A stretch of DNA of 64,000 bases from Chalciporus piperatus (Eukaryota; Basidiomycota; Agaricomycetes; Boletales; Boletaceae): positions 1-64,000 of the forward strand of contig JBBPTG010000089.1 of assembly GCA_038093975.1 (NCBI GenBank). Direction: 5' to 3'. A program made the position numbers and the translations under genes. Below, in pieces: positions 1 through 64,000 of this stretch. The stretch's first letter is position 1; each line of letters starts with the position of its first letter. Under the pieces are notes generated by a model. It saw only the letters and a list, made by a program, of their open reading frames with translations. It had not been told where the DNA came from and made no database searches.

Positions 1-1
1 C

Positions 2-91
2 GATGATGTCACGATGGGTGATGATACTGCCCAGTCTGCGGGATGGGGCTTAGGGCGCGACACTATGATGGTGTTCCCTTGTGGTGCTTGA
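2..91 (+). CDS. 3' end of an unidentified gene (partial)
   Basis: The frame starting at base 2 is open from the window edge and ends at a TGA at 89-91. It gives 29 residues ending in TMMVFPCGA and rich in D, G and M. The sequence after it turns abruptly pyrimidine-rich and full of stops, as expected of a 3' UTR. The gene starts outside the window, so neither its length nor its family can be judged. It could also be a chance open frame. Confidence 0.3.
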   Translation, partial: DDVTMGDDTAQSAGWGLGRDTMMVFPCGA

Positions 92-952
92 GCACTGGAT
101 ACCCAGCGCAATCGCGAACCCCTCTTTCATGCACACGTTCAACGACGCAAAGCGATGGCAATACACAAGTATATTTATACGACGACACGAATGTTGTCTG
201 CACTCGCACTGTATTTCATTTCCCCCACCCCCGGGTAACATTATCTCACATTCTACCCCTTCGTGTCTAATATCTCTTTGGTAACTGTCCATAATGAGAC
301 TCTCACTCAAAGGTCTACACATAATTTCCTCGAGCTCTTGGTATTTCGTGTCTCATATCATTTAACTGATCCCATATCTGTTACTGTACCTCCCTCATGC
401 ACATAAAGTACTCCCACATACTCACACAGCCCCCACCACTCCCTCACCCCTTGCTGCATTTCCGAGCAACGTTTTCATGACACGTCTTTGATCATGTCTC
501 TCACACATAACGTTTTACCCACACGAACTCACCGTGCATCGCGCACCACTTCGCTCCTTTGATTTCGGAATCTCTTTTTTTTTTTTCGTTCCTTCGCATC
601 TGATCGCATCGTCATTTTGACGCATATACCACCGGTTTCAAGTTCTTTCATACCCGTTGTACAGTACTAGTCATGCTGTACCCCCTGCGCACCCCATGAC
701 GCGTGACGTTTTGGCCCCGTGCCATGTGTCTACTGCTGGTCTACTGCCAGGCACTTTAAGCACGAGTCGTGTTGACGTGCTTCGGACGACTTACAGTAGT
801 TTCACGTGTTCCGCTACTCCAGCTTGCCGTACGATCACACAACAGACTTTATCTTGATTCTTGGCAGCAAGCCTTGACAGAGCTGTCGATCTGTCAGTAA
901 ACCACATGGAACCTGTCAACCACGTCAACCACGTAATGTGTACATGCATTAT
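92..952. other. gene-free stretch
   Basis: Pyrimidine-rich sequence on the + strand with no convincing coding frame. Bases 871-909 hold one copy of a dispersed repeat (GTCGATCTGTCAGTAAACCA) also present near 4.65 kb and 58.1 kb, and inverted near 48.6 kb. The last bases (945-952) are the left target-site duplication of the mobile element that follows. Confidence 0.5.
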
Positions 953-1914
953 TAGTGATGTGCAAGGCTCGGGCTCAAGCCCTGAGCCCGACCCAGGCCT
1001 GGCTTTTGAAGCCCGGGCCTGGCCCGGCCCTCTCTAGGGCTTCATTGGGCTCAGGGCTCAGGCTTCATTATTGATGGGCCTTGGGCCTTAGGCCTGAGCC
1101 CCAGCCTCACCCCTTGACTTGTCTCGCTCGACTCCTCAACTTCGTCACCACTTGGTTTTGATTTGACACATTTGATGTGTTGTCTTCATCATCTTCAACT
1201 GCTTTCCGATGCTCCTGCTCGACTTGTCGAGTCCTCAATGCAGCTGTATGGCCACACGACTCTGTTCGTGCGCCTATGCTGCTGCATCGTGAACTCGGCT
1301 CGTTTTTGTCCTCGCGGTCACGCATTCATGTGCCGGATGATTCGTTGGGACTGGACATAGGTGGAGGACAGTCTTGGAGTGGTTGTGGTACATCCTTGTT
1401 GCTCGTTGCATTGAGCTGACCGGTTTCTTTGACATCCTTCTCTCCCCCTTGATTGACACATTTCATCGTCCTCCCACTCGAGCTGCTCATCTCTGAGCAT
1501 CCCTGGATCCTTCCATTCACTCTCCATCACTTCCCAACTGGTTCAATGCCCTTTTGTGGTCTCGAGCATTCCCAATCAACTTTCGACGCCTTTGACAGCT
1601 CCCGATTTGCTTGACTTGCCTGTTTCAAGCCCCAACCCACCATCCAGATTCCACATCGACGTGGCCACTTGATTCATCGAGTAACTCTCAGGTATGTTAT
1701 TGTTGACCATTCGTGTGTCACCTGACTGTCTTCCTCAGCCATTGTTGTTGATCGCGTGAGTCGTTGGACAAGCCGCGGCTCAAGCCCGAGCCCGACCTGG
1801 GCCTGACCTGGGCCGTCAACAAGGGCTCGGGCTCACAATTTAGCTGGGCCCGAGCCCTTCTAAGCCCGACCCGACCTGGGGCTTTGAGCCCGACCTGGGC
1901 CCTGCACATCACTA
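953..1914. mobile_element. non-autonomous hAT-type element (962 bp)
   Basis: The ends are perfect 12-bp inverted repeats (TAGTGATGTGCA ... TGCACATCACTA). They continue into imperfect GGGCTCGGGCTC / GAGCCCGACC repeats for about 150 bp at each end. The element is flanked on both sides by the 8-bp direct repeat TGCATTAT (945-952 and 1915-1922). An 8-bp target duplication with a TAGNG-like end is typical of the hAT superfamily. No transposase reading frame is visible inside, so it is non-autonomous. Related unoccupied repeat copies near 7.19 kb and 58.16 kb show the site without the insertion. Confidence 0.85.
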
Positions 1915-2263
1915 TGCATTATTGTTCGGCACCAAATGCCAGTGTGTTTCCGAGGACCGAAGGAGAGTGTTGCTGTAACTTGATTGCGATAGAAACTGTA
2001 TCGAATTTCGAAACAGTCGATTCGTTCTTGTCGTGACTCGTGGCCGACCGCCCGTCGCCCGACACATTCAAAAATTTCGATATACCGAATAAAATCAAGA
2101 AAAGGCACAAATGGTACAAGGTTTGTTCTGAAGTCGATGGTATAGGAAACAAATCAAAAGTAATGATGGCTCGGTCAGGCCGAGGGTGAACAAGCACGGG
2201 AGGACGACGCATAAGCGTCACGATAAAGATACAGAATAAACATAATATTTACAAGGAGTCAAG

Positions 2264-3023
2264 TTACCAGTCAGGGGACTAGAAGAATAGGAATAGCATG
2301 AGCACGCCAAATTCTACAGCTGAAAGCGGTCAAGAACGTACGCTGCCGCGCTTCCAGTCAGGAGGCTAAAGAGAGTAACATGAACACACCGAGCCAGCTA
2401 AAGAGAGCAAGGACGTACGCTACTACGCTTCCAGTCGGGGGGCTACGAGAATAGTGTGAACACACCGAGGACAACTGAACGAGAAAATGAACTTACGTAT
2501 TGGCGCTCTTCAACTTGAACTTCAGCGCTTCGCTTCCAGTCAGAGGGCTAAGAGAATAGTATGAACACACTGGCACCCGACGCGGCCGAAAGAGAGCCAG
2601 GACATACGCTACGCTTCCAGTCTGGGGGCTACGAAAATAGCGTGAACACGCCGAGGGCAACTGAAGGAGAAAAAGAACATACACTTTGCCGCTCTTCAAC
2701 TTCAGCGCTTCTCTTCCAGTCAGGGGGCTAAGAAAATGTATGAGCACACCCGACACGGCTGAAAGAGAGCAAGAACATACGCTACTACGCTTCCAGTCAG
2801 GAGGCTACGAGAATAGCGTGAACACGCCGAGGACAACTGAAAGAGAAAAAGAACTTACGCTTTGGCGCTGTTCAACTTCAGCGCGTTGCACTGGGGGATC
2901 CTAAAGATCCGAATTAGTCTCATCCCCTGACGTGCCGATCAGTGAACCGGGGTAACTCACAACAGGGGCGGCGATCACTGCAGCTGCAGCGGCGAGAATA
3001 AAGAATAGATGGGAGAACTGCAT
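2264..3023 (-). CDS. K1: secreted Kex2-type repeat peptide precursor, PPDWKR class
   Basis: Nine exons, all phase 0: 2961-3023, 2859-2900, 2781-2804, 2683-2727, 2608-2628, 2497-2547, 2419-2442, 2342-2365 and 2264-2278. They give 102 residues. Exon 1 is a 21-residue signal peptide (MQFSHLFFILAAAAAVIAAP). The other exons encode alternating long (PPDWKRSAEVEERQS-like) and short (PPDWKRSS-like) units, and the last exon ends SPDW-stop. Six KR sites would release SSPPDW, SAEVEERQSPPDW and similar peptides. The introns (53-63 nt) fall in two alternating sequence classes, so the duplicated unit was exon pair plus intron pair. Cleavage by Kex2 is inferred from the KR sites. Function is unknown; pheromone-like, RiPP-like or effector peptides are all possible. 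Confidence 0.85.
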
Positions 3024-3094
3024 CGTTTAGTCGCGTGTATGAGAGGAGCTCGAAGGGGGCAGTGGGTTGGGGTAGATTGGGAACGAAAAGGTCA

Positions 3095-3105
3095 CCTTTT
3101 ATGCA
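3095..3105 (-). promoter_or_regulatory. TATA box of K1
   Basis: TGCATAAAAGG on the minus strand, about 75 nt upstream of the K1 start codon. The same box, at nearly the same distance, precedes all eight K genes. Confidence 0.65.
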
Positions 3106-5049
3106 GGGGATACTTTAGACTAGCGAGTATCAATGGGCCTGTCACACAAACGATCTATACAAAACTGGAGGACGTGCTGACACGGGGTTTTGTGGACTCA
3201 GCGGGAGTGAATGGATGGCCAATGTCAGTCAGCGTTGTCGGATGAGAGAGTACAGTAATGAGAAAGCCCCCGAGAAGGGCACCCGCGCACATCCGATCCA
3301 CTCAATTACACTTTTTCTTCCTCACTCCGTCGCCCGAGTATGTATTCCTCTGCCATCGCGCACGCAGTCCGCCGGGTTGCGCATCCGGGGATCCGTGACG
3401 TGCGCACGTATTCCTGAGTTCATCACCACCTCAAAAAAAGACTCGGAGGGTCAGCTGGATACATTCGTGAACGAGATCGAGCTAGTACCATTGCCTCCAC
3501 GTTGGGGATCTTGTGGATTTCTAACCCCTTTCATGGTTCACCGGTCAGGGAATCATCTCATCTCGAATATAGAGTGTTGATGTATGATGCATGATGCCCG
3601 ATGCCACATGACCAATCTGTAATCATTATCTCCTCGACTTCATCGTCGGGTAGGCGGATGCAACAATCCTCGGTTGACAGTCCACTGGCATGTGCCATCT
3701 TGACGTCTGGCAGCCGGTCTCAGCCGGTACAACCCTGATCTTCTACTTACCGCGGCCGACGTGGTACCCCCAATCTTATTTCGAACATGGATCGTCGGTG
3801 GGTGCCCGGTGCGGCCATATTAGCTTTCCCAGCTTCACCGCCAAGGACGCGGATGGTGACACCGTCATGATCATGGGATGTAGACCACACCCACGATCTT
3901 GCTAAACGGGTGCGGATGCAGAATGCCTGCCGCGGCACTCAACACGGATCTATCAAACTATTATATGAGCATCCAATGAGAGCACGACGACGCGAACGAA
4001 ATGAACAATACCGATAAGATCATTCGGCGAAGGGGCACCCGCTTAAAGTATATGAACGAGGCCCGCCCCCCGCTCTAAACATGGGTAAGAAGTTAGTCTC
4101 GCAACCAGAAAGCGGAAGCATCGGGGTAACCAGACGTTGTGGATCCCGAGGCCATCCGAGGTGAAGACCAAAAAAGATGGTTACGAGGTGAGGTAAGAGA
4201 GGGTAAGAGTACTCAAAGTTCCTAGCAACATGACGTGGCCAAGTATCATGTGCTCCCAATACTCTGTACATGTAGGGATCGTCCAAGTCTGATCTACGCA
4301 CGAGTCAGATCTTCGGGGCTCAAACACGAGTGCGGGTGGCGGTGAGCGGAGTATACCGTTGGCCTCCGGGGTCGGGTCCGATCGACGGCTTGCCTCATAG
4401 ACGGTCTGGTCACCAGACTAAACAAACGCCCAGTTCGTTGCCTGATTGAATCATGATTTAGCCATCGGAAGGAAGAACGTCCGAGACTGTTTGCCAGTGG
4501 AAGAACGAACGTCACGAGTCCCGATTCCAAAAGTCGTGTTGACGCGGTCTGACATGGCCGACGTGTCTAGTCACATCACCAGGGGGCCAATTGTAGTCTC
4601 CAGTAGCCGACCTAATAAACAATATCACAGTCGATATTGTTATAACAGCCTTGACGGAGCCGTCGATCTGTCAGTAAACCACATGCCAGAACTAACAGCG
4701 GTACTAACATCTGCTAACATCACCTCCTGTCAACCACCATCAGGAAAAGGTCGGGTCACTGTGAGCCACTGCCCCAACTGTGGCACTGTAGGGAACTGGG
4801 AGGCAGTCCAGGAACTGTATGCAGGCCGTGACAGTAAGTCAGCTACAGTGAAATAGGCAGATAAGCAGCAAATGTCGTAGATTTTGTGTTGAAGCCGAGA
4901 GTCGAACACACGATACCAAAAATACACAATGTACACATTACATAACCGCTACACTACAGGAGTGTATTGGTAGAACAATCATTATGAATATATGACTATC
5001 AATTTCTGCAACGGGTGAAATTTTCACAAGTCTTTGCGTCTGTCATTGC
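3106..5049. other. repeat-rich non-coding stretch upstream of K1
   Basis: The part next to K1 resembles the region upstream of K2 (8.0-9.4 kb), including GGTCACC-rich and ACTTCACCGCC-like patches, so the promoter was duplicated with the gene. Bases 4646-4685 carry another copy of the GTCGATCTG(T/C)CAGTAAACCA dispersed repeat. A weakly tRNA-like stretch lies at 4880-4970 (see rejected). No believable gene is seen. Confidence 0.45.
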
Positions 5050-6873
5050 CTTGCCTTGCACCTCACACCACATAATGTGTCTTGAACGACCCCCGAACGC
5101 GACGATGGACCGATTACAAACAAAGACAAGGGTAGAGAATGCGGAGCAGATACGTCCACAGACGACTCAGAGATTGCTGCCAGGTCGACAGAGATCACAT
5201 CTGCAGATAGCAATGGTATGTTGCTTTCAACTTTCTCTTGTATTTTGCCTTGCTCATTTGTTCTTCAGTCGCAGCAACGACGATGAGCGGAGTCGATCGC
5301 GAATTCCTAACGAACTCCGAAACCGCCAGACCAGGATGCAGAGGCGGCGGAACGAGTTAACAAGGTCGCTGTGCCGCCCGACAACCCAGACGTCGCGAGC
5401 GAAATGGTCGACAAGATGTACCGACGAGAGGCCCAGGCCCCCACCGAACCACCAGACGATGTCAACGAGTCGATGATCCCAACGGACGAGCGAAACGTTT
5501 GGACCCGCGACAGGTTACTTCTCGGCCAGAAGACGACCTATCCATCGTGCTCGAAGAGCAAGACTCGAGGCAATAGAACATGCCACCTGCGATTGAGGAT
5601 GAAGGTTCGAAGACGAATAATTGGGTCACCTTCGACTTCCGCCTTGAGGCTTCACGCGGATACGCCAGGGGATACCGAACCCAGAAACTTAAAGGATATT
5701 CCTGGGTCTTTGTCGCAACCGGCGGCTGCTACAACGACCAACCTCACGCCGACGAACTACACAACGCCTGGGCCTCGCCGCAGCTCCTACTCGACCTCAG
5801 CACGTTACAATTTGCGAAATGATGCTGTCGCGGCCTTTAGAGGCGGTTTTGGCATCCCGCGAGAAAACAGACTTTCCTCGACCGTCATCTCGGACCTCAG
5901 CCCTTCGAGCACAGCTACGTTCGTGGATAACTCTCCGTCTTGCACAAAACGGTCGTCAAAGGTCCAATTGCTCACGGAGATTCTCCCCGGCTCCGAGATG
6001 GCCAAGCTTGATAGGCCTCGTATGTCTAACTTCGGCCTCAAGGTGTTTGTAACCTCGGTACTCGGTCGGACTCGCTGATACGTTTGGACCTGTGATGACG
6101 AATACGCTTCTAAGTTCCAGTCGAACAGGGACGAACAATCCTTCGACGTCGATCGCGTACTCGCCGTTTCCATTGAATGACACACCTGGACTCCCAGACG
6201 ATTTCGCGATCCCTTCACCCACGTCTCGCGTTGGTTATTCGTTCAACGCTGCACCAGATTCCTACATCGTAAAGCTCCCCAAGACCCAGTCGACCACTTC
6301 CCTTTCGCATTTGTATAGGATGAGCACAGCAAGTACCGCCGTTTCGCACTCGGAGCCCTGGTCTCACTCTTGTGAGACCATGCAAACAAGCCCTTATAAG
6401 GCGATTCTCGACTCAAGGCAGTCGCTAAATTGCGTTACGAGCGGCTGCACTGATACCGACTGCGAGTTGCGGCTCGAGACGATCGTGTCGAGCAATCCCG
6501 ATGTCATGGAAGTCGAACCGGCGGTCAACGAGTCAATGGGCCCAACGCGCATCGATTGACGCTGAAGACGCGCCCAGTCGCGAAAACACGCGACCAGACG
6601 AGGCCCCAGCACCAGTCGACAAATCTGAGGATGTGACGAGGCGATCCAACGAAGTCAAGGATGTCCCGATCGGAATCGAGGGAATCGAGGGTGCGGGAGC
6701 GGTCGTCAACGAGTTGCGGGCTCGAAACGGACGAAACGAGCAGCTGCACCAATGCCGACTGCGAGTTACGGCTCCAGGCAATTGAGTCGAGCGATCCCGA
6801 TGTCGTGGAAACCGAACCAGGTGGCGAGACAAAGACGCTCGAAGAAATTGAGCAGGAGGTCTCGAGACTGTGA
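5050..6873 (+). pseudogene. unrecognised coding relic, S/T/D/E-rich, with internal duplication
   Basis: Several plus-strand frames look coding over this stretch (for example DAEAAERVNKVAVPPDNPDV near 5.35 kb and ELRLETIVSSNPDVMEVEP near 6.5 kb). They lie in different frames and are broken by stops. One credible intron is 5217-5268 (GTATGT...TTCAG). About 90 bp is repeated at 6440-6530 and 6733-6823, both encoding a CT(D/N)xDCELRL...SS(N/D)PDV block. I cannot resolve one continuous spliced protein and do not recognise the family. It may be a decayed gene or a transposon-derived frame. Confidence 0.3.
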
Positions 6874-7499
6874 AAGGGCGTCGAAACTGATCAGGGAGCG
6901 ATGGAGATTGTTGAGAAGGACGGAGAAACAAGCAGAACAATAAGTATGTTAAATTCAATCTGTTTGTGGGGACAGGTTGCATATGTACGATATGCAATGG
7001 ATATGTACCAATTGACCGTGACTGTCTACGACTGCCAGCGACTGTCGGCAGTAGATCGGTCTGGGTGCAGAAATAGACATAGCTGTGGGCAGTTAGTATC
7101 TGATGGCATCTGTCCGACTGCAGCAACTGCATGCAGTCGCCTCAGACAGGTGACCTTTTCCTGATGACGTCAACCACGTAATATGTACATACTTACATTG
7201 TTCGCAACCAAATGTGTTTCCGAAGGAAGAGGCTGGCGGAGTGTTGGCGATAGTAAGTCATACAAACTGTATCGAAACAGTCGAGACAACTCACCAAAAT
7301 TTCGATATACCGAATAATCAACAAAAGGCACAAAAGGACAAGGTTTATTCCGAAGTCAAATGGTATATAGAAAATACATCAGAAGTAACGATGGCTCAGT
7401 CAGGATGAACAATAATAAAAGGAGGCACAAGCCTCACGATAAGGAATACAGGATAAACATAATACTATTTACAAGGAGTCACATTTATTCAACGGGATT
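6874..7499. other. repeat-derived non-coding stretch
   Basis: From about 7.13 kb the sequence matches the flanks of the hAT insertion near K1 (GTCAACCACGTAAT...TGTACAT) and the shared 3' region of K genes (AAAATTTCGATATACCGAATAA, then GGACAAGGTTTATTCCGAAG). It is the downstream part of the K2 duplication unit. No gene is seen. Confidence 0.5.
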
Positions 7500-7988
7500 T
7501 CAAGTAGGGGACTAGAAGAATAGCATGAGCACGCCAATTCTACAGCTGAAAGAGAGCAAGAACGTACGCCGCGCTTCCGGTCGGGGGGCTACGAGAATGG
7601 CGTGAACACGCCGAGGACAACTGAAAGAGACAAAGAACTTACGCTTTGGCGCTCTTCAACTTCAGCGCTTCGCTTCCAGTCGGGGGGCTAAGAGAATAGT
7701 ATGAAAACACCTGACACAGCTGACTCGAAAGAGAGCAGGAACGTACGCTACTACGCTTCCAGTCAGGGGGCTACGAGAATACCATGAACACACCGAGGAC
7801 AACTGAAAGAGAAAAAAAACTTACGCTCTGGCGCTGTTCAACTTCAGCGCGTTGCGTTGGGGGGTCCTATAGATCCGAATCAGTCCCATCCCCTGACGTG
7901 CCGACCGAATGAAACGGTCACTCACAACAGGGACAGCGAGCACCGCAGCTGCAGCGGCGACGATAAGGAATAGACGGGAGAATTGCAT
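7500..7988 (-). CDS. K2: secreted Kex2-type repeat peptide precursor, PPDWKR class
   Basis: Six phase-0 exons: 7926-7988, 7825-7866, 7747-7770, 7643-7687, 7568-7588 and 7500-7511. They give 68 residues. The signal peptide (MQFSRLFLIVAAAAAVLAVP) is followed by DPPTQRAEVEQRQS, PPDWKRSS, PPDWKRSAEVEERQS, PPDRKRG and SPT-stop. Compared with K1 it has fewer units, the last unit has W changed to R, and the C-terminal SPDW has become SPT. It lies immediately downstream of, and in the same direction as, the intact carrier gene (9.6-11.0 kb). That makes it the best candidate for the parental K locus, because carrier fragments accompany the other copies. Confidence 0.8.
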
Positions 7989-8057
7989 CGTTTAGTCGGT
8001 GAACGGCGTTGAGGAGACAAAGGGGTGGGGTGGGGTAGATTGGGAACGAGAAGGTCG

Positions 8058-8068
8058 CCTTTTATGCA
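8058..8068 (-). promoter_or_regulatory. TATA box of K2
   Basis: TGCATAAAAGG on the minus strand, about 70-80 nt upstream of the K2 start, as in K1. Confidence 0.6.
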
Positions 8069-9610
8069 GGGGGTACTTTAACCTGAGTAGCAAGGTGCCT
8101 GACACGCGAACGATCTGGAGGACGCACGTGTGTACTGTCAGTTGCTCACAAGGGGCTTTGTTGAGTCTGACCATGAGGGTCACTCGGGAGTGAGTGAATG
8201 GCCAATGGCAATCAGTGTTTTCGGAAAAATGAGAGAGTACAGCATAAAGGCCCCGAGAAGGACACGCGTGCCGGTCGATCTCAAGTCCGATCCACTCAAT
8301 GACACCTTTTCTTCCTCATCCATTGGCTGAGTATGGTGCGGGCCAATGAAAACCTCTTGGACCTGGTTCTCTGCCATCGCGCGTCCGGGACCCGCGACGT
8401 GCGGACGTATTCCTGAGTTCATCACCACTTCAAAAAAGAGGGTCAGCTGGCTACATATTCGCGAACGAGGGATCCAGCTGGATCCAATGCCTCCACTTTG
8501 GGGATCTTGTCGATTTCTAGCCCCTTGCATGGTTCACCGGTCAGGGGAACATCGCATGTCGAATATAGAGTGTTGATGCATGATGCCACATGCCACATGA
8601 CGCATACCAGTCCGTAATGGTCATGGTTCATCTCCTCGATTTCACCGTCGGGTAGGCGGACGCAACAATCCTCGTTTGATAGCCCGTGTGCCATCTTACC
8701 ACGAATATTGATTGCTGATGCATGACGTCTGGGGGCCGGGACTACTCTGGTCTTCTACTTACCGCCGCGGATGTGGATGGTGCTCACAATCTTGTTTCGC
8801 ACATGGAGTGTGGATGGGATACCTGATGCGGTCATACCAACCTTCTCAGCTTCACCGCCACGGACGCGAATGGTGACACTGTCATGATCATGGGATGAAG
8901 GAGGATGGAGGCCACACCCGTGATCTTGCTAACGGGTGCGGATGCAGATGCCTGCCGCGGCACTCGACGAATCCATCAAACTCTGATATGATCATCAAAT
9001 GGGAGCACGACGACGCGAACGAAATGTGCAGTACCGGTGTGATCATTCGGAGAAAATCCGAACAGGGGCGCCCGCCCGAATATGAATCGACGCACGACGT
9101 CAGATATGAACGAAGCCCGCCCCCCGCTCAAAACATGGGTAAGAGTTAGTCTCGCAACCAAACGTTATAGGAAGCGGAAGCTTCGGGGTCACCGGACGTT
9201 TTGGTCTTCGGAAGATCACGAGGCCGTCCGAGGCGAAGACCCAAACGGATGGTAACGAGATTTGGTTTCCTGGCAACATGACGTGGCCATGTATGATGTG
9301 CCCCCAATACTGGACCGTTCAAGTCTAATCTACGCACGAGTCTGATCTTCAGGTATGAACTAAACCCGGCCACCGCTTAAATACGAGTGCGGGTGGCAGT
9401 GAGCGCAGTATGAGTGCATTATGCATAGCAACTGTCGGACAAACCGCTCAAAGTTCCTGGCAACATGGGGGCCATGCATCGTGCGACCCAAATCGACGTT
9501 TCCATTTCCATCTATATATCTAACTCTGCCATCGAGACAAGCACCACACTTTGGAAAAATGGGACGGATCGTTTCGTGAATGCATGACCCACCAGATACC
9601 CGGATATTCA
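8069..9610. other. upstream region of K2, gene-free
   Basis: About 1.5 kb between the K2 promoter and the carrier stop codon. Its segments recur upstream of K1, K5, K6, K7 and K8 (for example TCCATTTCCATCTATATATCTAA-like sequence, near 9.5, 32.45, 41.96, 46.8 and 59.5 kb). No convincing coding frame is present. Confidence 0.5.
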
Positions 9611-11048
9611 TCATGAAGACGGAGACCCCAACTTTGCGAACAGGATAATCAATGCTAAAGCCCATTTCTCGAACTGTTCTTTGGATACGAACAAGAGTGC
9701 TTGAGAGAGCACAGCTTTGATGATTTGAGCAGACATCCCCTGAGTGCGCGTGACGTCAGTACCATACCAACGGAGCAGAGGAGTGACAATGGGGAAATTA
9801 GGCATGGGCATGGGAGAGGAAAGAGGTAGGAGAAGACCATATCGCACCTGATACCATCCAACGAAGCCTTCCGTTTGGAGGACACGCGTGAGGAGGGATA
9901 TTGCCCCTGTTTGTTTGGACTTGACAGGTTTCCCTGAGGATTGCGGGAGACCATCTGTGTTTTCTTCTGTCACGTCAGACGTACGCGCCTGGATCCTCAC
10001 TTTGGCCATAATGTATGGGTAGGTCACCTAACCGCAACATACGGACACGGTCAGATGTGACTGCAAACGGAAGGGGTAACTCACGATGGTTGCAAGAGTT
10101 TTGCTGAAGGCGCCGAGGAGAAAGGTTATACCAGGGGTAAGCTTATTAGCCGTACCAGCTGCAGCTTTCGCGAGGAGAAGGATGCTCTTCAATCTCTCGT
10201 ACATGCCGTATGTGATTGCTGGATTCACGGTGAGGACCATTCCGGGTTTAATACCTAACCAAAGGCCCGTTACGCCATCCTCGCGGATGATTTCTTGCGC
10301 AACTGCGAAAAACGAGTCGCTGGCGCGTGCGGTTCCATTGTCCTTCTCAGAGGCTTGGTTCGCGCGGAGAGAACTGCCTACTTGTTGCCGAGTAGCGATG
10401 ACGGAGACGGGAATTGTGAAGATTTGGGAGAGGCCACCAGCGAGAGCACCGAGGGAGAGTTCAGCGGCAGTGGAGAGGACGGGTGCTTTAGAACCAGCGG
10501 GCGATCGAGCGGTGAGTCGTTTGATATATGACGTGCGGAGGAAAGAGTAGAAGAAAAAGTACGCGTATTCTACGAACGAAAGGAAAAAGGTAAGTGAATC
10601 TGACGCGGTAAGGATATGTGGAACGAGGGATGGGGACATACGCATGGAGAAGGTGTTGAGCATCGTCGCTGCGAATCCGCGGTACCAGCCCAAGATACCT
10701 TCTGTCTTGAAGATCTCGAGAAGGACGGATAGCATGGTCAACTCGTCCTTGCGTTTTCCCTTGGCGGATGACGAGGTTGCTTGTATCCGTGTTTTGGCGC
10801 TATGAACGAACGTCAGCCCCTCAGGTTTGTACGGCCCTCATTCCTCTAAGACTCAGACTCACACATCCAACGGGTATACCACACTAAGATACACGACCAA
10901 GGTCATATCAGCTCCCGTGAAGCGTTGGAACTCATATACATAGACGAACTCACGCATTACTGAAACAAGCACCCAAAGCGCCAGCCAACGCTGCACCGAA
11001 CGGTGTTAGCTGTTGTACTGGCTTTGCCGACTTTGACTGGACGGACAT
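9611..11048 (-). CDS. ANT1: peroxisomal-type adenine nucleotide carrier (SLC25 family)
   Basis: Six exons: 10954-11048, 10863-10883, 10642-10799, 10085-10569, 9848-10027 and 9611-9739. They give 355 residues. Three carrier repeats carry Px(D/x)xx(K/R) signatures: YPLDVAKTRIQA, IPVSVIATRQQ and YPYIMAKVRIQA. The membrane segment around QYAYFFFYSFLRTSYIKR is typical of the PMP34/PMP47/ANT1 branch, which exchanges ATP and AMP across the peroxisome membrane for fatty acid activation. The start chosen is the ATG giving MSVQSKSAKPVQQLTPFGAA. Fragments of its last exons recur five times in the window, always beside K genes. The branch assignment is by eye, and another SLC25 subfamily remains possible. 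Confidence 0.85.
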
Positions 11049-11270
11049 GGCGGTGAGGGAGTGGGGGAGACCGGCAGTCCGCCACGGTCTGCTCTCTGAC
11101 CCGAGCCGGTTCCCTTGGCCAGCATTCACATGACTAGTTCGGTACACGCCCAATCAGGAAGTCGGCGACTTGTGATCCTAATATGCACAAACAAACCGTT
11201 TGAATCCAACATCCACGACAGCACGACGAGCCAGCAGATTACAAGTACAATGCGTTTGGATCGCACGGGA

Positions 11271-12286
11271 TCATAAAGAATACAGAACTTGCATTTTCAG
11301 CCCGACCACACCTCCACCACGCCCATCCCATCCAGGTATCTCTGCGCGACACACCGGACATCTAGATCAACAGCAAGTGTCCAAACGAAGGCATCAGTAA
11401 AACGAGAGCTGAGTGGGGTATATGCATGCACTTACCTAGCTGGAGGTGCCCCATCCATAGCGATGACCATATTCCTCCTTATAGTCGACTTGACAGCTGT
11501 GAATAGGCACTGTCCACAGCATATATGCCCACAGGGCGTCAAGGTCGCATTCGTCGGAGGGGAGAAGCAAATGGGACAGGTATATGCGGCAAGAGGTTCG
11601 AGTATAGGGGCGGTATTCGTTGCGATCTTGGTTTTACTCGAGGAAGCGAGTTGAGATGGGGATGTCGGTTCATCGTCACTGAGGACAATTGGCGAATCAC
11701 CGGAAGAAATCCGGTCTAGTTTCGGGGTAACAATGATTCGTTCGTCCTCATCGGAAAGCTCGGGGTGAGCAGTTAAATTGGGCGACGAGGATGCTTGCGG
11801 GGGAACGAGAGCCGGATCCGGAGATACCTGGGCGGATTCCTCGCATTCATTCTCAGGGCCTCCCGAAGCTATGTCTTGGGGGATGTCCCATGTTGAAAGT
11901 TGGGTGAAGTGGCTTCCAGACTGACTGGGGATCTGGGCTAAGCTGGATTCTGCGGTATTTGGAGGGGGAGTCTGCCACTCTTCAGACTGACGCCCGCTGC
12001 TGGCTAGTTGATCTTCTTCGAGACTCGCATCCTCTTCCTCATCGGACTGAAAGTCTACCCTCCTTCGTTTGTGTCTGTGACGATCAGAGCCACATGGAGC
12101 ATAAGGCTCGTCTTCATCGTGATCAAGGGGATGGGTTGGGGACAAGGTGCGGCTCTTGGGATGGCGTGAGGATGCCCTTGACGTGGTCGCTGACCTTGGA
12201 GGTGGGTTGCGGGATGTAGATGGTGCTGGTAGTGGAAGGGACGCGTTGGGTGACGTGAGGTCGATAGCGTCTTGTACTGTGCTCAT
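11271..12286 (-). CDS. RING-type SUMO-targeted ubiquitin ligase-like protein
   Basis: Two exons, 11436-12286 and 11271-11361 (intron GTAAGTG...TGATCTAG), give 313 residues. A long acidic, Ser/Pro-rich N-terminal region holds SUMO-interaction-like motifs: AIDLTS near residue 7 and SPIVLSDDE near residue 200. A basic RHRHKRRRVDF stretch looks like a nuclear signal. The C-terminal C3HC4 RING (from about residue 237) reads CPICF, CGHICCGQC, then CPVCR in exon 2. SIMs plus a C-terminal RING is the Slx8/RNF4 plan, predicting a nuclear E3 ligase acting on SUMOylated proteins. It is divergent from ERV41, with about 200 bp between the starts. Confidence 0.75.
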
Positions 12287-12487
12287 CGTGGCCGACGACG
12301 ACGAAATTTGGTGAGAATGACGAGTGGATATTGCGTAATAAATGTGGGAGAGTCTCTGGGGTCATACTGACACGTATCCCGAAAAGCTTGCAAAGTGTGG
12401 TCAAGTCTGTCACACAAACCAACCTCGGAACGGGCAACGACTCGACGTTCTTCCCAGCTTGCTCACTGGGTTCAATAGCGCTCAGCA

Positions 12488-14522
12488 ATGTCTGCGGCAC
12501 AGGAAACGGATACTTCGCTCCTCGACCAGTTCGATACAGCCATGCCCATGCCGCTCGCACAGTTCGATGCATTCCCCAAGCTACCCTCCACTTACAAGTC
12601 TCGCTCAGAATCTCGCGGTTTCCTCACTCTTTTCGTCATTTTCATCGCCTTTCTTCTTGTACTAAACGATCTTGGGGAGTATATCTGGGGTTGGGCCGAT
12701 TACGAGTTCAGCGTCGATACCCAATCAGCAAGCTTTATGAATATCAACGTCGACATGGTCGTCAACACCCCGTGTCAATGCAAGTACCATAGTGATCACT
12801 GCCCTGCCAATGAATTCACCCCTCCGCGACTTAGACCTCAGTGTGGACTTGCGTGACGTCGTCGGCGATCGCCTGTTCCTTAGCAAAGGATTCCGTCGTG
12901 ACGGGGTAACGTCCCCACGTTTTCGCTTCTTCAGCCGCATCTAATCAGTCATTCTAGACAACCTTTGACATTGGACAAGCTACCACCCTGAGGTTTGTGT
13001 CGTCCCGGCTTGCGTACCTGCATACACCGACTAACCGTGACTCACGTGATACTTTCGATTGTGTATTGTAGGGAACACGCCAAAGCCTTGTCTGCTCGCC
13101 AGGCACTTGCTCAATCGAGAAAGTCGCGAGGATTATTCTCGTTCTTCAAGCGTGCGGAACCTGACTACAGGCCAACGTACAATCATCAGCCAAACGGCGA
13201 TGCATGCCGAATTTACGGTACCCTTGGCGTGAAGAAGCTAACAGGTGAATATATGCGCATATATGCACGTTCTCTCAGCCTTACCCCCTCCCTCAGCCAA
13301 CTTGCACATTACCGCTCTCGGACATGGATACGCCAGCAATGTCCACGTGCCACACGATAGTATGTTTGTGTGCCATGACGTCACTCGCTGATGCTCAATC
13401 ATACTTGCATAGAACTGAATCTTTCGCATGTCATAACCGAATATTCGTTCGGGCCTTATTTCCCGGATATTGCTCAGCCACTCGATTACTCATTTGAGCT
13501 CGCCCGGGACCGTATGTGTCTACCATTTACTGTATCAACATACTGACGATTTGGTGTCTTAGCATTCATGGCATACCAATACTACCTTCACGTGGTGCCT
13601 ACAACTTACGTTGCGCCTCGGTCCTCGCCTCTCCACACGAACCAATACAGTGTTACTCACTATACTCGCAAATTGAATGACGATGGCACTCCCGGCATCT
13701 TCTTCAAGTTCGAACTGGACCCTATGGTGATCACAATCCATCAACGCACGACCAGTTTGGTGCAGCTTTTGATCAGGTACGGCAAAATCTCAAAAAGAAT
13801 TGACACCGGAGACTCAGTCATTCAACCCGAATAGATGTGTCGGTGTCATTGGCGGTGTATTCACTTGCACTTCGTACTTCCTCCGCCTGACGGTCAAAAC
13901 CTTCGAAGCCGTCTCAGGTGCTGACTCGACCCCAGGAATTGTTGCCGCAGAATCGACATCCGTCAAGCGCAAATGGACAGGTGGTCACCTCCGGGCACGT
14001 TCCACCGCCAACACCGGGCGCGTCATACGTCAGGGGAACGGTTGGGTCGTCGAAGGTGCCTCGACGCCATATTCAGGTTCGCCCGTAACGGGCACGTTCG
14101 GTCCACAGAGTCCTCACTCTCACTCGCCCTTCCCCACAACGTCCCCCGCTCTCCCCCCACCGCCATCCGCGTCTGCAACGTCAACTACGTTCTCAGTACC
14201 TCCAACACCTGCTCCTGGAAATGGTGTTGGTCTCGGACTGGGTGGGTCTGCCTTTGGACATTCGCGCTCGCCAAGCTTGATGGGTGGACACTCGAGGTCA
14301 CCTAGTATGATTGGTGGACACTCGAGGTCGCCTAGTATGGTGGGTGGACACCTGAGGACGCCGAGTATGTTGAGGAACGTTAGTGTGGATGGGACGGGAT
14401 TGGGATTGGGACCGGCGGGTGTGCCGCTGCCGGCGTCGCCGTTCCCTGGATCGGTACCGCCTACGCCGATGATAGGCATTACGCCGCCGCCTCCGCCAAG
14501 GTCTGCGAAAAAGGATGATTGA
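12488..14522 (+). CDS. ERV41: ERGIC/COPII vesicle protein Erv41 with long C-terminal extension
   Basis: Eight exons: 12488-12779, 12835-12905, 12958-12992, 13072-13244, 13297-13359, 13413-13511, 13563-13776 and 13835-14522. They give 544 residues. The N-terminal transmembrane segment (GFLTLFVIFIAFLLVLND), the lumenal LSVDLRDVVGDRL and LHVVPTTY segments, and the second membrane segment (about residues 316-333, CVGVIGGVFTCTSYFL) match Erv41/ERGIC2. That protein works with Erv46 as a cargo receptor between ER and Golgi. Intron 1 is GC-AG (GCAAGT...TTAG), the only choice that keeps the frame. The cytosolic tail is about 200 residues longer than in yeast, low in complexity, with GGHSRSPS repeats. 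Its tail and 3' flank are partly copied, inverted, near 30.6 kb. Confidence 0.9.
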
Positions 14523-14918
14523 GGGAGGGACGAAAGTTTGAGGGCTCCGTCGGGGCGGCTTCCTTTTTTCATCGCGACCGTCTGGGTCTTGTAACTCTTC
14601 CTGATTTGTATCTACCAAAGTCAAGAGATAACTCGGTCTGTTTTAGGCTCTCGTGACTAACGTGAATGGATACAGTGACTATGTGACTATGTATAGTCTT
14701 GCATGGCTAACGATGGCTGGGGAAAGGAATGGTAGCGGACCGTGGCTTCTCGTCCTTTTCGCGCAGATCCTCGTTTCCCCGTTTCAAAGGTCTTTCTCTC
14801 GAGGATGTTTCGTCAGATTAAACTCTCCGTAGAAACACACTACCAAGATATAAGATACAGGCGTGAAAACGGCGTTGTGAGATGACATATTCGTTGCGTG
14901 GTCACAGCAACTTGTCGA
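14523..14918. other. gene-free stretch between ERV41 and the F-box gene
   Basis: ERV41 3' flank and F-box gene promoter. Bases 14745-14825 (TTCGCGCAGATCCTCGTTTC...) recur at about 29000-29085, downstream of SPT2. No separate gene is seen. Confidence 0.5.
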
Positions 14919-16677
14919 ATGACTCGGGCAGCTCCTTCATCTCTCATTATGTAAGCGTCTTCAAGGTGGATCCCAATCAATTTGCAATCAAACTACTACA
15001 GCTCGGAGAGAATGGCTCTCTTCATCCCATCCCTTCTGTCTAAGGAAGACTGGAACAACCTTGGTGGTTCGTATAGCCACTTCTTTAGGTGCTCACCGTC
15101 CACTTACTCGTATCCGGAGCACAGTTGAACTTGAACGTGGAGAGCCATGCTATGTCAACAATTTGCCTCCAGAACTACTCTCGCGCATTTTTCAGTTCAG
15201 CATTGCCCACCAGACAGACTCTGGCCTCGCTGACAGCAATGATGCTGTCGCGTGTGAAGCAGAAACAGGTCGCTCCCAAGTCCCAGCGGCCTTCCGAGTC
15301 CCAGCCGTAACGTTGTTCTTCACACTCGGGACACTCTGTAGCATCTGTGAACGGGCCGGTATAAACGATACACTTGCGAATGCAGATGTCATTGATCATT
15401 TCTTCGACTCCGCTGAGGTCGCTGACAAGTCTTTTGACCTGGGAGAGACTTGGAAGATCGAGCCTGTCATGAGCATTGTTTCCCAGATTTGTCGTTACTG
15501 GCATGATGTGGCAATCGCGACCCCGTCTCTCTGGACTTCCATCACAATCACTCCACCTACACCAGACCACTGCATTGCTTATTTGCTGGAACGAACCAAA
15601 GACCTCCCCATAGACATCGACTGTTCAACACTTTCCTCGGGGGGCTATGAATTGCTGCTTGCACATGTGCATCGCTGGCGCTCCATGAAGATGACATTCC
15701 CGAGCTCTGAATCCATGGAGGGATTTCTTGAAGCTGCTTCTCAGCCATCCATCCCCGCCGCTGCCCAGATCACCACTTTACAACTCCAGCTAGGCATGGA
15801 TCAACCCCTCAGCAGGTGTCGCCGAGAAACCTACCCACCTGAATCATTCCTCACTCTCTTCGGTGGGTTGGCGCCGTGTCTCGAGCAAATAACGCTTTGG
15901 GGGGTGCACATAGACTGGAATCAGCACTGGATCTCCTCCGCATCTAATCTTACACACCTCGACCTCGGATTTCATGTGCACGAACCTTCCTTCTCTTGGC
16001 CGCAGTTAGTCACCATCTTGCGGGGGTCTCCGAAGCTGAAGAAACTCAGTCTACGCACAGACCTGCGGGGAATACCAGATGATTTCATGCTAGATAGTCC
16101 AATCCACCTTCTCGATTTGACCCACATTGTCCTCGGATACGATATTCATCTACTCGAAAAGGTTTACGTGCCAGCTCTCAAAAGTCTTGGTCTATGTCTC
16201 CACCATGAAGACTGCTACATGTTCTTCCCGGAGCTCGCCGACATGACAGGTCCCTTGCCCGATGCTCAACGTCGTCCTTTGCTCAGCGGTCTCGAAAAGT
16301 TCAAGGTCGTCTACATGCCCTGTAGATATTCGTCATCCGTCGAGTTCCTCTACGGAGCACTTCAGAACATCAAATCACTCACCCTTGCTCTTCGAGACTT
16401 TCACGACCACTTCCTCAAGCTCCTCGCCACCCCTTGCCCGTTGGCAGGACATGATGTCTGGCTACCTCACCTAGAAACTGTCTACCTCACGGATGCGTAC
16501 GAGAGCGCAGATGCCATCCAAGAGGTACTGCAGGAGCGGGAGAAGTTGGGGTATCCTATCAAATCATTGTTCGTGGACACATGTGATTCGGCCGATGAAA
16601 ATTTGCGGTTGAGCAGGTTGAAGGAATATGTGGAGAGGTTTGGCTTCTACAACGAAGTGTATGGGAGAGTGATGTAG
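14919..16677 (+). CDS. F-box protein with leucine-rich region
   Basis: Three exons, 14919-14950, 15002-15063 and 15125-16677, give 548 residues. The F-box reads NNLPPELLSRIFQFSI, followed by SQICRYWHDVAIATPSLW, the usual second half of basidiomycete F-boxes. The rest is LRR-like (NLTHLDLGFHV, SPKLKKLSLRTDL). It likely recruits substrates to an SCF ubiquitin ligase. The first two exons were placed by comparison with the partial copy at 24.4-25.5 kb, which conserves both splice sites. About 60 codons between F-box halves (AVTLFFTLGTLCSICERAG...) are absent from that copy, so they are an insertion here or a deletion there; a retained intron is also possible. Confidence 0.8.
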
Positions 16678-17050
16678 CGGGGAAGCAGGAGGCATTGGTG
16701 TTTTCTGAAAGGGTGTACGCAGAAGCGAACCTTTGCAAGTACGCGAGGCTCGGGAGATGTAGTGAGCAACGTAAGAGCATCTCTGATGAATATTGCCCTG
16801 GTCCACCTTCTGCGGACCCTTGAGGCAGGTTGTAGCCAGCCAATGCTCGGTTTGTGCAGAGTCATTGTACATAAATTAAAGCCCGAAGCGCTATCCGGAT
16901 CTGTGGTGGATGACCACTGACCAGATGCATACATGCTCTTGCCAATGATTCTAGCCTGAGTGACTACGCTGGCGACAGTGACTGGTCCGACGCCCTGGTA
17001 TGGAAAAAGACAATAAGGACAATATCCAGCCTCCGAGCCATGTTCTTTCA

Positions 17051-18679
17051 ATGGATAGCCCCAGCGGGGAGAGTTCTCCCGCAGTAGTGCTGTGAGTGTT
17101 GAGACTTGATAATGATATCACGTTGCCGCATTTTCATGGGTCCGATGGAAACTCGTGTTCAGAAGGGGCATTTACAGTGCCTCTGACCCGCAACGCACTC
17201 ACGATGACGATGGCCGCGGCCGAGATGACCATGCTGAAGGCCTACAATCTGACAATGCGACGCCCAATCTCTCTGCCGAACTAGAGGATGTCCCTGAGCT
17301 TGCTCGTCTGATAAACAACCCACCTTCTCAACAATCGTACGTCTGAGTTGAAAGGGCACTGTAATTACAGCTAACAAGCATTTGATTGAACCATATTCAA
17401 AGCCGATCGGTCTACGATAACGACCTCACTGAACATATCAGACGAGACGGAGACCAACCCATCGCGTCAGGTAGCTATGGTGACATTTACAGAGGGTTTC
17501 TCAGGCTGCAGACGAATGATCGGGAGATCAAGGTATGGTCAAATGCAACTTGACATGCCTTAAACCGATCGCTCGTTTAGGTTGCGATCAAAGCAATCAA
17601 GCTATTTGTCGAGGATTTTACTGCTGACATGCCCAAGAGAGCAAAGGTGCATGATAGTTCATACTTTTGATCATGTTTACGAGCTAAATTTTTGTTCGCA
17701 CACACCGACGACTCGGACAACAGCGACTTCGTCGAGAGATCAAAGTGTGGCAGAGGTCACGCCATCCCAACATAATTCCACTCTATGGAATAGCGAGAGG
17801 CTTCGGAGAGTTTCCCGCCTTGGTCTGTCCTTGGGCCGAAAATGGAGCGCTAACGCCATACCTCGAACGTTTCAGCGATTCTTTGCGAAGGTCACAAAGA
17901 CTGTCCCTGGTATCGTCTTTCAATATTTCGTATCTATCAAGAGCTTAGAAAGTCTGATAGCTAGATGATGTTGCCAAGGGCCTTCATCACTGTGAGTGAG
18001 ACAAAGGTCCCCAGGGGTTGTTTACCTTCATGAGAGTTCTCGTTATTGACAGTACACTCTCTGTCCATTGTGCACGGTGATCTATCGGGGGTACGTGTTT
18101 TCAGGGATCTTGTGTTGATACTGTGACAACTTTCCACTCAGTCTAACGTGCTCGTCCATGGTGATGGAAGGGCATGTATCGCTGATTTGGGATTGTCAGC
18201 GTTATTGACGGAATTATCGAGATCAACATTCGCAACATCATTCCGTGGAAAAGGGACCTTGCGCTGGACAGCCCCGGAACTACTCGACCTTGGTGATGTC
18301 GATCTCGAGCATGAGTCGGATGCGACCGAGACGAACATTACTCCCAGCACCCGCAGTGATGTGTATTCGTTTGGATGGCTTAATGCTGCAGGCAAGTGGC
18401 AGTGGGTATGATATTCAATACGAGCAGCCCGACGAATTGACGATCTAGATTTTGACGGGGAACGTACCCTATCATTATTACAGTCGAGATGGCCAGGTTA
18501 TCACGGCTATCTTGAGGGGTGTCACACCGCGGAGGCCGGCTCAGTCCACTACAAACCCTATCACGGACATCGAGTGGCAGTTCATCCAACGCTGCTGGTC
18601 GCCAGCCAATGCTATTCAACGCCGGCCGTCCAGCATGGGGATCGTTGATTTCATGGAGAGCTTGAGCGATGAGGAGTAA
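17051..18679 (+). CDS. protein kinase, Agaricomycete HGDLS type
   Basis: Nine exons: 17051-17091, 17163-17336, 17403-17532, 17581-17646, 17724-17909, 17961-17991, 18053-18090, 18142-18405 and 18449-18679. They give 386 residues. The motifs are a glycine loop (ASGSYGDIYRG), VAIK lysine, catalytic IVHGDLSGSNVLV (HGD replacing HRD), CIADLGLS (DLG replacing DFG), TAPELL and SDVYSFG. These mark the tyrosine-kinase-like families expanded in mushrooms; the substrate is unknown. Near 18376 the usual xLMLQ after SFG is broken by an apparent one-base insertion. A GTATGA donor at 18406 restores the frame at the cost of odd residues (NAAGKWQW). The gene may therefore be functional with a changed helix, or newly damaged. 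Confidence 0.7.
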
Positions 18680-19139
18680 TTGGGTTCACCTAAGTTGCGT
18701 CGTGCGAACCCTGGGAGAGGGCATGACCATCGGAAAGGAAGGTTTATTAGTGCAGAGGTGTAATGGGAAAGAATGGACTGGTCTACGAAAGAACAAATGT
18801 CGATCCGCAATCAAAATCGGGACTCTCGACTGGTTAATTGTAATGTGGTCTTCGAATCCTGGTCGTAACGAGTGATAGAATACATGCAAAACAAGAATTC
18901 GTGCTGGAAACAGGAAGCCTAAGGCCACAAGACCCATATGAATGACTGCGGCCCAAGAAGTAACCGAGCACCGGCGTTGGCTGCGTAAGTTACAAACGCC
19001 GCGGCTCATGAAATCCATTTCCGCAAGGTGAAAATCGAATTGAAGCGGGACCAGTAGCGGACTCAGCTGCGGTGGAGAAACAGAAGCCTTCTCCACGGAA
19101 CGATCTCTCAGACGGTTAAAATAAGCAAGGAAAGAGAGG
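18680..19139. other. gene-free stretch downstream of the kinase
   Basis: Kinase 3' flank. No coding frame or repeat of note. Confidence 0.4.
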
Positions 19140-19800
19140 CCGAGGTTGTGTAGGTGGGATGGTCATGAGAGGGTGAGTTGTATAGCCTCCGAGTCTTTCT
19201 GCGTTGCAATCGCTTGCTCAACTCAGTCACCCGGGCGGACGTGATCAAACCGAGTCCTGAAACGATCAGTGATCGGTAGTCGCACAGCTTCCTGCCTTGT
19301 GATCGACATCTCCGGGGCCACCGGTATGGTAGAAACGGGTGTGAGGGAGACACCAACGTTGCTCAAGTGACCCGAACCAGCACGGTCGACGTCATGCATC
19401 AGGACTACAGCTTACAGCCTCCTCCTGCCTCATAATCGCTTGGTTGAGGTCGTCAAGGTCGCCGAGTTGTCCGATCAGGATGGCCAAAGGCTGTGATACG
19501 TACGTACAACTTCCTCTTGATTCTCAATCATCGCTTGCTCGAGGTCGCACAGGTCACCAAGCCGGTTGAAACGAATACTGAGGGACACTCCGACCAGCAC
19601 AGTCGTGATGGTCATCAGGAGTCAGTCGTACAGCTTCCCGCTGGCTCGAAATTGCTTGGTCTAGGTGACGAATGTCACCCAGACGATCGAAGCAAGACAC
19701 TGGCGTTCTTCGAGCGACCAGCCCTGCCAGGATGATCCGTTTGAGTGAGTTGGGCAGCACCCTCCTACATCTCAATTGCTTGATCGAGATCGGTCGGACG
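19140..19800 (-). pseudogene. relic of a TPR-repeat gene
   Basis: On the minus strand, degenerate tetratricopeptide units recur every 120-140 bp. Recognisable pieces are FDRLGDIRHLDQAISSQREA with VRLTPDDHH, GDLCDLEQAMIENQEEVV, and LGDLDDLNQAIMRQEEAV. This is the pattern of the kinesin-light-chain-like TPR arrays expanded in Agaricomycetes. Stops and frame changes occur in every unit, so no product is expected. It abuts the promoter of K3, which probably inserted next to or into it. Confidence 0.7.
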
Positions 19801-19812
19801 CAACAAAACCCC

Positions 19813-19823
19813 TGCATAAAAGG
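19813..19823 (+). promoter_or_regulatory. TATA box of K3
   Basis: TGCATAAAAGG about 80 nt upstream of the K3 start codon, matching K1, K2 and K7. Confidence 0.6.
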
Positions 19824-19901
19824 CGGCCTTCTCGTTCCCACTGATCTACCCCAATCCACCCACTTCGCGCTCTTCCCCTCACGCCGTTCAACGACTAAAC
19901 G

Positions 19902-20324
19902 ATGCAGTTCTCCCGTCTATTCTTTATTCTCGCCGTTGCAGCTGCAGTGCTCGCTGTCCCTGTTGTGAGTGACCGTTTGCACTCCGGTTCACTGATCGGT
20001 ACGTCAGGGGATGGGACTAATTCGGATCGATAGGACCCCACAGTGAAACGCGCTGAAGTTGAGGCACTCTACAGCGTAAGTTTCTCTCTCTCTCTTTCAG
20101 TTGTCCTCAGTGTGTTCATGCTATTCCCTTAGCCCCCTGACTGGAAGCGAAGCGCTGAAGTTGAAGAGCGCCAAAATGTAAGTTCGTTTTCTCTTTCAGT
20201 TATCCTCGGTGTGTTCATGCTATCCTCGTAGCCCGACTGGAAGCGCGGCACCGTGCGTTCTTATTTCCTTTCAGCTGCGTCGGGTGTGTTCATACTATTC
20301 TCTTAGCCCACTGACCGGAAATGA
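19902..20324 (+). CDS. K3: Kex2-type repeat peptide precursor, truncated by a stop
   Basis: Five phase-0 exons, 19902-19964, 20034-20075, 20133-20177, 20232-20252 and 20307-20324, give 62 residues. After the signal peptide come DPTVKRAEVEALYS, PPDWKRSAEVEERQN, PDWKRGT and PTDRK-stop. In the fifth exon the codon that is CGA (R) in K1/K2 is TGA (20322-20324). This is a C-to-T change that removes the final KR and the following unit. Splice sites and sequence beyond the stop still resemble an exon and a terminal SP... exon. K3 is thus a shortened precursor or early pseudogene. Three KR sites remain. Confidence 0.6.
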
Positions 20325-21376
20325 AGCGCTGAAGCTGAAGAACGCGGAACCGTACGTTTTTACTTGTTTGCTGCGTGTTCGCATTATTCCGACCGCTTTC
20401 AGCTGTAGAATTCGGCCTGCACATGCCATTTTCCTAGTCCCCTGCCTCCTTGTAATATCATATTTATTCTATGTATTCCTTATCGTGAGGCTTATCGTCC
20501 TTGTATTCTTGCTCACCCTGACCGAGCCATACTTTGATGCACGATCAATATCACCAATATCGTCGAGCCGCCGAAAACGAGTGTTGTACAGGACGCCGAG
20601 GTTATTCATGCGAGTATACCGGCGCGGTCAGCATGGTCATCAGAGGTAAGGCGTAAAGACTTGAGAGAATGCATTACTAGTATGTGAGGCAGTGGAGGCC
20701 CTTGCTGGACTCATCATGATGTTCGTTGCACACGTCAGCTTGTTTTCAACTCATTCTCAGAAAATTTCAGTCTGAGTCCTAAGGTATGGTCCATGGTATG
20801 GTCCAAAGCTGTCCAAAGCTAGATTTTTTCACCCTCGATCTCAAGTGCAAAGGCCACGTACATCATCCACGACACCCGGGCCAAGCTTCGATTTCCAGCT
20901 TAATACGTCGCAGCAGCAATCGTTCGACATCCAGTACGAACGTTGAGGGCGCACATCCTACCCAAGGACTGATCAAGTACGAAATCTACACATAATCTAC
21001 ACGTGCGTCGTCATTGCTGTTACCCTTTCGGTCGGTCTCAAGGTTGAGTGTCGGACGTTCGTCTTTGTAGCTCACCGTAAGTTGAGGGATATCAATAAAG
21101 AAAGGGGATGCTTTCGAAACACCCTTGTTCACAGGTGTAGACAAAGCCTAGCCTACAGAATGAGCGCATAGAGCTTGAGTCCAGTGTAGCCACCACAGAT
21201 AAGGACAACGATGCGGCACATAGACTTACTTGATCACAAAGCAAGCGCGTCATGAGGGTAGACCTAAGCAATACATGATATTAAAATCCGATACAATCCG
21301 CTTGATGATGGCCACTGAAGGTATACAAAAAGTGAAAACAAGATGTCATCTACACGGAGCAAGGGAATGTCTTGCT
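20325..21376. other. 3' region of K3 and gene-free stretch
   Basis: The first 200 bp match the shared K-gene 3' region (TCGTGAGGCTTATCGTCC, CTGACCGAGCCAT). The rest shows no gene. A short direct repeat (GGTATGGTCCA) lies near 20.78 kb. Confidence 0.4.
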
Positions 21377-23895
21377 TCAGCCATCCGCGGTGGTGAAACC
21401 GAGCACGCCTATCTCTAACTCACGATGGTGGCCAAACGCATTGCGACCCGCCTCAGCCTTCACAAACTCGGCACATTCCACTCTACTCTTTTTGATGTCG
21501 ACCAGATACAAAAAGACTGTGCTGAACATCCCTCTGTTCAGGTAGTCAATATCCATGCATCCCGCAGAGTGGCGAGTGTAAGTGTGACGTACAAGCCGAA
21601 AAGAAAAGCGAATGGCATGTTGTTGTTTCCGGAGGCGGTGATGACAGCGGCGGACACGAACGGCCCGATGAACCCAGATGTTTTACCGACCTGCGAAAGC
21701 ATCGTGAGTTCTCCACAAGAGCGAAATGGGAATTTGGAATCCACGAACCACTGAAAAGAGAGCAAAGAAGAGGAACCTAAGGTAACAGAGTGGGTGTGAG
21801 AGCAAGCGGGAACCCAATATGATAACCACGCACATCTGAGGAAGAGGCGAGACTTCGCTGAGCATCGTTTGGCTGTATGCGTACCATGGGCACACCACGA
21901 GTCCATAGAATGCTTGGTATAGCCTTCGATTTCAGTTAGAAAGTGAACTCCGAGGATATAGTCAGTAAATCATCACCATATCTCCCAGACATTTTTGAAG
22001 CCGAATTTATCAGTGTGTACCCCGACGAGGCCCCAGACAGTGAGAATCTACAGCTTTTGAGAGAGCGATGCATTGCAAACGAACTATTTGTACGAACCAA
22101 TATCCAGAAGACGCTGAACGAAAGCATCTGTCAAGCCGTGTGATTTTACTTTCCGAGTGCCAATACTCTGGACTTGCCTGTTTAGTCGGAATCTTGTACT
22201 TCTTCTGAACGAGCCAACAAGCACTGTAGATGTGCACTTGTTAGCTTGTTTCCCTTGAATCTAGGTGATGCATACTAGATCCCAAGTCCTTGTGTGAAGA
22301 TGGTGACAATTAACATCAGGGTCAGCTGGAGAGTGTCATATGTCACGATGCTATCTCAAATTCAGAATGTACTCGAAGTGAAATCCAAACTTCGCACCTG
22401 TTCTGCAATGTGGCGATCACGGTACTACGAAATAAGTCAGTAACAATTAAATTGTATGGATGCATGGGAGCATACGCGGTTGTATTCAGGACGTCCCCCC
22501 TAGAAATATATGCCGGTCAGTTTATGGAGCAGCCAGAAAACGAAACCGTACATGAGAAAGTAGAAGATAAGGTATAGAGATGTCTGTTTGAGGCGCATAC
22601 ATTCCCTGAGCGCAACATACGTTTGCCGGAACCCAATCGTCAGAAGTGATGTCCCCGGAGGAAGTAACAATCCAGGGCGACGTTTCTCAAGGAAGAACCA
22701 AGGCAAAGCGAAAACCACTGTATTTCTGTGAGCTTTATGCGTTGGAAGATCTGACCGCCACTCACGCCAAACTGCGCCCGAGAATGCGATCAGCGCGCTA
22801 AACGCTTTGGTATTGTTCTGCATGCTATCTCCAGCTTTCATACCTTCGAGAATACCGACCATGAGGACAAGGATGATTATTTCCCCCGCGGACGAGACCG
22901 TGAGTGAGACATTTGCGACCCTGTTTCTGGACAAGGACTCGAAGGCGGCGTGTTCGTCGGTGCTGGAGACCAAAATGAGAAACACGGATGTCGGACCCTT
23001 TTGAACCTTACCTTTTTGTTCCTTTCTCAACCTCTTGGCCTGACTCTTGGACCTCGGGAAGATGCCGTGTCAGACCCGGGAAAGCTGCTGCCCAAAAAGT
23101 GATAGCACCCTGTCTCGAGATCAGGTTATTAGACAAAGGTGCACTGGTGCATGCATACCTGATAGGCGGTGACTAGCAAGAACAGAGTCAGTGATGCGAA
23201 GCGATAACCACAGCAACTTCAACAACGCGGTAAAAGAGTGAAACTTACGACCCAAAATATAGAGAACAACGCCCGCTTGCCATTTAGAGGGATCATCGAC
23301 GCCGAGCCATGCAAAGGAAACTGCGACTCCGACCAGTGTGAAGACGATGGTGATATTGGGCCTTGGACAAGGTTAGGCGATTACGACATGACGGAGGAAT
23401 TCAAGAACCTCCATTGACCGTAATCAGCCCAAGCACCGATGACAAGGAGCAGGACTGCTTGTATGGCGAAACTTATACCATTGGTGAGAAGCACGATGGA
23501 GTTAACTACGAGATTCTCAACGGGGTCAGTTCGGAGTTGGCTCTGCGTACGCACTGTCTCTAATCTGTCCGAGATAGGGAAGCACACATCCTGTGTTGAT
23601 GCCGCACGGTGCCGAGTAAGGAGGTTGTGATGGATCGTAACCAGCGAGATAGAGCAAGTTCTGGAATTGAGAAGGACCAAGGTTGAATCCAGATAAACCG
23701 GTGTTACCCTAGGGAGTGTGAGCAAAGGATTCGTGGGCGTCCCCGGAGAACACATACAATAAAGTAGATATAAAAGGCCCACAGCTCCCTTCGAGAGGTG
23801 GTCAGCATCCACTCGGACTCAGTACCAACCTTGGATGGCATATCTGAATCGGTGCGTTTCGGGGAGGAGTCTGGTTTCTCAGTGTCGGTCGACAT
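21377..23895 (-). CDS. ATG22: autophagy-related vacuolar amino acid effluxer Atg22
   Basis: A densely split gene of about 18 short exons. The spliced reading includes GNTGLSGFNLGPSQFQNL, INSIVLLTNGISFAIQA, ADYGQWRPNITIVFT, TYQGAITFWAAAFPGLTR, AGEIIILVLMVGILEG, GTSLLTIGFRQTYVALREC, FYFLMGDVLNTT, YGLVVCPWYAYSQTMLSEV and SGFIGPFVSAAVITASGNNN. These are diagnostic Atg22/MFS segments. Atg22 exports amino acids from the vacuole after autophagic breakdown. One intron after KYKIPTKQ appears to be GC-AG (CAG/GCAAGT). The C-terminus (stop at 21377-21379, ending FTTADG) is the least certain part, because a further intron after NAFGHHRE is possible. A tandem repeat lies directly upstream. Confidence 0.85.
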
Positions 23896-23912
23896 GTGAG
23901 TATGTTTTCGCA

Positions 23913-24260
23913 TTGAATGTACGAGCCCTATATATCGTAGTCAAATCCGATGTCGTTAGTCTCTTTCAAGAACACGAGATAATTCCCACCCACGGTGTTG
24001 CATGAGCGGTACAGTCAACTCCCTCCTAACACATACCTGTCAGGGTGGCCTCGACGAAGACACCGTGAGCCTGAGTAGTACATTAATATTCAAGTTGTTA
24101 CGTTGAATGTACGAGCCCTATATGTCGTAGTCAAATTCGATGTAGTTAGTCTCCTTCAAGAACACGAGATACCGCATAAATCCACATGAGTGATACAGTC
24201 AACTCCCTCCAAACACATACCTGTCAGATTGGAAGAGCCTCGACGCTCATATAATTCAAA
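23913..24260. repeat. tandem duplication upstream of ATG22 (about 190-bp unit)
   Basis: Two direct copies start at about 23913 and 24103, each opening with GAATGTACGAGCCCTATAT and containing AAGAACACGAGAT and ACAGTCAACTCCCTCC. They are diverged by scattered substitutions and small gaps. They sit in the probable ATG22 promoter. Confidence 0.7.
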
Positions 24261-24403
24261 CTCCGCATGGGGAGTATCATAATTCAACGTCCTCGGTTGA
24301 GACAAATGTTCCCAGGTGTTGTACACCTTCATTTATCGATATTACACACTCTGCGGTGACTCAATATTTGCCGACGAGCGCGGGGGGGAGCTTGAATTAT
24401 GAT

Positions 24404-25510
24404 GAATATCGTATCCGAGGACAACGTGGGTCAAATCGAGAAGGTGGATTGGACTATCTAGCATGAAATCATCTGGTATTCCCCGCAGGTCTGTGCGTAG
24501 ACTGAGTTTCTTCAGCTTCGGAGACCCCCGCAAGATGGTGACTAACTGCGGCCAAGAGAAGGAAGGTTCGTGCACATGAAATCCGAGGTCGAGGTGTGTA
24601 AGATTAGATGCGGAGGAGATCCAGTGCTGATTCCAGTCTATGTGCACCCCCCAAAGCGTTATTTGTTCGAGACACGGCGCCAACCCACCGAAGAGAGTGA
24701 GGAATGATTCAGGTGGGTAGGTTTCTCGGCGACACCTGCTGAGGGGTTGATCCATGCCTAGCTGGAGTTGTAAAGTGGTGATCTGGGCAGCGGCGGGGAT
24801 GGATGGCTGAGAGGCAGCTTCAAGAAATTCCTCCATGGATTCAGAGCTCGGGAATGTCATCTTCATGGAGCGCCAGCGATGCACATGTGCAAGCAGCAAT
24901 TCGTAGCCCCCCGAGGAAAGTGTTGAACAGTCGATGTCTATGGGGAGGTCTTTGGTTCGTTCCAGCAAATAAGCAATCAGTGGTCCGGTGTAGGCGGAGT
25001 GATTGTGATGGAAGTCCAGAGAGACGGGGTCGCGATTGCCACATCATGCCAGTAACGACAAATCTGGGAAGCGATGCTCATGAGGGATGGGACTCGGGTG
25101 GCCGCTGGGACTGGGGAGCGACCTGCTTCTGCTTCATACGCGACAGCATCATTGCTGTCAGCGAGGCCAGAGTCTGTCTGGTGGGGCCACAGGGGGGCGA
25201 TGCCGAACTGAAAAATGCGCGAGAGTAGTTCTGGAGGCAAATTGTTGACATAGCATGGTTCTCTATGTTCAAGTTCAACTGTGCTCCGGATACAGGTTAG
25301 TGGACAGTGAGCAGCCTAAAGAAATGGCGATAAAAACCACCAAGGTTGTTCCAGTCCTCCTTAGACAGACTCAGGGATGGGATGAAGAGAGCCATTCCCT
25401 CCGAGCTGTAGTAAGTTATTATATTAGTTTGATTGCAAATTGATTGGGATCCATCTTGAAGACGCTTACATAATGAGAGATGAAAGGGCGGCCCGAGCTG
25501 CCCGAGCCAT
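24404..25510 (-). pseudogene. truncated inverted copy of the F-box gene
   Basis: Near-identical to the F-box gene at 14.9-16.1 kb, in the opposite direction. Exons 25470-25510 and 25341-25405 and the third exon start (25278) keep the parental splice sites. A one-base deletion near 24975 (CACTGATT versus CACTGCATT) shifts the frame to an immediate stop. The copy ends abruptly at about 24404, after GYDIH, losing the last third. It lacks the 60-codon AVTLFF... segment of the intact gene. Substitutions are few, so the duplication is young. It is divergent from the Maf gene, with only 36 bp between the former start codons. Confidence 0.85.
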
Positions 25511-25546
25511 TCCACAAGTTGCAGTGACCACGAGGAAACGAATACG

Positions 25547-26664
25547 ATGCCATCCCACAACGCTGTCCTCCCGCATGCATTGAAAACTCCTGGGATCGAA
25601 ATACTGAGGAATAAACGGGTCGTTCTCGCCTCAGCCAGCCCACGAAGAAACGAGATACTGCGAACACTCGTAAGTACCACACCCATGCTGCGTGTTTCCC
25701 CTACTCATTCGCAGACAACGGCTACATATCTAACCATATCTATCGTTCTGTGCGCCAGGGACTTGCACCGGAGATCGTGCCATCGACGTTTGAAGAGAAC
25801 CTACCCCTTTCCTCGTTCGAACATATTTATGAGTATCCCGTCGCCACTGCGACTCAGAAGGCGGTAGAGGTATATACGAGGCTCGTCGTACGTGTTCGCC
25901 GCTTGCTAGCCATGCAGATGGACATTTCAATCTCGTCGACATAGACCGAGAATCCGGACGATCCACCTGATCTCGTCATCGGATGTGAGACGCTCCTTCT
26001 CGTATCATATTCATCGTCTCTTCCTTTCTGACGTTGCATGCGAACAGCTGATACGGTCGTCTTTACTCACGCGCTGCCATCTACCACCCTGGAGATGGAG
26101 ATTGGGACCAGACAAGAGCTACTTGAGAAGCCTACGTCGAAACAGGACAACCTACGCATGCTCCAGGACCTCAATGGGAACGTGTGCGAGGTAGTTACCG
26201 GTGTTTCACTCGGTGTGTCTTAGTCATAGGCAGTCTGTCGAAGACGACTCATGGATCTCTAGTTTATCCCATCCTCACTGCGCCGGGATATGCTATAAGG
26301 TGAGATCACTTTGGTTTCGGTTCTGCACCTGTTCATCGCTCTCATGCATCAGGGAGATGGATGAACGGACGCTCGTTTTCTTTGTGGACAACCCTCTGCG
26401 CGTCCTCGAAGGATATGTTGAGAACGGAGAAGGTACAGACAGAGCAGGCGGCTTCGCAGTGCAGGTACGATTTCCGGGATCCTTCAATACGTGGTCGCGC
26501 ATGAAATCAACCAATTAATTAACTGACATCTATAGGGCCTCGGAAGTGTTCTCATCCGGAAGATTGACGGGGACTTTAACAACGTTGTTGGATTCCCTGG
26601 AGCATCGTTTTTTCACCTCCTAGATAAGCTTGTAGAGGAAGACGAGGACTTTATGCAGATCTGA
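25547..26664 (+). CDS. Maf-family nucleoside triphosphate pyrophosphatase
   Basis: Seven exons: 25547-25669, 25759-25887, 25945-25984, 26048-26212, 26263-26299, 26353-26464 and 26536-26664. They give 244 residues. The Maf signature is clear: RVVLASASPRRNEILRTLGL, a PSTFEENLP segment, PDLVIGSDTVVF, LEKPTSKQDNLRMLQDLNG, VVTGVSLVYP, YVENGEGTDRAGGFAVQGLG and IDGDFNNVVGFP. Maf/ASMTL-type enzymes hydrolyse non-canonical or excess NTPs (dTTP/UTP-like) to monophosphates in the cytosol. Length and motif order are normal for the family. The exact substrate cannot be told from sequence alone. Confidence 0.88.
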
Positions 26665-26889
26665 ATCCACTCGTTGGGTACAACTTACTCGGATAGTTGT
26701 CGTTAGAGTAGCAGCACAGCCATATGCTTACAAATCAGGCGAGTGGAAGGAGTCAACTGCGCTGGACCATTCGAATATCCTTTCATCTCTTCTCTCCCGC
26801 TCCTCATCTCACAGTCCGTTCACTCACCTGCTAACCCGTACAGGACTTCAACCGGCCGCTAACTTTCGGTCTCGTATTCGCCGTACTAG

Positions 26890-28415
26890 ATGTCTGGATT
26901 CGCAGCCCTCATGGCGCTGAGCGCCTCGCAGACAAAGGACGCACAGAGCGCTGTCCAAACAGCTCTCGACCAGCGTCAAAGAAACGAGGAGCTCAGACGC
27001 AAGAAAAAAGAAGAGACCGAGCGGAAAGCTCGAGAAGAAGAGGCCAAGCTCCGTCAGAAGCGATTCGAGGACGAGAAGAAGCAATACGAGCTCGAGGCGA
27101 AGAAAGAGGCAGAACGGGCTAGGATGGAGGCAGAAAAGGGACGGAGAGAGGAGGAAGCACGGAACGCACTTCTATATGGTCCAAAGAAGGCGAAATCGCA
27201 GGGGCCGAGATGGCCTACGTCGAACGCGGGGATCAGGGATGAAGTTCGCAGAGGTCGGGTGGCGGGCGACGACGACGACGATTCGGCGATGCCATTGACG
27301 AGGGAGGAGAAAAGGCAGAAGCGCTTGGAGGCCGATATGCGCCGCACTTACCAACTCAAACGTTCCTTGTCTACAGGGTACAGCAAGGCTGGCAGGCGAC
27401 TCCCAGGAGGCGCCATTGACGCCACGTCAGCGCCCAACTCTGACTCGATGGCGTCTGCGCAATCTGTCAAAGCGCGTCTGACTGCGCTGCCCAACACGCT
27501 GACGAAGCTCAACGTGAACAAACGGGACACGAGGACTATCGACGAAATTCTTCAGGACAGAGCCAAAGCGAAGAACGCCATTCTGGACGGTGACGAGGCA
27601 CGCGAATTCAACGATTGGTTTGGAAAGGCTAAGACAAAGAAAGAGTCTTCGACGCTCCCTAGCACACAGTCGAGTGCCTCCCTTGAATCTGGGCTTTCGT
27701 CTGGTGAAAATTCACCAAGACCGTTGGGCACAAGTAAGTGCATCCTCGGCAATGTCTCTAGAGTCATTGTCCCAACTGCCATGCTGGATCACAGCCTCGA
27801 TGAAATCGCAGACTTCCACTGCCAAGGCGCCTTCGAGTTATTCCGGAGCAAAGTCCTTGCAGTCTAAATCCACGTCGAACAAGTCGTCGTCGTCGACCTC
27901 TAAGCTCTCCTCCGCCAAACCCGCACGCTCCAGGAGCCCAGCCCCATTGCAAGCCAGGTCGCAGCCTTCCAAGTCTGCGTCCGGGTCAGCACCCTCTCGA
28001 AATGGAGCAATGCAGCCAAAGAAGCGACCACGATCACCTTCGCTCTCACCCTCGCCACCTCCTCCAAAACGTCGCGCAGGCTCGCAAGACGATGTGATCC
28101 GCTCCGAGATTTGGAAGATGTTTGGCAAAGACCGAACTTCGTATGTCGCGAGGGACGTCTTCAGCGATGATGAAGATATGGAAGCTGATGCGGACGATGT
28201 GATGAAGGAAGAAATGATGAGGTTAGTCCGATTCCGCCGTACAAGTTCTCGTTTTCTCTCCTTTTTTTCCCGCCGTCTTGTGACATACGTGCTTATACCC
28301 GCCCTCCAGTACCCGTCTTGCCAAACGCGAGGACGATCTTGCCCTCATGGAGGAGAAACGCCACGAAGAAGAGAAGCGCAGGCGAAAGCGCGAACGCGAG
28401 AGACAGGGCATGTGA
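26890..28415 (+). CDS. SPT2: SPT2 chromatin protein
   Basis: Three exons, 26890-27733, 27762-28221 and 28310-28415, give 469 residues. The C-terminal SPT2 domain reads EIWKMFGKDRTSYVARDVFS, DDEDMEADADDVMKEEMMST, RLAKREDDLALMEEKRHEEE, and ends basic. This block binds histone H3-H4 in Spt2 proteins. The N-terminal third is a charged coiled-coil-like segment (EERKAREEEAKLRQK type), the middle Ser-rich with PKKRPRS-like nuclear signals. It likely acts as a transcription-linked histone chaperone. Intron 1 is only 28 nt by the frame-consistent acceptor, which is unusually short. Confidence 0.88.
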
Positions 28416-29200
28416 CCCTACATCCCCAAGCATACATCCCACCGAGATTTCAATCCCAATACCATTCCCAATACCATTGATCACAACGCCAACAACCAAC
28501 ATCACTGACACCCAATAGTTGCTTTTATTATCCGCTTCCTTTACGGATTCCCCCTCACCTTTCTGTTTTCACATTGTTTTAATCTTGTGAAGGAACCTTT
28601 TTTTCATTTTACGAGTTTGACTCGATACCCACTCGATCAACATTGACCTCGTAGGCCGACAAACACCCAGGTTTTCTTTCTCTTGATTATCTAGATGCGA
28701 CTACAATCTGTTTGTCTCCCAACCCATGTTCATATGTCTTACTACACCTGTACTGGAATACTTTGCCACATGTTAATGCCACCATCCCATCGTTCTTCTG
28801 CATATGAACGAGATTGTTTTGAAAGTATCATCCCTGAAGCTGAAGAAGGCCAGCTTGGTCATGGGTTCATCGTCCTTTTATTCTTGCTGACCGAGCCTTC
28901 GTTACTTTGATTTGTTTCCGTATTATCGACTTTGGAATTGATCTCACTCCAGGCAATGACCGTGATGCTCTTCTTGTCTCCACCCGTCCATCTGGGTGGC
29001 TTTCGTCCTTTTCGCGCAGATCCTCGTTTCCCATTTCAAATGTCCTTCTCTGGATTCGACAATGTTCGTCAGATCAAACAGTTGTTACTTCCGAGTCCTC
29101 ATGCTATTCTCTCCGACTCTCTACTCGTTTGACAGAACTCAGATAAACAAGATTCCCCCATTGTTATATATTCTCGCCGTGTGGTCCCGCACCACGAATT
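28416..29200. other. gene-free stretch with a copied promoter fragment
   Basis: SPT2 3' flank, then a K-type 3' region (TACTTTGATTTGTTTCCGTA near 28.9 kb). At about 29000-29085 lies a copy of the segment upstream of the F-box gene (14745-14825). No gene is seen. Confidence 0.45.
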
Positions 29201-29474
29201 TTAACAAGTGAGCTGAGAAAAATAGTATGAGCACACCTCACCGTGACGCAGCTGAAAGAGAAAATAACGTACGCTACGGCATCCAACTGATGTAGGTTCG
29301 CGTGCTTCAACTTCGCGCGCTTCAGGGGCCTAAGAAAATAGTATGAACACAAATTAGTCCCATCCCCCTGACGTGCCGATCAATAAAACGGGAGTGCAAA
29401 CGGTCACTCACAAGGGGGGCGGCGAGCACGGCAGCTGCAGCGGCGACGATGAAGAATAGACGGGAGAATTGCAT
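29201..29474 (-). CDS. K4: degenerate member of the secreted peptide family
   Basis: Three phase-0 exons, 29412-29474, 29273-29329 and 29201-29212, give 43 residues. The signal peptide MQFSRLFFIVAAAAAVLAAP is intact. The second exon encodes APEAREVEAREPTSVGCRS and the last LTC-stop. No PPDWKR unit and no KR site remain, although the EVEARE stretch resembles AEVEERQ of K1. It may be a pseudogene that lost its repeat exons, or a short secreted peptide with one cysteine in the second exon and one in the last. The TATA box and start context are conserved. Confidence 0.5.
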
Positions 29475-29549
29475 CGTTTAGTTGGAGAAGAGGGTTGTAG
29501 GAGAAGAGGGTTGAGTGGTTGGTTGGTGTAGAATTGGGAACGACAAGGC

Positions 29550-29562
29550 CGCTTTTTATGCA
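29550..29562 (-). promoter_or_regulatory. TATA box of K4
   Basis: TGCATAAAAAGC on the minus strand at the same distance from the start codon as in the other K genes. Confidence 0.5.
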
Positions 29563-29699
29563 GGAGATCCTTTGGTCGTAGCCTTATCAGCTTCATGCGG
29601 CCATGGATGCGGGCGCCGCCATGACCATGTGCCGATGTCTGTTATCGAGGATGAACGAGGTTGGATTCGCCCCAAAACATGATGGGCTCGAAGCTAGCC

Positions 29700-30700
29700 G
29701 GGGTCCATGTTGCCACGGTTTGTCAGGAGTGAGAAAGAACGACTGTATTCCTATCAATCTTCGGTCTGCTTAGGGCGTACGAGGGCCAAGACGAGGGCAT
29801 ACGGTTTGTCTCACTTCTCCGTGTCACGCGATCATGTGGGCCTGGGCAAGGCTGTGTAAGATCGGATCAGACCTTGTCCATGTCGATCCCGAGCGATTTG
29901 AACGAGGCCACCCTGCAAATTTTTTATTATTACAACACTTTGTGTCGTGCACAGGGAATTGCTGATACAATATTGCATTGCCGATAATCAATGCCAAAGC
30001 CCATTTTTCGAACTGATTGCTTGAGAGAGCACGACCCCGATGGTTTGAGCCCGTTTGAGGAGACATCCGCCGATGTCAGCTCGGTCAGCCGGGCTCCGTC
30101 AGCCAGCATACCAATGGAGGAAAGGAGTGAGAATGAAGGTTCAAGGAGGAGGTAGGAGAAGAGCAGCCTGATCGTACCTAATACCACCCAACGAAGCCTT
30201 CCGTTTGGTGGCGGATTTCCGTTGGGCCCCTGCGGGCATTGCGGGGGGCCATCTGTGTTGTCTTCTGTCACGTCAGACTCATCAGGAAAAACCTCTGGGT
30301 GGATTATTGGTGCCAAGGAGGAGGAAAGTCATACCAAGGGTACTAAGCTTTTCGGCTGCACTAGGATGTGCCTAACCAAAGGCCACCAAAGGCCTCATGG
30401 ATGATCTCTTGCGCACTGTGACTGCGAAAAACGAGTCGCCGTTGCTTGCGTGTGGGGTTCCGATGCCATTCCGCTCTCAGAGGCTTGGTTCGCGCGCCGA
30501 TTATTTCTTGACTTTGGTAGATATAAATCAGGAAGAGTTAAAAAACCCTGACGGTCACGATGAAGGAAGGAAGCCGACCCAACTTGAACTGAGCCCCCAA
30601 ACCTTCGTCCCTTCCTCAACCATCCTTTCTCGCAGACCTTGGTGGTGGAGGAGGCGTAACGACTATCATCGGCGCAGGCCGTACCCAGGGAGATATGTAC
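29700..30700 (-). pseudogene. mosaic of carrier-gene and ERV41 fragments
   Basis: Minus-strand matches to the carrier gene occur in pieces: the last exon (ALALIIGNA near 30.0 kb), exon 5 (SDVTEDNTDGPPQ near 30.26 kb) and exon 4 (ACTGCGAAAAACGAGTCGC near 30.43 kb). From about 30.52 to 30.69 kb the plus strand matches the minus strand of the ERV41 C-terminus and 3' flank (TAGATATAAATCAGGAAGAG). The pieces are scrambled and stop-filled. This is a composite of two neighbouring genes from 9.6-14.6 kb, placed upstream of K4, and cannot encode either protein. Confidence 0.75.
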
Positions 30701-31117
30701 CACCCCGTCAACGACGTGTTGATTGCGATAGTCGTACAAACTGTATCGGCTCGTTCTTGGAGTGGCCGACCCGCCGACTCGCCAGTACTTGCTTGATACT
30801 TCCCCGAGATAGTAACAATTTATCAACACAGAAATTGTGGAATGCCGAATAATCAAGAAAAGGCATAAATGGGACAAGGTTTATTGCACAGTCGATGATA
30901 CAGAAACAAATTAAAGTAGCGATGGCTCGGCAAGAATAAAAGGACGACAAGCCTCACGAGAAGAAAGCCAACAGATAAACATGATATTCACAACGAGTCA
31001 CATTTGTGTAGCACGCCGAAGTCTACAGCTGAAACCGGTCAGAATAACGTAAACACACAGCAAACAACTGAAAGGGAAAGGGAGCTTACATGTCCGCCCA
31101 CTCCAGGGAGAGAGTCC

Positions 31118-31924
31118 TTAGGATCCAGGGAGAGGGAGGTCGCGCTTTGGATGGCCTTCATGACCTGCGATGTAGTCACGCTTTGGATGGCCTTCATGAT
31201 CTCCGATGAAGTCTGCATGACCTGCGATGTAGTCACGCTTTGAATGGCCTTCATGATCTCCGATGAAGTCTGCATGACCTGCAATGTAGTCACGCTTTGA
31301 ATGGCCTTCATGATCTCCGATGAAGTCTGCATGACCTGCGATGTAGTCACGCTTTGGATGGCCTTCATGATCTCCGATGAAGTCTGCATGACCTGCAATG
31401 TAGTCACGCTTTGAATGGCCTTCATGATCTCCGATGAAGTCTGCATGACCTGCGATGTAGTCGCGCTCTTCAAGGAGCTAAGAAAATAGTATGAGCACCC
31501 GACACAGCTGAAAGAGCAAATGAGCTTACCTGTCCAGGAGCAAGTCCACGCAATTGGCCTCCTCGTTGGCGCTCTTCAAGGAGCTAAGAAAATAGTATGA
31601 GCACCCGACACAGCTGAAAGAGCAAATGAGCTTACCTGTCCAGGAGCAAGTCCACGCAATTGGCCTCCTCGTTGGCGCTCTTCAAGGAGCTAAGAAAATA
31701 GTATGAGCACCCGACACAGCTGAAAGAGCAAATGAGCTTACCTGTCCAGGAGCAAGTCCACGCAATTGGCCTCCTCGTTGGCGCTCTTCAAGGAGCTAAG
31801 AAAATAGTATGAGCACCCGACACAGCTGGAAGAGAGCTACGGAGTGCAAACGGTCACTCACAGCAGGGGCGGCGAGCACTGCAGTTGCAGCGGCGACGAA
31901 AAAGAATAGACGGGAGAACTGCAT
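31118..31924 (-). CDS. K5: Kex2-type repeat precursor with five 19-residue KR-ended repeats
   Basis: Five phase-0 exons: 31862-31924, 31742-31795, 31636-31689, 31530-31583 and 31118-31477. They give 194 residues. The signal peptide is MQFSRLFFFVAAATAVLAAP. Three identical exons encode LLEERQRGGQLRGLAPGQ. The last exon encodes LLEER, then five units of DYIAGHADFIGDHEGHSKR (S or P before KR), a short DYIAGHEGHPKR, and DLPLPGS-stop. Cutting at KR would yield five 17-residue His/Asp-rich peptides, one 10-mer and one 7-mer. A conserved tyrosine opens each core, as in dikaritin RiPP precursors, but no UstY-type enzyme is in the window. Pheromone-like, metal-binding or effector roles are equally open. 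Confidence 0.85.
31178..31462 (-). repeat. five 57-bp coding tandem repeats
   Basis: Exact 57-nt period, five units, inside K5 exon 5, followed by a 36-nt short unit at 31142-31177. Copies differ at only a few bases (ATC/ATT, TCA/CCA), so the array is recent or homogenised. Confidence 0.9.
31530..31795 (-). repeat. three 106-bp exon-intron tandem units in K5
   Basis: Each unit is a 54-nt exon plus a 52-nt intron (GTAAGCTCATTTGC...TTCTTAG), essentially identical between units. Duplicating a whole phase-0 exon with its intron adds 18 residues without disturbing frame or splicing. Confidence 0.9.
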
Positions 31925-32000
31925 TGTTTACTCGGTGAATGGCTTGTAGGAGAAGTGGGCTGAGAGGGTGGGTTGGGGTAGATTGGAAACGAAAAGGCCA

Positions 32001-32009
32001 CTTTTATAC
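32001..32009 (-). promoter_or_regulatory. TATA box of K5
   Basis: TATAAAAG on the minus strand, about 80 nt upstream of the K5 start codon. Confidence 0.6.
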
Positions 32010-32556
32010 TGGGGATCCTTTGGTGATACTTACTAGTCTTCTCAGCTTCACCGCCATGGATGCGGACGCCGCCATGATCATGGGATGCCTGCTATCGATG
32101 CACGACGTTAGATGTGAACGAAGCCCGGCCCCCACTCAAACCATGGGTAAGAGTGCTCAAAGTTCTGGCAACATGACATGGCCATGTACCATGTAGCCCC
32201 AATACTTTGTACATATATGGATCCTTCGAGGCAGATCTACGCACGACGTTAGTAGATGTGAACGACCGCGGGCGGCCCGCTCAATTGAACACGAGTGTGG
32301 GGTGGGAGTGAGTGCAGTATAAGTAGCAGTCGTGAGACAAACCGAAGTCCCCCTAAGCAGGCCGAACATTGAACGAAGAGTCGTTCCTTCTCACTACGGA
32401 CAAACCGTGGCAACATGGGCCATGCATCGCACGACCCAAATCGATGCTTCCATTTCCATCTATATATCTAAGTCTGCCATCGAGACAAGCACCACACAAC
32501 GGAAAAATGGGACGACTCGTTTCATGAATGCATGACCCACCGAATGTCGGATATTC

Positions 32557-32850
32557 ATCATGAAGATGGAAACCCCAACTTCGCGAACAGAATCATCAAT
32601 GCTAAAGCCCATTTATCGAAACGTCCTTTGGATACGAACAAGAATGCTTGATTAAGCACGGGCTTGATCATTTGAGCGGACATTCCGTGGGTGGGCGTGA
32701 TCTCAGTTCAGTCAGCAACATACCAATGGAGGAAAGGAGTGAGAATGGGGAAACTTGGCATGGGCTTGGGAGAGGAAAGAGGTGGGAGAAGACTAGACCG
32801 TACCAATAGCACCAAACGAAGCCTTCCGTTTGGTGGCGGGTTTCTGAAGT
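32557..32850 (-). pseudogene. carrier gene exon 5-6 relic upstream of K5
   Basis: The minus strand keeps the carrier's last exon (ATCATGAAGATGGAAACCCC, GCTAAAGCCCATT), the intron before it and the very end of exon 5 (GGCTTCGTTTGGTG). The copy stops at 32848. It lacks any start or the first four exons. Confidence 0.75.
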
Positions 32851-33373
32851 GTACTCATTTGAATGGGCCATCTTAGGCCATCTTGATGATACATACTCCA
32901 CCAACAGGGAGTACATCCGCGTATCGTCTACGGGAATTAGGGACCACCGAGAATGCAAAGTCTGGGTGGTCAGCGCTTCAGCGCCGTCATGCAGCATCTT
33001 ATGATTCTGATCAGTGTCGCGACACCACACAGTCTTGCCCTCGAACTAAATGCGTCATCTGCCACAGCCTACAGTGGACTGCACAGGAAGTTGGACCACT
33101 GTTGGACCTCATTCGTTTTCCATTCAACCTTGGTGCGTGGATACATTGTGAAACCCAAGTGTTGGATAACTTTCCGACCGAAGTGTGGTGCATTCCAGGT
33201 ATTGAGTAGTGTGGCTGTTTTTATTTGACGCGTGATCGGAGTTTGAAAGGTGTGGCTGTTTGTTTCCCATGGACTGGACGCGTTTTGAACGAGAGCTGCA
33301 CGTTGCTGCACGTTGTACATTCGCTGACCTCCTCTTACGTCCAAGTTCTACGCCAAATACTTCCCTCGAACAA

Positions 33374-34705
33374 ATGCCACTGAGACCAGAACTCCCAGTA
33401 AAATATCACAACCCCCATCTCAAGTCCCGTACGTCCACAACCCCAATCATCTCTCTCTCTCTTTTCTCATACATACACAGTCGACTTGTCCAAATGGCCC
33501 CCTGTAAAATATCAGTCTCTTGATCGCGATGGTCACGAGGTCCTGGTGAGTTTCCCCTGATCAACATATCCCTTTTCCATTTCCCCTAACCTCTCTCCAG
33601 GTCGGCCGTCTCAAAATCCCAACCGTACGTCCACTATCGCATCCCCATGCCTTCCTAACTCTTTCCCACTCAGCCCTCGGGTCATGCCTTCATCCTCCGC
33701 CGCTATGACACCGGCGCGATCAGTCTCACCACCATGTTCCGAGCCGCGTTCCCCGACGCAAGTGAGATCGACGAACGTAAAGAAACCCAGTGGGCCAAAG
33801 AAAGTTTTGACCTATCTGGAAACAACGGCTCAGCGCGAGACCCTCACACCGTCCGTCTCGCCGGTACTTGGATCAGTACCCCCATTGCCCTCCAGCCAGA
33901 ATTTGCAGAAAGTTATCAACTGGGCGATGTCATACAATTTATCGCGACTGCGTCACCAGATCCGAGCGCCACTTATCGTCGGTCAACCGCAAAGGCGACC
34001 CCCAAGGGCGTACCGCCATCTTCTCCCGTTGCAAGTCCTGCAAAGTCGTTGCTTACTCCAGCGCCCTCGATGACGATACCAACTCCCAAACGACGAAAGG
34101 AGTCCTCCCCTGCACCACAACCGGCACATCAACAACCGGCACAACAATCAAATTTACCACCACCGCGCCGGTCGACGCGGACAAAGAGTCCAGCACCGTT
34201 CCCGATTCCGATGGCCGTCAAGTCGCCGAAAGCTGTGCGGACCGTCCGAGCCGTTCGAATGACAGAAGTCACGACGCCTGCCGGATCGGACGAGACGGTC
34301 GTAGAGGAAGAAGCCGAGACGATCGAGCTTGCTAAACCAAGCATGACGCAGGATATGGAGGAACAAAAGGAGTTGATCGAGCAGCTGAAAGCGGAACGAG
34401 AACTCAACAGAATGCAGACCGACGAGCCTGCACCTGCACCTTTGAAAAGAGATAGGGAGGAGGAGGACGAAGAAAAACAAGAGCTAGAGTTCAACTTCAA
34501 AGAACCAGAGGCCGAGGAGCGACAGATTGCTACGAACAAGAGGGTATCGAGGTTCCATCTAGAACCGAGAACCAAATCAGTGGCATGGGGCGTTGCCGCA
34601 TTCGCGATCGGCATGAGCGCTGTGTAAGTCCTCCTCCCCGTCTTTCATTCTGACCGCCAACTCAATCTTGCTCGTGTCTAGATCATTCCTGCCCAATTTC
34701 TTCTG
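33374..34705 (+). CDS. bqt4: Bqt4-like inner nuclear membrane protein (APSES/KilA-N-like domain)
   Basis: Five exons, 33374-33428, 33481-33545, 33601-33624, 33674-34623 and 34681-34705, give 372 residues. The N-terminal domain reads GHAFILRRYDTGAISLTTMF, RAAFPDASEIDERKETQWAK and LAGTWISTPIALQPEFAESY, the KilA-N/APSES-like fold of fungal Bqt4 proteins. A Pro/Ser-rich linker and a charged coiled-coil-like stretch follow. A single C-terminal membrane anchor (SVAWGVAAFAIGMSAVSFLP) spans the last intron. Bqt4 holds telomeres to the nuclear envelope in fission yeast, and this gene has the same architecture. The start is the ATG giving MPLRPELPVKYHNPHLK. Confidence 0.8.
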
Positions 34706-35382
34706 ACACGATGGTTGTGAAACGCTGTCCCGTCTATCCATACACCTGGTTGTCTGTTTTGTTCGTCTTTATTAATCCCCTGTCGAGTTAACTTTTTACG
34801 GTGTGTTAGGGTATCCTCTGTACATCCACTCCCTCTATCAGCTCGCAAGCGACACCCTCGATATAACTTTTTCTCTCTCTTCGAGTCGTCGAGCCGTCGA
34901 GTTTTCCCGCCCTTTTGTTTTTCCACTCTCTCCTACGTCATGGTAGTACTTTCTCTCGATGTGTCTGGTTCGCGTAAATATGATGGTAATGTTCTATCTT
35001 TTTTCCTTTCAATACATACATACAGTTGTGTACGAATGAAATCGATTCGTGAGTGCTTTTTGTCAAGCCAGAGCCAGATCCAGAACTGACAGTGACAGAA
35101 GCAAAATGACGGTAAACGTATCATCGTGGGTTAGAATGAAGCGAATTCAAACTTGGACGTGAAGACACATACGGAATGACGAACAACACAATTTGCTGAT
35201 GAAACACTGCGAGTACTCGTTTCCAAGCTTGTGTGATCGACTCAAACTCACGATACTGGAACCAACTGGCTGAGATGCCTAGTCACTACCACTGAGAGTC
35301 AGCTTGTCCTTGATGGAGACCGTCACCGCTGTCATATATGGTCGACGAATTCCTTGCAAGTTGCTGATGCCCGTAGAATGCG
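34706..35382. other. gene-free stretch
   Basis: 3' flank of the Bqt4-like gene, T-rich. No supported gene. Confidence 0.4.
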
Positions 35383-35857
35383 TCATGTCACCATCATCCT
35401 GGGGTTGTCATTGTTGATAACGAATAGGAGACAATCCCAGATATGTCGGTGGCCGACATGGATCCGACGCGGAAACTTGATCAGGGCAGAGACAGGGAGT
35501 GCGACTGTGAGTGAGAGCGTGATAAAGGAGAGCGAGCCAGACACTAGGGGTTGCTTTCGCGCTAGTATGAAGGGGTTCCCACCACTGCTATATTTCTTCG
35601 ACACGGAAACCTCTCCATTGTCATCTTCAAAGAGTTCTATATGTGATGAGAGTTAAAAGTATAGGCGTGCGAGGTAGACTGAGAAATGTAATCAAATGAT
35701 CAGTTCTCGCGCCGACTCGACTTCCTTGAACGTCACCCGGTGAAGTTAAAGCCGAAAGAAACGCAGGCTCGAAATACAGGCAACTTACTTGTCAGGAGGG
35801 ATGTCGCGAAATCGTCAGTCAGGTCCTTGACTTTCGAGATAAATAAGATATAATTTG
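35383..35857 (-). CDS. unrecognised partial gene with one membrane segment
   Basis: Two minus-strand exons join in frame: about 35789-35857 (YILFISKVKDLTDDFATSLL) and 35383-35636 (starting KLFEDDNGEVSVSKKYSSGG). The intron runs from GTAAGTTG to CACATATAG. The second exon holds a hydrophobic stretch (GSLSFITLSLTVALPVSAL) and ends MMVT-stop. No start exon could be found, since upstream frames are broken. This is either the 3' part of a decayed gene or one whose first exons I could not resolve. I do not recognise the family. Confidence 0.3.
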
Positions 35858-36045
35858 AGGCTGTCAAGCAACACTTGTAGTTTTATGGACTCGATTCGAG
35901 CCGAAGGGACAAAGTTACGGTAGTGTTGGAGGTATGTAGAACGAAAAGGGTAATCGACCTTGCTGCCAGCCACGAACAAAGTCACTACCCACCAAGTCAC
36001 CAAGTCACTACCAACCATGCCGTCGAGCTGACTCGCTTCCTTTAG

Positions 36046-36664
36046 ACCGTGTTCCTACACCCCCTCCGAGACAACAGAATAAAGGCAAAGGAAAGGCACC
36101 AGCCCCAACCCCCACCCAGGAGGCTGTCGAATCACGCCTCGATGGTGTACGTAGCACATCCGGTCAAGTGAAAGACCCCAAAGGAGGATGTTTTTGTCAA
36201 GGTGAGTCATATGTGCTACCATCCACGCAAGGTCCTGGCACTGAGACAAGGCGTGGTGTCTAACAGCACGAGAACACGATCTCTCGAACTACGTTCCGTG
36301 TCGCCAGTGTGGCTTGATCCTATGCACTCTCAACACACCCTACTACGCATGTCCACATTGCGGCGGCGCTGTTGGACGAATCCCAGGCGTAGTGTTGATC
36401 GTACAGCTCGAGGACGAGCTGCGTGAACAACTCGCGAGGCAGGAAGCGGAGCGGCAGCGTGCTATTGATCTGGCGCGTGCTGCAGAAGGAGACTTCCGTG
36501 CGTCGACAAGCAGGCGGAAGAAGGAACTTGAAGGTGGGATGATTGATTCAGGTCGCGCGGATGGTAGACGAGACGTGATCATGGGACCGTTACTCTCCAC
36601 ACAGAACGACTCAGGAGACTCGATCACAACATTTACCCCTCGTATCTCGTTTAGGACGATGTGA
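36046..36664 (+). CDS. RQT4/TRIP4-like protein with C2HC5 zinc finger (5' end unresolved)
   Basis: Two clear exons, 36046-36201 and 36267-36664. The joined reading GGCFCQAREHDLSNYVPCRQ then CGLILCTLNTPYYACPHCG is a zf-C2HC5 finger, the conserved domain of human TRIP4 (ASC-1) and yeast Rqt4. These are subunits of the complex that splits collided ribosomes. The C-terminal half is a charged helix (EDELREQLARQEAERQRAID) and a tail ending ISFRTM. An acceptor (TTTAG) precedes 36046, so at least one upstream exon exists, but I could not place its start. Confidence 0.6.
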
Positions 36665-37150
36665 CGACTCAAGAGATAGTGGAGTGGGGGGTTTCGGTTT
36701 TTTTTTTTGCAAACCCAGAACCGTTCACTCCGCCGTTTCTCGTGCTCCATCTTCACGAGCATTGGTATCAACCCTGACTCAACTTGAATTGCTAATGGTG
36801 ACCAATTCATGTGTAGGAGTCGTCGAATTTCTGCTTTCATTCGGTCCGGGACCAACGTGACTAAGGGGCCCTTTCGTTCATAGTCTTCACACCAACTGGC
36901 AACTTTGCAACCCCCCGAAGTAGCCCTGGGCCTGATTCTTCGCGATCAAGAAGGCGAGGTGCATTCTGATTACTACACTAGGTGCCGAGTACGATGGCGA
37001 ACAAGGCGTTCGGAGGTAAACACGTATGTAACTCCCCCAAAAGTTGGTGGAAGCGAGCCTTGATATACATCACCAAGGCTGCGCCGTTCAATTCCCGCGT
37101 GTTCCCCCATCCTCCACGCCTCTCCATTCTGACTTTCAGCGAGGTTGACC
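36665..37150. other. gene-free stretch
   Basis: 3' flank of the zinc finger gene and 5' flank of the dehydrogenase pseudogene, with a T9 run at about 36.7 kb. Nothing else supported. Confidence 0.4.
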
Positions 37151-39235
37151 ATGGCTCCGAGAACGATGCAGACGTTTACTAGGGAACAGGTGTCGAAGGT
37201 GCGTGGTCAGACGTGTCGGGAGATTAGGTGCTGACGGAGGTCGTGGTGAGCTAGCATAACAAGGCAGATGCCCTGGTAGGTCTATGTCGTCTCGTCAAGG
37301 AGAGACGTTTTTCAATGTATTTTTCACTATTGGCAGTGGGTTATCATCGACAGCAACATCTACGACCTATCTCGGTTCAAAGACCTCCACGCCGGAGGTA
37401 TATCTGTCCTCCTCGAAGACGCTATTCGTGCGTCCATTCCATCCCCTCTTTCAAAGCGATACACGTAACAATGAACTCAAGCGACCACCAATATAGCCGG
37501 TCAAGATGCTACTGATGCCTTTTATGGTCTTCACAAACACGAGGTGCTCAAGCGCCCTCAATATGCGAGATTACATATCGGCACCAATCGAGGGAGAGAA
37601 AAGCGCGATCACATCTGGAGAGATTGGTGAACTCAGTCGAGTCCCGTATGCTGAGTCCACTTGGTTGAGTTCTGGGTTCTACAGTCCTTATTACAAAGAG
37701 GTGAGTCTCCCCGACTCTCCCGTTGCTCGTGGAGATGGCGGATCGTGTTCACATCGGATGTAGAGTCATCGGAAGCTTCAAGTGGCGTTAAGGAAGTTCG
37801 TGGATGAAATGATTAAACCCGAGGCAAGCGGGAAACGAATCAGTCAAGGCGTCGTCGATGCGCTCGCGTCCGTTTATCCCTTGGACGTCCCTATGCATTG
37901 AAGCTGATACGACGTAGAGAGCACAATATTATCGCCATGAGAATGGGCCCTGGTAGTCATCTGAGGGGTCGCAAACTCATGGGTGGGGTGGTTTCACCCG
38001 AGGAGTTTGACTGTTTCCATGATGTATGTGCAAGGTACTCCCTTTCTGAGCGCGTCCTGATCCCTGCGACAGTTGCTCGTCCAGCAAGAAATGTCACGAC
38101 AAGCACAACGTGGCTACGGTGACGGTGAGTCTATTCCCTCGTCTGATCCTTTGCTCTTCCATCTTCAATCACACGACATTCGTAGGTCTGCTGAGCGGTG
38201 TCTTTATCGGTCCCCCGCCCATCATTCACTTTGGAACACCAGGAATCAAAGCGAAAATCGTTTCTGAAGTGCTTGGTGGGAAGAAGTTCATTTGTCTCGC
38301 TGTCACTGAGGCATTCGCTGGAAGTGATGTTGCGGGGATGCGCACGCGTGCTACCAAAACTCCGGACGGAAAGTTTGGCTCATCAGCGGAACGAAGAAGT
38401 GGATCACCATTGGGACGTGAGTAGTCTTATTAGATATGTTGTGCGCGTATCAAGTCATTGCGAAGTGACTTGGTATAGCTAATGGATGCCTGGGACCGGT
38501 TTGGGTTCTGCCTCGTGTCGGGGTGTCCTGCCATTCCAGAAGCGACGGAAGAACTCTCGCTCAAAACGATGTACTCCCCAACTGCAGGCACTGCGTACGT
38601 CACCTTCGACAACGTCAAAGTACCCGTTGAGAACACGCTGGGTGCGGAAGGCGAGGGCATGTTCGTCATACTTTCGTGAGTGCTCGTTTGGTCTTGGTTG
38701 TCTTATGTGAAAGGCATAACTTCATGTTTAAAGGAACTTCAATCATGAGCATTGGGCGATGTGTGCTAGCGTAGTTGCTTCGTAGCGGCTGATCATTGAG
38801 GATGTATTCAAGTACGTCCACCTCTGGTTCTCTCTTCACATTTCCGTCTGCTCATCACGCATTCGCAACTGAATGAAGATGTATAACTCAACGTCAAGTG
38901 TTTGGAAAACCAGTCTCTTCCCAACCTGTCATTAGGTACAAAGTGGTTGCCACGATCGCACGTTCGGAAAGTTGTCAGAGTTGGCTCGAGAACATCAAAC
39001 TTCAGATGTGTAACATGGTTCGTCTCTTCCTTTTCCATCCACCCTTTCGTTCCGTTGATGACGGTGCTTTCGAATAGTCGTACAACGAGCAAGCACGGAA
39101 GTTGGCAGGGTGAGTGTATGCGCTCCTACGCGTGTTGAGGGAGACGCTGACGCCGGCGTGTAGCCCAATTGCCTTGTTGAAGTCCTATTCGACAAAGTGT
39201 GCGCAAGACACTGCACGGGATGCAGTGCAGATACT
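37151..39235 (+). pseudogene. acyl-CoA dehydrogenase with N-terminal cytochrome b5 domain, decayed
   Basis: Starts MAPRTMQTFTREQVSK. The b5 domain continues as HNKADAL, WVIIDSNIYDLSRFKDLHAG and GQDATDAFYGLHKHEVLKRP. Dehydrogenase segments follow: RKFVDEMIKPEASGKRIS, HNIIAMRMGPGSHLRG, GKKFICLAVTEAFAGSDVAG, YSPTAGTAYVTFDNVKVPVE and YSTKCAQDTARDAVQI. Many splice sites are intact. One added A at about 37586 and one lost G at about 38374 shift the frame, a TAG follows VVAS near 38.78 kb, and the end of the protein after DAVQI is missing. Fungal relatives with this fusion act on acyl-CoA-type substrates. No active product is expected. Confidence 0.8.
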
Positions 39236-39423
39236 TGCATCTGCCTTCTTAAGCGAGTGTTTGTTGAGCGTCGGCTTATCCCATTGTGTTCGAGGTAGAT
39301 CCACTCCGTTAACCGGGAGCCCAGACCGTTGCAGCTGTGTGATATCAAGTTTGCAACATTGCAACGACTCACCAACAACTGCATCACGCAACAACTCTAG
39401 GCAAAGAGGCAGTCCGAGGACCG

Positions 39424-40463
39424 TCAAGGTACCTCACTGAGAGCGCGTACGATTGGCTGCCCCTGCGGCGAAGGTCCAAACCACTCCAGAAGCTTTCGTA
39501 GCATTCCCTCGACATATGTAATGTAAAGTTCGCCATCTTGAACCACCTCGGGCGGGGGAAACGCCTCTCGAAAGTCATCTACGTAGCTTGCATCCATGTC
39601 TTCTTCCGATAGTCTAGATCTTGGTCAGCATAGAAGAAAGAACATTGAATAGAAAGATGTTTACCCATTCTGCCGGAATTCCTCCTCACGCACAGCAGCC
39701 CAATCCACAGCGTCATTCATCCACTCGTGACATTCTTCCTTGAGTTGTCCTAGTTGGGCCTTTTCTTCTTCAGACAGATGCACGTGGAATTGTAATGGCG
39801 AGGGCTTGTCTGTGCCCTCGAACGGTCCAGGGAAGAACGCATGAAGTCGCTTTGCGATCAGACACGATTCTGGGGCTGTCCAGATGTAATGGAGGTGCTG
39901 GATTGATGTCGGAGAGTCAGTGGAAGAGATCATCGTAATGGTGTATCATGCTCACGACTTGAATGAGGCTTCGTATCAGCATGATATACACCCTCCGTTT
40001 GGCATCCTTCTTCGTCACGTATCCCTGTAACACGCGCGTCTCTTTCTCTGTCAACAGTCTCACATCATCTGCGCGACCCGCACGCTGCTCGCTAGCATAG
40101 TATTCCTGCCACAAGAGTGCCTCGTCAGCCTTCTTTACCGCGAATTGGCGATACATGTCGATGGTGGAGAGGTAGTTGAGTAATTTGGGGATTTGTCCAA
40201 TGATGAAGGATGGGTAAAGGATGTGGCGTGCAGCGTAGAATATGAGCGATGGGGGAGGTTGGCCCGGAGAATCAGAATTATCGGGTGGAACGAGGGATAC
40301 GAGTTCATCTGAAGAAAAATCAGACGGCAAGAAGACGCAAGTTGACTTGAAGGATTGGACGTGTACTGTATAGATTACGATGAGTTTCCTTGTTGTCCTC
40401 GTAGGAATACTCGTCGTTGAATTTGATGGATGCGACTAGTTCCTTGACTTTGTCCATGGACAT
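39424..40463 (-). CDS. unrecognised 285-residue protein
   Basis: Four exons, 40379-40463, 39959-40308, 39665-39897 and 39424-39613, are consistent in phase. The product begins MSMDKVKELVASIKFNDEYS. It includes FYAARHILYPSFIIGQIPKL, KKADEALLWQEYYASEQRAG, HLHYIWTAPESCLIAKRLHA and HVHLSEEEKAQLGQLKEECH, and ends acidic (VRALSEVP). No domain is recognised; it is helical-looking, without signal or membrane segment. Its last three exons recur as a truncated copy at 55.40-56.00 kb. Duplication B (K6/K8) breaks within about 10 bp upstream of its start codon. Confidence 0.6.
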
Positions 40464-41545
40464 TCTGTGTCAGTGTCTGAGGGGTCGAGGGTCAACGTTT
40501 AAATGTGGTAATACTAACGACGTCGTTGTGGCTCGCAGTCAGGTTACAAGCAGACTGGACTCAGACGTGCAGTGGGGTCGGGTAGGTCATGGTATTGCGG
40601 ATGAACAAAGGCATTGAAGTAGGTCAATGTTGTCTCAGGCTCAACTTTGGCTCCTTCCACCGACGAAGGTTGACGACCAACTTTACAGTTTAAAATAATG
40701 GACCATACATGGGATGTCAATCCATGGACATAGGACCATGGCCCGGGGTGAGTACTCGAGTCCTGCCATGATATACTTGATCTCCGTTGGCTACTAGAAA
40801 TGCTTACACAGACTTCCGCCCATCGGATTGTCCCAAACCTTCAAAATGATTCTACTATTAAGCATCTGCCGTGGACGGAAGGGCCTATCCCATTCTGTTG
40901 GATTAGTGACGGTATGAGCCAACCCATTGGCTTGACAGCCCAGAACGCTGCAGGCACGCGGAAGGTATATTGATCACTCCTCCATGGATTTCTCGACCCT
41001 ACCCATAATCTCAAACAAACTCACACGAAATGATTGAAACCATCGTTTGCGACCGAACCAGGATTTAGCATCATGGCCTGGCCGATACGATCTCAATCTA
41101 TATCCGCAATGTCGTGCCATGCAATCGAGCTGTTGGACTGACTTGGACCACGTCGGTTGTTCCGCCTAAACGATATCAGCCATCACGGGTTTCCACCACT
41201 TGAGGCTGACACTCGTCTCCATCCCATCCGCATTCTTCGAAGCCTCAAGCCTCTGTTGGTTGTGAATCCTTTCATAGATGAAATCTTTGGATTATAGGGT
41301 TTTTGTACCAGTGCTTCAAGTTCCTCGGCCGCCACCATAGATTCCTTCGTGAACATCCTCATGAATGTGGATCTCCTCGAGGTGGAAGATGCGCGGTCGT
41401 TGACTGTCGTCAACTTGTTGAGCTCGACATATGCTCGGAGCTCTCCTCGGGCCCTGGCAGGCCCGGGATGTCAGAACCAATGAGAGAGCATGCGAGTCGT
41501 TTGACTCACAAACCGCACTGCGATAGTGTCCGTATGTGCGGTTAG

Positions 41546-41886
41546 GTGATACCCATACATTATGACGAAAGTGAAGATCCAGGCGCGGACGTTTGACGTG
41601 ACAGAAGAAAATACAGACGGTCTCCCGCAGTGCTCTCGGAAATGCAGCGGCACCCGCCCCCAAACGGAAGGCTTCGTTGTATGGTATCAGGTACGATCTG
41701 GTCTTCTCCTACCTCTTTCCTCTCCCATGCCCAATTTCCCCATTCTCACTCCTTTCCTCCATTGACATCGCGCCCACCCAGGGAATGTCTGCTCAGATGC
41801 TCAACTCCCAAGCACTCTTGTTCATAGGCAAAGAACAGTTCGAGTGATGATCCTCTTCGCAAATTTGGGGTCTCCGTCTTCATAAT
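41546..41886 (+). pseudogene. carrier gene exon 5-6 relic upstream of K6
   Basis: Begins exactly at the carrier exon 5 acceptor (GGTTAG). It keeps exon 5 (KVKIQARTFDVTEENTDGLP), the following intron and exon 6 (GMSAQ, LFIGKEQFE). The central part of exon 5 is deleted and the frame is broken. It is in the same orientation relative to K6 as the intact carrier is to K2. Confidence 0.8.
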
Positions 41887-42410
41887 GAATATCCGGCATT
41901 TTGTGGGTGATATATTCATGAAACGATTCGTCCCATTTCTTCGTTCTCGATGGCAGACTTAGATATATAGATGGAAATGGATGCATCGATTTGGGTCGCA
42001 CGATGCATGGCCCATGTTGCCACGGTTTGTCCGTAGTGAGAAGGAACGACCGTCTTCGTTCAATGTTCGGCCTGCTTAGGGGGACTTCGGTTTGTCTCAC
42101 GGCTGCTACTTATACTGCACTCACTCCCACCCCACACTCGTGTTCAATTGAGCGGGCCGCCCGCGGTCGTTCACATCTAACGTCGTGCCTCGAACGATCC
42201 ATATATGTACAGAGTATTTGGGCTACATAGTACATGGCCACGTCATGTTGCCAGAAATTTGAGCACTCTTCCTCATGGTTTGAGGGGGGGCCGGGCTTCA
42301 TTCACATCTAACCTCGTGCGTCGATAGCAGACATCCCATGACCATGGCGGCGTCCGCATCCATGGCGGTGAAGCTGAGAAGACTAGTAAGTATCACCAAA
42401 GGATCCCCAG

Positions 42411-42418
42411 TATAAAAA
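42411..42418 (+). promoter_or_regulatory. TATA box of K6
   Basis: TATAAAAA, 85 nt upstream of the K6 start codon. Confidence 0.65.
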
Positions 42419-42495
42419 GTGGCCTTTTCGTTTCCAATCTACCCCAACCCACCCACTCAGCCCACTTCTCCTACAAGCCATTCACCGAGTAAACA

Positions 42496-42837
42496 ATGCA
42501 GTTCTCCCGTCTATTCTTTTTCGTCGCCGCTGCAACTGCAGTGCTCGCCGCCCCTACTGTGAGTGACCGTTTGCACCGATTCACTGGTCAGCACGTCAGG
42601 GGATGTGACTAATTCGTGTTCATACTATTTTCTTAGGTCCCTGAACCCCAGCTTGATGGACTCGGCCTTGGACTCCTTCAGGAGCGGGGATATGTAAGAT
42701 CATTTGCTCTCTCAGTTGTCCTCGGTGTATTCATGCTATTCTCGTAGCCCGACAACTTGAAGCGTGCCTCGTGGCGTATGTTCTTGCTCTCTTTTAGTTG
42801 CCTCGGGTGTGTTCATACTATTTTCTTAGCTCCCTAA
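42496..42837 (+). CDS. K6: short member of the secreted peptide family (one KR site)
   Basis: Exons 42496-42558, 42637-42693, 42748-42775 and 42830-42837 give 51 residues. The signal peptide MQFSRLFFFVAAATAVLAAP precedes VPEPQLDGLGLGLLQERGY, PDNLKRASW and a terminal PP-stop. Exon 3 is 28 nt, so it breaks the phase-0 rule and forces the early stop. If exon 3 were skipped, exon 4 would read in phase 0 to 42877 (LPKERDLPLLESTDM). Both outcomes are possible and RNA would decide. KR would release ASWPP. Its inverted duplicate K8 has the same 28-nt exon, so this structure predates the duplication. Confidence 0.6.
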
Positions 42838-43575
42838 AGAGCGCGACCTCCCTCTCCTGGAGAGCACGGACATGTAAGTTCGCTTTCCCGTTCAGTTGTT
42901 TGCCGTGTGTTCACCTTATTCTCACCGGTTTCAGCTGTGGAGTTCGGCGTGCTCGTGCTATTCTTCTGGAAATCCCGTGACACAAACACGACTCGTTGTA
43001 AATATCATGTTCATCCGTTGTCTTTCTTATCGTGAGGCTTGTCGTCCTTCTATTCGGAATAAACCTGGTCCCATTTATCCCCTTTCTTGATTATTCCGCA
43101 TCCCTGAATTTCTGTGTCGATATTTTGTTAACAAAGCGGAAAATATAAATCGGCGAAGTATCCATGAAGTGCTGGCGAGTCGCCGGGGTGTCGGCCGCGA
43201 CAAGAACGAGCCGATACAGTGTGTATGACTATCGCAATCAAGTTACAGCAACCCTTTTTCATCCCCTTCGGAAACACTGGCACATTTGGTCGGGATCAAT
43301 GTCTGGGCTGGCGCCAAGTTGAACCAACTTTAAACTTAAAAAATAATCGACATGGACATGGACCTTGGGTGAGTCTAGTGAAGAGTGAACGACTGTCTTC
43401 ATCCGACTCTTGGGTCTGTCTAGGGGAGACTAGGGTGAGTCGTGGTCCACACTTGATCTCCGTTGGCCCCCTCCATCATGATCGACTGGAACCTAAGTTG
43501 CCTAACTTATGGGCCATTGGATTGTCCAGGATTATCCCGCTCCCGGAGAGCCATCCCATGTAGTACCTGAAGTAG

Positions 43576-44882
43576 CATGCGTCACGGTATGCCTTCAGAG
43601 GGCCGTTGTGTGTTGGGTTCGGCGAGGGTAAGTACAAGGAATCTAAGATACAATCCGTTGACTACCATGGCCCGAGAGACAACCAATTGGTGTCAGGGGT
43701 CTTTGATGAGGTGGATGGACTTTCGCGCAACAGAAACTACATTCGAAGCATGGCGGAGGGTAACTTCCGTTGTCTTGTGAGTTCAATTATCCAACCTCAA
43801 CCTTCATCGTTCTTTTGGAGGCAGTGCTCACAACTACGACTCAAATATCAGGCTGTTATCCTGACATAGTATCCCATGTATGCCTTTCGATCGACGAAGA
43901 GGACTCGGATGGTCCGGTCCTTGAACGTGCATTGGAAGATTTATCCAGTACGAACGAGAGCAACTCGCAGGACGATCTAAGCGTTATCGGCCCCATACAC
44001 CCGTACGGCCAACCATATGCACTAGCAATGCAGGACGGCTTCCCTATCGACCCACTTTACTATCCATTCCCCGAGGGAGGCCCATCAGCCGACGAGTTGT
44101 CTCCAGAGACAGACATCTGGGTCATGCCTAACTGCGTGATGGACGATGGCGAATGGGAATCTGGATACGTGGATGCACCCCCGTCGAACGATCCAAATTG
44201 GATATATTGTGTGGGGTTTGGGAGTTGTATCATGGTACAGACGTTCGCATTCGATATCATGATTCTTTCCACACGAGGACGGATGACACCTTTGCGGCTC
44301 TGGCGTCTGGCGATGAAGCAGGACTCTGAGTCAACGATGCGCCCTGATTGCCTCAAAGATGTTCGTTACGGTGCGATGGAGGAAGATATGGAAGATGATC
44401 TAGAGCCATTCCGGGGGCTGACGAGGCAGGGGTGGAAGAAGCTTAAAGAGATCGAAGATGTGGAATCTGTGAAACAGCGACTCGTGCACAAGGGCAAGTT
44501 CTGGATATGGATGGCGCCTGATTGGTAAGTGTATTCGAAGACGATTCTGAATGGTGCCCATTCTGACAGCTTCCCTGTATCCCCAGCGGACCATGATCCT
44601 CCGGCACCGACACCTTTTGAAGTCCACTTGTCTGTGAACCATAGTGCGTTCGAGAAATTGCCTTTATATATTATACTATCCATTGTCTCCACCTTCCCTA
44701 TCGCATGGATCGTCAATCTTACAAGCGCTTCTCGTTTGCTGCGCACGGACTTGGATTTACACCAGCGCGCGCTGGTGGATCCCCGTCCCAACACGAACAT
44801 CCAGGATCCAAGACGAGGAGACGTCCACACCCGTTCTACCGTACCTCGCTTCACAACCAAGCCCGTGGAGTCAAAGTGTTGA
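43576..44882 (+). CDS. unrecognised acidic protein, 5' end lost to a repeat boundary
   Basis: The frame opens after an acceptor-like TAG (43575) as HASRYAFRGPLCVGFGEGKY and runs to about 43757. An intron (GTAACTT...GACATAG) joins it to VSHVCLSIDEEDSDGPVLER. A long exon follows (to 44525), then an intron and a last exon to 44882 ending TKPVESKC. The last exon contains FEKLPLYIILSIVSTFPIAW, which could be a late F-box-like helix pair or a membrane segment. No start codon is found. The upstream DNA belongs to dispersed repeats, so the gene is probably truncated. Family unknown. Confidence 0.4.
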
Positions 44883-46322
44883 ATGTCGCCTCAGTGCAAT
44901 CGGACTGGATTGGGCGTACATTAGGCGGTGCGCACGGTCTGGATCGATGCGCAATCGTGAACGTATATGGAACACGGCCGTCAATATTGAGCGAGTTTCA
45001 GATCTGTCTGGTGTGTAGTTGGATTTGCTTTCGGAGGAATACCCAGCGGTACTGTTTTCGTCGAGACCCTCGGAGGATCTAGTACCAGATTCATCGTGCG
45101 CCGTCGAGCGTGCTGGATTAATTGTTTATGAACTTGACGAAGTAGCTTACTTGGGAGAAATCTGATCCCTTGATAGTCAACGTGTTTACACCTCAAAAAA
45201 TCACAAAAGACCTGGTCGGAGTTGACCGTACAAAGGAGTGACACAGCCACTGTAGGGACGTTCGTTCTTCCTTCCGATGACCGTGGCTAAATCATGATTC
45301 AATCAGACAACGATATCCAGTGGCCTCCTCCAGGCTGTTCCGGGACCAGTGGATGTTGGTTTGGGGGTACGCTACAAAGCGTTGCTATCGTGCGTGTCGT
45401 CGTGTCGTTGGTTACTGTAGAGGCTTTATCGATTCAGGAACTGAAAGTGAAATTGGGCGTAGGCGACCTCCAGCACCGAGTCAAGCGTCAACAAGAACTT
45501 GGCTCCGACCACCTCAGGCTTTAAATAAAGCTTATATTGTTCAGCCGTCTCATTGTCAACCCAATGATATCAAGATCAGTCGTGTCCTCCGTTGGCTCAA
45601 ATGCGGCGTTCAAAAACGTTAGCGTGGCCTCTTTCCGTCGGCTACTTGAAGTACACAGACTTCCGCCCATCGGATTGTCCCCAGCCTTCAGAATGATTTT
45701 TCTCTAAGTAAAGTAAGCAATTGCCTGTGGACGGAAAGGTTGTTGGCAATGATTTATTCCATTCCGTCGGATTAGTGACAGTTAGAGCCAATCAGAACGC
45801 TGCAGGCATGTTGAAGGTACGTTGATCACTCCTCGATTCCACCCATAATCAGGATTCAGTATCATGGCCTGATACGATCTCAATCTATATATGTCATGTC
45901 ATGCTATCGAGCTGTTGAACGGATTTGTACGTCGTTTTTTCCGCCTAAACGGGCCTAAACGATATCAGCGACCACGGCTCGTCAGTCTGAAGTGGTGGAA
46001 ACCAGTCGGATCGCAATTCTTCGAAGCCTTAAACTCTGTCGGTTGCGAATTCCTTCATGGATGGGATCCCTCGGATTATAGAGTTTTTGTACCAGCGCTT
46101 CAAGTTCTTTGCCCGCCACCACAAATTCCTCCGCAAACATCCTCATTCTCCTCGAGTCGGAAGATGCGCGGTCGTTGGCCGTCGTCAACTTGTTGAGCTG
46201 GACAAATGTTCGTAGCTATCCTCGGGCCCTGGCAGGCCCGGGGTGTCAAGATCAGTGTGAGAGCATGCAAGTCGTTTAACGCATAAACCGCACTACAATA
46301 GTGTCCGTATGTTGTGGTTAAG
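44883..46322. other. repeat-rich stretch upstream of the K7 unit
   Basis: From about 45.3 kb the sequence parallels the K6 upstream region (ACAGACTTCCGCCCATCGGA near 40.81 and 45.66 kb). It includes, near 45985-46190, a minus-strand fragment encoding ELEALVQKLYNP that recurs at 41.2, 49.1 and 60.15 kb. No intact gene is seen. Confidence 0.45.
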
Positions 46323-46713
46323 TGACCTACCCACACATTATGGCCAAGGTAATGATCCAGGCGCGTACGTCTGAAGTGACAGAAGAAAACGCAGACGGTC
46401 TCCCGCAATGCTCACGGAAACGCAACGGAAACCCGCCACCAAACGGAAGGCTTCGTTTGGTGGTATTGGTACGGTCTAGTCTTCTCCCACCTCTTTCCTC
46501 TCCCAAGCCCATGCCAAGTTTCCCCATTCTCACTCCTTTCCTCCATTGGTATGTTGCTGACTGAACTGAGATCACGCCCGCCCACGGAATGTCCGCTCAA
46601 ATGATCAAGCCCGTGCTTAATCAAGCATTCTTGTTCGTATCCAAAGGACGTTTCGATAAATGGGCTTTAGCATTGATGATTCTGTTCGCGAAGTTGGGGT
46701 TTCCATCTTCATG
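46323..46713 (+). pseudogene. carrier gene exon 5-6 relic upstream of K7
   Basis: Starts at the carrier exon 5 acceptor, mutated from TAG to AAG. It holds exon 5 (KVMIQARTSEVTEENADGLP), an intron and exon 6 (GMSAQMIKPVL, ALMILFAKLG), ending at the same stop region as the intact gene. Internal exon 5 sequence is missing and no upstream exons are present. Confidence 0.8.
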
Positions 46714-47261
46714 ATGAATATCCGACATTCGGTGGGTCATGCATTCATGAAACGAGTCGTCCCATTTTTCCGTTGTGCGGTGCTTGTCTCGATGGCAGAC
46801 TTAGATATATAGATGGAAATGGAAGCATCGATTTGGGTCGTGCGATGCATGGCCCATGTTGCCACGGTTTGTCCGTAGTGAGAAGGGACGACTCTTCGTT
46901 CAATGTTCGGCCTGCTTAGGGGGACTTCGGTTTGTCTCACGGCTGCTACTTATACTGCACTCACTCCCACCCCACACTCGTGTTCAATTGAGCGGGCCGC
47001 CCGCGGTCGTTCACATCTACTAACGTCGTGCGTAGATCTGCCTCGAAGGATCCATATATGTACAAAGTATTGGGGCTACATGGTACATGGCCATGTCATG
47101 TTGCCAGAACTTTGAGCACTCTTACCCATGGTTTGAGTGGGGGCCGGGCTTCGTTCACATCTAACGTCGTGCATCGATAGCAGGCATCCCATGATCATGG
47201 CGGCGTCCGCATCCATGGCGGTGAAGCTGAGAAGACTAGTAAGTATGGCCAAAGGATCCCC

Positions 47262-47271
47262 TGCATAAAAA
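47262..47271 (+). promoter_or_regulatory. TATA box of K7
   Basis: TGCATAAAAA about 80 nt upstream of the K7 start codon. Confidence 0.6.
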
Positions 47272-47348
47272 GCGGCCTTTTCGTTTCCAATCTATCCCAA
47301 CCCACCCACTCAGCCCACTTCTCCTACAAGCCATTCACCGAGTAAACA

Positions 47349-48072
47349 ATGCAGTTCTCCCGTCTATTCTTTTTCGTCGCCGCTGCAACTGCAGTGCTCG
47401 CCGCCCCTGCTGTGAGTGACCGTTTGCACTCCGTAGCTCTCTCCCAGCTGTGTCGGGTGCTCATACTATTTTCTTAGCTCCTTGAAGAGCGCCAACGATC
47501 CGGAGGCCAATTGCGTGGACTTGGTCCTGGACAGGTAAGCTCATTTGCTCTTTCATCTGTGTCGGGTGCTCATACTATTTTCTTAGCTCCTTGAAGAGCG
47601 CCAACGAGGAGGCCAATTGCGTGGACTTGCTCCTGGACAGGTAAGCTCATTTGCTCTTTCATCTGTGTCGGGTGCTCATACTATTTTCTTAGCTCCTTGA
47701 AGAGCGCCAACGAGGAGGCCAATTGCGTGGACTTGCTCCTGGACAGGTAAGCTCATTTGCTCTTTCAGCTGTGTCGGGTGCTCATACTATTTTCTTAGCT
47801 CCTTGAAGAGCGCCAACGAGGAGGCCAATTGCGTGGACTTGCTCCTGGACAGGTAAGCTCATTTACTCTTTCAGCTGTGTCGGGTGCTCATACTATTCTC
47901 TTAGCTCCTTGAAGAGCGCCAACGATCCGGAGGCCAATTGCGTGGACTTAGTAATGACTTCATCGTAGGTGATGAAGGCCATCCAAAGCGTGACTTCATC
48001 GCAGGTCATGAAGACTTCATCGGAGGTCATGACGGCCATCCAGAGCGCGACCTCCCTCTCCCTGTATTCTAA
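47349..48072 (+). CDS. K7: repeat peptide precursor, partner of K5 with contracted KR array
   Basis: Six phase-0 exons: 47349-47411, 47477-47533, 47587-47640, 47693-47746, 47799-47852 and 47905-48072. They give 149 residues. The signal peptide is identical to K5. Four exons encode LLEERQR(S)GGQLRGLAPGQ units. The last exon joins one more such unit to SNDFIVGDEGHPKR, DFIAGHEDFIGGHDGHPER and DLPLPVF-stop. K5's five DYIAGH units are here reduced to two diverged ones, with the core tyrosine replaced by phenylalanine and one KR changed to ER. That the same frame stays open in both copies despite different repeat numbers supports real coding. Confidence 0.8.
47587..47852 (+). repeat. three 106-bp exon-intron tandem units in K7
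   Basis: Same 54-nt exon plus 52-nt intron unit as in K5, near-identical to it. A slightly diverged 57-nt-exon unit precedes the array, and a fused exon follows it. Confidence 0.88.
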
Positions 48073-49429
48073 GGACTCTCTCCCTGGAGAGGGCGGACAT
48101 GTAAGCTCCCTTTCCCTTTCAGTTGTTTGCTGCGTGTTTACGTTATTCTGACCGGTTTCAGCTTTAGACTTCGGCGTGCTCGTGCTATTCTTCTGGGAAT
48201 CCCGTTAAACAAACGTGACTCATTGTAAATATCATGTTTATCCCTCGCGTGAGGCTTGTCGTCCTTCTATTCTTTCCCGCCCTGACCGAGCCATCGCTAC
48301 TTTGATTTGTTTCTGTATCATCGACTGTGGAATAAACCTTGTCCCATTTATGCCTTTCTTTGATTATTTGGCATTCCGCAATTTCTTGTTACAAAGCGGT
48401 AAGTATCAAGTACTGGCGAGTCGGCGAGTCGGCCACGACAAGAACGAGCCCATACACTTTGTTTGACTATCACAACCAAGTTACAGCGACACTTTTTCTT
48501 TCTCCTTCAGAAACACATTTGGTCGCGATCAATGCATTAGTTCACGTCGCTGACGAGGTGCCAGGGATGTACCGGCACTGTCAGTTCCATGTGGTTCTGA
48601 CAGATCGACGGTTCTGTCAAGCTTGCTGTCAAGAATCAAGATACAGTGTGTTGTGTGCAGATCGTACAATTGACCCTTGGTGACGTGACAAGCTACACAG
48701 TGTAGCTGAACACGTCAAACTGCCGTCAGTTGTCACGAGCCCTCTCATTTGAAGCAGACCTCGATCGGAGCGCAGCGAAATGGAGCAGCAAAACGCAGTC
48801 GGAACTCGCTCGTGATCATGGCCACCGACTTCCGCGTGTTCCTTGAGGATTGCCAGTTGTTGCCTCACTCCTACATTTATGATTTCCTATCTCTGCCCCA
48901 TGTGAGGGTCTCACCATTGAACGACCAGCAATCAGGTCATTTTCATCCACATTCACCACAATTCACGTCCCCCGCTCCACTTCAGACTGGCACTCGTCTT
49001 CACCCCATCGAAATTCTTCGAAGCCTCAAACCCCCGTCGGTTGCGAATCCCATCATAGATGAAGTCCTTCGGATTATCGAGCTTTTGTACCAGCGCTTCA
49101 AGTTCCTCGCCCGCCACCACAAATTCCGACTCCTCCGTAAAGATCCCTTCGGAAGCTCGACGCCCGTTGGATTCGTTTACCCATTGCCATCGGAATCGGA
49201 CAGACGGATCATCGGTCTGATGATTGCCGTTGGACTGGTATCCTGAGAACGAGGCATCATGCGTCACGCATCATGAATTTGGATCTGGGCCGAAGATACT
49301 TGTTGAGCTACGACAGCTCGTCTGTAGTTCGATAGTCCCTCGGTTCAACAATTATATACTTACACAAGTTCTGATCCTTGATTCGTTCTGGCTGCTTCCT
49401 GTATATTAACTCAAAATTCCCAGAACTCA
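48073..49429. other. K7 3' region and dispersed repeats
   Basis: Shared K-gene 3' region to about 48.5 kb. Then an inverted copy of the GTCGATCTG...CAGTAAACCA repeat near 48.6 kb, a repeat also seen at 51.5-51.8 and 57.85 kb (GCCACCGACTTCCG / CATGATCA(C/T)GAGC), and near 48953-49267 a minus-strand ELEALVQKLDNPKDFIYDGI coding fragment. No intact gene. Confidence 0.45.
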
Positions 49430-49895
49430 ATGCTTCTCTGGAAAACAGCAGACTCCAACCACGACGCGCTATCCACGGCTCCCCGCTATTTCGAGTCAGT
49501 CCTTCACTTCGATTACTCAGGTGAGTTTCCAAGTGCCCAACCGAACTTTTGAAAGACACAAAAAGTATAACCCATGCGAAGCCATCCTTCCTAATCTTGA
49601 CCATCGTAGACTTTCCGCCGGTTGGGGCGGCTATTCTTGTCACAGCGTGTTCCGAGCAGTTTTCCCTCGGAACCGCACAGTATATGCGGTACCGACGGCT
49701 CATCCGTGGGACTGATCCAGAGAAAAAGGCAGGTTATATTCGACGGAAATCCAACCAGGAGTTTCCCTGTCTGTTACAGTGATCTCCCGCTCGCCTGCCA
49801 GTGCTCCAAAAAGCCCAGTCCGCTCGAGGTCGAGTGCTCTACCAAGTCTCTACCACCGTTCCTATTCGAGCCGAAACCCCACTAGACAACACTGA
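49430..49895 (+). CDS. unrecognised small protein, three exons
   Basis: Exons 49430-49520, 49610-49732 and 49780-49895 join in consistent phase (introns GTGAGTTT...CATCGTAG and GTTATAT...TTACAG) and give 109 residues. The product includes FESVLHFDYSDFPPVGAAIL and SEQFSLGTAQYMRYRRLIRG and has a basic, Ser-rich C-terminus ending NPTRQH. No domain is recognised. The consistent splicing supports a gene, but it lies among repeats and could be a gene fragment. Confidence 0.4.
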
Positions 49896-50301
49896 CTGCA
49901 CAAGCGATCTTGAACAAAGGTTGTTCCATGCAAGATTCTTGTTGCGGTAATGTATGTAACACGACCGAGGGTGCTACTTCTTTGATAGACGATTTCATTC
50001 AAGATCTTCTCTCGACGCATCTGGCTCGGCAGACTAACCGAGGCACCCGGCTTGGTCGAGAAAGTCGATCGTTTTATCAAAGATGTGGGCCAGCCTGAGG
50101 GGGTTGATAAGATCATATCGGCTTGCTAGCCAATGGAAGTGTGATCCTGGACATCAAATTTGATGATCAAAAATAAAATAACAGAGCCTTTAGGTATCGT
50201 ATTTCCACTTCCAAGCGATGAAGGGTACAAATACAGAGGGGTACGTATAATTGGTTTCATAGTGTACGAGATTGATGTGATGTCCGAGGGATGCCAGTAG
50301 G

Positions 50302-50544
50302 TCAAAGCGTGACGACAGCATCACCGAGCGAGGAATTTTGCGACGCCCAAGAACCCATGAGTTGCAGCAACGACGACCTTCGCATGGGGAGTCCTGGGTT
50401 GAATGGGACGAGGGGGTTTCCATGCAGGTTGGTGTCGGGTTCGGGGAACACAGCTGTGGCAGACGTAAGAGGGTGATCCGCCGTGGATCTCTCTGGTTTG
50501 TCCGTGCCTGAATCGTGGTTAGATGGGGGATCAGCACGATGCAT
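50302..50544 (-). CDS. unrecognised short open frame, possibly a 3' exon
   Basis: An 80-codon minus-strand frame reading FPEPDTNLHGNPLVPFNPGL and ending SSLGDAVVTL. Its composition looks coding, but no upstream exon joins in phase, although a Cys-rich frame (CCVFSSEHPKECGHCWLTC) lies just upstream in another phase. It could be the last exon of a decayed gene. Confidence 0.25.
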   Translation of the reverse strand: MHRADPPSNHDSGTDKPERSTADHPLTSATAVFPEPDTNLHGNPLVPFNPGLPMRRSSLLQLMGSWASQNSSLGDAVVTL

Positions 50545-52046
50545 GCTTCGGTGCTATCGATGTGACTCACCAGTGTTTGCAGGTCAACCAGCAATGGCCG
50601 CACTCCTTGGGGTGCTCGCTGCTGAAGACACAGCAGCGGGCATAACAATCTTGGGCTATATCCATGTACACAACTGCCGGCTATGGTGCGTCAGGGTCTG
50701 GCTGCAGCGAGGGATACAGAACAGATAATGCGACTTACCCCATTATTGACAGTCTTTTCGTTATCGCGGGCGGAGCCATCATCAAAGAGTGGCTCTCGGT
50801 GGTGGCATTTGGAGCACGTGCGAATGGGGACTACAAAGTTACACATGACTGCACATCACCATGAGCACGAGGCCACCATGACGCTAACCGACGACAGTGC
50901 TCACCTGAGTACTAGTATTGTAAATGAATAGTTCTTACAGGTAGCAAAGGAGGAACGAGTTATGATACCACGCTCGACTCAGAGTATGAGGGGGCCTGGT
51001 CAAGGATGAGAACGAACGACGAAACGCCGACTCTGCAAGGCTTATAACCGACGCTCAGATGCGGATGTTTGTGGTGAATCAGTCATCATTTAATGACCGG
51101 AATTATACAAAGGAGCGGTCCACACTGCATGAGACCCGAGTACCTGCCACCTGAGCTTCCTGTGCCAAACACGGATAGGACCAACAATGGGTTGCGGTCA
51201 CTCCGATTTTGGATAAGGTTTTGGATCAGGTATAGGAAAAAGGCAGGCGTAACGGTGTTTGTTGTTGAGATAGCGAGTGGACCTAAATTTGTGGATGTTG
51301 GGTTTGAAAGGATGACAGGAGTAGGGGACGTGGATTGTGGAGAATGTGGATGAAAATGGGCAGTGGTGGGTTCGGAAGACCGACAATCACCGAGTTCGTG
51401 GGTTTCTTGCCAAGGGAGAGTTCAAGGCTGGAGGCTGGAGCTACTTACATAGTAACTTCTAGACTCTTGCCAAGAAAACACGGGTAAGTTTCATCTGGGC
51501 GAATCCACTTCGAGTGAGTGCGACAGTGTGGTTCAATGGTGAGACACTCACATGGCGCAGAGATAGGAAATCGTAAATGTGAAGCAACAATTGGGAACCC
51601 TCAAGGAACACGCAGTCCGCCAGTGGATGCGAGTCGAACTTGAAATCTACGAAGATATACGCTCGTGAACCCGGGAGACTTGCTCGGACGCGAACTTGGA
51701 AGTGGACCACCGGAAGTCGGAGGAACTTGAAAGAGCCTGTAAGGCGGGTGACCGACGGCCATGATCATGAGCAAGTTCCGACTGTCTTTTTACTACTCCA
51801 CCGTGTTCGCCGCACTTTGAGGTATTGTAGTATACAACTTGAACGACTCGCATCCTCTCTCAGTCTTGGCAAGCTTGACATCCCGGGCCTGGATCCCGAG
51901 GAGAGCCCCGAACATATATCAATGCCACCGAATGGTTGTCAAAGTAATTAATATCAATATCCCCAAATGATGATCGCGTACTACGCGACGATGGCGCGAA
52001 AAGAACTTGAAGGAACGACTGCGGCGGCGACGACCCAATTTCCACG
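50545..52046. other. repeat-rich stretch without a supported gene
   Basis: Includes 51.5-51.8 kb, an inverted relative of 48.75-48.95 kb and of 57.85-57.95 kb (AACTTGCTCGGACGCGAACT), and the GGCAAGCTTGACATCCCGGGCC patch shared with other repeat units. No convincing gene. Confidence 0.4.
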
Positions 52047-53374
52047 ATGTTTTTCAAGGCTGCTGCAAGTCTGGTGGTCCTGATCGTACGTGCTCATTGT
52101 CTTACACTCACGACGTTGGGTTCTTGAACACCAACACCGAACAGGCCATCTTATTCTACCGCAGTGGTCGTATTCTCAAGCACAACATCCTCACCAAACC
52201 AGCTCTTCCTGACGCTTACTACGTCGGCGGAAACTGGACGACACATTGCAGCCTCATCCAAGATGAGGTGTCCAATACCATAAACTTTTGCGAGGACATC
52301 ACTTTCTGGGACCACCATGACGACAATGGTAGATTGAGCAACCGCTATGTACTCCTCGGTTGCGACCCGAATCGTAAAGCATGGAACACCGTCATGGGTC
52401 CGCTCAGAGACCCAGCCCCGCGGGGACACCTCTGGTTGTATTCACCCGCGGATGGCAAATCGCAGCCCATTGCGTTCGAGGGCTACCCAGACGGACACGA
52501 CTTCCACCCACTCGGCATGGAGATTTACCCCTCACATGCAGGTGCACCATCGAACCTCTTCATCGTCAACCATGCACGTGCACGTACGACCATCGAGATG
52601 TTCACATTGGACCCAGCTCGCCCCTACCAAGCAACATACGTCCGCACGCTCACGTCACCCTATTTTGTCTCCCCAAACGCACTCGCGCTCACTTCCCCTA
52701 CCTCGTTTTATGTCACCAACGACCACCTCATGACGCGCCGTCTTCCATCTCCCCTCGGGCACATCCTTCCAATCATCGAAAGCGTCGCTGGACTCCCCCT
52801 CAGCTGGCTTGCCCATGTAATCATCAACGCAGACGGCTCACTGACGCACACATTCTCCGCGGTAGGTATCCCCTTCTCCAACGGCGTCGCCATTTCCCCC
52901 GATGGCAACCACCTTGCCCTCGCATCCACCTCCATCGGCGCCATCCAATTCTACACTCGCAACACCAGCACGAACGTCCTTGAATTCGAGACCTCCGTAC
53001 CTGTCCCCTTCCTCCCTGACAACATCAAATACGACGACGCAGGCACCCTCGTCGTAGCAGGACACCCCCACTTCCCTTCTCTCATCGCTCTCGCAGCTAA
53101 CAAAACGGATGCCATCGCATCAAGCTGGACGATTTCCCTGTCTCCGCTCTCCAACACCATGCGCTTTGCCCCCAAGACCCGAGCCTACGACCTCCGCGCG
53201 CCCCTGTCCGCCTCCAAGTTGGCCCCCGCTAGTCTGGCGTACGAGGTGGAGACGTTGTTCCAGAGCGATGGGTCTGTGTTTGGGTCATCGTCGACGGTGT
53301 TGAGGGATGACGAGAGTGGGAGGATATATCTAGCGGGGTTGTATGAAATGGGGATTATGGTTTGCCATCCTTGA
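52047..53374 (+). CDS. paraoxonase/arylesterase-like six-bladed propeller protein
   Basis: Two exons, 52047-52085 and 52145-53374, give 422 residues. The spliced N-terminus (MFFKAAASLVVLIAILFYRS) forms an uncleaved signal anchor, as in PON proteins, and is why I prefer this start to the longer open frame. Family segments are NFCEDITFWDHHDDNGRLSN, AWNTVMGPLRDPAPRGHLWL, DFHPLGMEIYPS, IVNHARARTTIEMF, VSPNALALTSPTSFYVTNDH, IPFSNGVAISPDGNHLALAS and LPDNIKYDDAGTLVVAGHP. These place the calcium-site Glu, Asn and Asp residues of paraoxonases. The probable role is membrane-bound or secreted lactonase/esterase; the substrate is unknown. Confidence 0.85.
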
Positions 53375-54016
53375 TGTAGATTCGGAAGCTGACGAGCAAA
53401 TATTAGAACGTTCTACCGTTGGTCTTTGAATGAACTCTCAACCACTTTCTTGCTCGACGACTGAGAGGACTGCATACGAATGATACGGAAGACTTGGATT
53501 CTAGAACCCACACGAACCGCATGCACCGCGTAAGTTTAAGACAGGACCCAACAGCCCAATACCAGTGCATTTGGTCGCCCATTGCCTATAGGTCGACTGG
53601 TTCAAATCCGTACATGTGCGCAGCATTACAGGTTTTGAACGTGTTCCAAGCTTAAGTAGACATGTGGGAACAGACAACGGAATCCCAGTGCCGACAACGG
53701 GCGCGACACACATAGGTGGTCATGTACGGTGGTGGATGTATGCAGTCAACGCCGATTTAAGTTCTGACATTGTTTCCTCGCTACTACAGGTTCCGAGCGG
53801 ATCCTGTATGCATGTATCGAATTATGTACATATTCCGCACGATCATGTGCTTCCCTTCATCCAGTGTAGCTCATTTGCGCTCCAATCAAAACTTGCGTGC
53901 TCCAAGCGCGCAAGGCAGGGTGACCCTGGTCTTCCTTATCGGTCGACACCTCGACACCTCCTTCATTTCAAGCAGATTCAAGCCTCCGCGAGTTTACTTC
54001 TTGTTCAGATCCCACC
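53375..54016. other. gene-free stretch
   Basis: 3' flank of the paraoxonase-like gene. A frame is open from 53616 into the next gene, but its N-terminal part looks non-coding in composition. A GGTTCAAATCC patch at about 53.6 kb was rejected as a tRNA. Confidence 0.35.
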
Positions 54017-55324
54017 ATGCTTTCCGAACGCGATGAGTTTGCAGAACACCTATTTCAAGAGGGTTACCCTCTGTGGAGTCCAGATCCACTCAGACTACCC
54101 GACGATCGCGAAAGTGTCGGTATCAAGATCATGGGGGGATGTAGGCGCCGTCGACAAGGACGGCCATTTCGACCTCTTCTTCAATATATGCGAACCGCCC
54201 CACGATGATCTTTACGACAATCCATCTGGCTTCACGGTGATCCGAGAGCCAGAAGTTGTTCCCAACTTCCAAAGAATTTCCCCTCGGAATGTCGTCTCCT
54301 CCCCCCAAACCTCTTGGACATCCACTGACCTTCAGCCAGCTATGTACAGGTCCGTTTCCAATGTTTTTCCCGATCGCGCGACTGATTGCACCAAAAGTCA
54401 CAAAAGAACTCTGTATCGTGCCAAACTAGCTGCCAATGGAGCACATATCATCCTACCACACGGAGCAGATCAGTACGAACTTAATCGTCGAGATCAAGCT
54501 CTATTCATGAAGTTCAAGTTGGCCAGACAACACGGGCGGGAATGGTACATGATCGCTAGAGATCAGTTTGCACTCGGATCTGATCCTCTTTACCTCATCA
54601 CTGGGTTCTATAGAACCTGCTCGTGGTCATTGGCATCATTTCGCCTGAACACCGATGCTGATGTCCGTGTACGCTGTGAGGTGGAGCACGGGGATGAACG
54701 AAAGATCCTACGAAACGAGTCTTTCTGGAACCCTAGAGGTCGTTTTGGCAACAAGATCGGTCCTGCACCTGAAAACGAAGGACACAAGAACTAAAACGTG
54801 TTCATCAGTGGAATTGTGATTACTGCGAATGAGCAAGTGCTGAAACAGGAACCGCAGGCAGTGGGGCTCCAGGCATTTTTCTCCAGATTGCTCATGAGCG
54901 CACCGACGAATGATGCAGCTGATTCCGCAAAGGCGGGGAGTGACGATATTCAAGTATCCATCGACCATTTCCCCGGGGTGCGACAAGTAGGTTTGTTCCC
55001 ATACTTTCTTTCACTCATTGTTAAGTTCCCGCAGAAAGTCTCTCACCCAGGGGAAATCATCAATCGATATTTACTTGCAAATGTGAGTTGTTACGATGAA
55101 GGATGCGAGTCTTGTGATTGCTTATGGGTAGCACAGGAGCCATCTGCGGGAATTGCCATCACCCACGATGTTCTATGGATGACCCTAGTTGAGGCAGTGC
55201 GTGATGTGGTACAACCACGTTTTAACGAGCGTGATTCAGGGACAGTTATCAACGATCGAGGACCTGGAGATGCGTGTAGAGGAGCTAATCACAGAGCATT
55301 ATTCGATAAATGTCGAGAACGGTG
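54017..55324 (+). pseudogene. decayed member of an Agaricomycete family of unknown function
   Basis: Starts MLSERDEFAEHLFQEGYPLW. It then runs GDVGAVDKDGHFDLFFNICE, NGAHIILPHGADQYELNRRD, EWYMIARDQFALGSDPLYLI, TGFYRTCSWSLASFRL, NVFISGIVITANEQVL and, after two introns, HPGEIINRYLL and EPSAGIAITHDVLWMTLV. I recall this order from large uncharacterised mushroom families with a PDGAN-like and a GFDKTxSWG-like motif. An extra G in a G6 run near 54133 shifts the frame. An in-frame TAA (54792-54794), probably once CAA, interrupts the middle. Hence pseudogene, although only two lesions are evident. Confidence 0.65.
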
Positions 55325-55398
55325 AGGATAGAAATCCCAGATTCGCACGGTAGCCCATTCCTCTCAGGCACCATCTACCTATCTTGCGCGTGTTACAG

Positions 55399-56003
55399 GG
55401 ATACATGACGAAGAAGGATGACAAACGAGAGGTGTATATCATGCTGATACGAAGCCTCATTCAAGTCATGAGCACGATATACACACCATTACGATGATCT
55501 CTTCCACTGACTCTCTGACATCAATCCAGCACCTCCATTACATCTGGACAGCCCCAGAATCGTGTCTGATCGAAAAGCGACTTCATGTGTTCTTCCCTGG
55601 ATCGTTCGAGGGCATAGACGGGCCCTCGCCATTACATTTTCACGTACATCTGCTTGAGGAAGAAAAGGCCCAACCGGGACAACTCAAGGAAGAATGTCAC
55701 GAGTGGATGAATCGCGCTGTGGATTGGGCTGCTGTGCGTGAGGAGGAATGTCGGCAGAATGGGTAAACATCTTTCTATTCAATGTTCTTTCTTCTACGCT
55801 GACCAAGATCTAGACTATCGAAGGAGGGAATGGATGCAAGCTACATAGACGACTTCCAAGAGGCGTTCCCCCCTCCGTTAGAACCGGCCGAGATGGTTCA
55901 AGATGTTGAACTTGACATTAAATATGTTGAGGGAATGGTACGGGGGCTTCGAGAAATAGATGATGAAAGCAGGCTTTGGTTAAGCAAGGGCCGTAAGTAC
56001 TAG
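55399..56003 (+). pseudogene. 5'-truncated copy of the 285-residue gene
   Basis: Matches the last three exons of the gene at 39.4-40.5 kb, opposite strand, and keeps the splice sites: GYMTKKDDKREVYIMLIRSL, intron, HLHYIWTAPESCLIEKRLHV ... EEECRQNG, intron, GLSKEGMDASYIDDFQEAFP. It ends differently (WLSKGRKY-stop at 56003). It is open throughout, but begins at 55399 with no start exon. It is older than the K duplications, as it is clearly diverged. Confidence 0.7.
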
Positions 56004-56461
56004 TGAGTGACGTCGCGAGCAATTTCGACCTCGGAAGAGGAAAGATCCTCAAGGGGTGAGTTTCAAGCCACTGCCGCATCAGGAAAATGCCGCCCGTCTT
56101 GGGCGACTGGATGCGGATGCATGCAGTCGCTCAGACACGCTCGATGCCAACTGCCGACTCGGACAGCCATGTCGATTTCTGCCCCTGGCAGGCAATGTTT
56201 CTTCTTTTATCTGGTGAGTAGTCTTGTCACGTAATGTTTCTAGTGATGCTTTTGCCCCTGAGCACTGAGCACTGAGCGCTGAGCACCGACCCAGTACCAA
56301 AAGAAGGAAATTACTATTGTTCGCGTTCTCGCCATGCCAGCGGCAGGGGTGTTATGGCATGACAGCTACATATCGTGCAAAGTCTGGGCCAATTCGGTTC
56401 CTGAGAAGCTGGGAGCTATAAGTACCCCCCTTGTCAGTTACAGCTGCAGACGTTCCCATCC
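56004..56461. other. gene-free stretch
   Basis: Contains a short relative of the 7.1-kb repeat (GCATGCAGTCGCTCAGACA near 56.12 kb) and a small GAGCACTGAGC tandem near 56.26 kb. No gene. Confidence 0.4.
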
Positions 56462-57735
56462 ATGACCGAATCACACAACCCTGTCGTCACGCGGAACCTT
56501 GTATTTCATAGGTAATTTGTAACCACATTTTATGTGATGTTCAACTTAACTCCATTGACACTCAAGCGAGGACCTAGGGAAAGATGCGACACTGATCTTT
56601 CTCTTCGACGTATATGATACCGAACACGATGCACCCATAACTTCCCATCCGGTTGTCTGGAAGTGAGACAGATTTCCTTTGTGCATCATGGCCTCACATT
56701 CTCGATTTTAGAAAGGTTTTCTTTGGAAAGACAGGTGCGTTTTTGCCAGATCAAGCATCAGTGGCCCGCTGACTTTGCACACTTGAACGACGCAAAGGAA
56801 ACTACACGAAGACGTTGGAATACACGAATCAGTACGTCGCATTATAATTCGTCACTGGAGTGATCATATGCACAGTTGCTAGGCTTACATTCACCAAACC
56901 TGATGCTGGGGATCTCAAATTCCATTTCCCAGCGGTTGGATTCATGGCTTCGATCCCGGTCGAGGCAGTGCGTGTTGGTTTTTCGAGATTCATGTCAGCT
57001 GCTGACATTCCCGATAGTCTTACTCTAACCCTAACCTATGGGTTCCCGACTCCATGCCTAAGATGTCAACCTGGCGTCCCCTCACTGTGCGTTTGGCTTC
57101 GACTACATAGTAGCTGCTGAACACTCAGGCTCCGCAAAGCTTAGTAAGCGCCCCCTTGTCCTTTGGCGGACCGAGGATGGTGAAGATTTCAAACTCTCTG
57201 TGAGTAACACTTTCATCGTGGTATTTGTTAGCTGAAACATCAGACTGAAAGGCTACCGAGGATGCCGTTGGAGAACCTAGGCCACCGTTGCCGCCAGATG
57301 CATTGGTGCTACAGAATGAATCTGGTGAGAGGGTGGATGCCGTGCTTGGTGAGCACCCCTGAATCCTACAGACCTCTTTAACGACGACCTACTGATATTG
57401 TACTTGCCAGGTTTTCGAGAGCAGCCGGGGGGGTTACCCCAATTCGCGCGGGTATTCCGCAACATTGGGTATGTCTTTCCAGTTCAAACCTTTTTGTCGA
57501 AAACCCGTTGAAGTACTAACTGGTCAGCCACGGACGCCGCGTGAACGTGACTGATTTTAAACCGGTTCTTCGTGCATATGTCGCTTCCACTTACGAGGAG
57601 GGAGAGGTCCTTTTAGAGCCCACCTCAGGACAGCTCATCTGGTCTGCAAATCTGGATGCACTACCAGAGAAGACTCGGTGGAAGGTCAGTTACGACCACG
57701 CTAGCGGGAATTTCATTGTTGGCCAAACAGCGTAA
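56462..57735 (+). CDS. uncharacterised Agaricomycete protein, multi-exon, possibly damaged
   Basis: Starts MTESHNPVVTRNLVFH and joins to SEDLGKDATLIFLFDVYDTE and APITSHPVVWK. Later exons read QLTFTKPDAGDLKFHFPAVG, AAEHSGSAKLSKRPLVLW and VNVTDFKPVLRAYVASTYEE, and end SYDHASGNFIVGQTA. I recall similar proteins (NLV.HSE.LGKDATL...FDVYDTE at the start, ...LPE.T.W...Y....G.F... at the end) as a common Agaricomycete family without known function. Around 56.77 kb the expected frame meets a TGA (VAR-stop) that no simple intron removes, so it may be a recent pseudogene. Confidence 0.5.
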
Positions 57736-58169
57736 TGTGCAGCGGAAGATGAAGGATCGGGACGGTACGAGTTACGCTCAGAGTTATTGATCTGGTCGAA
57801 TTCACACATAATGAACCTAGGCACGATACGTACCGGTTTAAGTTGTGCATGTTTGGGTTCGTGAACGGAAACTTGCTCGGACGCGAACTGGAAGTTGACC
57901 AAAGGGACCGTCGGAAGTCGGTGGCCATGATCACGAGCGAGGTCCGACTGTGTTCGGTGACAACTGACAGCAGTTTGACGTGTTCAGCTACTCTGAGGCA
58001 TGTAACTTGTCATTGTACGATCTCTTATGATCTACACTTCAACATACTGTATGATATCTTGATCTCGACAGCAAGCCTCTTGACAGAGCCGTCGATCTGC
58101 CAGTAAACCACGTGGAACTGACAGCGGTACATCCCTGGCGATCACCTCGTCGACGACGTGAACTGGTAA
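57736..58169. other. dispersed repeats beside duplication B
   Basis: Holds a relative of the 48.8/51.7-kb repeat and, at 58073-58112, a copy of GTCGATCTGCCAGTAAACCA. The nearby AATGCATTGATCGCGACCAAATG matches the unoccupied form of the hAT target near K1. Confidence 0.5.
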
Positions 58170-58625
58170 TGCATTGATCGCGACCAAATGTGTCTGAAGG
58201 GGATAAAAAAGTGTTGCTGTAACTTGATTGCGATAGTCTTATAAACTGTATCGGCTGAGTCGTTCTTGTCGCGGCCGACCCGCCGACTCGTCAGTACTTG
58301 ATACTTCCGCGATTTATATTTTCCGCTTTGTTAACAAAATATCGACACAGAAATTCCAGGATGCCGAATAATCAAGAAAGGGGATAAATGGGACAAGGTT
58401 TATTCCGAATAGACGGACGACAAGCCTCACGATAAGAAAGACAACGGATGAACATGATATTTACAACGAGTCGTGTTTGTGTCACGGGATTTCCAGAAGA
58501 ACAACACGAGTATGCCGAACTCCACAGCTGAAACCGGTCAGAATAACGTGAACACACGGCAAACAACTGAACGGGATAGCGAACTTACATGTCCGTGCTC
58601 TCCAGGGAGAGGGAGGTCGCGCTCT

Positions 58626-58967
58626 TTAGGGAGCTAAGAAAATAGTATGAACACACCCGAGGCAACTAAAAGAGAGCAAGAACATACGCCACGAGGCACG
58701 CTTCAAGTTGTCGGGCTACGAGAATAGCATGAATACACCGAGGACAACTGAGAGAGCAAATGAGCTTACATATCCCCGCTCCTGAAGGAGTCCAAGGCCG
58801 AGTCCATCAAGCTGGGGTTCAGGGACCTAAGAAAATAGTATGAACACGAATTAGTCACATCCCCTGACGTGCTGACCAGTGAATCGGTGCAAACGGTCAC
58901 TCACAGTAGGGGCGGCGAGCACTGCAGTTGCAGCGGCGACGAAAAAGAATAGACGGGAGAACTGCAT
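58626..58967 (-). CDS. K8: short member of the secreted peptide family, duplicate of K6
   Basis: Exons 58905-58967, 58770-58826, 58688-58715 and 58626-58633 give 51 residues with the same predicted protein as K6: signal peptide, VPEPQLDGLGLGLLQERGY, PDNLKRASW, PP-stop. The 28-nt exon 3 is preserved. Downstream of the stop the skipped-exon reading would continue LPKERDLPLPGEHGH and into the next splice donor. K6 and K8 differ there by one base, so K6 would stop at DM while K8 would read on. Either the short form is the functional one in both, or K6 has lost the longer form. Confidence 0.6.
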
Positions 58968-59042
58968 TGTTTACTCGGTGAATGGCTTGTAGGAGAAGTG
59001 GGCTGAGTGGGTGGGTTGGGGTAGATTGGAAACGAAAAGGCC

Positions 59043-59052
59043 ACTTTTTATA
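59043..59052 (-). promoter_or_regulatory. TATA box of K8
   Basis: TATAAAAAGT on the minus strand, about 80 nt upstream of the K8 start codon; identical to K6. Confidence 0.6.
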
Positions 59053-59584
59053 CTGGGGATCCTTTGGTGATACTTACTAGTCTTCTCAGCTTCACCGCCA
59101 TGGATGCGGACGCCGCCATGGTCATGGGATGTCTGCTATCGACGCACGACGTTAGATGTGTGAACGAAGCCCGGCCCCCACTCAAACCATGGGTAAGAGT
59201 GCTCAAAGTTCTGGCAACATGACGTGGCCATGTACTATGTAGCCCAAATACTCTGTACATATGTGGGTCGTTCGAGGCACGACGTTAGATGTGAACGACC
59301 GCGGGCGGCCCGCTCAATTGAACACGAGTGTGGGGTGGGAGTGAGTGCAGTATAAGTAGCAGCCGTGAGACAAACCGAAGTCCCTCTAAGCAGGCCGAAC
59401 ATTGAACGAAGGCAGTCGTTCCTTCTCACTACGGACAGACCGTGGCAACATGGGCCATGCATCGTGCGACCCAAATCGATGCATCCATTTCCATCTATAT
59501 ATCTAAGTCTGCCATCGAGAACGAAGAAATGGGACGAATCATTTCATGAACATATGACCCACCAAATGCCGGATATTCATTATG

Positions 59585-59919
59585 AAGACGGAGACCCCAA
59601 ATTTGCGAAGAGGATCATCACTCGAACTGTTCTTTGCCTATGAACAAGAGTGCTTGGGAGTTGAGCATCTGAGCAGACATTCCCTGGGTGGGCGCGATGT
59701 CAATGGAGGAAAGGAGTGAGAATGGGGAAATTGGGCATGGGAGAGGAAAGAGGTAGGAGAAGACCAGATCGTACCTGATACCATACAACGAAGCCTTCCG
59801 TTTCGGGGCGGGTGCCGCTGCATTTCCGAGAGCACTGCGGGAGACCGTCTGTATTTTCTTCTGTCACGTCAAACGTACGCGCCTGGATCTTCACTTTCGT
59901 CATAATGTATGGGTATCAC
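59585..59919 (-). pseudogene. carrier gene exon 5-6 relic upstream of K8
   Basis: Inverted duplicate of the relic at 41546-41886, with the same internal deletion in exon 5 and the same boundary at the exon 5 acceptor. Confidence 0.8.
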
Positions 59920-60592
59920 CTAACCGCACATACGGACACTATCGCAGTGCGGTTTGTGAGTCAAACGACTCGCATGCTCTCTCATTGGTTCTGACATCCC
60001 GGGCCTGCCAGGGCCCGAGGAGAGCTCCGAGCATATGTCGAGCTCAACAAGTTGACGACAGTCAACGACCGCGCATCTTCCACCTCGAGGAGATCCACAT
60101 TCATGAGGATGTTCACGAAGGAATCTATGGTGGCGGCCGAGGAACTTGAAGCACTGGTACAAAAACCCTATAATCCAAAAGATTTCATCTATGAAAGGAT
60201 TCACAACCAACAGAGGCTTGAGGCTTCGAAGAATGCCGATGGGATGGAGACGAGTGTCAGCCTCAAGTGGTGGAAACCCGTGATGGCTGATACGGAATGG
60301 GATAGGCCCTTCCGTCCACGGCAGATGCTTAATAGTAGAATCATTTTGAAGGTTGGGGACAATCCGATGGGCGGAAGTCTGTGTAAGCATTTCTAGTAGC
60401 CAACGGAGATCAAGTATATCATGGCAGGACTCGAGTACTCACCCCGGGCCATGGTCCTATGTCCATGGATTGACATCCCATGTATGGTCCATTATTTTAA
60501 ACTGTAAAGTTGGTTGTCAACCTTCGTCGGTGGAAGGAGCCAAAGTTGAGCCTGAGAAAACATTGACCTACTTCAATGCCTCGACTTCAAGT

Positions 60593-61953
60593 TCATCCGC
60601 AATACCATGACCTACCGATCCCACACGTCTGAGTCCAGTATGCTTGTAACCTGACTGCGAGCCACAACGACGTCGTTAGTATTACCACATTTACATAACC
60701 CTGAACACTGACAATCTTTGATGCAGACGATAGCATGTAGCTGAGCACGTCACCTGAAGTGCCATCAGTCGACAAGACTCCTATTTCATCTGCATCACGA
60801 TAGACCATATCTATGAACTCGCCGGCACCAGAGAGGTGAGCAACCTTGCAGCAAGTAGCATGCAGGTCGAGCAGCTGCCGCGAAGGAACCGGGAGATTCA
60901 CAGCATCCGTGGTTGTGAAAGCAACAAACGTCTTCATGTTGGGATGAGGGTATGCTTGGTACACCTTGATTTCATAGGTATTCTCCTGAGAGTGTAGTGA
61001 AACAGTACCAGATAAATGTTATGGCAAGAAAATATGCAGCAATGCCCAAACTCACTACCGATGTGGATTGGAAGTATAAGTTCAACTGATCAAATGCGCT
61101 GTGCACATCCCTTTGCAAAGACATGACATTGAACAAGGAATGAACTTTCTCCCCGTTGAGCGCGTCAATGTCGTAACCGAACCGTTTGAGAACAGCAAGT
61201 ATGGAAGCAGAGTATTCACGCTGGTTAGGTAGACGTGAGTTGCTCACTATAATGGGAGCACTTGTGGCCACACACCTTGCGCTCGTTCTCAGGCTTCGAG
61301 TCCACATTAAAATATATAGACTCTGGAATAATATGGGCACATTCTGTGTCGATTTGATAGGCCAGCCCGGGTGGGGCGACGGGCTCGTTGATATCCCGGG
61401 GGGCCTCGTTGTCAACTGCATCCGTTACGACACATTTCCAGCCGTCTCGAATCAGGGCCTATGCAAAGAGAGCGGTGAGAAGGAGAGATGAAGAATAATG
61501 TTGCCATCGTTCACTGACAAGAGCTTTCGCAGACCTGTGATCCTTGGGAGCCTGGGTGATGTCGACCCTCACCTGCTCCTTCGTGACTTCAAACGAGGGC
61601 AGACTGGGCATCGGAGTTCGACCTCTGTGCTTTTTGACTGGACGAGACAAAATATTTATAGATAGGCATTGGTGGCAGATGCAAGACTCACAAGGTACGA
61701 TGACGCGAAGCTCAAAGAATTCACCGAGATCGCTCAGGTCGCTACTGTCCTTACACAAGTCTATGCACTTCGAAAGTTCTGTGCGAACATCCCCGTTGGG
61801 AGCGTGAAGCAGCAAGAAGCCGAGAATCCTGACATGGCGCAGCTTGTACTCGGAGTTGGCCCTGGCGAGTTCTTGTTCACACTTGAGGCATATGTTGTAT
61901 GCGCTTAAGTGGGCCGGCTCTGCTAGTTCATGGGCCTTTGGAAGAGACGACAT
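60593..61953 (-). CDS. HNH nuclease-domain protein of the Agaricomycete type
   Basis: Five exons, 61692-61953, 61519-61637, 61276-61458, 61059-61220 and 60593-60985, give 372 residues. The HNH-like core reads RDGWKCVVTDAVDN, YQIDTECAHIIPESIYF (His near residue 169), then LAVLKRFGYDIDALNGEKVH and SLFNVMSLQRDVHSAFDQLN. The C-terminal half, PVPSRQLLDLHATCCKVAHL and SGAGEFIDMVYRDADEIGVL, is typical of this large mushroom family. Its role (host nuclease or selfish element) is unknown. The last 35 or so residues after about 60720 are read from duplication B, whose other copy is non-coding. The natural C-terminus was therefore replaced. Confidence 0.75.
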
Positions 61954-62798
61954 AGCACAGAGAGTGGGGAGTTGTAGAGCAAAGTCAACAATTAGTTGAG
62001 GACTGACAAGTACAGGCAAAGATCCGATGAGGACGTCGATGAGAGAGAAGTGGGGGAGAGGAGTGTTCACGAATCGGGGCTGAGGACCAGGAAAGCCCCA
62101 GTCCCGCACCGCGTTAGCTAAGCTGAGCTAAGCGGGTCGCCCGTTTCGGGAACGAGGCGCGAGGTGGACGCCGGTGTGGCGGTGCAGAGACCCTGGCGAG
62201 CGAGTTGGCACCTCAGGCAGCACTTTTCGGCCCCAATAGAGGTCTCACAGACCCATTTTCCTTGTAGGGAACAATGGGTCTCTTAGACCCCCCTCTTTGG
62301 AGGCTCTTGCCAGGAATTTCACTCGGGGCCTCTTCGGGGCCTCCCGCGGGCCTCTCGCGAGCCTCGCATGAGCCTCCACCAGCACAGCCACACCGCATTT
62401 TTTTCAGTCCTGGCACTATGTATAGCTAGGTATGTTTTTCTTCATTTCTTCATATGTTTTGTGCGATGCATCGATGCTTACATAATCGCTTAGATTGCTC
62501 GTTCTCGCGCGCCGCCGGCACCTCCAGAACGCGCACGACATGTCCTTTTTGGGACACATAGTTTCAATATACCCTCCCCTCACTTTTCTGCTCAACCATT
62601 CGCTTCCCTGCCCTCAGGGATTGTTCCAATTTATCATCCCAGTACTGTACAGTGTTAGTTGGCATTTCCAACCGCTTTACTTGTAATCTTAGACTGTATA
62701 TAGGTAGATATCTACAAATGTCAGAAAACCAAAAATGTGTTCGCATTTTTGATTGGCTGGGTAAATATGTTATAAGACTTGATTCCTAAGTAGTGGAT
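61954..62798. other. GC-rich then AT-rich gene-free stretch
   Basis: 62250-62400 is rich in GAGGCC/GGCCTC repeats (GGGGCCTCTTCGGGGCCTCC), resembling the GGGCTC-rich ends of the hAT element but without an identifiable partner in this window. From about 62.56 kb the base composition falls sharply. A first TTCGCATTTTTGATTGGCTG motif lies at about 62740. Confidence 0.45.
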
Positions 62799-63994
62799 AT
62801 GTATTGGAACAATATCCTAGCAGCTCAGATAGCAGGGATCTGTCCCTGTGGTGTAGGAGTAGATTGCCCTCCTGCCCCTGAATTACAAAAAAGCGGTTCG
62901 CATTTTTTATCAGCCAGGTAGACATGCTTTAAAATTGATACATAGGTGTGTCATACATATATCTACAGGATAGCAGAAGCTCAGACACCAGGGGGCTTCC
63001 CCTGGGATGCAGGAATAGATATGGTGCCTATTACTATATGCTCTGAAGCGGTCAATCCACTGATCTATACATCAGGGCAACTATCTAGGTACATAGAATA
63101 CATAAATTACACTAGATCCCCAAATTTGCGAGAGGCTGGCTTCAGGATTGAGTGCAGGAGAAAGCAAATGTCATACAAAAAGCGTGAGAAAGTGAGCAGA
63201 AACTCAGGAGACTTGCAAAAACATACCAGGAACACAACAATGTGGAGCTCAGGGTGTAATAGGAAAAGAGGGACAGTCAATGGGTATCATTAGGAACGAT
63301 TCTAGCTACTGTGCCTACTGCATACACCTGGCATTCTGTGATATCTCAGTAAATCTCCTATAACCCACTGAAGTAACTCAATTAAAGCACTACTAACTTA
63401 GGCCTCAAGCTAGTGAACTGTTGGGAACTTGAATGCAATGTTCGCTTTTTAAGCATCCTGATAGCACAGAATGCCAGGAACAGTAGCTAGAATAGTTCCT
63501 AATGACACCCATTGACTGTCCCTCTGTTCCTGGCACACCCTGAGCCCCATATTGTTGTGTTTCTGGTATGTTTTTGCAAGTCTCCTAAGTTTCTGGTCAG
63601 TTTCTCACGCTTCTTCAATGTCATTTGCTTTCTCCTGCACTCAATTATGAACCTAGCCTCTCGAAAACTTGGGGATGTGATGTACTATATGTAATCGAGG
63701 TTCCTAGATAGATACCCTGATGTATTGACTACTGGCCAGACCGCTTCAGAGCATATAGTGATAGGCATCATATCTATTCCTGCATCCCAGGGGAGGCCCC
63801 CTGGTGTCTGAGCTTCTGGTACCCTGTAGATATATGTATGAGGTACCTATGTATCAATTTTAAAACCATATCTATCTAGTTGATCAAAAATGCGAACCGC
63901 TTTTTTGTTATTCAGGGGCAGGAGGGCAATCTACTCCTACATCACAGGGACAGATCCCTGCTGTCTGAGCTGCTAGTATATTGTTCCAATACAT
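62799..63994. repeat. long imperfect inverted repeat (arms about 540 bp)
   Basis: Left arm 62799-63345, right arm 63460-63994, spacer about 114 bp. The arms pair along their length: ATGTATTGGAACAATAT with its complement at 63978-63994, GCAGGGATCTGTCCCTGT, GGGGCAGGAGGGCAATCTAC and GGACAGTCAATGGGT appear in both. They differ by scattered substitutions and small gaps. No protein is encoded. It is AT-richer than the rest of the window, and the element may extend past the right edge. A foldback transposon or a hairpin formed by inverted duplication are the likely explanations. Confidence 0.8.
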
Positions 63995-64000
63995 GTTCAC

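Follow-up and report, generated by a model that had tools for sequence, protein, structure and literature searches.

The class of genes with which this locus compares is already known: KEX2-processed repeat proteins (KEPs), a large and poorly understood class of fungal peptide precursors, are defined as secreted proteins with internal repeats and KEX2 sites between the repeats (Le Marquer 2019). The cited sections of PMC6339444 and PMC7329392 likewise set out what a KEP is and describe genera in which KEPs have expanded, and the latter describes genus-restricted types, S-1 with 37 KEPs in two Peniophora strains and S-2 with 8 in one Hypsizygus strain. According to the cited sections of PMC9769878, mass spectrometry has detected KEP peptides with the C-terminal ends -AADW, -APSW and -PPSW; the peptides given there are GPPAPSW (Coprinopsis), SGTGEASAADW (shiitake) and SGVAADW (Pleurotus), together with QYKAPSW and QMRPPSW from KEP 490115 expressed in Pichia. 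Single-Arg cleavage and pyro-Gln/pyroglutamate were reported for Coprinopsis KEPs in the same sections.

Here we describe a gene family that, with a probability of roughly three in four, encodes pre-pro-peptides built from a signal-peptide exon and phase-0 micro-exon units, cut by Kex2 after KR and diversified by duplication and recombination.

Shared leader and gene structures

The window, the whole 64-kb stretch of contig C89 that was analysed, contains eight copies (K1-K8) of a 63-nt leader exon, at positions 3023 (-), 7988 (-), 19902 (+), 29474 (-), 31924 (-), 42496 (+), 47349 (+) and 58967 (-). Across the 35.5-Mb genome a minimum of 13 copies was counted, spread over five contigs: eight on C89, two on C163 and one each on C273, C301 and C324. 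A further genome match on C10 (E=1.2) was rejected, as it lies antisense to a long coiled-coil-like open frame. The exon encodes 21 residues (MQ[FL]S[RH]LF..A.A..A..A.P.), and the leader, MQFSRLFFFVAAATAVLAAP, has a signal-peptide-like shape as judged by eye. K1-K8 have in common a TATA box, the 5' leader, the start context and this exon, so that the eight-member family proposed in the sequence-only reading, with its shared promoter and near-identical 21-codon exon, was borne out; the outer limits given there correspond to the stop of K1 (2264) and the start of K8 (58967). By-eye counts placed a GCATAAAA or GTATAAAA box about 76-89 nt 5' of the ATG in all 13 genomic copies, and TAAACR directly before the ATG in 12 of the 13 (TAAGCG in K13). 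Automatic splice chains were too long for K1, K3, K5 and others, and hand-made models were used instead. The features in the window are as follows.

2264-3023, minus strand: K1, 102 aa, five PPDWKR units and one PSDWKR unit, terminal SPDW
2961-3023 (leader), then micro-exons 2859-2900, 2781-2804, 2683-2727, 2608-2628, 2497-2547, 2419-2442, 2342-2365 and 2264-2278, minus strand: K1 exons, hand splice model
7500-7988, minus strand: K2, six exons, 68 aa, two PPDWKR units and one PPDRKR unit
19902-20324, plus strand: K3, five exons, 62 aa, PPDWKR, (N)PDWKR and terminal PTDRK
29201-29474, minus strand: K4, three exons, 43 aa, without KR and without repeat, chimeric intron 1
31118-31924, minus strand: K5, 194 aa, leader, three identical 54-nt micro-exons (LLEERQRGGQLRGLAPGQ) and last exon, chimeric intron 1
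42496-42837, plus strand: K6, four exons, one of them 28 nt long, 51 aa, C-terminus PDNLKRASWPP, chimeric intron 1, last intron phase 1
47349-48072, plus strand: K7, 149 aa, leader, four LLEERQR(S)GGQ... micro-exons and last exon, chimeric intron 1
58626-58967, minus strand: K8, counterpart of K6 with the same structure, protein and CDS, and 1 substitution in an intron

Most coding exons are only 8-63 nt long, which suggests why such genes escape annotation. In the hand splice models the 13 genes have 54 introns of 52-82 nt, 50 of them in phase 0; as the splice sites were chosen with the family in view, this count is no independent test of phase. In the same models, 32 of the 34 introns of K1-K8 have the expected phase 0, the last introns of K6 and K8 being in phase 1. 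Rfam and tRNA scans of the window gave no match.

The K5 last exon consists of five DYIAGHADFIGDHEGH[SP]KR units and one DYIAGHEGHPKR, and that of K7 of one KR unit and one ER unit (DFIVGDEGHPKR, DFIAGHEDFIGGHDGHPER); a search for the DYIAGH unit found it in K5, K7 and K9 only. Predicted KR sites were present in seven of the eight bodies, numbering 6, 3, 3, 0, 6, 1, 1 and 1 from K1 to K8. At least three internal repeats split by KR, RR or KK, the KEP arrangement, were clear in two of the eight window members (K1 and K5) and loose in K2 and K3, with two W-ended units each; K4, K6, K7 and K8 lack it. A tryptophan stands immediately before KR or stop seven times in K1 (and in K12) and twice each in K2, K3 and K13, and nowhere in K4-K11. 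By eye, these ends follow -[AP][AP][DS]W in 5 of 7 cases in K1, 2 of 2 in K2, 1 of 2 in K3 and 1 of 2 in K13 (cores TPDW and APSW), a pattern that is our summary of the peptides in the cited sections of PMC9769878 and a motif match, not a homology test. The remaining W-ended cores are PSDW, SPDW, NPDW and TPDW.

Searches of a protein collection with spliced K1 (46 candidates) and K5 (7994 scored) returned nothing at E<=10, a search that unannotated micro-exon genes escape. A neighbouring SMP-30-like gene had 405 relatives in the same collection, where Boletales proteins are thus represented; the best 120 of the 405 are headed by Melanogaster broomeanus (71%) and include Paxillus, Phlebopus, Gyrodon and Hygrophoropsis (69-67%), as would suit a Boletales-like fungus. 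The leader and the DYIAGH cores had no relative in the collection. The view that no described family has these cores goes too far for the PPDW type, which resembles the -AADW, -APSW and -PPSW peptides in the cited sections of PMC9769878.

Coding constraint and predicted processing

K1 and K2 align exon for exon across exons 1-4. In the predicted frame, exons 2-4 carry seven synonymous and two non-synonymous changes (pS 0.311, pN 0.023, Fisher p=1.4e-4), and the pattern is absent from frames 1 and 2 (p=0.68 in both); unlike the hand-made phase count, this codon-substitution test is an independent check of the frame. For the leader alone the split was not significant (p=0.24). Changes among 12 PDWKR-type units of K1, K2, K3 and K13 were also mostly silent (pS 0.477, pN 0.036), K12 being left out of the set as its CDS is identical to that of K1. 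Between K1 and the K12 copy on C301, none of 309 exon positions and five of 451 intron positions differ (p=0.084). Counted as total substitutions, exon constraint was not seen in K1/K2, K1/K3 or K2/K3 and is visible only in the synonymous/non-synonymous split. On this codon-level evidence the PPDW type is coding and under purifying selection, with a frame running through three micro-exons. The evidence for selection concerns the PPDW type, the types of K4-K8, K5/K7 and K6/K8 among them, being too similar or too short for this comparison. The K1/K2 type is not a dead repeat, as its exons 2-4 are under purifying selection in the predicted frame only.

Each gene would yield a pre-pro-peptide in which the 21-residue first exon serves as a signal peptide for secretion and phase-0 micro-exons, once spliced, each append a short unit. 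Golgi Kex2 would then cleave after KR, and a P_proprotein (KEX2-type) gene is present on C2. K1-K3 would release short linear peptides, mostly PDW-ended, such as SSPPDW and SAEVEERQSPPDW, and K5 a 17-residue DYIAGHADFIGDHEGH[SP] peptide in several copies. The stretch SAEVEERQ-SPPDW suggests an extra single-Arg cut that would leave an N-terminal Q, and trimming of SAEVEERQSPPDW at the residues ER may perhaps give pyroglutamyl-QSPPDW. The candidate products are SSPPDW, (pyro-)QSPPDW, SAEVEERQSPPDW and DYIAGHADFIGDHEGHS/P. A DPPIV_N (STE13-like) gene lies on C65; by eye, STE13-type repeated XA/XP dipeptides after the KEX2 site are absent, and K1's six KR sites are followed by SA twice and SP once and never by a repeated tract. 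The peptides may act in signalling or biotic interaction.

Duplication, divergence and chimeric first introns

The bodies had been taken for unrelated repeats, a view overturned by homology across types of the units with their introns and mostly their 3' regions. A Blast comparison of the window with itself matched 7414-8079 (K2) to 43054-42398 (K6) over 714 columns at 68%, and 2072-2340 (the K1 end and 3' side) to 48384-48139 (the K7 3' side) at 72%. In global alignments of K1 with K4, K5, K6, K7 and K8, scored against 60 simple shuffles, gene bodies including introns gave z of 8-18, coding bodies alone only 1-4, and 3' sides 2-12, the weakest being K1/K4 and K1/K6 (z 2 and 3). Of 12 pairs compared, six had post-leader exons of lower conservation than their introns (p<0.05, uncorrected, the pairs not being independent), as in K2/K6 (65% against 85%, p=0.0013) and K3/K6 (69% against 87%, p=0.0022), and the difference was not significant in the other six. 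K5 and K7 also differ more in exons (7.9%) than in introns (1.4%, p=2.2e-4), in an alignment that is unsafe owing to tandem repeats. Homology of the whole unit, through promoter, introns and most 3' regions, indicates that the bodies are diverged products of whole-unit duplication. Judged from these alignments, all members go back to one common gene, and the coding body is the part that changed fastest between types.

Two duplication units are recent.

41174-43301, plus strand: K6 duplication unit, with inverted copy 58172-60292 containing K8, 96.9% identity over 2136 columns
46428-48051, plus strand: K7 duplication unit, with inverted copy 31232-32844 containing K5, 93.6% identity over 1632 columns

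The K9 gene on C163 is near-identical to K5, with three full DYIAGH units against five in K5 and no substitution. At sequence level, these unit numbers and the identities of about 97% (K6/K8) and 94% (K5/K7) show ongoing turnover.

The same divergence suits a mostly decaying multicopy family, in which K1, K2 and perhaps K5 are live and the rest are pseudogenes whose likeness is due to recent segmental duplication and gene conversion. We regard this as less likely than not. K4, without KR or repeat, is possibly a decayed member; K2 and K3 have last units without tryptophan; in K6 and K8 the final exon follows a phase-1 intron; and the fast post-leader exons in half of the pairs and the 94-97% identity of units, a sign of recent duplication, would also fit decay. 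However, in all 13 copies the leader is open, the TATA box is present and the GT-AG introns yield an open frame, K6, K8, K10 and K11 retain one open frame to ..NLKR[AD]SWPP, and the KR-bounded unit of K5 was expanded in frame. Decay may affect a sizeable part of the family.

Under the preferred reading of secreted, Kex2-processed precursors, three processes would have diversified the family: segmental duplication, the gain and loss of repeats and of exon-intron units, and intron recombination re-joining the leader to another micro-exon. Evidence for the last comes from the first introns. In K4, K6, K8 and K11 the first 58-61 nt of intron 1 match the leader intron of the PPDW genes and the last 19-22 nt match an internal micro-exon intron; in K5 and K7 the switch between parents falls after 22 nt. 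In all six introns tested, two-parent alignments reached scores of 51-66, whereas the best single parent reached 16-33; the six are not all independent since K5/K7 and K6/K8 are near duplicates, and the two-parent gain in 11 control introns was 0-5. Intron 1 of K9 is identical to that of K5, and intron 1 of K10 is one base from that of K6. An intron 1 composed of a leader-intron 5' part and an internal-intron 3' part indicates that the leader was re-joined to downstream micro-exons by intron recombination, and phase 0 would keep the frame across such events. Most simply, these junctions would have arisen on two or more occasions, when the leader intron and an internal intron were joined by deletion or unequal recombination; we infer that the PPDW type is ancestral. 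Of the proposed constant leader with swappable cassettes, the re-joining is supported by the chimeric introns, and the idea of unrelated cassettes is not.

We tentatively suggest exon shuffling at the scale of a peptide signal, a model to which we give less than an even chance: cores lie on their own phase-0 micro-exons, and similar short introns recombine, so that a single secretory leader is repeatedly joined to cassettes that are different or newly grown. The first introns of paralogues would preserve two or more separate junctions of this kind, and new secreted peptides could appear without breaking frame, promoter or secretion. A recently duplicated family, in which each core has a micro-exon to itself and junctions between introns can still be read, illustrates concretely how new secreted peptides may come about.

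Possible roles and known relatives

The peptides could be effector-like and directed at a plant partner. Such a role has been proposed for KEPs in fungi associated with plants, and we consider it rather unlikely here. The bodies evolve fast, and the best relatives of the neighbouring gene, among the matches listed, are from Boletales. Many Boletales are root symbionts. Cultivated mushrooms with -DW KEP cores, on the other hand, need no plant partner, which speaks against the role. The -DW core type is found in these mushrooms according to the cited sections of PMC9769878, which report in addition, in line with an effector role, six Coprinopsis KEP knock-outs without phenotype in axenic culture.

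Repeated cores bounded by KR could also belong to precursors of cyclic RiPPs of the dikaritin type (ustiloxin-like), with UstYa (DUF3328) oxidases as the cyclising enzymes. Dikaritins use tyrosine, which is present in the DYIAGH cores and missing from the PPDW cores. UstYa genes exist in the genome, with five PF11807 matches on C42, C71 and C78, but none was matched on the family contigs C89, C163, C273, C301 and C324, and a dikaritin cluster at the family loci is thus not supported. No oxidase domain was found among the 20 ORFs scanned, which cover part of the window, and we consider this origin very improbable. Mating pheromone precursors are the least probable of all: the architecture resembles that of ascomycete alpha-factor precursors, and K1 has the SA and SP dipeptides after KR, but basidiomycete sexual pheromones are a-type only according to the cited section of PMC6339444, a CaaX box ends 0 of the 13 models, and repeated XA/XP tracts are absent.

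Read as secreted, Kex2-processed precursors, the family predicts PDW-type and 17-residue DYIAGH peptides that are directly searchable. Conotoxin and MSDIN precursors also join a constant leader to a hypervariable core, with a leader, protease and organism different from those of the present family. The W-cored KEPs (C. cinerea 490115 and 447393, L. edodes 2599, P. ostreatus 1091723) have, in the cited sections of PMC9769878, a signal peptide, short cores before dibasic sites and W ends; the present family has such cores and ends and a putative signal peptide. Compared by motif and not by alignment of KEP sequences, the core ends are PPDW, TPDW and APSW here and QYKAPSW, QMRPPSW, GPPAPSW and SGVAADW there, and a possible monobasic cut leaving an N-terminal Q is common to both. 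In contrast, an STE13-type repeated XA/XP tract is described there for several members and is absent here, and the present family has a leader without detectable relative and paralogues with quite different cores (DYIAGH..., SWPP). Those sections, like the cited sections of PMC6339444 and PMC7329392, make no mention of cores placed singly on phase-0 micro-exons, and searches of an open-licence library listed no paper recognised as describing one core per exon in KEP genes, a limited basis for the novelty of the architecture.

The types in PMC7329392 resemble the present family in that one KEP type is amplified within a single basidiomycete genus, and its main text contains no word starting with intron or exon. 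The AGL cell-surface proteins of Rhizophagus are, in the cited sections of PMC8786786, GPI-anchored, with one or two introns, compared between species and unlike multi-exon Kex2 precursors; like the present genes with their putative signal-peptide exon, they have a conserved signal-peptide exon with its adjacent intron and repeat bodies that change faster than introns. The SP7-like effectors of Rhizophagus (PMC11333574) act in plant nuclei, and their repeats are not described as separate exons in the cited sections, but they have a signal peptide, putative in the present family, and share with it a conserved intron before the first repeat.

Possible gene conversion, and duplication, among family copies

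C163:33500-42500, locus of K9, a family copy on another contig
Window 10031-10837, mitochondrial carrier ORF
Window 32408-32836, 41526-42022, 46301-46864 and 59443-59939, stretches upstream of K5-K8 matching 9458-10048

The coding part of K9 is the same as that of K5 except for two units, and the near promoter of K9 resembles the K7 and K11 promoters. This patchwork of a K5-like coding part and a K7/K11-like near promoter suggests gene conversion between family copies. The segment at 9458-10048, with K2 on one side and the mitochondrial carrier ORF on the other, is matched by the stretches upstream of K5-K8. By eye, the matching part takes in the last exons of the carrier, and the matched piece seems to have travelled with the duplicated units.

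Mobile element near K1 and inverted repeats

Window 953-1914, non-autonomous, hAT-like mobile element (class judged by eye)
Window 14923-16674 and 24401-25083, F-box-like gene (PF12937) and its inverted partial copy
Window 62793-64000, long inverted repeat (~1.2 kb)

The element near K1, hAT-like and non-autonomous as judged by eye, has 12-bp terminal inverted repeats (TAGTGATGTGCA) and a GC-rich interior, and is flanked by an 8-bp repeat (TGCATTAT). The C301 copy, elsewhere ~99% identical, lacks the element, and at the corresponding site there the flanking repeat is a few bases short. The F-box-like gene and its inverted partial copy are 98.5% identical over 684 columns. At the window end, the arms of the inverted repeat are 83% alike over 1232 columns, and this is probably a fold-back or MITE-like element.

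UstYa pairs elsewhere in the genome

UstYa (DUF3328) oxidase matches were detected on two other contigs, two on C78 and two on C71, with the members of each pair 1-6 kb apart on opposite strands. These pairs are possible dikaritin-type clusters located away from the window.
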